Assembly (NCBI GenBank): GCA_026874595.1
Contig: CM049312.1
Span: 24,483,956-24,547,955, forward strand
Direction of reading: 5' to 3'
Length of the DNA stretch: 64,000 nucleotides
Source: Sipunculus nudus
Lineage: Eukaryota > Annelida > Sipuncula > Golfingiida > Sipunculidae
How positions within the stretch are numbered: the stretch's first letter is position 1; the number at the start of each line of letters is the position of its first letter. This document shows positions 1 to 64,000 of the stretch, piece by piece. The notes below the pieces were generated by a model. It was not told the DNA's origin. It saw only the letters and a list, made by a program, of their open reading frames with translations, and made no database searches. Position numbers and translations under genes: made by a program.

Positions 1-204
1 ACTGTTATATAGATAGGCATATTAACGGACATGTAAATTTATACTTTATATAGGATACTTGTTTTATTTAATACTAATAATTGCATTATGTTTCCCCAAA
101 GGTAACGTTCACGGGTTGGGAATCAATACCTTATATTGGTATTTGGACTAAAATAATCACTAATTCGGTTTGTGTGAACGCGGCTTCATGTCCTTTCCAC
201 CGGG

Positions 205-293
205 TTACTTATCTTTTCTGCAGAGAGAAGTGTCCGTTCTGCCGCTATCACATGCTTGGCACTTAATTAAATAGACGTTTCCTCGACATAAGT
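205..293 (-). CDS. C-type lectin candidate terminal exon, copy A
   Basis: The acceptor CTTTTTATACCAG precedes 28 codons reading LCRGNVYLIKCQACDSGRTD then TSLCRKDK and TAA. Spacing and composition resemble the last CTLD segment (DC...L.KW....C......LC.K), with cysteine where tryptophan is usual (KCQ for KWQ). A second copy of this exon (6266-6354) keeps the same length, frame and most residues, which supports coding. The entry phase is 1. Confidence 0.42.
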
Positions 294-3200
294 CTGGTAT
301 AAAAAGAACCATGAAAATGTAAAAATAATAGCATAATATTTGCTAATCAGTCTTATTTTGTCGCAAACAATTGCACAACTCTGAACATATGATCAACTTT
401 ACTGTCACATGTTAATTATGTTAACAAAAATATAGGTTCATGGGATTTTCATAGTATGTATTAGCATATTTGTTATCTCTGTCTTAATCTGTCTACAATG
501 ACAGAGAAAATGTATTTTCTATTAATTTTGCTAAAAGTACGATGCATATCAAGGTCCAACACTTACCAAATATTGACTACCCTTTGATGGTGGATAATTC
601 GTAGTGCCTCGTGTGACTGGGGCCGGATTCCGGTGTAGCATTTTGAAAGTGCACGCTAGAGTTCCGGTGCAGCATACTTAAAAGGATCGGAACACTTTAA
701 AGGTCCACGCGTTACTTACCATAATAACGTTTTATTGCATTTACCCACCTTGAGTAACTGTGTTTGATACATCTCCATACGCTCTAAGATCGTCACATAA
801 AATGTGTCATGACACTCCCTAATGTTTGTGAATATAATTCCTTATGCTACTTACTTAGAGTCTCAATGCTTGTTTCATGTATCTGTATGGCATGCGCTAG
901 GCATTCTGATTCGTGTTAAGCGCAAACCCTGTGCGCTGCTATGGGAACCGCACTTGCTGAACTCTGGCTTGAAGAGACACAGTACTCGTTGTAGTCTTGA
1001 AATTTCGGGTCGGTTCATGCGCTATGGGAATGATCTTTGGAATGATCGTGAATATAGAAGGCTCTGGGCTTCAGGTAAAAAAAGCTATAAATAGGGGATG
1101 TGTTTAGAGCCGGGAAGGAGGAAAATACCAGCGGACACGGAAGAGTGTAACTCTCTCGTCAGTTTTTTTTGTGGCCTTTTATGATAATTGCAGAACTTAC
1201 AGATAGTCTACGGACTTTGTAACAGATTTTATACGGATTGTCTACAGTCTGCAATTGTAATTATTTCCTGGACTTCACTTTTGGATTACAACAGATTGTG
1301 TTCGAGATTAAATCGGACTATTCTCTGAGAAGATTTAATTCTGAGAAGAACTGTTTACGTGGATAACTTGTGTTAAAGGACTCTAGTTGAGCTGTGAAAG
1401 TTGTTATATCCAGAAATCAAAGCCTAGGATCCGGACTTTGGTGATGTACATTTTTTTATTATTTTTATGTCTTAAATACTGTGTAATTGTATTGATTTCG
1501 TGTATTGTAATGTTAGGATTGTGTAAGAATAAATTATAATTATTTGTTAACAAAAAACACTGACTTCTTTATTCATTCCCCTGGACATTTCACTCTGCCT
1601 ACTCTTGCGGAATTTGATATGTTTTATCTCCGTAACAAAATTTATGCTGATCTCGATTACGTGATATGTTGTTATTAGCTTGAGTGGCCTTTCTGTTGAA
1701 GCAGACTTCTACGCTGGAAAAAAAGTAATTTAAACAATCCTAACAAAGTACACGTCGGAACTTGCATTTTTGTCCTGCGTTACCATACCAACGATTGAAA
1801 ACATGGGAAAACATGAAAACATATGAATACAAATTTTAATGTTTTTTTAATCTAGCAACAATTTGTACAAATCCACGGGTCTACCCTGAAAAATATGAAA
1901 AACTGGGGCTTGTTTAGAGGGGGCGTAACAGGCGTTTACCGACGTGTATTTCCTTTCTTCTCACTGTACGGTCAAATCAACTTGCATTACAGCTAAATAA
2001 TTTCCATTTGGTAAATTTAGGCTACAAGCAATTTTTCAAACCAGTAAGAAAATGTCTTTAATAATATATTCAGATGGTATGCCCGTGTTAAACACCTTTG
2101 TTGGCCTAAAAATGAACCCCATCGTGTAAATCACCAGAAAAATTCGTATAAATAACCCATTTAACGTTGTTAACGTAACTTTAGTCTTCTCATGGAACAT
2201 TTTATTTAGATTTTGGTAGAAGATGTTACGGTTTTAGTATGGACCATTTATAATGGATGCACAGCGAACTATAAGGACTGCATACATTGTTCATAACTTC
2301 AATCATTTATGGTTGTCTCATAAATTATTTATTTTGCATTTGGGTTATGGAGGCTGTTATAATATTAAATATGAACAGTAAAGATATTTGATATTATCAA
2401 ATACATTACTTAGTAGCATTTGACTTATTAGTAAATGGACTGATATAAACATTAGAATACTAATATTGATGTAACTCGACTGCTCGTTTGATAAACTCTA
2501 TATTTTGAATTAAGAGTTATGGATGCTTATATGATATGAATATGAAAAAGACATTTAATGTAACGACACAGTAATAAAATATATAGATCTGAATTGATGC
2601 AAACTCATTCTAGTTATTTAAACAATTTTGCGTAGAACATAATTGCCTGAATATTTCTATAATATTCCAATTAAAATATAATAATTGAACCAAACAATAG
2701 TAACATCACGTGATCTCACTCTTTCGCCAAAGGCATATTCAAATGTTCCTTCTTTTCTTTGGTCGTTTAACAAGATCCAAAAGTCATAGCTTGCCAATCC
2801 ATAAACGAATCTGGAATTAATAAATAATACATGTACCCACTCGGAACAGATGTCTCAGACGTTTTAATTAGAATAATCTTTATAAGCATCCCATTTCAGT
2901 AAATCATCAAAATTAAAAGGAAAATTGCATTTTTTTTATTTTACAGTTTGAGTCTGTAGTACATATAACTTTCGTAAAAATAATGTACATGAAAATAAAA
3001 GTTTTATCCAATAATAAATACCAAATAAATCTATCATTTTAGGTGCCGTCGGTGAGATCAAAGTTTGAAATCTTTTTATAATGTACTCTCAAATGTTTGA
3101 AAACAAAAATAGTCTGAGGAGGAATACACATCCAGTACCGCACTCATTGACGAATCATCATCACCCAGTATAATAAATATGGAGTATAGAATTAACAAAG

Positions 3201-4979
3201 TGCAAACGATATGGTGCAGGCATTCACGTCTCTTAAATATAATACTAGTTCATATTCAAATAGGCTATATGTATTCATACATGTGTATGTATATTCGTTT
3301 TTTTATACCTATTATGGGCATTGTCTGGAATGCGTGCCAGATCCCCTCCAAGATATTTACAAAGAGTGCGGGAATCTTTCCAGTTCCTCTTAGAAGCAAT
3401 ATAGTGATAACAATACCCCTTGAAGAAGTGCCAACCAAGGGGACAATCTGAAATGATGTAATATTAACTATCATGAGGAGGTATTTAAAAAAGTTCGCTC
3501 TGCGCTTTGGCTTAGATAAAAGAAGAATATAGATTTTACCGTCATGTATATGTTCATGTAGTGTTTTACTGTTAAATATGATATTAGATTTGCAAATCAA
3601 ACACGACTAATAAAGTGTGTCGCAACAGGACGCTTACATTTATTTGGGACTCATGTGCAGGCGTACACTACGTTTCTCTACATCAAATTTAAATACTTGT
3701 ACTTTGGACAGAAAAAATGCAGATGGGCCGTTCGCCAACACATCTGTTGGAATATTCCTTTCTCGAGAAAACATCAGATAAATCGTTAAAGGTCGCTGAT
3801 TAGTAATCTCACTTTAATCTAGGTCCAAAGCACAGTCCCATTAGAGTATGTCAAACAATGTTTGTCACAAAATCAATTAACTTTAAGACAAAGCAATTTG
3901 ATGTCATTTTTGTCACAAAATTTAAACAACTTACAAAATTCAGGAAATTTAATGCAGGTAAGCATGGTGGTGTTCGCTATCCTATTGCGTCGTATTTTCA
4001 GAAGCACCATAAGTAGTTTAATTTTAATTTAAATTAAATCGAAAATATTACTCGAATGTTTAAAGCTTCCTTCGAACTTGGTTGCTTTGAGATCCCTCAG
4101 ACCAGTCGGTTCACATCCTGACGGTACAATTGATTCTACATCCGAGTCACAGATATAGGTCAAGGTCGAGTTTGTAGAAACTCTCGACCCCCAGGTAACC
4201 TCATGCGCATTTGTAAGTCGTAGATCACCAGCCCTCTCCTAAGTAATTCAACAATAGGCAAGACCTTACACGAGTTCCTTCTTGAAGAAAAACTAAACAT
4301 TTATTCATTTTATCGTACCCGGTAATTTGCTTTTTTATGAGACAGTGAAAGTAATTCTAAGGTCGCATTTAACTATGTTAATGCCCTTTCATTCTCAGAT
4401 TGAAGCGTACGATACTGTGCCTATCGTTCAGTACCCAGCGGAGCTCGTGTCTGCATATCGAATGAGGGGAGATTAGCCACATGACCCTGGTAAGCAAGTT
4501 ACTAGACATAACGAATGAATATGGTGTCATCGTAGAGAATTTACCAATTTTTTTAAATGTCTATACTCCTATGTTCATACTTTATAATGGCTATTCAGTG
4601 TGAGTCAAGCAACGTGAAATCTCTTTATATTCGGTCATGGATATGACCTTAATAGATGGTGATTGGATTTAGCTGAAATCTTAAAGGGTTCTATGTAATA
4701 GATTGGGCAACAGATACTCATAAATGTTTAAAAGCAAGGGAAGAGAAAGGACTTAATAATTTTTATCAAAAGCAGCTTATGTTTTATGATAAAACTCAGA
4801 CAAATATAAAGTATTAAGTACGCTGCATAATTCTCGTCTGGTAATAATATTTGGTTTGAAATTAATTTTAATAATATGACGCTGAACACTTTCTAGTTTT
4901 ATATTCTTATCGTACAAAACACTCTTACCGCTTCAGCCCGCACCGTAAGCAACGAAAGTATCGTCCACATGGGAATCAT
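205..4979 (-). CDS. Secreted C-type lectin domain protein, copy A (multi-exon, C-terminal half unresolved)
   Basis: Proposed exons on the minus strand: 4979-4929 (signal peptide), 4238-4052 (linker), 3447-3309 (CTLD N-terminal half), 2810-2720 (CTLD middle) and 293-205 (terminal). The joined core reads CPLGWHFFKGYCY, NWKDSRTLC, LGGDLARI, then FWILLNDQRKEGTFEYA, the classic order of a long-form CTLD (CP.GW, GYCY, C..LGG.LA.I, WIGLND, EG.F.W.DG). Phases agree at the first three junctions (0, 1, 2). Junction four does not: the 2720 exon ends in phase 0 at its best donor while the terminal exon starts in phase 1, so an exon carrying the usual W..G.P and WND regions is missing or was not found. 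The usual glycine of WIGLND is leucine and the DG of EYADG is FG. Such lectins bind carbohydrate and act in innate immunity or biomineralisation; the ligand here is unknown. Confidence 0.62.
804..1636 (+). mobile_element. Solo-LTR-like block in copy A
   Basis: An 833-bp block is flanked by the 5-bp direct repeat AAAAT (799-803 and 1637-1641). Near its start is the palindrome TGTCATGACA. It contains a canonical TATA box (TATAAATAG, 1086-1094) and, ~440 bp later, AATAAA (1528-1533), the order expected of U3-R-U5. The element ends are GT...AC by this flank choice, not the usual TG...CA, so the borders are uncertain. No internal retrotransposon genes are present. It could instead be an ordinary promoter plus transcribed region. 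Confidence 0.35.
1086..1094 (+). promoter_or_regulatory. TATA box in LTR-like block
   Basis: TATAAATAG sits inside GC-richer sequence followed by a purine-rich leader. Copies lie at 7498-7506 and in unit C near 13,918. It is a strong match to the metazoan TATA consensus; transcription is not shown. Confidence 0.4.
2720..2810 (-). CDS. C-type lectin copy A, CTLD middle exon
   Basis: The acceptor TTTATTAATTCCAG precedes 91 bp encoding FVYGLASYDFWILLNDQRKE and GTFEYAFGER, followed by the donor GTGAGA. Joined to the previous exon (phase 2) it restores ...AHNR-FVYG. The WI.LND and EGTFEYA strings are the conserved beta2-loop region of CTLDs. The Gly-to-Leu change in WIGLND and the loss of the DG turn are unusual and may mark relaxed constraint. 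Confidence 0.75.
3309..3447 (-). CDS. C-type lectin copy A, CTLD N-terminal exon
   Basis: The acceptor CATTTCAG precedes 139 bp encoding CPLGWHFFKGYCYHYIASKR, then NWKDSRTLCKYLGGDLARIP and DNAHN, followed by the donor GTATAA. The first two cysteines form the long-form N-terminal hairpin disulfide; the cysteine in RTLCKYLGG is the first core CTLD cysteine. The CPxGW and WxxSRxxCxxLGGxLAxI patterns are diagnostic of the family. Phases are 1 in, 2 out. The reading frame has no ATG, so start-to-stop ORF scans miss it. Confidence 0.8.
4052..4238 (-). CDS. C-type lectin copy A, linker exon
   Basis: An open frame begins after the acceptor TTGAATTACTTAG in phase 0, matching the signal exon. It encodes 62 residues beginning ERAGDLRL and containing STLTYICDSD and IVPSGCEPT, with two cysteines. 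It ends at the donor GTAATA in phase 1, matching the next CTLD exon. An alternative phase-1 donor GTCTGA at 4102 would shorten it to 45 codons. The segment is faintly sushi-like (TYIC...SGC) but I do not recognise the domain. The frame is also open in copy B despite substitutions. Confidence 0.42.
4929..4979 (-). CDS. C-type lectin copy A, signal-peptide exon
   Basis: Seventeen codons read MIPMWTILSLLTVRAEA, a short hydrophobic leader ending in a plausible signal-peptidase site (AEA). The exon is followed directly by the good donor GTAAGAG (minus strand; 4928-4922) and ends in phase 0. ATG at 4979 is used because it opens the hydrophobic leader; a second in-frame ATG lies three codons later. 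No clear TATA box is visible upstream. Confidence 0.55.
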
Positions 4980-6265
4980 GATGTTTAGAAAATATCGTGG
5001 GAGTCTTCGTAGGGGGACCCTTTGTTTGGGACGGAGGCCATCATTTATTTGTATTTCCCATAGAGTTCCTCATGTATATCAATAAGTTATTCGCCCCATT
5101 GTTTGTTTTTTTTTTTCATCTCTTCCAGCCAGGTTAGCTGAGGTAAAGTTTACCAGATCACCGTGGATGAGCTGTATATCAGAGTTATTTTACAACCTCG
5201 TAAAACTATCTGACACTATCCTTAAATAAAGAAAGACGTTATATTTGATTTCCTTTGATAATTACGGACATACAAGATACTTAATGAATTAAAATGACAC
5301 AAAACGTTGAGAAGACCAGAGGTGTGAACTGTGGCTTAGGACTTTTTATATTTAATCTTTTTAACCTCGAAGTTTGAGGAAAGCTTTGTCAGATGTAATT
5401 AATAACCAGAAATTAAAAAAACTAAACTTGATATTATGTACCTACTTTTAGTTAACAAATTATTTCCTTTTTTAACCATTGTACTATTGTCAGTAAATGT
5501 ATTCCGAATCATTAATTGTTATTAAGAGTTTAATAAATAGAATAACACTTTACTATGGATATGTCAGCAAATAAGACAGCTATCTTACATCCACGGATTG
5601 TTAAATTTATTCATATTTAGTCTTATCTGAATTACTGAATTTTTACATGTTAAAGCATATATTGATGTCGTTTTACAGATAATTTACTTTATAAATTAAT
5701 CAGTAGATATAATATTTATATGATCTGAATATCTGAAAACAGAATCCAAATGCCCATGCAAGAAACAATTAATTCATCTAAAATGATACGCGCACTGCCA
5801 TTCCGGAACGTCGTTTTTTTGTTCAGTATATGATTGAAACCGAAGAATAATAAATGCCTCGTGCGTACTAATCTCTGAATATAAATGCGGTGAATGTAGG
5901 ACACTAGGAAACAACTACACAAACTCAAGCTGGTGCTCTCATGTGATTCCTCGCACGAATGGCTCCAGAACTATTTGACCGAAAAGAATTAATGAACCGA
6001 AGTACTTTCCTTTCTTCTCATATCTAGTCTAACTTTAATGAACCTTGCTTAATAGATCACCCGTGAATCTGATACCGAAAATCAGTTTATATAAAAAACC
6101 TAGAGAATGGTCCTTGTGCTGTGAATACGCTATAGAGCAAAAGATCAAATTTTGAAGGAGCTGAACTTATTAAATTTTATTTGACATTAAGAATGGTTTC
6201 TTGAATCACCGATCATGCATCCAATTCGGTTTGTGTGAACGCGGATTCATGTCCTTCCCACCAGG

Positions 6266-6354
6266 TCACTTGTCTTCTCTGCAGAGAGAAGTGTCCGTGC
6301 AGCCGCTTTCACATACTTGGCACATAATTAAATAGGCGTTTCCTCGACATAAGT
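6266..6354 (-). CDS. Duplicated C-type lectin terminal exon (variant, end of copy A)
   Basis: Same acceptor and length as the 205-293 exon, reading LCRGNAYLIMCQVCESGCTD then TSLCREDK and TGA. Differences from the other copy are mostly amino-acid changing (V/A, K/M, A/V, D/E, R/C, K/E), yet the frame and stop position are kept. It lies ~350 bp downstream, in gene direction, of the copy-B exon at 6617-6705, so gene B has two candidate terminal exons. Confidence 0.4.
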
Positions 6355-7215
6355 CTGGTATAAAAAGAGCCCTGAAAATGAGCATACAGACAAAAAAGAG
6401 GGAAATAATAATACTGTTATATAGATAGGCATATTAACGGACATGTAAATTTATACTTTATATAGGATACTTGTTTTATTTAATACTAATAATTGCATTA
6501 TGTTTCCCCAAAGGTAACGTTCACGGGTTGGGAATCAATACCTTATATTGGTATTTGGACTAAAATAATCACTAATTCGGTTTGTGTGAACGCGGCTTCA
6601 TGTCCTTTCCACCGGGTTACTTATCTTTTCTGCAGAGAGAAGTGTCCGTTCTGCCGCTATCACATGCTTGGCACTTAATTAAATAGACGTTTCCTCGACA
6701 TAAGTCTGGTATAAAAAGAACCATGAAAATGTAAAAATAATAGCATAATATTTGCTAATCAGTCTTATTTTGTCGCAAACAATTGCACAACTCTGAACAT
6801 ATGATCAACTTTACTGTCACATGTTAATTATGTTAACAAAAATATAGGTTCATGGGATTTTCATAGTATGTATTAGCATATTTGTTATCTCTGTCTTAAT
6901 CTGTCTACAATGACAGAGAAAATGTATTTTCTATTAATTTTGCTAAAAGTACGATGCATATCAAGGTCCAACACTTACCAAATATTGACTACCCTTTGAT
7001 GGTGGATAATTCGTAGTGCCTCGTGTGACTGGGGCCGGATTCCGGTGTAGCATTTTGAAAGTGCACGCTAGAGTTCCGGTGCAGCATACTTAAAAGGATC
7101 GGAACACTTTAAAGGTCCACGCGTTACTTACCATAATAACGTTTTATTGCATTTACCCACCTTGAGTAACTGTGTTTGATACATCTCCATACGCTCTAAG
7201 ATCGTCACATAAAAT

Positions 7216-8048
7216 GTGTCATGACACTCCCTAATGTTTGTGAATATAATTCCTTATGCTACTTACTTAGAGTCTCAATGCTTGTTTCATGTATCTGTAT
7301 GGCATGCGCTAGGCATTCTGATTCGTGTTAAGCGCAAACCCTGTGCGCTGCTATGGGAACCGCACTTGCTGAACTCTGGCTTGAAGAGACACAGTACTCG
7401 TTGTAGTCTTGAAATTTCGGGTCGGTTCATGCGCTATGGGAATGATCTTTGGAATGATCGTGAATATAGAAGGCTCTGGGCTTCAGGTAAAAAAAGCTAT
7501 AAATAGGGGATGTGTTTAGAGCCGGGAAGGAGGAAAATACCAGCGGACACGGAAGAGTGTAACTCTCTCGTCAGTTTTTTTTGTGGCCTTTTATGATAAT
7601 TGCAGAACTTACAGATAGTCTACGGACTTTGTAACAGATTTTATACGGATTGTCTACAGTCTGCAATTGTAATTATTTCCTGGACTTCACTTTTGGATTA
7701 CAACAGATTGTGTTCGAGATTAAATCGGACTATTCTCTGAGAAGATTTAATTCTGAGAAGAACTGTTTACGTGGATAACTTGTGTTAAAGGACTCTAGTT
7801 GAGCTGTGAAAGTTGTTATATCCAGAAATCAAAGCCTAGGATCCGGACTTTGGTGATGTACATTTTTTTATTATTTTTATGTCTTAAATACTGTGTAATT
7901 GTATTGATTTCGTGTATTGTAATGTTAGGATTGTGTAAGAATAAATTATAATTATTTGTTAACAAAAAACACTGACTTCTTTATTCATTCCCCTGGACAT
8001 TTCACTCTGCCTACTCTTGCGGAATTTGATATGTTTTATCTCCGTAAC
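7216..8048 (+). mobile_element. Solo-LTR-like block in copy B
   Basis: Matches the copy-A block by eye, including the TATA and AATAAA motifs and the flanking AAAAT. Its identical position shows that the insertion preceded the tandem duplication. Confidence 0.35.
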
Positions 8049-9136
8049 AAAATTTATGCTGATCTCGATTACGTGATATGTTGTTATTAGCTTGAGTGGC
8101 CTTTCTGTTGAAGCAGACTTCTACGCTGGAAAAAAAGTAATTTAAACAATCCTAACAAAGTACACGTCGGAACTTGCATTTTTGTCCTGCGTTACCATAC
8201 CAACGATTGAAAACATGGGAAAACATGAAAACATATGAATACAAATTTTAATGTTTTTTTAATCTAGCAACAATTTGTACAAATCCACGGGTCTACCCTG
8301 AAAAATATGAAAAACTGGGGCTTGTTTAGAGGGGGCGTAACAGGCGTTTACCGACGTGTATTTCCTTTCTTCTCACTGTACGGTCAAATCAACTTGCATT
8401 ACAGCTAAATAATTTCCATTTGGTAAATTTAGGCTACAAGCAATTTTTCAAACCAGTAAGAAAATGTCTTTAATAATATATTCAGATGGTATGCCCGTGT
8501 TAAACACCTTTGTTGGCCTAAAAATGAACCCCATCGTGTAAATCACCAGAAAAATTCGTATAAATAACCCATTTAACGTTGTTAACGTAACTTTAGTCTT
8601 CTCATGGAACATTTTATTTAGATTTTGGTAGAAGATGTTACGGTTTTAGTATGGACCATTTATAATGGATGCACAGCGAACCATAAGGACTGCAAACATT
8701 GTTCATAACTTCAATCATTTATGGTTGTCTCATAAATTATTTATTTTGCATTTGGGTTATGGAGGCTGTTATAATATTAAATATGAACAGTAAAGATATT
8801 TGATATTATCAAATACATTACTTAGTAGCATTTGACTTATTAGTAAATGGACTGATATAAACATTAGAATACTAATATTGATGTAACTCGACTGCTCGTT
8901 TGATAAACTCTATATTTTGAATTAAGAGTTATGGATGCTTATATGATATGAATATGAAAAAGACATCACATTTAATGTAACGACACAGTAATAAAATATA
9001 TAGATCTGAATTGATGCAAACTCATTCTAGTTATTTAAACAATTTTGCGTAGAACATAATTGCCTGAATATTTCTATAATATTCCAATTAAAATATAATA
9101 ATTGAACCAAACAATAGTAACATCACGTGATCTCAC

Positions 9137-9227
9137 TCTTTCGCCAAAGGCATATTCAAATGTTCCTTCTTTTCTTTGGTCGTTTAACAAGATCCAAAAG
9201 TCATAGCTTGCCAATCCATAAACGAAT
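9137..9227 (-). CDS. C-type lectin copy B, CTLD middle exon
   Basis: Encodes the FWILLND...EGTFEYAFGER segment with the same acceptor (AATTCCAG) and donor (GTGAGA) as copy A. An intronic indel just upstream keeps a longer open frame through the acceptor in this copy, but the CTLD similarity starts at the splice site. Confidence 0.73.
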
Positions 9228-9725
9228 CTGGAATTAATAAATAATACATGTACCTCACTCGGAACAGATGTCTCAGACGTTTTAATTAGAATAATCTTTA
9301 TAAGCATCCCATTTCAGTAAATCATCAAAATTAAAAGGAAAATTGCATTTTTTTATTTTACAGTTTGAGTCTGTAGTACATATAACTTTCGTAAAAATAA
9401 TGTACATGAAAATAAAAGTTTTATCCAATAATAAATACCAAATAAATCTATCATTTTAGGTGCCGTCGGTGAGATCAAAGTTTGAAATCTTTTTATAATG
9501 TACTCTCAAATGTTTGAAAACAAAAATAGTCTGAGGAGGAATACACATCCAGTACCGCACTCATTGACGAATCATCATCACCCAGTATAATAAATATGGA
9601 GTATAGAATTAACAAAGTGCAAACGATATGGTGCAGGCATTCACGTCTCTTAAATATAATACTAGTTCATATTCAAATAGGCTATATGTATTCATACATG
9701 TGTATGTATATTCGTTTTTTTATAC

Positions 9726-9864
9726 CTATTATGGGCATTGTCTGGAATGCGTGCCAGATCCCCTCCAAGATATTTACAAAGAGTGCGGGAATCTTTCCAG
9801 TTCCTCTTAGAAGCAATATAGTGATAACAATACCCCTTGAAGAAGTGCCAACCAAGGGGACAAT
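9726..9864 (-). CDS. C-type lectin copy B, CTLD N-terminal exon
   Basis: This matches the copy-A exon by eye, including the acceptor CATTTCAG and donor GTATAA, and encodes the CPLGWHFFKGYCY to DNAHN segment. Conservation of this exon while surrounding intron positions differ between copies suggests recent duplication, conversion or constraint; I cannot separate these by eye. Confidence 0.78.
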
Positions 9865-10468
9865 CTGAAATGATGTAATATTAACTATCATGAGGAGGTA
9901 TTTAAAAAAGTTCGCTCTGCGCTTTGGCTTAGATAAAAGAAGAATATAGATTTTACCGTCATGTATATGTTCATGTAGTGTTTTACTGTTAAATATGATA
10001 TTAGATTTGCAAATCAAACACGACTAATAAAGTGTGTCGCAACAGGACGCTTACATTTATTTGGGACTCATGTGCAGGCGTACACTACGTTTCTCTACAT
10101 CAAATTTAAATACTTGTACTTTGGACAGAAAAAATGCAGATGGGCCGTTCGCCAACACATCTGTTGGAATATTCCTTTCTCGAGAAAACATCAGATAAAT
10201 CTTTAAAGGTCGCTGATTAGTAATCTCAGTTTAATCTAGGTCCAAAGCACAGTCCCATTAGAGTATGTCAAACAATGTTTGTCACAAAATCAATTAACTT
10301 TAAGACAAAGCAATTTGATGTCATTTTTGTCACAAAATGTAAACAACTTACAAAATTCAGGAAATTTAATGCAGGTAAGCATGGTGGTGTTCGCTATCCT
10401 ATTGCGTCGTATTTTCCGAAGCACCATAAGTAGTTAAATTTTAATTTAAATTAAATCGAAAATATTAC

Positions 10469-10655
10469 TCGAATGTTTAAAGCTTCCTTCGAACTTGAGT
10501 GCTTTGAGATCCCTCAGACCAGTCGGTTCACATCCTGGCGGTACAATTGATTCTACATCCGAGTCACAGATATAGGTCAAGGTCGAGTTTGTAGAAACTC
10601 TCGACCCCCAGGTAACCTCATGCGCATTTGTAAGTCGTAGATCACCAGCCCTCTC
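10469..10655 (-). CDS. C-type lectin copy B, linker exon
   Basis: The frame is open over 62 codons as in copy A, with the same phase-0 acceptor and phase-1 donor. Substitutions change a Ser to Pro before the GC of the SGC motif and Thr to Leu near the end. No domain is recognised. Confidence 0.4.
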
Positions 10656-12682
10656 CTAAGTAATTCAACAATAAGCAAGACCTTACACGAGTTCCTTCTT
10701 GGAGAAAAACTAAACATTTATTCATTTTATCGTACCCGGTAATTTGTTCTTTTATGAGACAGTGAAAGTAATTCTAAGGTCGCATTTAACTATGTTAATG
10801 CCCTTTCAATCTCAGATTGAAGCGTAAGATACTGTGCCTATCGTTCAGTACCCAGCGGAGCTCGTGTCTGCATATCGAATGAGGGGAGATTAGCCACATG
10901 ACCCTGGTAAGCAAGTTACTAGACATAACGAATAAATATGGTGTCATCGTAGAGAATTTACCATTTTTTTTAAATGTCTACTCCTATGTTCATACTTAAT
11001 AATGGCTATTCAGTGTGAGTCACAAGCAACGTGAAATATCTTCATATTCGGTCATGGATATGCCCTTAATAGATGGTGATTGGATTTAGCTGAAATCTTA
11101 AAGGGTTCTATGTAATAGATTGGGCAACAGATACTCATAAATGTTTTAAAGCAAGGGAAGAGAAAGGACTTTATAATTTTAATCAAAAGCAGCTTATGTT
11201 TTATGATAAAACTCAGACAAATATATAGTATTAAGTACGCTGCATAATTCTCGTCTGGTAATAATATTTGGTTTGAAATTAATCTTAATAATATGACGCT
11301 GAACACTTTCTAGTTTTATATTCTTATCGTACAAAACACTCTTAACGCTGCAGCCCGCACCGTAAGCAACGAAAGTATCGTCCACATGGGAATCATGATG
11401 TTTAGAAAATATCGTGGGAGTCTTCGTAGGGGGACCCTTTGTTTGGGACGGAGGCCATCATTTATTTGTATTTCCCATAGAGTTCCTCATGTATATCAAT
11501 AAGTTATTCGCCCCATTGTTTGTTTTTTTTTTCATCTCTTCCAGCCAGGTTAGCTGAGGTTAAGTTTACCAGATCACCGTGGATGAGCTGTATATCAGAG
11601 TTATTTTACAACCTCGTAAAACTATCTGACACTATCCTTAAATAAAGAAAGACGTTATATTTGATTTCCATTGATAATTACGGACATACAAGATACTTAA
11701 TGAATTAAAATGACACAAAACGTTGAGAAGACCAGAGGTGTGAACTGTGGCTTAGGACTTTTTATATTTAATCTTTTTAACCTCGAAGTTTGAGGAAAGC
11801 TTTGTCAGATGTAATTAATAACCAGAAATTAAAAAAACTAAACTTGATATTATGTACCTACTTTTAGTTAACAAATTATTTCCTTTTTTAACCATTGTAT
11901 TATTGTCAGTAAATGTATTCCGAATCATTAATTGTTATTAAGAGTTTAATAAATAGAATAACACTTTACTATGGATATGTCAGCAAATAAGACAGCTATC
12001 TTACATCCACGGATTGTTAAATTTATTCATATTTAGTCTAATCTGAATTACTGAATTTTTTACATGTTAAAGCATATATTGATGTCGTTTTACAGATAAT
12101 TTACTTTATAAATTAATCTGTAGATGTAAAATTTATATGATCTGAATATCTGAAAACAGAATCCAAATGCCCATGCAAGAAACAATTAATTCATCTAAAA
12201 TGATACGCGCACTGCCATTCCGGAAGGTCTTTTTTTTGTTCAGTATATGATTGGAACCGAAGAATAATAAATGCCTTGTGCGTACTAATCTCTGAATATA
12301 AATGCGGTGAATGTAGGACACTAGGAAACAACTACACAAACTCAAGCTGGTGCTCTCATGTGATTCCTCGCACGAATGGCTCCAGAACTATTTGACCGAA
12401 AAGAACTAATGAACCGAAGTACTTTCCTTTCTTCTCATATCTAGTCTAACTTTAATGAACCTTGCTTAATAGATCACCCGTGAATCTGATACCAACAATC
12501 AGTTTATATAAAAAACCTAGAGAATGGTCCTTGTGCTGTGAATACGCTATAGAGCAAAAGATCAAATTTTGAAGGAGCTGAACTTATTAAATTTTATTTG
12601 ACATTAAGAATGGTTTCTTGAATCACCGATCATGCATCCAATTCGGTTTGTGTGAACGCGGATTCATGTCCTTCCCACCAGG

Positions 12683-12771
12683 TCACTTGTCTTCTCTGCA
12701 GAGAGAAGTGTCCGTGCAGCCGCTTTCACATACTTGGCACATAATTAAATAGGCGTTTCCTCGACATAAGT
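12683..12771 (-). pseudogene. Orphan C-type lectin terminal exon (variant type, end of copy B)
   Basis: Equivalent of the 6266-6354 exon at the end of unit B, with the same 89-bp frame ending in TGA. Unit C lacks the upstream CTLD exons, so no complete lectin gene in this window can splice into it. Confidence 0.4.
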
Positions 12772-13035
12772 CTGGTATAAAAAAGAGCCCTGAAAATGAG
12801 CATACAGACAAAAAAGGAGGGAAATAATAATACTGTTATATAGATAGGCATATTAACGGACATGTAAATTTATACTTTATATAGGATACTTGTTTTATTT
12901 AATACTAATAATTGCATTATGTTTCCCCAAAGGTAACGTTCATGGGTTGGGAATCAATACCTTATATTGGTATTTGGACTAAAATAATCACTAATTCGGT
13001 TTGTGTGAACGCGGCTTCATGTCCTTTCCACCGGG

Positions 13036-13124
13036 TTACTTATCTTTTCTGCAGAGAGAAGTGTCCGTTCTGCCGCTATCACATGCTTGGCACTTAATTA
13101 AATAGACGTTTCCTCGACATAAGT
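13036..13124 (-). pseudogene. Orphan C-type lectin terminal exon (copy C)
   Basis: Equivalent of the 205-293 exon in truncated unit C, same acceptor and TAA stop. The rest of the gene is missing because the array breaks at 14,820. Confidence 0.4.
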
Positions 13125-13636
13125 CTGGTATAAAAAGAACCATGAAAATGTAAAAATAATAGCATAATATTTGCTAATCAGTCTTATTTTGTCGCAAACA
13201 ATTGCACATCTCTGAACATATGATCAACTTTACTGTCACATGTTAATTATGTTAACAAAAATATAGGTTCATGGGATTTTCATAGTATGTATTAGCATAT
13301 TTGTTATCTCTGTCTTAATCTGTCTACAATGACAGAGAAAATGTATTTTCTATTAATATTGCTAAAAGTACGATGCATATCAAGGTCCAACACTTACCAA
13401 AAATTGACTACCCTTTGATGGTGGATAATTCGTAGTGCCTCGTGTGACTGGGGCCGGATTCCGGTGTAGCATTTTGAAAGTGCACGCTAAAGTTCCGGTG
13501 CAGCATACTTAAAAGGATCGGAACACTTTAAAGGTCCATGCGTTACTTACCACAATAACGTTTTATTGCATTTACCCACCTTGATTAACTGTGTTTGATA
13601 CATCTCCATACGCTCTAAGACGACGTCACATAAAAT

Positions 13637-14463
13637 GTGTCATGACACTCCCTAATGTTTGTGAATATAATTCCTTATGCTACTTACTTAGAGTCTCAAT
13701 GCTTGTTTCATGTATCTGTATGGCATGCGCTAGGCATTCTGATTCGTGTTAAGCGCAAACCCTGTGCGCTGCTATGGGAACCGCACTTGCTGAACTCTGG
13801 CTTGTAGAGACACAGTGCTCGTTGTAGTCTTGAAATTTCGGGTCGGTTCATGCGCTATGGGAATGATCTTTGGAATGATCGTGAATATAGAAGGCTCTGG
13901 GCTTCAGGTAAAAAAAGCTATAAATAGGGGATGTGTTTAGAGCCGGGAAGGAGGAAAATACCAGCGGACACGGAAGAGTGTAATTCTCTCGTCAGTTTTT
14001 TTTGTGGCCTTTTATGATAATTGCAAAACTTACAGATAGTCTATGGACTTTGTAACAGATTTTATACGGATTGTCTCCAGTCTGCCATTGTAATTATTTC
14101 CTGGACTTCACTTTTGGATTACAACAGATTGTGTTCGAGATTAAATCGGACTATTCTCTGAGAAGATTTATTTGAACTGTTTACGTGGATAACTTGTGTT
14201 AAAGGACTCTAGTTGAGCTGTGAAAGTTGTTATATCCAGAAATCAAAGCCTAGGATCCGGACTTTGGTTATGTACATTTTTTTAATTATTTTTATGTCTT
14301 AAATACTGTGTAATTGTATTGATTTCGTGTATTGTAATGTTAGGATTGTGTAAGAATAAATTATAATTATTTGTTAACAAAAAACACTGACTTCTTTATT
14401 CATTCCCCTGGATATTTCACTCTGCCTACTGTTGCGGAATTTGATATTTTTTATCTCCGTAAC
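13637..14463 (+). mobile_element. Solo-LTR-like block in copy C
   Basis: Same block, slightly shorter because of a small deletion near 14,170, and with more substitutions than copies A and B show. The flanking AAAAT is retained on both sides. Confidence 0.33.
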
Positions 14464-14820
14464 AAAATTTATGCTGATCTCGATTACGTGATATGTTGTT
14501 ATTAGCTTGAGTGGCCTTTCTGTTGAAGCAGACTTCTACGCTGGAAAAAAAGTAATTTAAACAATCCTAACAAAGTACACGTGGGAACTTGCATTTTTGT
14601 CCTGCGTTACCATACCAACGATTGAAAACATGGGAAAACATGAAAACATATGAATACAAATTTTAATGTTTTTTAATCTAGCAACAATTTGTACAAATCC
14701 ACCGGTCTACCCTGAAAAATATGAAAAACTGGGGCTTGTTTAGAGGGGGCGTAACAGGCGTTTACCGACGTGTATTTCCTTTCTTCTCACTGTACGGTCA
14801 AATCAACTTGCATTACAGCT

Positions 14821-15546
14821 AGTGTGATATAAGTCAACTTGCATGGCGGTTTTCAACTTGCATGACTCCATCCGACTGGTCATAGCTTACTGGGGGGATC
14901 TATGGTAAATCATAGTTAATCATAGGCTGTGTGAGATTTTGAATGATCCTTAGAGAAAAAACTAGAGACACTCCCCTTAACGATAACGTTATGATATCTC
15001 AGCTAAAATCTCTCGTGTTAATCTTAAGTCGAAGATTTTTATAAAAAAAATATAAAAAATAGACTTCTTCAGTGAGTTCCTCGTAACGTATCCTTTGATG
15101 AGCTATTATCAGTCATGATAATAAAATAATCTGCCCTGTGTACTCCCAAAGCCACTTCATGCCAGCAGCCTCGGGGTAAATATGTTATAATGTAACCCCT
15201 GCCAGCGTTCCGGCTTTCTGAGCAAAGGCCCGCGATTCATTGAACATTTCTGATTTCAAGCACCGTGGCTGCAAAGCGTTTTTTTCTTAAAGCGATTCCT
15301 GTTTCATCCATAAACTTAATAAGTAACTGCTTTGTCATTCGAACATATTTTACCCCCAAATGACTTACCTTTCCCTGTCCTAAAACATTAAATTTTATAA
15401 TATTTTGTTCCAGGAAAACGGTGTAAGTTCTGGAGTTTTTCTAATCTTTTTATGCGGCAGTGTCCATAATTCTATGCCTTATATATGCACACACGCAAAA
15501 ATAAGACCAAGTTGGGACTCAAACTTGTGTGGGAATTTAACCGCAA
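14821..15546. other. Non-array sequence, no gene recognised
   Basis: The array ends at 14,820. The 11-mer TCAACTTGCAT occurs three times across the junction (near 14,803, 14,834 and 14,852). No coding exon, RNA gene or known repeat was recognised in the remainder. Confidence 0.5.
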
Positions 15547-15718
15547 AACTTCGAATGGAGTCGGGACATGTGGAACAATGCCGTCATAGCCCAGAGAAAT
15601 GCTATGCATCACGTAGAATTTTATTTGGCGTGCAATTGTGTGAATCATGGCCCAAACATAATATTTAGCCAATGACTGGGCTATGACGTTCCACATGCCC
15701 CGACTCCAGTCGAAGGTT
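15547..15718. repeat. Fold-back (inverted repeat) element
   Basis: Arm 15,547-15,593 and arm 15,677-15,718 are inverted copies (for example GGAGTCGGG.CATGTGGAAC against GTTCCACATG.CCCGACTCC, then GTCATAGCCCA against TGGGCTATGAC), interrupted by one ~6-nt insertion. The loop is ~83 bp. It is consistent with a small MITE or fold-back element. Overlapping ORFs on both strands are by-products of the palindrome. Confidence 0.65.
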
Positions 15719-16429
15719 AGTGTTGCTCACGATTATCAGCTGATTTGCCACCTGAATTTGTTAACATCCCTCTCCCTCACTATTTTAATTCTGTTTGAGA
15801 TATTAAAACTGAACTTTGTGCAAGGTATGTGTAAAAACAAAATGACTTTGACATTTCAGCGTTGTGTCTCCTATATTTTAGGTATTTTAGGTAAATTTCT
15901 ATACAGTATATTTAACGGCTATATAGACGGTACATAAAATCACCGACCAGTTATCTATTATCGATCTTTTTTTCTCTTTCAATCATCGAGTATGATTTAA
16001 CAGTTCCTACCATTAATAGATCACCTTCATAGTTACTCACGGATACTGAATTCTGTATAATTGTGCACACAATATTACGTTTCGTGTTGAAGTGATACTT
16101 TTCTCTCTTGGGTCAAACTTAAGTATTTCACCGCGCTTGTTCACATTCCATGACTCGCCCAAAAAGCGAAACGTTGTTGTTACCCATGTCATCATGGCAT
16201 ACATTTCATCTCTTCCTCCAGTAAGTCTTCATTCATTTTCCTTTTTGGCAGTGTCTTTTTCCTGTGCTGCACCACACTTAAATCAGCCGACCCAAGACTG
16301 GGAAAATATAACCTTTCAAGTCTCCCAGAAAGATCATTTTCTCACAATGAAAGGTAACACTGTTTGTATTGCTTATATTAATCCACTCCTAAAAGATAAT
16401 CGATGACAAATGATATCATTATGCCACTT
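15719..16429. other. Non-coding or unrecognised sequence
   Basis: An open frame on the plus strand spans 16,092-16,406 and contains splice-like GTAAGTC and TTTTTGGCAG sites only ~32 bp apart, too close for a normal intron. I could not match the predicted peptide to a family, so no gene is called. Confidence 0.4.
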
Positions 16430-16860
16430 TCCCGTTCGTTTGTGTGCATGCGTTTGTTCTCAATATAACTCACGCCATTATAAACGAAATATCATTGGAT
16501 TTTCAGGGCACCTCGGGAATGGGACAATGAAGAATCGATAAGAATTTTTCTGACACTTTGACAGTGTGAATTTTACCACCGGGATTTCAATGTTCGCAGA
16601 ACTTTTGAAATGCGTGGTCTCAGTCATGAGTGAGCGGCCGTCTGCAACACCTAGCACTTGACCTCTCCATCGGGGCCCAAATTTAAATAGAGCCGATAAA
16701 TTTTAAACAGATATTACAGCCATGGACCAGGCGATAGTAATTGCCTCCGCTAGGAGGTTATGCATTCATCCGCGTTCGTGTGTATGTGTTTGTGTGTTTG
16801 TTTATAACATAACTCACGCAGGAACCGTATCTCGTACCATATCAAGTACATGTATATAAC
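16430..16860 (+). repeat. Two diverged copies of a short dispersed repeat
   Basis: Both 16,430-16,500 and 16,735-16,860 contain CGTTYGTGTG, a GTTTGT-rich run and ATAACTCACGC in the same order. The second also has CCTCCGCTAGGAGGTTATG, typical of a degenerate repeat seen in marine invertebrate genomes. No coding capacity. Confidence 0.45.
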
Positions 16861-17133
16861 TGATTTTGTTCATATTTGTTCTCTGTTCAAGACCACCAGT
16901 TGAGGAAAAGAAAATTGCATACAGATATTGAAAGTTTTAGAGAGGTTTCACTCTTTGTCCGTTTAAATATGAAATTAGAACACGTGATAAATGCCCATTT
17001 TCTTTAGATGGATATCATAATAGTTTGATAAGAGTAAGAGGGAAACATAGGCGTGATAAATCAAAAGTACGCTAAACCAGTACCACGACAAGGCGTTTTT
17101 ACTTTGTTAAGTATTAAGGTAGGGCGTGTAAAA

Positions 17134-17164
17134 TCTCTCTCTATCTATCTCTCTCTCTCTCTCT
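17134..17164. repeat. CT/CTAT microsatellite
   Basis: About 31 bp of CT dinucleotides with two CTAT interruptions. Confidence 0.9.
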
Positions 17165-18398
17165 TAAACTACACCAGATAACAAACATCATTATAGACTT
17201 TTCATATTTTATTTTCACCCCACAACAAAGAACACTTGTTTTACTAATACAGACAAATGATAAAAGGGCATACTTTTTTTTCTAAAATGTTACAAGTATG
17301 TTTAAAGTATTGTTTATCATATTTCAATTTAATGATTCGGAAAGACAGGAAGAATGATCGGAAATAGCATCATACACTGCAGTCGCTGCATTAGGAAATT
17401 CATAACATTAAATCTTCACTTTCAGTTTACTCTGAGCATATATAAAATGTGATCTATAAGTGTAATATTTCAATTAACATTATTACGATTACAGAATTAC
17501 GGGAAAATTGAACCACCGACAGAAGGATTAAAATAACTCGCCGGACGTAAGAAAAGCCAATGAAAAACGATGTTATACTTTTTCTTTTCTGCCAATAAGT
17601 GCTGGCATCTGACGCAAAAAAGGTTCATTATAACAGCAGGAATTTTGAAACCTCATTAACCTATAAAGCGGTATGCTTGCATTGCATAAGGTTCCCGAGC
17701 TAACCCTTCCTTTGTAAAACGTTCATAGATCATAAAGATTTCCATGTTAGAAAAAAAAATATTGATTTTACATCTTATATGTTTAGATTCATGTAAAACC
17801 ATCGTCCTACTATTTTGTAATCATTACTTCTATTGGAAAAAAAATGTTCAATCATCTATAAAAAGGCATCTCTCATTCTACATTTCAGTGACGCCCGGTG
17901 TTTCATTTACAGTTAGAGCGAGTAAGATTAGTGGCGTAGAATACTGAAATTTGCCAAGCAGGTTAAAACCTGTCTATACATATAAACACACATGTACATG
18001 CATATATTAGAACAGCTTATTATACACAGTGCAAAGACACCCAAAGCAACAATATAATATTATACGTGATTCTATAATTTATATATACATATTACCGATA
18101 AGGCACATCAGGGTTTTACCTAAAATGCTCACCAAATCTCCAAATTTATTACATCAACATTCTTAATTTAAACATTTAACATGGTAATAATGATATATGT
18201 GCAGATGTGATACAATATCTGAGCACAACATTTGTGTACGGACGCTAAAATGAGTATATATTTTAGGTGCAAATAACATGCAAAATGTTTAATTCGCAGA
18301 GTATGCATAATAATTACCATATTTTGGTATGCGAGTAGATTTACTAAGGCATTACTTGGATATTAAGTAAGATGGGTGTTTTCTTTATGTATCAAGCG
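17165..18398. other. AT-rich intergenic sequence, no gene recognised
   Basis: AT-rich DNA. A strong acceptor (CTACATTTCAG) and a GTAAGA donor bracket 33 bp near 17,890-17,920, but the peptide is too short to assign. Nothing else was recognised. Confidence 0.5.
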
Positions 18399-18736
18399 GT
18401 TATGATTTGTGCCTTGTTATCGGACGGACGGATAAAGAGTTACCGCTGAAGTTCAGATGACATAAGGTCAGTTGTACTTAAACTAACAACGTTGCTGCTG
18501 CTCCATCCGTTTTTGCCAAACAATGAATCTTCAAACAAGATGACCAGAGGTCACGCGCTTGCCGGAAATGGAAATGATACAGACAGATAGACAGAGAGTG
18601 CATGTAGAAACAGTCATATGAATGAGCAACATTGTGGGGGCAGCAGAAACGGATAATATGTTTATTTATGCATGCTGACCTTTAACAGCTGCATATCTTT
18701 CTAGTGTAAAAGGGACCAAGTTCAAAATTTTTTCAT
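18399..18736 (+). repeat. Proximal edge of the repeat cluster
   Basis: GATTTGTGCCTTGTTATCGG and a GGACGGACGG run recur in related form near 31,960-31,985. GCTTGCCGGAAATGG and GACAGACAGA strings match the 3' ends of the composite repeats downstream. It is a mosaic of degraded repeat ends. Confidence 0.55.
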
Positions 18737-20395
18737 GAAATCCCGTTAATCTCGTTTGACAAGAAGCAGTGACACGTTTTCAGGTTTGTCATGTCAAGCT
18801 GGCCAAATGATATGAAATGCCGAAAACTAGACCTGTCTAGCTATAAAAGCCGCTGAGTTATAAGCATTTGCATGAAATCTCGTGATTTCTCTTTTGACGG
18901 GAAATGGTGCGAGCTTGTGCCTGACTTGGAGTTCTGTCATGTCAAGCGGGTCATGTGGAACTAAATGCCGAAAACTAGACCTGTCTAGCTGCAGTTCCGT
19001 GAAATCTCGTGTTTTCTCGTTTGACGGGATACGGTGCGAGGTTTTGCCTGACATGCATGTCTGTCGTGTCAAGCTGGTCTAGTGGAACAAAATGCCGAAA
19101 ACCAGACGTGTCTTTCTGTAAAACTCGCCGAGTTATAACCAATGCCGTGAAATCTCATGTTTTCTCGCTTGACGAGATACGGTGCGACATTCGGCCTGAC
19201 TTTCAGTTCTGTCATGTCCAGCGGGTCATGTGAAACAAAATGCCGAAAACTAGACCTGTCTAGCTGTAAAACTCGCCGAGTTATAAGCATTTCCGTGAAA
19301 TCTCGTGTTTTCTCGTTTGACGAGATAGGGTGCGAGATTTGGCCTGACTTACACATCAATCGTGTAAAGCTGGTCATTTGGAAGGAAATGCCGGAAACCA
19401 GACCTGTCTAGCTGTAAAACTGGCCGAGTTATATGCATTTCCGTGAAATTTCGTGTTTTCTCGTTTGACGAGATACGGTGCGAGATTTTGCCAGACTTGC
19501 ATATCCTTCATGTCAAGCTGGTCTAGTGGAACTAAATGCCGAAAACCAGACGTGTCTAGCTGTAAAACTGGCCCAGTTATAAGCAAATCCGTGAAATCCC
19601 GTGTTTTCTCGTTTGACGAGATACGGTGCGAGATTTGGCCTGTCTTGCAGCTCTGTCGTGTCAAGCTTGTTTGGTTGAACGAAATGCCGAAAACCAGACC
19701 TGTCTAGCTGTAAAAGTCGCCGAGTTATAAGCATTTCCGCGAAGTCTCGTTTTTTCTCGTTTGACGAGATATGGCGGGAGATTTGGCGTGACTTTCAGTT
19801 CTGTCGTGTCAAGCTGGTCATGTGGAACAAGTTGCCGAAAACTAGATCTGCCTAGCTTAAAAACTGACAAAGTTACAAAAAATGGTCGTGTTATTTCCAA
19901 TTTCCATGATTTTTGCCCAAAAAATGTAACCATGGTTACGGCACTTGCATATCTGTCGTGTCAAGCTGGTCTAGTGGAACTAAATGCCGAAAACCAGACG
20001 TGTCTAGCTGTAAAACTGGCCCAGTTATAAGCATTTCCGTGAAATCCCGTGTTTTCTCGTTTGACGAGATACGGTGCGAGATTTGGCCTGTCTTGCAGCT
20101 TTGTCGTGTCAAGCTTGTTTGGTGGAACGAAATGCCGAAAACCAGACCTGTCTAGCTGTAAAAGTCGCCGAGTTATAAGCATTTCCGGGAAGTCTCGTTT
20201 TTTCTCGTTTGACGAGATATGGCGCGAGATTTGGCGTGACTTTCAGTTCTGTCGTGTCAAGCTGGTCATGTGGAACAAAATGCCGAAAACTAGATCTGCC
20301 TAGCTTAAAAACTGACAAAGTTACAAAAAATGGTCGTGTTATTTCCAATTTCCGTGATTTTTGCCGAAAAAAATGTAACCATGGTACCGGCAAAT
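18737..20395 (+). repeat. ~148-bp satellite with nested hairpin
   Basis: Successive GAAATCTCG starts lie at 18,737, 18,874, 19,001, 19,149, 19,297, 19,444, 19,593, 19,741, 20,041 and 20,189; from 19,001 the period is 147-149 bp. Each unit holds AAATCTCG...TCTCGTTTGACGAGA...CGAGATTT, then TGTCGTGTCAAGCTGGT, CCGAAAACCAGACCTGTCTA and CGAGTTATAAGC. A ~448-bp higher-order duplication relates 19,513-19,960 to 19,961-20,403, and each copy carries an extra GACAAAGTTA...CCATGGT block. Because 148 is not a multiple of 3, ORFs appear in several frames; these are artefacts. Confidence 0.9.
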
Positions 20396-20640
20396 TTAAG
20401 TAAGCTACATGTCAAAAGAAAGGCCAGGTGATGACGAAAAAAATGAGCTATTGCAGAAGTGAATAAGCCTATTTATGGCGAAGTTATAGTGCAAAAACCG
20501 TTAACCATACCTGTCGTGACCTTGACCCTTGACCTTGGAGCAATGTTGACCAAAAACAATAGGGCACCTAGAAATCGGTTTGTCAATCGAGCCTGTAAGT
20601 TTCAAGTTGATTGATGCAAAAGTGTGACCTGGAGAGTCGT
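20396..20640 (+). repeat. 3'-end segment of composite repeat
   Basis: Matches 25,611-25,857 in order: AAGCTACATGTC, GATGACGAAAAAAATGAGC, TTATGGCGAAGTTATAG, then a TGACC half-site cluster, ACCAAAAACAATAGGGCACC and a (ACAA)n tail. It ends at the (CAAA)n tract that opens the next unit. Confidence 0.8.
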
Positions 20641-22574
20641 GACAAACAAACAAACAAACAAACTAGACGACCATAGGTCGAACGCTTGCCGGAATTCGGA
20701 AGTGAAACACAGACGGACAGACAGAACATATTGTCGGTTTTCTATTAATGGAATGACTCTCAGAGACATTGATGAGAATATGTGGCCCGTAGAATGACAT
20801 ATGAGACAAAAGAACAGGCAAGCAGACAAAGCTGACAACAAAAGACGAACAGACAGACATACTGACTTTGTGAGACAAGATTGACACCAGATGACATAAG
20901 CTAGTTATTGAGAAGATTCAAAGGAAAAAAATGAGTTATAATTTATGTAATTAAGATTTATAGTTTACGAGTTATGGCGAATTAATGATATACTTGGGAG
21001 GCTCGACTGTAGCGCCCTCTAGCAGACATATTCCGAAGACGACAAATGCGTTTCGTATTATTAGTGTATGACATGAGATGTCTCAGTTTCAAAAGGATTC
21101 CGTCAAAGCTGTGGCCTGTAGAATGCTCTATGTAAGGCGTAAGAACCAGCAAGCAGGCGACTTTGAGGATAACGGACAAACAGATGGACACACTGACAAA
21201 GTGACAGAAGATTGAAACCAGATGCCTTAATCAGGTTATGGAGAAGACTCAAAGGAAGAAAATAAGCTATAGCTTATGTAACTGAGGCTTTGGGTGTAGA
21301 GTTATGGCCAATACAATGGTATGTGTGTGAGAGTCATGTGCAGCGCCCACTAGTGGCCATATCCGGAAAATGAAAAATTTATTTCTAGATATTAGTGTAA
21401 GACATAAGATGTAATAGTTTCAAAAGGATTCCGTCAAAACTGTGGCCTACAGAATGCTATATGTGAGACGCAAGAGCCAACAAGCAGGCCAATTTGAGGA
21501 CAACTGACAAACAGACGAAAACACTGACAAAGTGACTCAAAATTGAGTCCAGATGACTTCTCCAGGTTATGGAGAAGACTCAAAGGAAGAAAAAAGCTAC
21601 AGTTTATGTAACTGAGGTTTATAGTTTTGGAGATATTGCCAAAGCATGATATGTTGGGAGAGGTTCAAGTTCAGCGCCCCCTAGCGGCCATATCCGGAAA
21701 ATGAAAAATTTGTTTCGAGATATTAGTGTAAGACTTAAGATGTAATAGTTTCAAAAGGATTCTTTCAAAACTGTGGCCTGTAGAATGCTATATGTGAGAC
21801 GCAAGAGCAAGCAGGCGAATTTGAGGACAACTGACAAACAGACGGACACAATGACAAAGTGACACAACATTGAGATCAGATGACATTATCAGTTTATGGA
21901 GAAGACTCAGAGGGAAAAAATAAGCTATAGTTTATGTAATTGAGGCTTTGGGTTTTAGAGATATGGCCAATGTAATGATATCTGTGTGAGGGTCGTGTGC
22001 AGCGCCCCCTAGCAGCCATATTCAAAAAATGAAAAAACAATTTCGAGATACTAGTGTAGGACTTATGATATGTCAGTTTCAAAAAGATTCCTGCAATAAT
22101 GTGGCCTTTGGCGCAAGATGAATGAAATCTCGAAATATCTCTATTCACGAGATATTTTACGAGATACTGCAAGACTTGTAATAAAATCTTGTAGTACTAG
22201 TTGAATGCTACCTGATGCAAAAAACTAGATCACTCTAGCTTTAAAACTTACAAAGTTAGAAAAATAAGATCCCTTATTTTCGAATATCATGACTTTTCCC
22301 CAAAAAATTGTAACCATGGTTACGGCAAATTTGAGTCAGCTACACACCAGATGACAGGCCTTGGAATGACGATTAAAATGAGCTATTGTTGAAGTAGATA
22401 CGACTAATAGTCACAAAGATATGAAGAAAAAAACGCTTTGAGAAGTTTTGACGACCTTGACCTTGACCTTTGACCTATTTTAACCAAAAACAATAGGGCA
22501 CCTAGAAATTATGTTTTCCAACATCCCTGTAAGTTTCAAGGTTATTGTGGCAAAATTGTGGCCAGGAGAGTGGT
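20641..22574 (+). repeat. Composite 1,934-bp unit, alpha-1
   Basis: Starts at (CAAA)n and contains four ~330-bp subrepeats, each with ATATGGCC, AGCGCCCNCTAGYRG, TTTCGAGATATTAGTG, AGTTTCAAAAGGATTCC, GTGGCCTGTAGAATG and a CAAACAGACGGACACA tail. It ends with a hairpin module (CTCGAAATATCTCT...CGAGATA), CCATGGTTAC, and a DR1-type TGACCTTTGACCT cluster. Small minus-strand ORFs are repeat shadows. Confidence 0.88.
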
Positions 22575-24508
22575 GACAAACAAACAAACAAACAAACTAG
22601 ACGACCATAGGTCGAACGCTTGCCGGAATTCGGAAGTGAAACACAGACGGACAGACAGAACATATTGTCGGTTTTCTATTAATGGAATGACTCTCAGAGA
22701 CATTGCTGAGAATATGTGGCCCGTAGAATGACACATTAGACAAAAGAACAGGCAAGCAGACAAAGCTGACAACAAAAGACGAACAGACAGACATACTGAC
22801 TTTGTGAGTCAAGATTGACACCAGATGACATAACCTCGTGATTGAGAAGATTCAAAGGAAGAAAATGAGTAATAATTTATGTAATTTAGATTTATAGTTT
22901 ACGAGGTATGGCGAATTAATGATATACTTGGGAGGCTCGACTGTAGCGCCCTCTAGCAGACATATTCCGAAGACGACAAATGCGTTTCGTATTATTAGTG
23001 TATGACATGAGATGTCTCAGTTTCAAAAGGATTCCGTCAAAGCTGTGGCCTGTAGAATGCTATATGTAAGGCGTAAGAACCAGCAAGCAGGCGACTTTGA
23101 GGATAACGGACAAACAGATGGACACACTGACAAAGGGACAGAAGATTGAAACCATATGCCTTAATCAGGTTATGGAGAAGACTCAAAGGAAGAAAATAAG
23201 CTATAGCTTATGTAACTGAGGCTTTGGGTGTAGAGATATGGCCAATACAATGGTATGTGTGTGAGGGTCGTGGGCAGCGCCCACTAGTGGCCATATCCGG
23301 AAAATGAAAAATTTATTTCTAGATATTAGTGTAAGACATGAGATGTAATAGTTTCAAAAGGATTCCGTCAAAACTGTGGCCTACAGAATACTATATGTGA
23401 GACGCAAGAGCCAACAAGCAGGCGAATTTGAGGACAACTGACAAACAGACGAAAACACTGACAAAGTGACTCAAAATTGAGTCCAGATGACTTCTCCAGG
23501 TTATGGAGAAGACTCAAAGGAAGAAATAAGCTACAGTTTATGTAACTGAGGTTTATAGTTTTGGAGAAATTGCCAAAGCATGATATGTTGGGAGAGGTTC
23601 GAGTTTAGCGCCCCCTAGCGGCCATATCCGGAAAATGAAAAATTGGTTTCGAGATATTAGTGTAAGACTTAAGATGTAATAGTTTCAAAAGGAATCTTTC
23701 AAAACTGTGGCCTGTAGAATGCTATATGTGAGACGCAAGAGCAAGCAGGCGAATTTGAGGACAACTGACAAACAGACGGACACAATGACAAAGTGACACA
23801 ACATTGAGATCAGATGACATTATCAGTTTATGGAGAAGACTCAGAGGGAAAAAATAAGCTATAGTTTATGTAATTGAGGCTTTGGGTTTTAGAGATATGG
23901 CCAATGTAATGATATCTGTGTGAGGGTCGTGTGCAGCGCCCCCTAGCAGCCATATTCAAAAAATGAAAAAACAATTTCGAGATACTAGTGTAGGACTTAT
24001 GATATGTCAGTTTCAAAAAGATTCCTGCAATAATGTGGCCTTTGGCGCAAGATGAATTAAATCTCGAAATATCTCTATTCACGAGATATTTTACGAGATA
24101 CTGCAAGACTTGTAATAAAATCTTGTAGTACTAGTTGAATGCTACCTGATGCAAAAAACTAGATCACTCTAGCTTTAAAACTGACAAAGTTAGAAAAATA
24201 AGATCCCTTATTTTTGAATATCATGACTTTTCCCCAAAAAATTGTAACCATGGTTACGGCAAATTTGAGTCAGCTACACACCAGATGACAGGCCTTGGAA
24301 TGACGATTAAAATGAGCTATTGTTGAAGTAGATACGACTAATAGTCACAAAGATATGAAGAAAAAAACGTTTTGAGAAGTTTTGATGACCTTGACCTTGA
24401 CCTTTGACCTATTTTAACCAAAAACAATAGGGCACCTAGAAATTATGTTTTCCAACATCCCTGTAAGTTTCAAGGTTATTGTGGCAAAATTGTGGCCAGG
24501 AGAGTGGT
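22575..24508 (+). repeat. Composite 1,934-bp unit, alpha-2
   Basis: Direct tandem copy of alpha-1, exactly 1,934 bp further on, with scattered substitutions. CTCF-like motifs lie near 22,945, 23,276, 23,607 and 23,936, at ~330-bp spacing. Confidence 0.88.
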
Positions 24509-24680
24509 GACAAACAAACAAACAAACAAACAGACAGACAGACAAACAGACATACGCAACTGACCAATATGCTTGCCGAAATCTTTGATTCCGGCAAGCA
24601 ACAAACAAACAGACAGACAAACAGACATACGCAACTGACCAATATGCTTGCGGAAATCGAAGATTTCCGGCAAGCAATAA
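24509..24680 (+). repeat. Hairpin minisatellite
   Basis: Repeats of (CAAA)n(CAGA)n-CATACGCAACTGACCAATA followed by an inverted pair, GCTTGCGGAAATC GAA GATTTCCGGCAAGC or the variant with an internal TTTGATTCC. Period is ~75 bp. The stem is near perfect and could form a cruciform or a strong RNA hairpin. Confidence 0.8.
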
Positions 24681-25857
24681 AGTATGGACTGTGCCTCCAA
24701 CATGTATGATCATAGATGGGGCCCGGAGAGGCCGTCACGGACCGCTGCACACGCCGGCCGCCCACCGTGAGGACCCTGCCGCCACTTGCGGCGACGGCGA
24801 GTGTCTTCGTGGTATGGCGAAAAACGGCGCGAGATTTGACGAGACTAACAATGTGACCCCTGAATGTGACTGCGAGTGTCAGCCGCTATCCAGCGCTGCA
24901 AACCATGTGTCTGTAGCGTGAAAAATGACAGAATTATAGGCATTTCTTTGAATGGTCACGTGTTCTCGTTTCACGAGAAACGGTGCGAGATATGACGAGA
25001 CTTGCGATTGAACGGCTTAGAACTAGAGGGATGCTGTCTAACGCCAAAAACCAGACCTTTCTATCGCAAATATCAACAGAGATAGAATCTGGAAAACTCC
25101 GAATTTTCAGATTGTCAAGTTTTACCCCAAAATTTGGTAACCATGGTAACGGCAGCACAAAGCAACATGTGCGAAGAGATAAGCCAATGTTCCTAGTTTC
25201 AGATACGACCAAAAAAAATGGTGTCACGTTTAATATTTTTTGAGATATTGCAGAAAAATGACATGTTACAGTGTTTCATGTACCACGCCCCCTGGTGGCT
25301 ATTTCCAAAAAATGGAAAACTGATTTCGAGATATTTATAAATAACACAAAATATATCAATTTCAAAGCCATTGTTAAAAAAATGCAACCTGTAGGTCATA
25401 TTTAATGAAATCTCGAAGACTCTCGTTTGACGAGAAATGGTGCGAGATTTGGCGAGACTTTCAGTTTTATCCTGTCAAGCTGCCCATAAGGTACATAATG
25501 ACCAAAACCAGACGTCTGTAGCTTAAAAATTGACAAAGTTACAAAAAATGGTCGTGTTATTTCCAATTTCCATGATTTTTGCCCAAAAAATGTAACCATG
25601 GTAACGGCAAATTTAAGTAAGCTACATGTCAAAAGAAAGGCCAGGTGATGACGAAAAAAATGAGCTATTGCAGAAGTGGATAAGCCTATTTATGGCGAAG
25701 TTATAGTGCAAAAACCGTTAACCATACCTGTCGTGACCTTGACCCTTGACCTTGGAGCAATGTTGACCAAAAACAATAGGGCACCTAGAAATACCGTTTT
25801 CGAACATCCCTGTAAGTTTCAAGGTTATTGTGGCAAAATTGTGGCCAGGAGAGTGGT
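24681..25857 (+). repeat. Composite beta-1 unit with GC-rich segment
   Basis: Opens with a GC- and CpG-rich block (24,715-24,850; GCACACGCCGGCCGCCCACC...GCGGCGACGGCGAG), then the CTCG/CGAG hairpin, GGTAACCATGGTAACGG, a CTCF-like site that exactly fits the vertebrate core (25,286-25,298, minus strand), a second hairpin and X-box-like module, and the TGACC cluster. The GC block contrasts sharply with the AT-rich surroundings. Confidence 0.82.
25286..25298 (-). promoter_or_regulatory. Exact CTCF-core match in beta-1
   Basis: Minus strand reads CCACCAGGGGGCG, fitting all 13 positions of CCASYAGRKGGCR. Copies lie at 26,783-26,795 and 54,891-54,903. Confidence 0.5.
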
Positions 25858-26175
25858 GACAAACAAACAAACAAACAGACAGACAAACAGACATACGCAA
25901 CTGACCAATATGCTTGCGGAAATCGAAGATTTCCGGCAAGCAACAAACAGACAGACAGACAAACAGACATACGCAACTGACCAATATGCTTGCCGAAATC
26001 TTTGATTCCGGCAAGCAACAAACAGACAGACAGACAAACAGACATACGCAACTGACCAATATGCTTGCGGAAATCGAAGATTTCCGGCAAGCAACAAACA
26101 AACAGACAGACAGACAAACAGACATACGCAACTGACCAATATGCTTGCGGAAATCGAAGATTTCCGGCAAGCAAT
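25858..26175 (+). repeat. Hairpin minisatellite, four units
   Basis: Four ~78-bp units of (CAAA/CAGA)n-CATACGCAACTGACCAATATG plus the GCTTGC...GCAAGC inverted pair, with alternating long-stem (GGAAATC/GATTTCC) and short-stem variants. ORFs of up to 160 aa rich in VCLSVCLFVC are translations of the CAGA/CAAA tracts. Confidence 0.85.
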
Positions 26176-27354
26176 AAAGTATGGACTGTGCCTCCAACAT
26201 GTATGATCATAGATGGGGCCCGGAGAGGCCGTCACGGACCGCTGCACACGCCGGCCGCCCACCGTAAGGACCCTGCCGCCACTTGCGGCGACGGCGAGTG
26301 TCTTCGTGGTATGGCGAAAAACGGCGCGAGATTTGACGAGACTAACAATGTGACCCCTGAATGTGACTGCGAGTGTCAGCCGCTATCCAGCGCTGCAAAC
26401 CATGTGTCTGTAGCGTGAAAAATGACAGAATTATAGGCATTTCTTTGAATGGTCACGTGTTCTCGTTTCACGAGAAACGGTGCGAGATATGACGAGACTT
26501 GCGATTGAACGGCTTAGAACTAGAGGGATGCTGTCTAACGCCAAAAACCAGACCTTTCTATCGCAAATATCAACAGAGATAGAATCTGGAAAACTCCGAA
26601 TTTTCAGATTGTCAAGTTTTACCCCAAAATTTGGTAACCATGGTAACGGCAGCACAAAGTAACATGTGCGAAGAGATAAGCCAATGTTCCTAGTTTCAGA
26701 TACGACCAAAAAAAATGGTGTCACGTTTAATATTTTTTGAGATATTGCAGAAAAATGACATGTTACAGTGTTTCATGTACCACGCCCCCTGGTGGCTATT
26801 TCCAAAAAATGGAAAACTGATTTCGAGATATTTATAAATAACACAAAATATATCAATTTCAAAGCCATTGTTAAAAAAATGCAACCTGTAGGTAATATTT
26901 AATGAAATCTCGAAGACTCTCGTTTGACGAGAAATGGTGCGAGATTTGGCGAGACTTTCAGTTTTATCCTGTCAAGCTGCCCATAAGGTACATAATGACC
27001 AAAACCAGACGTCTGTAGCTTAAAAATTGACAAAGTTACAAAAAATGGTCGTGTTATTTCCAATTTCCATGATTTTTGCCCAAAAAATGTAACCATGGTA
27101 ACGGCAAATTTAAGTAAGCTACATGTCAAAAGAAAGGCCAGGTGATGACGAAAAAAATGAGCTATTGCAGAAGTGGATAAGCCTATTTATGGCGAAGTTA
27201 TAGTGCAAAAACCGTTAACCATACCTGTCGTGACCTTGACCCTTGACCTTGGAGCAATGTTGACCAAAAACAATAGGGCACCTAGAAATTACGTTTTCGA
27301 ACATCCCTGTAAGTTTCAAGGTTATTGTGGCAAAATTGTGGCCAGGAGAGTGGT
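26176..27354 (+). repeat. Composite beta-2 unit
   Basis: Tandem copy of beta-1 at +1,497 bp (the extra length is in the minisatellite). It has the same GC-rich block, exact CTCF-core site (26,783-26,795), CCATGGTAAC and TGACC cluster. Confidence 0.85.
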
Positions 27355-28958
27355 GACAAACAAACAAACAAACAAACTAGACGACCATAGGTCGAACGCT
27401 TGCCGGAAATCGGAAGTGAAACACAGACGGAGAGACAGAACATATTGTTGGTTTTCTATTAATGGAATGACCCTCAGGGACATTGCTGAGAATATGTGGC
27501 CCGTAGAATGACATATGAGACAAAAGAACAGGCAAGCAGACAAAGCTGACAACAAAAGACGAACAGACAGACATACTGACTTTGTGAGACAAGATTGACA
27601 CCAGATGACTTAACCTAGTTATGGAGAAGATTCAAAGGAAGAAAATGAGTTATAATTTATGTAATTTAGATTTTTAGTTTTGGAGGTATGGCGAATTAAT
27701 GATATACTTGGGAGGCTCGACTGTAGTGCCCTCTGGCGGACATATTTCGAAGACGACAAATGCGTTTCGTATTATCAGTGTATGACATGAGATGTCCCAG
27801 TTTCAAAAGGATTCCGTCAAAGCTGTGGCCTGTAGAATGCTATATGTAAGGCGTAAGAACCAGCAGGCAGGCGACTTTGAGGATAACGGACAAACAGATG
27901 GACACACTGACAAAGTGACAGAAGATTGAAACCAGATGCCTTAACCAGGTTAAGGAGAAGACTCAAAGGAAGAAAATAAGCTAAAGTTTATGTAACTTAG
28001 GGTTTTGGGTGTAGAGATATGGCCAATACAATGGTATGTGTGTGATGGTCGTGTGCAGCGCCCACTAGTGGCCATATCCCTATAATGAAAAATTTATTTC
28101 TAGATATTAGTGTAAGACATAAGATGTAATAGTTTCAAAAGGATTCCGTCAAAACTGTGGCCTATAGAATGCTATATGTGAGACGCAAGAGCAAGCAGGC
28201 GAATTTGAGGACAACTGACAAACAGACGGACACAATGACAAAGTGACACAACATTGAGATCAGATGACATTATCAGTTTATGGAGAAGACTCAGAGGGAA
28301 AAAATAAGCTATAGTTTATGTAATTGAGGCTTTGGGTTTTAGAGATATGGCCAATGTAATGATATCTGTGTGAGGGTCGTGTGCAGCGCCCCCTAGCAGA
28401 CATATTCAAAAAATGAAAAAACAATTTCGAGATACTAGTGTAGGACTTATGATATGTCAGTTTCAAAAAGATTCCTGCAATAATGTGGCCGTTGGCGCAA
28501 GATGAATGAAATCTCGAAATATCTCTATTCACGAGATATTTTACGAGATACTGCAAGACTTGTAATAAAATCTTGTAGTACTAGTTGAGAGCTACCTGAT
28601 GCAAAAAACTAGATCACTCTAGCTTTAAAACTGACAAAGTTAGAAAAATAAGATCCCTTATTTTCGAATATCATGACTTTTCCCCAAAAAATTGTAACCA
28701 TGGTTACGGCAAATTTGAGTCAGCTACACACCAGATGACAAACCTTGGAATGACGATTAAAATGAGCTATTGTTGAAGTAGATACGACTAATAGTCACAA
28801 AGATATGAAGAAAAAAACGTTTTGAGAAGTTTTGACGACCTTGACCTTGACCTTTGACCTACTTTAACCAAAAACAATGGGGCACCTAGAAATTATGTTT
28901 TCCAACATCCCTGTAAGTTTCAAGGTTATTGTGGCAAAATTGTGGCCAGGAGAGTGGT
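27355..28958 (+). repeat. Composite unit alpha-3 (three subrepeats)
   Basis: Same organisation as alpha-1 but with one ~330-bp subrepeat missing: CTCF-like motifs near 27,725, 28,056 and 28,386. It ends in the same hairpin, CCATGGTTAC and TGACC modules. Confidence 0.85.
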
Positions 28959-30081
28959 GACAAACAAACAAACAAACAAGAACCAGCAAGTAGGCGAATT
29001 TGAGGACAACTGACAAACAGACGGACACACTGACAAAGTGACTCAAGACTGAGTCCAGATGACTACTCCAGATTATGGAGACGACTCAAAGGAAGAAAAA
29101 AGCTACAGTCTATGTAACTGAGGTTTATAGTTTTGGAGATATTGCCAAAGCATGATATGTTGGGAGAGGTTCGAGTTCAGCGCCCCCTAGCGGCCATATC
29201 CCGAAAATGGAAAATTGGTTTCGAGATATTAGTGTAAGACTTAAGATGTAATAGTTTCAAAAGGATTCTTTCAAAACTGTAGCCTGTAGAATGCTATATG
29301 TGAGACGCAAGAGCAAGCAGTCGAATTTCAGGACAACTGACAAACAGACGGACACAATGACAAAGTGACACAACATTGAGACCAGATGACATCATCAGTT
29401 TATGGAGAAGACTCAGAGGGAAAAAATAAGCTATAGTTTATGTAATTGAGGCTTTGGGTTTTAGAGATATGGCCAATGTAATGATATGTGTGTGAGGTTC
29501 GTGTGCAGCGCCCCCTAGCAGCCATATTCAAAAAATGAAAAAAACATTTCGAGATACTAGTGTAGGACTTATGATATGTCAGTTTCAAAAAGATTCCTGC
29601 AATAATGTGGCCTTCGGCGCAAGATGAATGAAATCTCGAAATATCTCTATTCACGAGATATTTTTCGAGATACTGCAAGACTTTTTATAAAATCTTGTAG
29701 TACTAGTTGAATGCTACCTGATGCAAAAAACTAGATCACTCTAGCTTTAAAACTGACAAAGTTACAAAAATTAGACCCCTTATTTTCGAATATCATGACT
29801 TTTCCCCAAAAATTTGTTACCATGGTTACTTCAAATTTGAGTCAGCTACACATCAGATGACAGGCCAGGTGATGACGAAAAAAATGAGCTATTGCAGAAG
29901 TGGATAAGCCTATTTATGGCGAAGTTATAGTGCAAAAACCATTAACCATACCTGTCGTGACCTTGACCTTTGACCTTTGACCTATTTTAACCAAAAACAA
30001 TAGGGCACCTAGACATTATGTTTTTCATCATCCCTGTAAGTTTCAAGGTGATTATGGCAAAATTGTGGCCAGGAGAGTGGT
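28959..30081 (+). repeat. Composite unit alpha-4 (two subrepeats)
   Basis: Shortened unit with two ~330-bp subrepeats (motifs near 29,178 and 29,508) and the usual 3' module. The 4, 4, 3, 2 series of subrepeat numbers across alpha units points to unequal exchange between subrepeats. Confidence 0.82.
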
Positions 30082-30880
30082 GACAAACAAACAAACAGAC
30101 AAACAGACTAGACGACCATAGGTCGAGAGCTTGCCGGACCGAAATGACATACAGATTGGACAAACATGACAAACTGTCGGTTTTCTATCAATTGAATGAA
30201 TTTTAAAGCGATTGCTGGAAAGCTTGGCCTGTTGAACGACATATATTACACAAAAGAACATGGAAGCAGACATAGCTCAAACCTGACAGATATACTGACA
30301 CACCTGAGATAACAGAATACCAGAAAAAGTGGGGAACGTAAAGAGAAGCAAAATGAGCTATAGTTTTAGTAGGTAGAGTTTATAATGTCGGAGATATGGC
30401 CCAAAAATGATATGGTGTGGAGGCTCTACTGCAGCATCTCCTAGCGGCCATATCCCAAATATTAAAAATTTCTTTTGAGATATTTATATAATAAATAAGA
30501 TGTTTCAATTCCAAAAGGATTCCTGGAAAACTGTGGCATGAAGATTGCTGAGTGTAAGACGCAAGATCTAGCAAGCAGGCGAAATTGAGGATCACTGACA
30601 AACAGAGAGACATACTGAAAATGTAACACAAGAATAAGACCAGATGACTAACTCAGATTATGGAGTAGATTCAAAGGAAGACAATCAATAAGTGTTTGTA
30701 ATTGAGGTTTATAGTTCTGTAGATATGGGCAAAAATATATATATAGGGGAGGGGCGAGTGCAGCGCCACCTATTGACAATATCCGGAAAATGAATAATCT
30801 GTTTCGAGATATTACTGTAAGATATAAGATGTATTAGTTTAACAAGTGAGCCATTGGTCATGACGCTCAGCTGCCAAGCT
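30082..30880 (+). repeat. Decayed alpha-type subrepeats
   Basis: Two diverged ~330-bp subrepeats with degenerate CTCF-like motifs (GCATCTCCTAGCGGCC near 30,433; GCGCCACCTATTG near 30,763). More diverged than the neighbouring units. Confidence 0.7.
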
Positions 30881-31290
30881 TGACCTGCCACATCATGGAA
30901 TGAGATTCACAACTTCCAGTCACATTTTGAAGAACCAATTTGCCAATATGTTGAAATTTTCTACGACAACAGAAATATATATCACCTATGTCTGGTTATA
31001 ACACAGTGACTGGATGGTCTGAGGAAAAATGTACGATTGTTAAGCTATCAGTAACTATTCCCATAGCTTGCTTGATACCTGTCAGTCTCAAAAGGAACAC
31101 CACAAAGGGCAAATATAAGATCAAAATATATAGCAAAAATCAAGGAAATCCATGCAAGAATAATTGAGAAACAGGTGCTTATAAATATGAAGTTTGAATC
31201 AAATTGAGTGATGCATAGATGTGGCATATGTGAAAGACTGAAGGTTTTGGTTGAACAGTTTCACTTGCAAAATGTTCACAACCATTTAGA
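30881..31290. other. Unclassified sequence
   Basis: No gene and no clear match to the surrounding repeat modules; possibly the diverged 5' part of the following dispersed repeat. Confidence 0.4.
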
Positions 31291-32070
31291 ATAATTAAGT
31301 GTTGTGTCCTTGACCTTTTGAACTCGACATCGATAGGCTTCTTCCCCTATTGGTAGGTAAGCCATATACGACAAATGGAAGGTATAGATTGAAAAGTTTC
31401 CTGAAAATGACTCCACACAAAAAATGGGTGCAGTGAACTTCACCTTTGACCTCAAAATTAACAGGTCTTTTCCCCTGTTGGCAGAGAAGCGATATCAGTG
31501 CTGGAAAGTTTGGAATGAAATGTCTAGCTTGAAATGTTTTCACAACCTTTTAAAAAAATTGAATCCTGTGACCCTGATCTTTGACCTTGTGACTTAAAAA
31601 TCTATAGGATTTTTCTCCCTCTTAGTAGGTGAAATATATGTAAAAGATCAAAGAATTGGGATGAAAGATTTGGCTTAAAATGCATCCACAGGCATTAAAA
31701 AAGTGGCTCCTGTGACCTTGACCTTTGACTTGTTGACTTCAAAATAATTATGGATCTTCCCCTGTTGGTAGATGAGCTGTATGTGAAAGATGGAGGGTTT
31801 TGGATGAAAATTTTAGCTAAAAGAATTATTTCTGCGGGGTGCATACACACCCTGTAACTTCGAGAATATAGGTCAGTGACCTAATTTCAGGTTTGCAAGG
31901 AGATCATTTTAGAACCTCTAAGACTACATAGGGTCCATGACCCTAGCCCGTACAGTTACGATTTGTGCCCTGCTAACAGACGGACGGCCGATCAGCAGGA
32001 TGGACAGATGGAAGGACGACGGACAAAGACTCATCACTATAGCCCAGCATGACTGAAAGTCAGCTGAGCT
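31291..32070 (+). repeat. Dispersed repeat with ~130-145-bp TGACCTTTGACC subunits
   Basis: About four degenerate subunits anchored near 31,304, 31,432, 31,566 and 31,711, each with TGACCTTTGAC, CTTCCCCTRTTGG and GGATGAAA, ending with GATTTGTGCCCTGCTAACAG and GGACGG tracts. It is similar to a repeat type frequent in mollusc DNA (recollection, not searched). The same end sequence appears near 18,409. Confidence 0.6.
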
Positions 32071-32892
32071 AAAAATGATCCTTTACGGTGGCCTGTAGAA
32101 TGCTATCAGTGAGACTCAAGAACCAACAAGCCGGCGAATTTGAGGACAACTGAAAAACAAACAGACAAACTTACAAAGGGTCACAAGATGGAGACAAGAT
32201 GACTTAACCAGGTTATGGAGAAGACTCAGAGGAAGAAAATAAGCTATACTTTATGTAATTGAGGCTTATAATTTTGGAGATATGGCCAAATAATGATATA
32301 CTGGGGATGTTCGACTGCAGCGCCCTCTAGTGGACATATCCTGAAGACGACAAATGCGTTTCGTGATATTAGTGTATGACATAAGATGTAATAGTTTCAT
32401 AAGGATTCGTCCACATATCTGACTTGTTGATTGCTATATCTAAAGTGCAAAAACTAGCAAGCAGGCGAATTAGAGTATAAATGACAAACAGACAGACATA
32501 CTGACAAAGTGACACAAGATGGCGGCCAGATGACTTGACCATGTTTTGAAGAAGACCAAGAGAAAGAAAATAAGCTATAGTTTGTGTAATATAGGTTTAC
32601 TCTTACGGAAATATGTTCAAAAACTGATTTTTTTGGAAGGGTCAAGTGCAGCGCCCCCTAGCAGTCATATCGGGAAAATGAAAAATAAGTTTTGAGATAT
32701 TAGTATAATACATAAGATGAAGGAACAAACATACACGGGTGACCAACTTGCTTTCGAAAATCATAGATTTCCGGCAAGCAATAAAGTTTGGACTGTGCCT
32801 CCCGGAAAGGCCGACACGCACCGCTGCACACGCCGGCTGCCCACCGTAAGGACCCTGTCGCCACCTGCGGCAATTGCACGTGTCTTAGTGGT
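32071..32892 (+). repeat. Diverged alpha subrepeats plus beta fragment
   Basis: Two ~330-bp subrepeats with motifs near 32,319 and 32,649, then a partial hairpin minisatellite (TTCCGGCAAGCAATAAAG) and a shortened GC-rich beta block (32,800-32,890). It abuts the macrosatellite. Confidence 0.72.
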
Positions 32893-33283
32893 ATGTATCA
32901 GTTTCAAAAGGATGCCTGCATATCTGTGGCCTATAGGGCATGTCACCGTGAAATCGCGAAAATCTCATTCGACGAGAAACGGTGCGAGATTTTGCAAGAT
33001 TTTTGGATGGATCACCGAGAACTCACCAAGGGCTACAAGATGCAAAAATTTTGACCTCTCTAGCATACAAACTGACAGAGTTAGAAGCTGAAAACTGCAT
33101 ATTTTCAAAATTCAAAAGTTTTACCCCAAAAATAGAGAAATCTGGCAATAGCGCACTTTGGCACCTATGCGCAAAAATAAGCCCATGGACCCTAGTTTAA
33201 GGTGCTGTGATGGAAATGGCCCAATGTTTCATAGTTCTGGAGGTATAGCACCAAAACAAATTTTCATGTTTTTCCATCTGCAA

Positions 33284-33296
33284 CGCCCCCTGGCGG
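33284..33296 (-). promoter_or_regulatory. CTCF-like motif, site 1 of macrosatellite unit
   Basis: Minus strand reads CCGCCAGGGGGCG, 12 of 13 positions of the vertebrate core CCASYAGRKGGCR (position 3 is G). It repeats every ~1,275 bp through the array (34,559, 35,834 and so on). Binding is not shown; mollusc CTCF specificity is assumed similar to that of other bilaterians. Confidence 0.45.
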
Positions 33297-33422
33297 CCAT
33301 TTCCAAAATCTGAAAAAACAATTTCGAGATATTCTTATGTTACATAAAATATCTCAGAATCAGTAAAATTGCTGCAAATTTGAAAAATATCACGAAATTC
33401 CATGATTTCTCCCCAAAATTGC

Positions 33423-33436
33423 GTAACCATGGTAAC
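33423..33436. promoter_or_regulatory. X-box-like (RFX) palindrome
   Basis: GTAACCATGGTAAC differs at one position from the RFX consensus GTTRCCATGGYAAC. It recurs in every macrosatellite unit and, as GTAACCATGGTTAC or GTAACCATGGTAAC, in the alpha and beta units. Confidence 0.4.
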
Positions 33437-33562
33437 AGCGAAATGGGGCAATTTTGCAGTGTTGGAAGTGGCCATGCAGTGGCAAATAAAACGGGCTACA
33501 GATTAGGTGCCTACGGCTATTTTTGACGAAGGTATGAAGAAAAAACCGTTTTTGAGCTTTTT

Positions 33563-33598
33563 GGTGACCCTGACCTTGACCCTTGACTGATCATGACC
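33563..33598. promoter_or_regulatory. Nuclear-receptor half-site cluster
   Basis: Four to five TGACCY half-sites occur in 36 bp, repeated in each unit. In alpha units the cluster contains a perfect DR1 (TGACCTTTGACCT; for example within 22,453-22,476) and TGACCTTGA extended half-sites. Motif presence only. Confidence 0.35.
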
Positions 33599-34100
33599 AA
33601 AAACAATAGGCTCCGAGAAGAACCGATTATACACTCTATCCATAAGTTTCAGGACGATTGGTGCAAAATTGTGGCCTGTAGAGCGAGGACATACAGACAA
33701 ACAAACAAACGGAACTGATCAACATACTTGTCGAAATCTCTGATTCCGGCAAGCAATAAACTATAACGCGACAGAAATGGCAAACCGGCCCGCAAAGAGT
33801 GCCTGTGGTTACTTATTTTATACGGCGAACGCTATAATTTTTGCAGTCACGGGAAAGCGTGTCTGTCTTTCATACTAAAACGCGTGCATGCATGCGTGAT
33901 GGCATATGTATATGTGCATGCGGGTTTTAATTTTTACAAAGTTGCTAAAACTTGTGGGGTCTGTGTATGATTAATCAAAAGAGGCCATGGGCAGAAAGGC
34001 CATGAAACGCCAATTCATATGGTGTACAGTTTATGTACCTAAAATGTGTAGTTTTGGAGATATGGTTAAATAATGATAGTAGGTACGGGGTTGCAGTGCA

Positions 34101-34114
34101 GCGCCCCCTAGCGG
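34101..34114 (-). promoter_or_regulatory. CTCF-like motif, site 2 of macrosatellite unit
   Basis: Minus strand reads CCGCTAGGGGGCGC, same orientation as site 1 and ~817 bp from it. Present in each of the 16 full units. Confidence 0.42.
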
Positions 34115-37100
34115 TAATTTTCCAAAAACTGAACAATTGCTTTCGAGATATTAATGTATGATGTAACATGTATCAGTTTCAAAAGGATGCCTGCATATCT
34201 GTGGCCTATAGGGCATGTCACCGTGAAATCGCGAAAATCTCATTCGACGAGAAACGGTGCGAGATTTTGCAAGATTTTTGGATGGATCACCGAGAACTCA
34301 CCAAGGGCTACAAGATGCAAAAATTTTGACCTCTCTAGCATACAAACTGACAGAGTTAGAAGCTGAAAACTGCATATTTTCAAAATTCAAAAGTTTTACC
34401 CCAAAAATAGAGAAATCTGGCAATAGCGCACTTTGGCACCTATGCGCAAAAATAAGCCCATGGACCCTAGTTTAAGGTGCTGTGATGGAAATGGCCCAAT
34501 GTTTCATAGTTCTGGAGGTATAGCACCAAAACAAATTTTCATGTTTTTCCATCTGCAACGCCCCCTGGCGGCCATTTCCAAAATCTGAAAAAACAATTTC
34601 GAGATATTCTTATGTTACATAAAATATCTCAGAATCAGTAAAATTGCTGCAAATTTGAAAAATATCACGAAATTCCATGATTTCTCCCCAAAATTGCGTA
34701 ACCATGGTAACAGCGAAATGGGGCAATTTTGCAGTGTTGGAAGTGGCCATGCAGTGGCAAATAAAACGGGCTACAGATTAGGTGCCTACGGCTATTTTTG
34801 ACGAAGGTATGAAGAAAAAACCGTTTTTGAGCTTTTTGGTGACCCTGACCTTGACCCTTGACTGATCATGACCAAAAACAATAGGCTCCGAGAAGAACCG
34901 ATTATACACTCTATCCATAAGTTTCAGGACGATTGGTGCAAAATTGTGGCCTGTAGAGCGAGGACATACAGACAAACAAACAAACGGAACTGATCAACAT
35001 ACTTGTCGAAATCTCTGATTCCGGCAAGCAATAAACTATAACGCGACAGAAATGGCAAACCGGCCCGCAAAGAGTGCCTGTGGTTACTTATTTTATACGG
35101 CGAACGCTATAATTTTTGCAGTCACGGGAAAGCGTGTCTGTCTTTCATACTAAAACGCGTGCATGCATGCGTGATGGCATATGTATATGTGCATGCGGGT
35201 TTTAATTTTTACAAAGTTGCTAAAACTTGTGGGGTCTGTGTATGATTAATCAAAAGAGGCCATGGGCAGAAAGGCCATGAAACGCCAATTCATATGGTGT
35301 ACAGTTTATGTACCTAAAATGTGTAGTTTTGGAGATATGGTTAAATAATGATAGTAGGTACGGGGTTGCAGTGCAGCGCCCCCTAGCGGTAATTTTCCAA
35401 AAACTGAACAATTGCTTTCGAGATATTAATGTATGATGTAACATGTATCAGTTTCAAAAGGATGCCTGCATATCTGTGGCCTATAGGGCATGTCACCGTG
35501 AAATCGCGAAAATCTCATTCGACGAGAAACGGTGCGAGATTTTGCAAGATTTTTGGATGGATCACCGAGAACTCACCAAGGGCTACAAGATGCAAAAATT
35601 TTGACCTCTCTAGCATACAAACTGACAGAGTTAGAAGCTGAAAACTGCATATTTTCAAAATTCAAAAGTTTTACCCCAAAAATAGAGAAATCTGGCAATA
35701 GCGCACTTTGGCACCTATGCGCAAAAATAAGCCCATGGACCCTAGTTTAAGGTGCTGTGATGGAAATGGCCCAATGTTTCATAGTTCTGGAGGTATAGCA
35801 CCAAAACAAATTTTCATGTTTTTCCATCTGCAACGCCCCCTGGCGGCCATTTCCAAAATCTGAAAAAACAATTTCGAGATATTCTTATGTTACATAAAAT
35901 ATCTCAGAATCAGTAAAATTGCTGCAAATTTGAAAAATATCACGAAATTCCATGATTTCTCCCCAAAATTGCGTAACCATGGTAACAGCGAAATGAGGCA
36001 ATTTTGCAGTGTTGGAAGTGGCCATGCAGTGGCAAATAAAACGGGCTACAGATTAGGTGCCTACGGCTATTTTTGACGAAGGTATGAAGAAAAAACCGTT
36101 TTTGAGCTTTTCGGTGACCCTGACCTTGACCCTTGACCGATCATGACCAAAAACAATAGGCTCCGAGAAGAACCGATTATACACTCTATCTATAAGTTTC
36201 AGGACGATTGGTGCAAAACTGTGGCCTGTAGAGCGGGGACATACAGACAAACAAACAAACGGAACTGATCAACATACTTGTCGAAATCTCTGATTCCGGC
36301 AAGCAATAAACTATAACGCGACAGAAATGGCAAACCGGCCCGCAAAGAGTGCCTGTGGTCACTTATTTTATACGGCGAACGCTATAATTTTTGCAGTCAC
36401 GGGAAAGCGTGTCTGTCTTTCATACTAAAACGCGTGCATGCATGCGTGATGGCATATGTATTTGTGCATGCGGGTTTTAATTTTTAGAAAGTTGCTAAAA
36501 TTTGCGGGGACCGTGTATGATTAAACAAAAGAGGTCATGGGCAGAAAGGCCATGAAACGCCAATTCATATGGTGTACAGTTTATGTACCTAAAACGTGTA
36601 GTTTTGGAGATATGGTTAAACAATGATAGTAGGTACGGGGTTGCAGTGCAGCGCCCCCTAGCGGTAATTTTCCAAAAACTGAACAATTGCTTTCGAGATA
36701 TTAGTGTATGACGTAACATGTATCAGTTTCAAAAGGATGCCTGCATATCTGTGGCCTATAGGGCATGTCACCGTGAAATCGAGAAATCTCATTCGACGAG
36801 AAACGGTGCGAGATTTTGCAAGATTTTTGGTTGGATCACCGAGAACTCACCAAGGGCTACAAGATGCAAAAATTTTGACCTCTCTGGCATAAAAACTGAC
36901 TGAGTTAGAAGCTGAAAACTGCATATTTTCAAAATTCAAAGGTTTTACCCCCAAAATAGAGAAATCTGGCAATAGAGCACTTTGGCACCTATGCGCAAAA
37001 ATAAGCCCATGGACCCTAGATTAAGGTGCTGTGATGGAAATGGCCCAATGTTTAATAGTTCTGGAGGTATAGCACCAAAACAAATTTTCCTGTTTTTTCA

Positions 37101-40100
37101 TCTGCAACGCCCCCTGGCGGCCATTTCCAAAATCTGAAAAACCCGTTTCGAGATATTCTTATGTTACATAAAATATCTCAGAATCAGTAAAATTGCTGCA
37201 AATTTGAAAAATATCACGAAATTCCATGATTTCTCCCCAAAATTGCGTAACCATGGTAACAGCGAAATGAGGCAATTTTGCAGTGTTGGAAGTGGCCATG
37301 CAGTGGCAAATAAAACGGGCTACAGATTAGGTGCCTACGGCTATTTTTGACGAAGGTATGAAGAAAAAACCGTTTTTGAGCTTTTTGGTGACCCTGACCT
37401 TGACCCTTGACCGATCATGACCAAAAACAATAGGCGCCGAGAAGAACCGATTATACACTCTATCTATAAGTATCAGGACGATTGGTGCAAAATTGTGGCC
37501 TGTAGAGCGGGGACATACAGACAAACAAACAAACGGAACTGATCAACATACTTGTCGAAATCTCTGATTCCGGCAAGCAATAAACTATAACGCGACAGAA
37601 ATGGCAAACCGGCCCGCAAAGAGTGCCTGTGGTCACTTATTTTATACGGCGAACGCTATAATTTTTGCAGTCACGGGAAAGCGTGTCTGTCTTTCATACT
37701 AAAACGCGTGCATGCATGCGTGATGGCATATGTATTTGTGCATGCGGGTTTTAATTTTTAGAAAGTTGCTAAAATTTGCGGGGACCGTGTATGATTAAAC
37801 AAAAGAGGTCATGGGCAGAAAGGCCATGAAACGCCAATTCATATGGTGTACAGTTTATGTACCTAAAACGTGTAGTTTTGGAGATATGGTTAAACAATGA
37901 TAGTAGGTACGGGGTTGCAGTGCAGCGCCCCCTAGCGGTAATTTTCCAAAAACTGAACAATTGCTTTCGAGATATTAGTGTATGACGTAACATGTATCAG
38001 TTTCAAAAGGATGCCTGCATATCTGTGGCCTATAGGGCATGTCACCGTGAAATCGAGAAATCTCATTCGACGAGAAACGGTGCGAGATATTGCAAGATTT
38101 TTGGTTGGATCACCGAGAACTCACCAAGGGCTACAAGATGCAAAAATTTTGACCTCTCTAGCATAAAAACTGACAGAGTTAGAAGCTGAAAACTGCATAT
38201 TTTCAAAATTCAAAGGTTTTACCCCCAAAATAGAGAAATCTGGCAATAGCGCACTTTGGCACCTATGCGCAAAAACAAGCCCATGGACCCTAGTTTAAGG
38301 TGCTGTGATGGAAATGGCCCAATGTTTAATAGTTCTGGAGGTATAGCACCAAAACAAATTTTCATGTTTTTTTCATCTGCAACGCCCCCTGGCGGCCATT
38401 TCCAAAATCTGGAAAACCCGTTTCGAGATATTCTTATGTTACATAAAATATCTCAGAATTAGTAAAATTGCTGCAAATTTGAAAAATATCACGAAATTCC
38501 ATGATTTCTCCCCAAAATTGCGTAACCATGGTAACAGCGAAATGAGGCAATTTTGCAGTGTTGGAAGTGGCCATGCAGTGGCAAATAAAACGGGCTACAG
38601 ATTAGGTGCCTACGGCTATTTTCGACGAAGGTATGAAGAAAAAACCGTTTTTGAGCTTTTTGGTGACCCTGACCTTGACCCTAGACCGATCATGACCAAA
38701 AACAATAGGCTCCGAGAAGAACCGATTATACACTCTATCTATAAGTTTCAGGACGATTGGTGCAAAATTGTGGCCTGTAGAGCGGGGACATACAGACAAA
38801 CAAACAAACGGAACTGATCAACATACTTGTCGAAATCTCTGATTCCGGCAAGCAATAAACTATAACGCGACAGAAATGGCAAACCGGCCCGCAAAGAGTG
38901 CCTGTGGTTACTTATTTTATACGGCGAACGCTATAATTTTTGCAGTCACGGGAAAGCGTGTCTGTCTTTCATACTAAAACGCGTGCATGCATGCGTGATG
39001 GCATATGTATATGTGCATGCGGGTTTTAATTTTTACAAAGTTGCTAAAACTTGTGGGGTCTGTGTATGATTAATCAAAAGAGGCCATGGGCAGAAAGGCC
39101 ATGAAACGCCAATTCATATGGTGTACAGTTTATGTACCTAAAATGTGTAGTTTTGGAGATATGGTTAAATAATGATAGTAGGTACGGGGTTGCAGTGCAG
39201 CGCCCCCTAGCGGTAATTTTCCAAAAACTGAACAATTGCTTTCGAGATATTAATGTATGATGTAACATGTATCAGTTTCAAAAGGATGCCTGCATATCTG
39301 TGGCCTATAGGGCATGTCACCGTGAAATCGCGAAAATCTCATTCGACGAGAAACGGTGCGAGATTTTGCAAGATTTTTGGATGGATCACCGAGAACTCAC
39401 CAAGGGCTACAAGATGCAAAAATTTTGACCTCTCTAGCATACAAACTGACAGAGTTAGAAGCTGAAAACTGCATATTTTCAAAATTCAAAAGTTTTACCC
39501 CAAAAATAGAGAAATCTGGCAATAGCGCACTTTGGCACCTATGCGCAAAAATAAGCCCATGGACCCTAGTTTAAGGTGCTGTGATGGAAATGGCCCAATG
39601 TTTCATAGTTCTGGAGGTATAGCACCAAAACAAATTTTCATGTTTTTCCATCTGCAACGCCCCCTGGCGGCCATTTCCAAAATCTGAAAAAACAATTTCG
39701 AGATATTCTTATGTTACATAAAATATCTCAGAATCAGTAAAATTGCTGCAAATTTGAAAAATATCACGAAATTCCATGATTTCTCCCCAAAATTGCGTAA
39801 CCATGGTAACAGCGAAATGAGGCAATTTTGCAGTGTTGGAAGTGGCCATGCAGTGGCAAATAAAACGGGCTACAGATTAGGTGCCTACGGCTATTTTTGA
39901 CGAAGGTATGAAGAAAAAACCGTTTTTGAGCTTTTCGGTGACCCTGACCTTGACCCTTGACCGATCATGACCAAAAACAATAGGCTCCGAGAAGAACCGA
40001 TTATACACTCTATCTATAAGTTTCAGGACGATTGGTGCAAAACTGTGGCCTGTAGAGCGGGGACATACAGACAAACAAACAAACGGAACTGATCAACATA

Positions 40101-43100
40101 CTTGTCGAAATCTCTGATTCCGGCAAGCAATAAACTATAACGCGACAGAAATGGCAAACCGGCCCGCAAAGAGTGCCTGTGGTCACTTATTTTATACGGC
40201 GAACGCTATAATTTTTGCAGTCACGGGAAAGCGTGTCTGTCTTTCATACTAAAACGCGTGCATGCATGCGTGATGGCATATGTATTTGTGCATGCGGGTT
40301 TTAATTTTTAGAAAGTTGCTAAAATTTGCGGGGACCGTGTATGATTAAACAAAAGAGGTCATGGGCAGAAAGGCCATGAAACGCCAATTCATATGGTGTA
40401 CAGTTTATGTACCTAAAACGTGTAGTTTTGGAGATATGGTTAAACAATGATAGTAGGTACGGGGTTGCAGTGCAGCGCCCCCTAGCGGTAATTTTCCAAA
40501 AACTGAACAATTGCTTTCGAGATATTAGTGTATGACGTAACATGTATCAGTTTCAAAAGGATGCCTGCATATCTGTGGCCTATAGGGCATGTCACCGTGA
40601 AATCGAGAAATCTCATTCGACGAGAAACGGTGCGAGATTTTGCAAGATTTTTGGTTGGATCACCGAGAACTCACCAAGGGCTACAAGATGCAAAAATTTT
40701 GACCTCTCTGGCATAAAAACTGACTGAGTTAGAAGCTGAAAACTGCATATTTTCAAAATTCAAAGGTTTTACCCCCAAAATAGAGAAATCTGGCAATAGA
40801 GCACTTTGGCACCTATGCGCAAAAATAAGCCCATGGACCCTAGATTAAGGTGCTGTGATGGAAATGGCCCAATGTTTAATAGTTCTGGAGGTATAGCACC
40901 AAAACAAATTTTCCTGTTTTTTCATCTGCAACGCCCCCTGGCGGCCATTTCCAAAATCTGAAAAACCCGTTTCGAGATATTCTTATGTTACATAAAATAT
41001 CTCAGAATCAGTAAAATTGCTGCAAATTTGAAAAATATCACGAAATTCCATGATTTCTCCCCAAAATTGCGTAACCATGGTAACAGCGAAATGAGGCAAT
41101 TTTGCAGTGTTGGAAGTGGCCATGCAGTGGCAAATAAAACGGGCTACAGATTAGGTGCCTACGGCTATTTTTGACGAAGGTATGAAGAAAAAACCGTTTT
41201 TGAGCTTTTTGGTGACCCTGACCTTGACCCTTGACCGATCATGACCAAAAACAATAGGCGCCGAGAAGAACCGATTATACACTCTATCTATAAGTATCAG
41301 GACGATTGGTGCAAAATTGTGGCCTGTAGAGCGGGGACATACAGACAAACAAACAAACGGAACTGATCAACATACTTGTCGAAATCTCTGATTCCGGCAA
41401 GCAATAAACTATAACGCGACAGAAATGGCAAACCGGCCCGCAAAGAGTGCCTGTGGTCACTTATTTTATACGGCGAACGCTATAATTTTTGCAGTCACGG
41501 GAAAGCGTGTCTGTCTTTCATACTAAAACGCGTGCATGCATGCGTGATGGCATATGTATTTGTGCATGCGGGTTTTAATTTTTAGAAAGTTGCTAAAATT
41601 TGCGGGGACCGTGTATGATTAAACAAAAGAGGTCATGGGCAGAAAGGCCATGAAACGCCAATTCATATGGTGTACAGTTTATGTACCTAAAACGTGTAGT
41701 TTTGGAGATATGGTTAAACAATGATAGTAGGTACGGGGTTGCAGTGCAGCGCCCCCTAGCGGTAATTTTCCAAAAACTGAACAATTGCTTTCGAGATATT
41801 AGTGTATGACGTAACATGTATCAGTTTCAAAAGGATGCCTGCATATCTGTGGCCTATAGGGCATGTCACCGTGAAATCGAGAAATCTCATTCGACGAGAA
41901 ACGGTGCGAGATATTGCAAGATTTTTGGTTGGATCACCGAGAACTCACCAAGGGCTACAAGATGCAAAAATTTTGACCTCTCTAGCATAAAAACTGACAG
42001 AGTTAGAAGCTGAAAACTGCATATTTTCAAAATTCAAAGGTTTTACCCCCAAAATAGAGAAATCTGGCAATAGCGCACTTTGGCACCTATGCGCAAAAAC
42101 AAGCCCATGGACCCTAGTTTAAGGTGCTGTGATGGAAATGGCCCAATGTTTAATAGTTCTGGAGGTATAGCACCAAAACAAATTTTCATGTTTTTTTCAT
42201 CTGCAACGCCCCCTGGCGGCCATTTCCAAAATCTGGAAAACCCGTTTCGAGATATTCTTATGTTACATAAAATATCTCAGAATTAGTAAAATTGCTGCAA
42301 ATTTGAAAAATATCACGAAATTCCATGATTTCTCCCCAAAATTGCGTAACCATGGTAACAGCGAAATGAGGCAATTTTGCAGTGTTGGAAGTGGCCATGC
42401 AGTGGCAAATAAAACGGGCTACAGATTAGGTGCCTACGGCTATTTTCGACGAAGGTATGAAGAAAAAACCGTTTTTGAGCTTTTTGGTGACCCTGACCTT
42501 GACCCTAGACCGATCATGACCAAAAACAATAGGCTCCGAGAAGAACCGATTATACACTCTATCTATAAGTTTCAGGACGATTGGTGCAAAATTGTGGCCT
42601 GTAGAGCGGGGACATACAGACAAACAAACAAACGGAACTGATCAACATACTTGTCGAAATCTCTGATTCCGGCAAGCAATAAACTATAACGCGACAGAAA
42701 TGGCAAACCGGCCCGCAAAGAGTGCCTGTGGTCACTTATTTTATACGGCGAACGCTATAATTTTTGCAGGCACGGGAAAGCGTGTCTGTCTTTCATACTA
42801 AAACGCGTGCATGCATGCGTGATGGCATATGTATTGGTGCATGCGGTTTTTAATTTTTACAAAGTTGCTAAAATTTGTGGGGACCGTGTATGATTAAACA
42901 AAAGAGGTCATGGGCAGAAAGGCCATGAAACGCCAATTCATATGGTGTACAGTTTATGTACCTAAAATGTGTACTTTTGGAGATATGGTTAAACAATGAT
43001 AGTAGGTACGGGGTTGCAGTGCAGCGCCCCCTAGCGGTAATTTTCCAAAAACTGAACAATTGCTTTCGAGATATTAGTGTATGACGTAACATGTATCAGT

Positions 43101-46100
43101 TTCAAAAGGATGCCTGCATATCTGTGGCCTATAGGGCATGTCACCGTGAAATCGCGAAATCTCATTCGACGAGAAACGGTGCGAGATATTGCAAGATTTC
43201 TGGTTGGATCACCGAGAACTCACCAAGGGCTACAAGATGCAAAAATTTTGACCTCTCTAGCATAAAAACTGACAGAGTTAGAAGCTGAAAACTGCATATT
43301 TTCAAAATTCAAAGGTTTTACCCCAAAAATAGAGAAATCTGGCAATAGCGCACTTTGGCACCTATGCGCAAAAACAAGCCCATGGACCCTAGTTTAAGGT
43401 GCTGTGATGGAAATGGCCCAATGTTTAATAGTTCTGGAGGTATAGCACCAAAACAAATTTTCATGTTTTTTCATCTGCAACGCCCCCTGGCGGCCATTTC
43501 CAAAATCTGGAAAACCCGTTTCGAGATATTCTTATGTTACATAAAATATCTCAGAATCAGTAAAATTGCTGCAAATTTGAAAAATATCACGAAATTCCAT
43601 GATTTCTCCCCAAAATTGCGTAACCATGGTAACAGCGAAATGAGGCAATTTTGCAGTGTTGGAAGTGGCCATGCAGTGGCAAATAAAACGGGCTACAGAT
43701 TAGGTGCCTACGGCTATTTTCGACGAAGGTATGAAGAAAAAACCGTTTTTGAGCTTTTTGGTGACCCTGACCTTGACCCTAGACCGATCATGACCAAAAA
43801 CAATAGGCTCCGAGAAGAACCGATTATACACTCTATCTATAAGTTTCAGGACGATTGGTGCAAAATTGTGGCCTGTAGAGCGGGGACATACAGACAAACA
43901 AACAAACGGAACTGATCAACATACTTGTCGAAATCTCTGATTCCGGCAAGCAATAAACTATAACGCGACAGAAATGGCAAACCGGCCCGCAAAGAGTGCC
44001 TGTGGTCACTTATTTTATACGGCGAACGCTATAATTTTTGCAGGCACGGGAAAGCGTGTCTGTCTTTCATACTAAAACGCGTGCATGCATGCGTGATGGC
44101 ATATGTATTGGTGCATGCGGTTTTTAATTTTTACAAAGTTGCTAAAATTTGTGGGGACCGTGTATGATTAAACAAAAGAGGTCATGGGCAGAAAGGCCAT
44201 GAAACGCCAATTCATATGGTGTACAGTTTATGTACCTAAAATGTGTACTTTTGGAGATATGGTTAAACAATGATAGTAGGTACGGGGTTGCAGTGCAGCG
44301 CCCCCTAGCGGTAATTTTCCAAAAACTGAACAATTGCTTTCGAGATATTAGTGTATGACGTAACATGTATCAGTTTCAAAAGGATGCCTGCATATCTGTG
44401 GCCTATAGGGCATGTCACCGTGAAATCGCGAAATCTCATTCGACGAGAAACGGTGCGAGATATTGCAAGATTTTTGGTTGGATCACCGAGAACTCACCAA
44501 GGGCTACAAGATGCAAAAATTTTGACCTCTCTAGCATAAAAACTGACAGAGTTAGAAGCTGAAAACTGCATATTTTCAAAATTCAAAGGTTTTACCCCAA
44601 AAATAGAGAAATCTGGCAATAGCGCACTTTGGCACCTATGCGCAAAAACAAGCCCATGGACCCTAGTTTAAGGTGCTGTGATGGAAATGGCCCAATGTTT
44701 AATAGTTCTGGAGGTATAGCACCAAAACAAATTTTCATGTTTTTTCATCTGCAACGCCCCCTGGCGGCCATTTCCAAAATCTGGAAAACCCGTTTCGAGA
44801 TATTCTTATGTTACATAAAATATCTCAGAATCAGTAAAATTGCTGCAAATTTGAAAAATATCACGAAATTCCATGATTTCTCCCCAAAATTGCGTAACCA
44901 TGGTAACAGCGAAATGAGGCAATTTTGCAGTGTTGGAAGTGGCCATGCAGTGGCAAATAAAACGGGCTACAGATTAGGTGCCTACGGCTATTTTCGACGA
45001 AGGTATGAAGAAAAAACCGTTTTTGAGCTTTTTGGTGACCCTGACCTTGACCCTAGACCGATCATGACCAAAAACAATAGGCTCCGAGAAGAACCGATTA
45101 TACACTCTATCTATAAGTTTCAGGACGATTGGTGCAAAATTGTGGCCTGTAGAGCGGGGACATACAGACAAACAAACAAACGGAACTGATCAACATACTT
45201 GTCGAAATCTCTGATTCCGGCAAGCAATAAACTATAACGCGACAGAAATGGCAAACCGGCCCGCAAAGAGTGCCTGTGGTCACTTATTTTATACGGCGAA
45301 TGCTATAATTTTTGCAGGCACGGGAAAGCGTGTCTGTCTTTCATACTAAAACGCGTGCATGCATGCGTGATGGCATATGTATTGGTGCATGCGGTTTTTA
45401 ATTTTTACAAAGTTGCTAAAATTTGTGGGGACCGTGTATGATTAAACAAAAGAGGTCATGGGCAGAAAGGCCATGAAACGCCAATTCATATGGTGTACAG
45501 TTTATGTACCTAAAATGTGTACTTTTGGAGATATGGTTAAACAATGATAGTAGGTACGGGGTTGCAGTGCAGCGCCCCCTAGCGGTAATTTTCCAAAAAC
45601 TGAACAATTGCTTTCGAGATATTAGTGTATGACGTAACATGTATCAGTTTCAAAAGGATGCCTGCATATCTGTGGCCTATAGGGCATGTCACCGTGAAAT
45701 CGCGAAATCTCATTCGACGAGAAACGGTGCGAGATATTGCAAGATTTTTGGTTGGATCACCGAGAACTCACCAAGGGCTACAAGATGCAAAAATTTTGAC
45801 CTCTCTAGCATAAAAACTGACAGAGTTAGAAGCTGAAAACTGCATATTTTCAAAATTCAAAGGTTTTACCCCAAAAATAGAGAAATCTGGCAATAGCGCA
45901 CTTTGGCACCTATGCGCAAAAACAAGCCCATGGACCCTAGTTTAAGGTGCTGTGATGGAAATGGCCCAATGTTTAATAGTTCTGGAGGTATAGCACCAAA
46001 ACAAATTTTCATGTTTTTTTCATCTGCAACGCCCCCTGGCGGCCATTTCCAAAATCTGGAAAACCCGTTTCGAGATATTCTTATGTTACATAAAATATCT

Positions 46101-49100
46101 CAGAATTAGTAAAATTGCTGCAAATTTGAAAAATATCACGAAATTCCATGATTTCTCCCCAAAATTGCGTAACCATGGTAACAGCGAAATGAGGCAATTT
46201 TGCAGTGTTGGAAGTGGCCATGCAGTGGCAAATAAAACGGGCTACAGATTAGGTGCCTACGGCTATTTTCGACGAAGGTATGAAGAAAAAACCGTTTTTG
46301 AGCTTTTTGGTGACCCTGACCTTGACCCTAGACCGATCATGACCAAAAACAATAGGCTCCGAGAAGAACCGATTATACACTCTATCTATAAGTTTCAGGA
46401 CGATTGGTGCAAAATTGTGGCCTGTAGAGCGGGGACATACAGACAAACAAACAAACGGAACTGATCAACATACTTGTCGAAATCTCTGATTCCGGCAAGC
46501 AATAAACTATAACGCGACAGAAATGGCAAACCGGCCCGCAAAGAGTGCCTGTGGTCACTTATTTTATACGGCGAACGCTATAATTTTTGCAGGCACGGGA
46601 AAGCGTGTCTGTCTTTCATACTAAAACGCGTGCATGCATGCGTGATGGCATATGTATTGGTGCATGCGGTTTTTAATTTTTACAAAGTTGCTAAAATTTG
46701 TGGGGACCGTGTATGATTAAACAAAAGAGGTCATGGGCAGAAAGGCCATGAAACGCCAATTCATATGGTGTACAGTTTATGTACCTAAAATGTGTACTTT
46801 TGGAGATATGGTTAAACAATGATAGTAGGTACGGGGTTGCAGTGCAGCGCCCCCTAGCGGTAATTTTCCAAAAACTGAACAATTGCTTTCGAGATATTAG
46901 TGTATGACGTAACATGTATCAGTTTCAAAAGGATGCCTGCATATCTGTGGCCTATAGGGCATGTCACCGTGAAATCGCGAAATCTCATTCGACGAGAAAC
47001 GGTGCGAGATATTGCAAGATTTTTGGTTGGATCACCGAGAACTCACCAAGGGCTACAAGATGCAAAAATTTTGACCTCTCTAGCATAAAAACTGACAGAG
47101 TTAGAAGCTGAAAACTGCATATTTTCAAAATTCAAAGGTTTTACCCCAAAAATAGAGAAATCTGGCAATAGCGCACTTTGGCACCTATGCGCAAAAACAA
47201 GCCCATGGACCCTAGTTTAAGGTGCTGTGATGGAAATGGCCCAATGTTTAATAGTTCTGGAGGTATAGCACCAAAACAAATTTTCATGTTTTTTCATCTG
47301 CAACGCCCCCTGGCGGCCATTTCCAAAATCTGGAAAACCCGTTTCGAGATATTCTTATGTTACATAAAATATCTCAGAATCAGTAAAATTGCTGCAAATT
47401 TGAAAAATATCACGAAATTCCATGATTTCTCCCCAAAATTGCGTAACCATGGTAACAGCGAAATGAGGCAATTTTGCAGTGTTGGAAGTGGCCATGCAGT
47501 GGCAAATAAAACGGGCTACAGATTAGGTGCCTACGGCTATTTTCGACGAAGGTATGAAGAAAAAACCGTTTTTGAGCTTTTTGGTGACCCTGACCTTGAC
47601 CCTAGACCGATCATGACCAAAAACAATAGGCTCCGAGAAGAACCGATTATACACTCTATCTATAAGTTTCAGGACGATTGGTGCAAAATTGTGGCCTGTA
47701 GAGCGGGGACATACAGACAAACAAACAAACGGAACTGATCAACATACTTGTCGAAATCTCTGATTCCGGCAAGCAATAAACTATAACGCGACAGAAATGG
47801 CAAACCGGCCCGCAAAGAGTGCCTGTGGTCACTTATTTTATACGGCGAACGCTATAATTTTTGCAGGCACGGGAAAGCGTGTCTGTCTTTCATACTAAAA
47901 CGCGTGCATGCATGCGTGATGGCATATGTATTGGTGCATGCGGTTTTTAATTTTTACAAAGTTGCTAAAATTTGTGGGGACCGTGTATGATTAAACAAAA
48001 GAGGTCATGGGCAGAAAGGCCATGAAACGCCAATTCATATGGTGTACAGTTTATGTACCTAAAATGTGTACTTTTGGAGATATGGTTAAACAATGATAGT
48101 AGGTACGGGGTTGCAGTGCAGCGCCCCCTAGCGGTAATTTTCCAAAAACTGAACAATTGCTTTCGAGATATTAGTGTATGACGTAACATGTATCAGTTTC
48201 AAAAGGATGCCTGCATATCTGTGGCCTATAGGGCATGTCACCGTGAAATCGCGAAATCTCATTCGACGAGAAACGGTGCGAGATATTGCAAGATTTTTGG
48301 TTGGATCACCGAGAACTCACCAAGGGCTACAAGATGCAAAAATTTTGACCTCTCTAGCATAAAAACTGACAGAGTTAGAAGCTGAAAACTGCATATTTTC
48401 AAAATTCAAAGGTTTTACCCCAAAAATAGAGAAATCTGGCAATAGCGCACTTTGGCACCTATGCGCAAAAACAAGCCCATGGACCCTAGTTTAAGGTGCT
48501 GTGATGGAAATGGCCCAATGTTTAATAGTTCTGGAGGTATAGCACCAAAACAAATTTTCATGTTTTTTCATCTGCAACGCCCCCTGGCGGCCATTTCCAA
48601 AATCTGGAAAACCCGTTTCGAGATATTCTTATGTTACATAAAATATCTCAGAATCAGTAAAATTGCTGCAAATTTGAAAAATATCACGAAATTCCATGAT
48701 TTCTCCCCAAAATTGCGTAACCATGGTAACAGCGAAATGAGGCAATTTTGCAGTGTTGGAAGTGGCCATGCAGTGGCAAATAAAACGGGCTACAGATTAG
48801 GTGCCTACGGCTATTTTCGACGAAGGTATGAAGAAAAAACCGTTTTTGAGCTTTTTGGTGACCCTGACCTTGACCCTAGACCGATCATGACCAAAAACAA
48901 TAGGCTCCGAGAAGAACCGATTATACACTCTATCTATAAGTTTCAGGACGATTGGTGCAAAATTGTGGCCTGTAGAGCGGGGACATACAGACAAACAAAC
49001 AAACGGAACTGATCAACATACTTGTCGAAATCTCTGATTCCGGCAAGCAATAAACTATAACGCGACAGAAATGGCAAACCGGCCCGCAAAGAGTGCCTGT

Positions 49101-52100
49101 GGTCACTTATTTTATACGGCGAATGCTATAATTTTTGCAGGCACGGGAAAGCGTGTCTGTCTTTCATACTAAAACGCGTGCATGCATGCGTGATGGCATA
49201 TGTATTGGTGCATGCGGTTTTTAATTTTTACAAAGTTGCTAAAATTTGTGGGGACCGTGTATGATTAAACAAAAGAGGTCATGGGCAGAAAGGCCATGAA
49301 ACGCCAATTCATATGGTGTACAGTTTATGTACCTAAAATGTGTACTTTTGGAGATATGGTTAAACAATGATAGTAGGTACGGGGTTGCAGTGCAGCGCCC
49401 CCTAGCGGTAATTTTCCAAAAACTGAACAATTGCTTTCGAGATATTAGTGTATGACGTAACATGTATCAGTTTCAAAAGGATGCCTGCATATCTGTGGCC
49501 TATAGGGCATGTCACCGTGAAATCGCGAAATCTCATTCGACGAGAAACGGTGCGAGATATTGCAAGATTTTTGGTTGGATCACCGAGAACTCACCAAGGG
49601 CTACAAGATGCAAAAATTTTGACCTCTCTAGCATAAAAACTGACAGAGTTAGAAGCTGAAAACTGCATATTTTCAAAATTCAAAGGTTTTACCCCAAAAA
49701 TAGAGAAATCTGGCAATAGCGCACTTTGGCACCTATGCGCAAAAACAAGCCCATGGACCCTAGTTTAAGGTGCTGTGATGGAAATGGCCCAATGTTTAAT
49801 AGTTCTGGAGGTATAGCACCAAAACAAATTTTCATGTTTTTTTCATCTGCAACGCCCCCTGGCGGCCATTTCCAAAATCTGGAAAACCCGTTTCGAGATA
49901 TTCTTATGTTACATAAAATATCTCAGAATTAGTAAAATTGCTGCAAATTTGAAAAATATCACGAAATTCCATGATTTCTCCCCAAAATTGCGTAACCATG
50001 GTAACAGCGAAATGAGGCAATTTTGCAGTGTTGGAAGTGGCCATGCAGTGGCAAATAAAACGGGCTACAGATTAGGTGCCTACGGCTATTTTCGACGAAG
50101 GTATGAAGAAAAAACCGTTTTTGAGCTTTTTGGTGACCCTGACCTTGACCCTAGACCGATCATGACCAAAAACAATAGGCTCCGAGAAGAACCGATTATA
50201 CACTCTATCTATAAGTTTCAGGACGATTGGTGCAAAATTGTGGCCTGTAGAGCGGGGACATACAGACAAACAAACAAACGGAACTGATCAACATACTTGT
50301 CGAAATCTCTGATTCCGGCAAGCAATAAACTATAACGCGACAGAAATGGCAAACCGGCCCGCAAAGAGTGCCTGTGGTCACTTATTTTATACGGCGAACG
50401 CTATAATTTTTGCAGGCACGGGAAAGCGTGTCTGTCTTTCATACTAAAACGCGTGCATGCATGCGTGATGGCATATGTATTGGTGCATGCGGTTTTTAAT
50501 TTTTACAAAGTTGCTAAAATTTGTGGGGACCGTGTATGATTAAACAAAAGAGGTCATGGGCAGAAAGGCCATGAAACGCCAATTCATATGGTGTACAGTT
50601 TATGTACCTAAAATGTGTACTTTTGGAGATATGGTTAAACAATGATAGTAGGTACGGGGTTGCAGTGCAGCGCCCCCTAGCGGTAATTTTCCAAAAACTG
50701 AACAATTGCTTTCGAGATATTAGTGTATGACGTAACATGTATCAGTTTCAAAAGGATGCCTGCATATCTGTGGCCTATAGGGCATGTCACCGTGAAATCG
50801 CGAAATCTCATTCGACGAGAAACGGTGCGAGATATTGCAAGATTTCTGGTTGGATCACCGAGAACTCACCAAGGGCTACAAGATGCAAAAATTTTGACCT
50901 CTCTAGCATAAAAACTGACAGAGTTAGAAGCTGAAAACTGCATATTTTCAAAATTCAAAGGTTTTACCCCAAAAATAGAGAAATCTGGCAATAGCGCACT
51001 TTGGCACCTATGCGCAAAAACAAGCCCATGGACCCTAGTTTAAGGTGCTGTGATGGAAATGGCCCAATGTTTAATAGTTCTGGAGGTATAGCACCAAAAC
51101 AAATTTTCATGTTTTTTCATCTGCAACGCCCCCTGGCGGCCATTTCCAAAATCTGGAAAACCCGTTTCGAGATATTCTTATGTTACATAAAATATCTCAG
51201 AATCAGTAAAATTGCTGCAAATTTGAAAAATATCACGAAATTCCATGATTTCTCCCCAAAATTGCGTAACCATGGTAACAGCGAAATGAGGCAATTTTGC
51301 AGTGTTGGAAGTGGCCATGCAGTGGCAAATAAAACGGGCTACAGATTAGGTGCCTACGGCTATTTTCGACGAAGGTATGAAGAAAAAACCGTTTTTGAGC
51401 TTTTTGGTGACCCTGACCTTGACCCTAGACCGATCATGACCAAAAACAATAGGCTCCGAGAAGAACCGATTATACACTCTATCTATAAGTTTCAGGACGA
51501 TTGGTGCAAAATTGTGGCCTGTAGAGCGGGGACATACAGACAAACAAACAAACGGAACTGATCAACATACTTGTCGAAATCTCTGATTCCGGCAAGCAAT
51601 AAACTATAACGCGACAGAAATGGCAAACCGGCCCGCAAAGAGTGCCTGTGGTCACTTATTTTATACGGCGAACGCTATAATTTTTGCAGGCACGGGAAAG
51701 CGTGTCTGTCTTTCATACTAAAACGCGTGCATGCATGCGTGATGGCATATGTATTGGTGCATGCGGTTTTTAATTTTTACAAAGTTGCTAAAATTTGTGG
51801 GGACCGTGTATGATTAAACAAAAGAGGTCATGGGCAGAAAGGCCATGAAACGCCAATTCATATGGTGTACAGTTTATGTACCTAAAATGTGTACTTTTGG
51901 AGATATGGTTAAACAATGATAGTAGGTACGGGGTTGCAGTGCAGCGCCCCCTAGCGGTAATTTTCCAAAAACTGAACAATTGCTTTCGAGATATTAGTGT
52001 ATGACGTAACATGTATCAGTTTCAAAAGGATGCCTGCATATCTGTGGCCTATAGGGCATGTCACCGTGAAATCGCGAAATCTCATTCGACGAGAAACAGT

Positions 52101-54148
52101 GCGAGATATTGCAAGATTTTTGGTTGGATCACCGAGAACTCACCAAGGGCTACAAGATGCAAAAATTTTGACCTCTCTAGCATAAAAACTGACAGAGTTA
52201 GAAGCTGAAAACTGCATATTTTCAAAATTCAAAGGTTTTACCCCAAAAATAGAGAAATCTGGCAATAGCGCACTTTGGCACCTATGCGCAAAAACAAGCC
52301 CATGGACCCTAGTTTAAGGTGCTGTGATGGAAATGGCCCAATGTTTAATAGTTCTGGAGGTATAGCACCAAAACAAATTTTCATGTTTTTTCATCTGCAA
52401 CGCCCCCTGGCGGCCATTTCCAAAATCTGGAAAACCCGTTTCGAGATATTCTTATGTTACATAAAATATCTCAGAATCAGTAAAATTGCTGCAAATTTGA
52501 AAAATATCACGAAATTCCATGATTTCTCCCCAAAATTGCGTAACCATGGTAACAGCGAAATGAGGCAATTTTGCAGTGTTGGAAGTGGCCATGCAGTGGC
52601 AAATAAAACGGGCTACAGATTAGGTGCCTACGGCTATTTTCGACGAAGGTATGAAGAAAAAACCGTTTTTGAGCTTTTTGGTGACCCTGACCTTGACCCT
52701 AGACCGATCATGACCAAAAACAATAGGCTCCGAGAAGAACCGATTATACACTCTATCTATAAGTTTCAGGACGATTGGTGCAAAATTGTGGCCTGTAGAG
52801 CGGGGACATACAGACAAACAAACAAACGGAACTGATCAACATACTTGTCGAAATCTCTGATTCCGGCAAGCAATAAACTATAACGCGACAGAAATGGCAA
52901 ACCGGCCCGCAAAGAGTGCCTGTGGTCACTTATTTTATACGGCGAACGCTATAATTTTTGCAGGCACGGGGAAGCGTGTCTGTCTTTCATACTAAAACGC
53001 GTGCATGCATGCGTGATGGCATATGTATTGGTGCATGCGGTTTTTAATTTTTACAAAGTTGCTAAAATTTGTGGGGACCGTGTATGATTAAACAAAAGAG
53101 GTCATGGGCAGAAAGGCCATGAAACGCCAATTCATATGGTGTACAGTTTATGTACCTAAAATGTGTACTTTTGGAGATATGGTTAAACAATGATAGTAGG
53201 TACGGGGTTGCAGTGCAGCGCCCCCTAGCGGTAATTTTCCAAAAACTGAACAATTGCTTTCGAGATATTAGTGTATGACGTAACATGTATCAGTTTCAAA
53301 AGGATGCCTGCATATCTGTGGCCTATAGGGCATGTCACCGTGAAATCGCGAAATCTCATTCGACGAGAAACGGTGCGAGATATTGCAAGATTTTTGGTTG
53401 GATCACCGAGAACTCACCAAGGGCTACAAGATGCAAAAATTTTGACCTCTCTAGCATAAAAACTGACAGAGTTAGAAGCTGAAAACTGCATATTTTCAAA
53501 ATTCAAAGGTTTTACCCCAAAAATAGAGAAATCTGGCAATAGCGCACTTTGGCACCTATGCGCAAAAACAAGCCCATGGACCCTAGTTTAAGGTGCTGTG
53601 ATGGAAATGGCCCAATGTTTAATAGTTCTGGAGGTATAGCACCAAAACAAATTTTCATGTTTTTTTCATCTGCAACGCCCCCTGGCGGCCATTTCCAAAA
53701 TCTGGAAAACCCGTTTCGAGATATTCTTATGTTACATAAAATATCTCAGAATCAGTAAAATTGCTGCAAATTTGAAAAATATCACGAAATTCCATGATTT
53801 CTCCCCAAAATTGCGTAACCATGGTAACAGCGAAATGAGGCAATTTTGCAGTGTTGGAAGTGGCCATGCAGTGGCAAATAAAACGGGCTACAGATTAGGT
53901 GCCTACGGCTATTTTCGACGAAGGTATGAAGAAAAAACCGTTTTTGAGCTTTTTGGTGACCCTGACCTTGACCCTAGACCGATCATGACCAAAAACAATA
54001 GGCTCCGAGAAGAACCGATTATACACTCTATCTATAAGTTTCAGGACGATTGGTGCAAAATTGTGGCCTGTAGAGCGGGGACATACAGACAAACAAACAA
54101 ACGGAACTGATCAACATACTTGTCGAAATCTCTGATTCCGGCAAGCAA

Positions 54149-54286
54149 CAAACAGACATACGCAACTGAGTAATATGCTTGCCGAAATCTTTGATTCCGG
54201 CAAGCAACAAACAGACAGACAGACAAACAGACATACGCAACTGACCAATATGCTTGCGGAAATCGAAGATTTCCGGCAAGCAATAA
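54149..54286 (+). repeat. Hairpin minisatellite at distal edge of macrosatellite
   Basis: Two units of CATACGCAACTGA...GCTTGC/GCAAGC hairpin with (CAGA)n. It joins the last macrosatellite hairpin directly, suggesting exchange within the shared CCGGCAAGCAA sequence. Confidence 0.8.
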
Positions 54287-55462
54287 AGTATGGACTGTGC
54301 CTCCAACATGTATGATCATAGATGGGGCCCGGAGAGGCCGTCACGGACCGCTGCACACGCCGGCCGCCCACCGTAAGGACCCTGCCGCCACTTGCGGCGA
54401 CGGCGAGTGTCTTCGTGGTATGGCGAAAAACGGCGCGAGATTTGACGAGACTAACAATGTGACCCCTGAATGTGACTGCGAGTGTCAGCCGCTATCCAGC
54501 GCTGCAAACCATGTGTCTGTAGCGTGAAAAATGACAGAATTATAGGCATTTCTTTGAATGGTCACGTGTTCTCGTTTCACGAGAAACGGTGCGAGATATG
54601 ACAAGACTTGCGATTGAACGGCTTAGAACTAGAGGGATGCTGTCTAACGCCAAAAACCAGACCTTTCTATCGCAAATATCAACAGAGATAGAATCTGGAA
54701 AACTCCGAATTTTCAGATTGTCAAGTTTTACCCCAAAATTTGGTAACCATGGTAACGGCAGCACAAAGCAACATGTGCGAAGAGATAAGCCAATGTTCCT
54801 AGTTTCAGATACGCCCAAAAAAATGGTGTCACGTTTAATATTTTTTGAGATATTGCAGAAAAATGACATGTTACAGTGTTTCATGTACCACGCCCCCTGG
54901 TGGCTATTTCCAAAAAATGGAAAACTGATTTCGAGATATTTATAAATAACACAAAATATATCAATTTCAAAGCCATTGTTAAAAAAATGCAACCTGTAGG
55001 TCATATTTAATGAAATCTCGAAGACTCTCGTTTGACGAGAAATGGTGCGAGATTTGGCGAGACTTTCAGTTTTATCCTGTCAAGCTGCCCATAAGGTACA
55101 TAATGACCAAAACCAGACGTCTGTAGCTTAAAAATTGACAAAGTTACAAAAAATGGTCGTGTTATTTCCAATTTCCATGATTTTTGCCCAAAAAATGTAA
55201 CCATGGTAACGGCAAATTTAAGTAAGCTACATGTCAAAAGAAAGGCCAGGTGATGACGAAAAAAATGAGCTATTGCAGAAGTGGATAAGCCTATTTATGG
55301 CGAAGTTATAGTGCAAAAACCGTTAACCATACCTGTCGTGACCTTGACCCTTGACCTTGGAGCAATGTTGACCAAAAACAATAGGGCACCTAGAAATTAC
55401 GTTTTCGAACATCCCTGTAAGTTTCAAGGTTATTGTGGCAAAATTGTGGCCAGGAGAGTGGT
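54287..55462 (+). repeat. Composite beta-3 unit
   Basis: Near-identical to beta-2 with an offset of ~28.1 kb, including the GC-rich block (54,320-54,450) and the exact CTCF-core motif. One small deletion near 54,815 fuses two minus-strand frames. Confidence 0.85.
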
Positions 55463-57392
55463 GACAAACAAACAAACAAACTAGACGACCATAGGTCGAA
55501 CGCTTGCCGGAATTCGGAAGTGAAACACAGACGGACAGACAGAACATATTGTCGGTTTTCTATTGATGGAATGACTCTCAGAGACATTGCTGAGAATATG
55601 TGGCCCGTAGAATGACATATGAGACAAAAGAACAGGCAAGCAGACAAAGCTGACAACAAAAGACGAACAGACAGACATACTGACTTTGTGAGACAAGATT
55701 GACACCAGATAACATAAGCTAGTTATTGAGAAGATTCAAAGGAAGAAAATGAGTTATAATTTATGTAATTTATATTTATAGTTTACGAGGTATGGCGAAT
55801 TAATGATATACTTGGGAGGCTCGACTGTAGCGCCCTCTAGCAGACATATTCCGAAGACGACAAATGCGTTTCGTATTATTAGTGTATGACATGAGATGTC
55901 TCAGTTTCAAAAGGATTCCGTCAAAGCTGTGGCCTGTAGAATGCTCTATGTAAGGCGTAAGAACCAGCAAGCAGGCGACTTTGAGGATAACGGACAAACA
56001 GATGGACACACTGACAAAGTGACAGAAGATTGAAACCAGATGCCTTAATCAGGCTATGGAGAAGACTCAAAGGAAGAAAATAAGCTATAGCTTATGTAAC
56101 TGAGGCTTTGGGTGTAGAGTTATGGCCAATACAATGGTATGTGTGTGACAGCCATGTGCAGCGCCCACTAGTGGCCATATGCGGAAAATGAAAAATTTAT
56201 TTCTAGATATTAGTGTAAGACATAAGATGTAATAGTTTCAAAAGGATTCCGTCAAAACTGTGGCCTACAGAATGCTTATATGTGAGACGCAAGAGCCAAC
56301 AAGCAGGCGAATTTGAGGACAACTGACAAACAGACGAAAACACTGACAAAGTGACTCAAAATTGAGTCCAGATGACTTCTCCAGGTTATGGAGAAGACTC
56401 AAAGGAAGAAAAAAGCTACAGTTTATGTAACTGAGGTTTATAGTTTTGGAGATATTGCCAAAGCATGATATGTTGGGAGAGGTTCGAGTTCAGCGCCCCC
56501 TAGCGGCCATATCCGGAAAATGAAAAATTGGTTTCGAGATATTAGTGCAAGACTTAAGATGTAATAGTTTCAAAAGGATTCTTTCAAAACTGTGGCCTGT
56601 AGAATGCTATATGTGAGACGCAAGAGCAAGCAGGCGAATTTGAGGACAACTGACAAACAGACGGACACAATGACAAAGTGACACAACATTGAGATCAGAT
56701 GACATTATCAGTTTATGGAGAAGACTCAGAGGGAAAAAATAAGCTATAGTTTATGTAATTGAGGCTTTGGGTTTTAGAGATATGGCCAATGTAATGATAT
56801 CTGTGTGAGGGTCGTGTGCAGCGCCCCCTAGCAGCCATATTCAAAAAATGAAAAAACAATTTCGAGATACTAGTGTAGGACTTATGATATGTCAGTTTCA
56901 AAAAGATTCCTGCAATAATGTGGCCTTTGGCGCAAGATGAATGAAATCTCGAAATATCTCTATTCACGAGAAATTTTACGAGATACTGCAAGACTTGTAA
57001 TAAAATCTTGTAGTACTAGTTGAATGCTACCTGATGCAGAAAACTAGATCACTCTAGCTTTAAAACTGACAAAGTTAGAAAAATAAGATCCCTTATTTTC
57101 GAATATCATGACTTTTCCCCAAAAAATTGTAACCATGGTTACGGCAAATTTGAGTCAGCTACACACCAGATGACAGGCCTTGGAATGACGATTAAAATGA
57201 GCTATTGTTGAAGTAGATACGACTAATAGTCACAAAGATATGAAGAAAAAACCATTTTGAGAAGTTTTGACGACCTTGACCTTGACCTTTGACCTATTTT
57301 AACCAAAAACAATAGGGCACCTAGAAATTATATTTTCCAACATCCCTGTAAGTTTCAAGGTTATTGTGGCAAAATTGTGGCCAGGAGAGTGG
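55463..57392 (+). repeat. Composite unit alpha-5 (four subrepeats)
   Basis: About 1,930 bp with CTCF-like motifs near 55,829, 56,160, 56,493 and 56,820; closest in structure to alpha-1. Confidence 0.87.
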
Positions 57393-59392
57393 TGACAAAC
57401 AAACAAACAAACAGACAGACAAACAGACATACGCAACTGACCAATATGCTTGCCGAAATCTTTGATTCCGGCAAGCAACAAACTAGACGACCATAGGTCG
57501 AACGCTTGCCGGAATTCGGAAGTGAAACACAGACTGACAGACAGAACATATTGTCGGTTTTCTATTAATGGAATGACTCTCAGAGACATTGCTGAGAATA
57601 TGTGGCCCGTAGAATGACATATGAGACAAAAGAACAGGCAAGCAGACAAAGCTGACAACAAAAGACGAACAGACAGACATACTGACTTTGTGAGACAAGA
57701 TTGACACCAGATGACATGAGCTAGTTATTGAGAAGATTCAAAGGAAGAAAATGAGTTAAAATTTATGTAATTTAGATTTATAGTTTACGAGGTATGGCGA
57801 ATTAATGATATACTTGGGAGGCGCGACTGTAGCGCCCTCTAGCAGACATATTCCGAAGACGACAAATGCGTTTCGTATTATTAGTGTATGACATGAGATG
57901 TCTCAGTTTCAAAAGGATTCTGTCAAAGCTGTGGCCTGTAGAATGCTATATGTAAGGCGTAAGAACCAGCAAGCAGGCGACTTAGAGGATAACGGACAAA
58001 CAGATGGACACACTGACAAAGTGACAGAAGATTGAAACCAGATGCCTTTATCAGGTTATGGAGAAGACTCAAAGGAAGAAAATAAGCTATAGTTTATGTA
58101 ACTGAGGCTTTGGGTGTAGAGTAATGGCCCATACAATGGGATGAGTGTGAGAGTCATGTGCAGCGCCCACTAGTGGCCATATCCGGAAAATGAAGAAATT
58201 ATTTCTAGATATTAGTGTAGAACATAAGATGTAATAGTTTCAAAAGGATTCCGTCAAAACTGTGGCCTACAGAATGCTATATGTGAGACGCAAGAGCCAA
58301 CAAGCAGGCGAATTTGAGGACAACTGACAAACAGACGAAAACACTGACAAAGTGACTCAAAATTGAGTCCAGATGACTTCTCCAGGTTATGGAGAAGACT
58401 CAAAGGAAGAAAAAAGCTACAGTTTATGTAACTGAGGTTTATAGTTTTGGAGATATTGCCAAAGGATGATATGTTGGGAGAGGTTCGAGTTCAGCGCCCC
58501 CTAGCGGCCATATCCGGAAAATGAAAAATTGGTTTCGAGATATTAGTGTAAGACTTAAGATGTAATAGTTTCAAAAGGATTCTTTCAAAACTGTGGCCTT
58601 TAGAATGCTATATGTTAGACGCAAGAGCAAGCAGGCGAATTTGAGGACAACTGACAAACAGACAGACACACTGACAAAGTGTCACAAAATTGTGACCAGA
58701 TGACTACACTAGGTTATGGAGAAGACTCAGAGGAAGAAAATAAGCTATAGTTTATGTAATTGAGGCTTATAATTTTGGAGATATGGCCAAAATATGATAT
58801 GTTCGGGAGGTTCGCATCCAGCGCCCCCTAGCGGCCCTATTCAAAAAGTGAAAAAACGATTTCGAGATACTAGTGTAGGACTTATAATATGTCAGTTTCA
58901 AAAAGATTCCTGCAATAATGTGGCCTTTGGCGCAAGATGAATGAAATCTCGAAATATCTCTATTCACGAGATATTTTACGAGATACTGCAAGACTTGTTA
59001 TAAAATCTTGTAGTACTAGTTGAATGCTACCTGATGCAAAAAACTAGATCACTCTAGCTTTAAAACTGACAAAGTTAGAAAAATAAGATCCCTTATTTTC
59101 GAATATCATGACTTTTCCCCAAAAAATTGTAACCATGGTTACGGCAAATTTGAGTCAGCTACACACCAGATGACAGGCCTTGGAATGACGATTAAAATGA
59201 GCTATTGTTGAAGTAAATACGACTAACAGTCACAAAGATATGAAGAAAAAAACGTTTTGAGAAGTTTTGACGACCTTGACCTTGACCTTTGACCTATTTT
59301 AACCAAAAACAATAGGGCACCTAGAAATTATGTTTTCCAACATCCCTATAAGTTTCAAGGTTATTGTGGCAAAATTGTGGCCAGGAGAGTGG
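57393..59392 (+). repeat. Composite unit alpha-6 with inserted hairpin minisatellite
   Basis: A single hairpin-minisatellite unit (57,393-57,482) is followed by four ~330-bp subrepeats (motifs near 57,830, 58,161, 58,494, 58,820) and the 3' module. The last subrepeat is a diverged variant. Confidence 0.86.
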
Positions 59393-59650
59393 TGACAAAC
59401 AAACAAACAAACAAACAAACAAACAGACAGACAGACAAACAGACATACGCAACTGACCAATATGCTTGCCGAAATCTTTGATTCCGGCAAGCAACAAACA
59501 GACAGACAGACAAACAGACATACGCAACTGACCAATATGCTTGCGGAAATCGAAGATTTCCGGCAAGCAACAAACAAACAAAGAGACAAACAGACATACG
59601 CAACTGACGAACATGCTTGCCGAAATCGAAGATTTCCGGCAAGCAATAAA
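59393..59650 (+). repeat. Terminal hairpin minisatellite
   Basis: Extended (CAAA)n, then three hairpin units with GCTTGC/GCAAGC stems. It ends at GGCAAGCAATAAAATAAG, the distal border of the repeat cluster. Confidence 0.82.
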
Positions 59651-59935
59651 ATAAGTATCGGTAGAACACGAGACTCAATGCCGGGAGGGCGTGAGTTCAT
59701 TTCTCAGCCGAGGAGTGGTAGGACTTTTCAAGCTCGGCCCTGACCCACTGCGATCACCCTGCAGGCTAATGGAGAGGCTTGCCCCACAGCCCTGAATCAC
59801 TCACAAACGAATGGGTCTTTGTTGTGTTCTTTGTAACCCAGCAAGTGTGGTAGACACCGGGCCTGGATAACACCAGGATACAAAATAGCATGACAGGAAG
59901 CGAGTGCTACCGTCCTGTCAGATATTCCAAACCGC
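59651..59935 (+). mobile_element. Decayed tRNA-derived SINE
   Basis: The head reads CGGTAGAACACGAGACTC ... GGGCGTGAGTTCATTTCTCA, which aligns with the D-arm (A box) and T-arm (B box, GGTTCRANTCC-like) of a tRNA. The body includes GGGTCTTTGTTGTGTTCTTT and ACACCGGGCCTGGATAACAC. It lacks a well-formed anticodon stem, so it is a SINE relic, not a functional tRNA gene. It starts exactly at the repeat-cluster edge. Confidence 0.5.
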
Positions 59936-59966
59936 ATTGGAACTTGAAATTTAAATGCAGATGTAC

Positions 59967-59972
59967 TTTATT
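59967..59972 (-). terminator. Candidate polyadenylation signal of the sushi gene
   Basis: AATAAA on the minus strand, ~190 nt past the stop at 60,162. It lies just upstream (in transcript sense) of the SINE relic, giving a short 3' UTR. Confidence 0.45.
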
Positions 59973-60161
59973 ACATTTAGATTAAGATAAGACAATGTAA
60001 ACACCGGAGCCTGCTACCTCCACCACACAAATTTAAAAATAATCACAAAATAATTTCTCCAACAATCACATCCTTGCAGCTGTTTTATATGTAAGTGTCC
60101 AACAATAGGACCTTAAATTTATCATATAAAAAAAAAACATAAATTTTCTTTTTATGTTTTT

Positions 60162-60340
60162 TCATGGCTTTGTCCGGTTGTTTGCTCGCTTGTTTTCATG
60201 AGGGTTTTTCAGGAAAAACAAACAATCGAGAGCCAAAATGAACAACACCATGATTGCCAGTAAACCCAGGAACACCGCGCCGTACACCTCGGCCATCGGG
60301 GCCTCAGCAGGTTCTTCTTCATCTCGGATCAATTCTTTTT
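60162..60340 (-). CDS. Transmembrane and cytoplasmic-tail terminal exon
   Basis: The acceptor CCTCTGGATTTCAG precedes 58 codons and TGA. The sequence begins KELIRDEEEPAEAPMAE (acidic juxtamembrane stalk), continues VYGAVFLGLLAIMVLFILAL (hydrophobic span) and DCLFFL, and ends KNPHENKRANNRTKP (basic tail, positive-inside). The lack of an upstream ATG explains why ORF scans miss it. No ITIM, ITAM or other signalling motif is visible. Confidence 0.72.
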
Positions 60341-60518
60341 CTGAAATCCAGAGGATGCAAATGCAATAACAGCTGTCATGTTTATCGCAAATGCATGTCC
60401 CAGTTATTTTTACCGATTTTTTAATAGATATGAGATCAGTTCTAGATTGTTAAAGCCATCCATTCCTTTAACAGCCATGGAAGGTACATATACACGAGTC
60501 ATAATTATCAATACACCA

Positions 60519-60563
<45 letters not shown>

Positions 60564-62270
60564 TTAACGGACCTCACATTTTTCTTTAATTTTGGTTATT
60601 TATTTTTATCTAAATATAGTTTGCAGGCTTTATGATAAAAGAATGTTAACGTTTACAAGGATTTCTAATTAGATACTAGACTCTGAAAGGCAAAAAAATT
60701 CCCAAAATATAAATAATTTTTAGGCATATCTACGAAAATTAGATAAGACCATTTCACACCACAGGAAGTATGTTATAATAGGTGACGCCTATAACAGTCA
60801 AATGATCAATATTTCTAGTTAGTGCTGGAGGCTGCAACTGTTCCTGATTCATATTGTAACAAATATTATATCATAGAGGTAAACTCATCACTTTGTCAAA
60901 TTTTGCCATCGACCAAATTTGAAGTTCTTTTTGGACGAGACTTTGACAATGATTGAACTCAATATATACTCTCTTTTTTTCCTTTTCCTTTAAGGATTTG
61001 TTAGTAATGATACAAAAGCAAATATATTATTAGGTAGTAACTATGGAAGAGATGAAAGGGTTATTTTGGCAAGCAGAAAGTAGGTCAATACAGGTTGCGC
61101 CATAAAAATGTTAAGTTTGCTTATTCATTAAATGATCAACAAAAACTGCAACGTTTATTGAAAACAGCAGCAGGTTGACGGTGGTAGCTGTACCGTCCTA
61201 TAAGTTCAGCTAAAAATGTTCTGCAGATTTAAAACGTTAAGTAAAAATAGTTACACATCTTTTGAGCAAAAAAATTATATTTAGGTTTACTCATGTAACA
61301 TTATATGACTAGAATCGCTCCCCCAGGTATATTCAACAGCTGCAGAACTGTGAATATACTTAGTTATCAGCACTGTTTAACAGACTGTCACGGAGAAGTA
61401 AATTTAAAAAAAAAATACCGGCCGGGGGACAAGCACAACCCTGCACTAAAACTTTTGCAGATCCAAGTATTTCTGTCCTAATTTAGAGCCAAGTACTTAT
61501 ACCAATTAATAGGCAAACAATTAAATAGAATCGTTTGAACTGAAAGATATATTTGGGCGAAACAATTTACAAACGAAATCAAAAACTATGTTTCGTAGGT
61601 ATTATTCTAATCCTCAAAATAATCTCTGCACATAGCTGATGACAAACGAACCAATGAACAAAGGGAAAACCTAATTCCTCGCCACCAGGCGGAAGTATTA
61701 TTAAATCCTACTTTGGTTTTTCTTCGTTGACTAGGCTATACACCTTGATTTAAGAATAAAACTGTTCCTAATACATATGGTATGGTTAGGTAAATTATAT
61801 ATAAAAACCGTAACAGGGAAAATGATACGTTAACCTACGCCTCTGAATGATCCCCATCACAACCCTTGAAGATAAAAACGACGCCACTGACATCTTGGTT
61901 CGACAACAGTTGTCCGAATATGATTTGCGTAGTAAACCTGAAGAGAGGCGACTAGAGCTTTAGATAGGACCATTAAGTAAGACAATTGAAAGGTGATATT
62001 TTGTTCTGGGCAGCTCAATTTATAAATATTGTGCATCAGAAGGGGAACATTAAAGCGCATTCTCATTTTTATAAACGTCCCTCTTACCCTGGCATTCAAC
62101 AACGACCGGATTCCAGCGCCCCTCGCCGCGGCAGGTCGTGAGACGGTAACGCCATCTGTCGGCGAAGTAATAACCTTCTTCACATGTGTAGTTGACTGTT
62201 GTCTTGTACGAAGAGTCTGACGTGTTCACTTTCAGACCGGACCAGGTAGGCAGCGGAGGACACGTGATCC
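60162..62270 (-). CDS. Sushi (CCP) domain single-pass membrane protein, last two exons
   Basis: Exon 62,270-62,088 (183 bp, phase 1 in and out) encodes a complete sushi domain; exon 60,340-60,162 encodes an acidic stalk, a transmembrane segment and a short basic tail. The phases match: G from the CCP exon plus AA gives Glu at the junction, so the two can splice directly across a 1,747-bp intron. The mature order is an extracellular CCP, membrane anchor, and ~16-residue cytoplasmic tail. Such proteins include complement-control-like and adhesion receptors; the family cannot be narrowed because upstream exons (minus strand, beyond 62,270) were not recognised. Expression and ligand are unknown. 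Confidence 0.72.
60341..62087 (-). other. Intron of the sushi gene
   Basis: Bounded by GTAAGAG and TTTCAG. AT-rich; contains the (AT)n tract at 60,520-60,558 and no recognised exon. Confidence 0.6.
60520..60558. repeat. AT microsatellite
   Basis: About 39 bp of alternating AT inside the sushi-gene intron. Confidence 0.95.
62088..62270 (-). CDS. Sushi/CCP domain exon
   Basis: The acceptor ATACTAG precedes GG ATC ACG TGT; the donor is GTAAGAG. The 61-codon exon has four cysteines in sushi order: TCPPLP, NYTCEEGYYF, TTCRGEGRW and VVVEC, with the Trp (GRW) before Cys4 and Tyr/Gly around Cys2 as the family requires (Cys1-Cys3, Cys2-Cys4). A symmetric 1-1 exon for one CCP module is typical of the family. 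ORFs that run past either end include intron sequence. Confidence 0.85.
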
Positions 62271-64000
62271 CTAGTATAAATAATGAAAATAATGTCATGG
62301 GTAATTGTGGTATGCACATAGATCAGTATCGCATTCTGCCGTAGACATTTTTCGAACGTTCAATCATCACTGTCTACACAACAGCAATTAAAAATATTGT
62401 TAAATAATTATTTATATTACAGACAAATATACGGTTTCAAGTACACTGGTCACGAGACACACTTTCGAATTTACCTCTAACAAATTACTTAAAATCAGTT
62501 TGAATTAGTTTAAAATTACTTCTGCTAGTTATAAAATTATTTATTACATAATTACTTCCAGTAAATTTGTTTACTAACAACTAATAACCTTGTTCAAACC
62601 TTTTCTCTACTGTGTTTCCATTTTTTTAATACATAGGAATCCGCAATATACATTTCTACAACACTTTTGACCAGTTTTGCTTATTGATCTCATATCATTT
62701 ACATCTGAAATAAGAAAATTTCAGTTTCATTGAATCAAACAGGATATACATTACTCCTACAGGCGAATTAGTCAATTAGAATATTAGAAAAGGTTTACTC
62801 GGGAGGTAACATTTGAACTAAGGCGTTAATTGACCCATCCACCAAAGCCAATGTGCTCCGCTCGTTTAACCTAGTTATTATCATGAACTTCAAAAACGCT
62901 CCTACACAGGTCTTCCATGTCCATGGATGCAACAACTGTTTATTGGACAATAATGACGTCAGAAAGATCAACTGGAAATGCTGTTCTCCATTGCTAAATA
63001 TATATATCGCAGTCATTGTGAACTGTCTTGCCATATTTTGGATATTCGTCTCATACGAATTACATGCCGAAAAAATACATACGAAAAACATGCCGACATG
63101 GGTACTGTTACAAACTGCACGTGTTCTGTTTGGCAGAGCTCTTCCAAATTACGCAAATTTTGTGCTTGTCAGATGATGAACGGTTTACAATGCCAACGGG
63201 CACCTAATTGGGTGCTAGTTAGCCCGATTCTTATGATAATTCATTGAATGAATATGCGATTAAGGTTACATCAAGTTAATGGACAGGTCAATTGACAGGA
63301 GAAGGGAGTGGATCATTGTGTGTATACGCATGCGTTGTCTTCAGGTCTGTCATGTTTTACGTCATGCAATTAACTCGAAAGGATGCCAGAATTAACACAC
63401 GGAGGACAACTTTTCCAACACGGAATCACCAAAACATAACATTACCAGATTTATGTTTATCGAGTGTCGTTTTTTCGTGGCTCTCGGGTTGTTTGGACTA
63501 CCTAATGAACCGATGCCGGCTGCAGTTCATGCATTAATAAAGTGTATTCTTTGACTGGCAAAATATATACTTTATTTATGCCAGTGCACAGCCAGAGGTA
63601 TACTGTAACAAGGTACGTGCGTTAATGATGACATGTCCACGTAAAAAATGCCCAACTCAGTCTGACATCGGTGACTCTTTAGTTCTGCCAACGGTGAGCT
63701 ATCACTTTATGGTGACTCATTAAGGAATAACACTCGATGATTCGTGAGAAGTTCACTGAAAGTACGTCGTAACTACAAAGACAGGGTGGGCATGTTTCTA
63801 CGATTGTGCCATTGACACGTTGCCCGTGATTGTTACCATGGCAGCATTCTCAAAACAGATGGTTTACCCATGAATGTCAAGGATAAAACTCTGCGAGCGG
63901 TCGATCATTTGCTCAGTCTAAAATTTCTAAATGAAAAGCAAAATAAGTAAATTGAGCAAATATACAGCATGTTTCGAAAACATCCCTTCCTACTATAATC
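62271..64000. other. No gene recognised (probable upstream intron or flank of sushi gene)
   Basis: Several ORFs of 80-107 aa occur on both strands (62,795-63,537), but none shows a domain I recognise and they overlap each other. An AATAAA follows a plus-strand stop near 63,535. GTTACCATGGCAGC near 63,833 resembles the X-box-like palindrome of the repeats. Confidence 0.45.

Follow-up and report, generated by a model that had tools for sequence, protein, structure and literature searches.

The array of tandem repeats at positions 20,601–59,650 of the window (the 64-kb stretch of Sipunculus nudus DNA analyzed here) carries a C-rich motif that we interpret, with a probability of about 0.6, as a genuine CTCF recognition sequence lodged inside a mobile, non-autonomous repeat. 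By its architecture, this repeat probably belongs to the pearl/HINE (Helentron-associated) elements. The element would bear a cassette of CTCF-type sites, an RFX-like palindrome, nuclear-receptor-like half sites, an ACAA/ACAG microsatellite and an end hairpin. The motif, its spread across the genome, its spacing and polarity within the element, the host CTCF gene and the motif excess outside the repeat can all be read directly in the sequence.

Scored with the vertebrate CTCF matrix (JASPAR MA0139.1; cut-off ≥12 bits), the array contained 61 minus-strand matches with a median score of 22.6 bits, the outermost at 21,010–21,028 and 58,819–58,837. They comprised 19 sites in a first heterogeneous part made of 331-bp units and longer elements (20,601–33,203, borders approximate), 33 in a macrosatellite of ~1,274–1,275-bp units (33,204–54,119, borders approximate) and 9 in a second heterogeneous part (54,120–59,650), exactly the partition that an earlier note on this DNA had counted by eye for its ~60 motifs at 21,009–58,835. 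That these tandem sites all point in one direction was likewise borne out. The note's statement that none is inverted holds for the repeat's own motif; the sole plus-strand match ≥12 bits in the array, at 32,509, is weak (15.4 bits) and distinct from it. Since each macrosatellite unit carries two sites, CCGCCAGGGGGCG and CCGCTAGGGGGCG, copied every ~1,275 bp, the 33 macrosatellite matches have low independence. The exact fit to the vertebrate core claimed in the note needs qualifying: the strict consensus CCASYAGRKGGCR occurred in only four copies in the window, at 25,286 (25,286–25,298, minus strand, letters CCACCAGGGGGCG), 26,783, 32,321 and 54,891, and most other array sites had CCG in place of CCA. 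With the third base allowed to be A or G (CCRSYAGRKGGCR), 44 exact copies were found in the window, all on the minus strand, against 0.08 expected. One mismatch to CCASYAGRKGGCR added 45 further sites, again all minus, while two mismatches gave hits on both strands (15 plus, 14 minus).

The motif is strongly over-represented outside the array's repeat, where its flanks are vertebrate-like. Genome-wide, we found 11,362 sites for CCASYAGRKGGCR versus 168 for the reversed pattern, a control containing a CpG absent from the original, the effect of which should be small at a CpG observed/expected of 0.83–0.89 in the window. The corresponding counts were 2,274 versus 45 for CCASYAGATGGCR and 1,913 versus 70 for CCGSYAGATGGCR, the latter indicating that the macrosatellite's CCG form shares in the excess. 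Among the first 100 CCASYAGRKGGCR sites listed, 42 lay in the array's repeat and 58 outside it; the places listed in these genome-wide searches all come from the beginning of one contig (C1), 27 of the repeat-linked places were assigned by eye from their coordinates, and array-related loci were counted as 15 rather than 16 by leaving out one (L060) with a 33-bp match away from its motif. For the 47 non-array sites left after 11 of the 58 rows were dropped as family duplicates, the fit of the flanks to the CTCF matrix, at positions not used in picking the sites, averaged −0.25 versus −2.77 (s.d. 0.43); none of 5000 random placements matched it, and swapping the flanks lowered it to −3.3. Sites outside the array combine the motif seen within it with a matching flank preference.

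As the earlier note had presumed, CTCF is present in the host. The genome has one clear CTCF gene with 11 fingers, 55% identical to human CTCF across the finger domain, a value that points to an invertebrate host, since vertebrate CTCFs are much closer to the human protein. The DNA-reading helices of ZF3 and ZF5 are identical to the human ones and that of ZF4 is off at one position, while ZF6 and ZF7 differ at 4/7 and 3/7 positions, respectively. One or two fingers have been lost in echinoderm and hemichordate CTCF (PMC13317027), so a count of 11 argues against a host from these groups. A CTCF paralogue was also considered as reader of the motif and set aside, as the next three best C2H2 loci, the only ones compared, lacked the CTCF helix residues. 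The matrix match, the host gene and the genome-wide excess make the CTCF identity of the motif well supported as a sequence prediction.

Repeat-linked CTCF-type sites number 9,358 genome-wide (versus 0), and the macrosatellite unit was found at no fewer than 12 places on 9 contigs, i.e., the window's own and 11 others, a lower bound because 18 of 1,584 candidates were scored. Neighboring sites ≤10 kb apart agreed in orientation in 76 of 78 pairs (first 100 places listed), and the uniform orientation of the array sites results from head-to-tail growth. Of 30 window matches to the palindrome pattern GT[TA]ACCATGGT[ATG]AC, 29 lie in the array, as do 26 of the window's 27 half-site-like triples; GTAACCATGGTWACNGC had 8,105 copies genome-wide versus 0 reversed. 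The RFX X-box is a palindrome of the GTNRCC..RGYAAC type, which GTAACCATGGTAAC fits and from which GTAACCATGGTTAC is one base away. One such palindrome, GTAACCATGGTAAC at 25,137–25,150, lies 146 bp from a CTCF-type site, and a nuclear-receptor-half-site-like triple (TGACCTTGACCCTTGACC, 25,734–25,751, plus strand) lies 142 bp past a palindrome start. At 24,509–24,681 (plus strand), hairpin modules (GCTTGC..GAAATC..GATTTCCGGCAAGC), with which element copies end, come after an ACAA/ACAG microsatellite. The element has central tandem repeats and a microsatellite, as in pearl/HINE-like elements, and GCTTGC..GCAAGC hairpin modules, identified by eye at the ends of copies, resemble the pearl/HINE 3' palindrome or hairpin.

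The arrangement of this cassette was evaluated in 60 of 100 listed places, thinned by hand and anchored on the palindrome rather than on the motif. A CTCF-type match ≥12 bits was present in one relative orientation in 47 of the 60 loci and in the other in none, at a spacing from the palindrome of about −310, +145 or −140 in 44 of these 47; the other 13 loci had no CTCF-type site. Copies were then compared across 66 rows (64 distinct) of 100 listed out of 1,583 matches, with look-alike rows dropped by eye; an alignment around the CTCF site that mixed non-homologous modules was left out of the conservation figures. Between old copies (610 pairs), flanks differed by 43% and the core by 9%, while in recent copies (490 pairs) the core differed by 7.7% and the flanks by 3.8%. 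Individual copies thus look unconstrained, their core drifting beyond the flanks, and the core being kept between old subfamilies and drifting in recent copies suggests that selection acts on the element and not on each array. Within the 66 rows, ATGATATGTT was better conserved than the core (~2% versus 5.7% non-consensus). TTTCGAGATATTA was nearly as conserved as the core in a ranking of 19 sites from the window plus 14 of the 15 array-related loci, which is biased because all sites were picked by their motif.

The earlier note had proposed a special DXZ4-like boundary between two genes. In the form weighed here, the array would insulate its flanks, and both its orientation and its copy number would be under selection. 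In favor of this proposal are the 61 high-scoring same-direction sites in 38 kb and the macrosatellite format shared with DXZ4 (PMC3491370); the tandem macrosatellite with the motif (two copies) in every unit was indeed found, but the single dedicated locus was not, since the unit recurs across 9 contigs. A repeat dispersed in thousands, a single orientation that is the rule for this repeat in the places sampled, and a motif no better conserved than its flanks in recent copies speak against it, and we regard it as highly doubtful. Of the proposed neighbors, the sushi gene is matched by an open frame with a Sushi domain to the right of the array (62,053–62,322, minus strand; Pfam E 7.5e-7), but none of the 10 open frames submitted to Pfam that lie in the left flank (8 frames) matched a lectin family, a result too narrow to establish that lectins are absent. 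No RNA family reached its gathering score in the 64-kb window. At most, the ~60 head-to-tail copies of the array are a candidate chromosome boundary.

Arrays of tandem repeats are commonly heterochromatic, and the drift of recent copies would fit a passive-cargo reading, in which the element once took up an ancestral CTCF site and its arrays are silenced and unbound. We consider this unlikely: the array's CpG observed/expected of 0.83 gives no sign of heavy methylation, and the retention of the core across subfamilies despite ~43% flank divergence, together with fixed spacing and polarity relative to the palindrome, suggests that the site was kept during the element's active period. The motif might instead serve the element's transposition or another zinc-finger protein, its CTCF likeness being secondary. 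Internal repeated motifs of fixed polarity might suit a transposition protein, and the CTCF finger domain has at least 325 matches in this genome, which is rich in C2H2 fingers; however, the excess outside the repeat with CTCF-like flanks and the lack of the CTCF helix residues at the next three best C2H2 loci make such a role improbable. Chance resemblance in C-rich repeats gains a little from the two independent sites behind the 33 macrosatellite matches, but was rejected as extremely improbable: dinucleotide shuffles, a comparison that the earlier note had called for, equalled the observed maximum in just 2 of 2000 cases for the macrosatellite unit and 0 of 2000 for the 331-bp unit, leaving the observed scores far above them, exact CCRSYAGRKGGCR copies vastly exceed expectation, and a motif form unseen in the array's repeat shows a ~50-fold genome-wide excess.

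Under the preferred reading, i.e., a CTCF site within a mobile repeat, array copies would be bound by CTCF, and the site would have been kept because it benefits the element, by keeping its chromatin open and transcribable or by insulating it from its surroundings, and not for a per-array need of the host. Head-to-tail amplification would then produce, as a side effect, dense clusters of CTCF sites that all face the same way. Should the polarity rules of vertebrates apply, these minus-strand motifs would stall cohesin approaching from the left, and the loops that they anchor would extend in the direction of lower coordinates. More speculatively, and with considerable doubt, this pearl/Helentron-like element may have supplied a large share of the genome's CTCF motifs (42 among the first 100 exact matches listed) and, at set distances from them, RFX-like and receptor-like sites, its arrays acting as directional cohesin barriers. 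CTCF-site turnover by mobile elements, as known from mammals, would then have arisen independently in an invertebrate.

Vertebrate loop rules are not to be assumed here, given that echinoderm boundaries are described as enriched for CTCF motifs without an orientation pattern (PMC13317027). A 2023 review (PMC10658181) mentions a single study in spiralians with indications of loop extrusion, and a later preprint reports CTCF-like motifs at loop anchors in three cephalopods (PMC12407938). In the titles and abstract openings of the open-access literature, we found no report that places CTCF sites within repeats or satellites of molluscs or other invertebrates. The many loci with tens of high-scoring same-direction sites offer a ready test of invertebrate CTCF directionality: should the arrays insulate, directionality would be older or convergent; should they fail to, vertebrate-like directionality would be unlikely in this lineage. 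If true, the preferred reading would make this animal a clear non-vertebrate example of CTCF-site seeding by a mobile element.

Among known systems, human X-linked DXZ4 likewise consists of head-to-tail kilobase units with CTCF sites, and the surroundings of its CTCF site and promoter are the best-kept part as the unit diverges (PMC3491370). Unlike DXZ4, the arrays described here occupy many loci on many contigs, sprang from a dispersed repeat and have two predicted sites per 1.27-kb unit. In rodents, SINE B2 is the main mobile-element carrier of CTCF sites, with thousands of them. The gain of rodent CTCF sites via transposable elements (PMC7520972) is similar in that a mobile element carries and multiplies the site, whereas the element here is non-SINE and non-coding, with a tandem core, microsatellite and hairpins, and its predicted sites also form tandem arrays. 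HINE/DINE-1-like Helentron-associated elements are likewise non-coding, with central tandem repeats, a microsatellite and a palindrome near the 3' end (PMC4067079); the available part of that source mentions no cassette combining CTCF, RFX-like and receptor-like sites. Pearl elements, which that source cites, share this architecture. Further hallmarks of the pearl/HINE kind are subterminal inverted repeats, a T-rich target and an autonomous partner. Finally, Caenorhabditis Helitrons with heat-shock elements show a Helitron family supplying many sites for one host factor (PMC6927752); occupancy was measured there, whereas the sites reported here are predicted from sequence and their factor is an architectural one.

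Within the array (window 20.6-59.65 kb), a scan with the JASPAR MA0139.1 matrix, thresholded at ≥12 bits, returned 61 minus-strand matches: 19 before the macrosatellite (33204-54119), 33 inside it, and 9 after it. This confirms the observation of same-direction CTCF-like motifs made in the earlier note and reproduces its counts by eye, and its "none inverted" holds for the repeat's own motif; a single weak plus-strand match, of another kind, lies at 32,509. The exact fit to the vertebrate CTCF core that it had described was found at only 4 places, with 45 more, all minus, one mismatch from the strict consensus. Real units scored above dinucleotide shuffles (maximum reached by 2/2000 for the macrosatellite unit and 0/2000 for the 331-bp unit), and CCRSYAGRKGGCR had 44 exact matches in the window, all minus, vs 0.08 expected. 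Since two sites were multiplied by unit copying, the 33 macrosatellite matches are non-independent. Median scores were 22.6 bits for array sites vs 21.7 bits for dispersed sites. In the matrix scan, the right flank of the window had two matches ≥12 bits and the left flank none; the left flank also includes a duplication (813-5970 and 7225-12387, offset ~6.4 kb) with identical or near-identical open frames.

At the sequence level, the identity of the array motif as a CTCF-type site, a candidate for CTCF binding, is well supported. Across the genome searched (1.43 Gb, 153 contigs; window at C7:24,483,956-24,547,955), CCASYAGRKGGCR occurred 11,362 times vs 168 for the reversed pattern. Among its first 100 matches listed, on contig C1, 27 had the repeat-linked form and 15 further aligned to the array, while 58 had no array alignment, 33 of them without any in-sample relative. 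For 47 deduplicated non-array sites, scored only at flank positions unused in site selection, flanks averaged -0.25 on the CTCF matrix vs -2.77 for random placements (sd 0.43; 0/5000 as good), and swapped flanks did not fit (-3.3). AGATGG forms, none of which were seen in the array's repeat, were in excess genome-wide both with CCA (2,274 vs 45 reversed, ~50-fold) and with CCG (1,913 vs 70, 27-fold), the latter partly from other repeats, e.g., a cluster at C1:65 Mb. In the two listings counted, C1 carried 66 CCG sites below 59.1 Mb, four within 2 kb of one another, and 100 CCA sites below 59.5 Mb. From the AGATGG-form and dispersed-site counts, the CTCF-type motif is therefore over-represented far beyond the array's repeat, including the macrosatellite's CCG form. 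A T lies 12 bases before the core in 29/47 dispersed sites and 17/18 array sites printed, perhaps an upstream contact of Sipunculus nudus CTCF or simple T-richness. Many CCGCCAGATGGCG/A sites with recurring spacings, seemingly a separate repeat family, share G000:C1 65.14-65.43 Mb with copies of the array's repeat, and six listed loci (L031, L038, L039, L054, L067, L068) form a separate small family with a CCACCAGGTGGCG CTCF-type site.

The genome search found one strong CTCF gene (C11:67,037,578, E 4e-109; next-best locus 9.5e-56), with 11 fingers and 55% finger-domain identity to human. A comparison with human at seven helix positions shows no differences in ZF3 or ZF5, one in ZF4, four in ZF6, and three in ZF7; these helix residues are absent from the three next-best loci.

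Array units follow a common plan of CTCF-type sites, palindrome, TGACC-type triples, ACAA/ACAG microsatellite, and hairpin modules terminating in CCGGCAAGCAA. The RFX X-box-like palindrome (GTAACCATGGTWAC or a near variant) occurs 29 times in the array, and 26 of these are followed at 142-148 bp by a nuclear-receptor-like half-site triple (e.g., 25592-25605 and 25734-25751), accounting for all 26 array triples. An adjoining tandem repeat (18873-20392, period ~148/448 bp) has its own palindrome copy at 19926. Genome-wide, we counted 9,358 repeat-linked CTCF-type motifs and 8,105 palindromes with an NGC tail (reversed controls, 0 each). In 64 distinct rows anchored beside the motif rather than on it, core vs flank differences were 7.7% vs 3.8% in recent copies, 8-14% vs 14 rising to 35% in intermediate copies, and 9% vs 43% in the most diverged; block ATGATATGTT was better conserved than the core. 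Of 60 palindrome-anchored loci, 13 had no CTCF-type match ≥12 bits; in the other 47, such a match always lay in a single relative orientation, never the opposite, at about -310 (23), +145 (15), -140 (6), -245 (2), and -302 (1). Given this core-versus-flank divergence and the fixed orientation and spacing to the palindrome, we read the pattern as constraint on the element during its spread, with little on individual inserted copies.

The earlier note had proposed a local DXZ4-like boundary. However, the macrosatellite unit occurs in at least 12 places on 9 contigs, window copy included (full-length matches, 96-100% identity; a lower bound, with 18/1,584 candidates scored), and another array at C1:7.644-7.655 Mb, outside these 12, has the same two motif flanks and 1,274-bp spacing. 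By eye, flanks at five unit places are chains of related elements with hairpin ends at the joins. Among the first 100 repeat-linked places listed, 76/78 neighbor pairs within 10 kb share a strand and 1/11 clusters is mixed, so uniform orientation is ordinary for a head-to-tail repeat and is not evidence of a local boundary. With the unit multi-locus and orientation explained by amplification, the proposal as stated is unsupported, but the array might still act like a CTCF cluster.

Titles and abstract openings in the open-access literature yielded no description of CTCF-bearing repeats outside vertebrates. Domain borders in squid are enriched for a CTCF-like motif (PMC9023564), and CTCF motifs in echinoderms lack an orientation pattern (PMC13317027). 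The plan of the Sipunculus nudus repeat itself resembles that of pearl/HINE elements (PMC4067079), a putative assignment from internal architecture.
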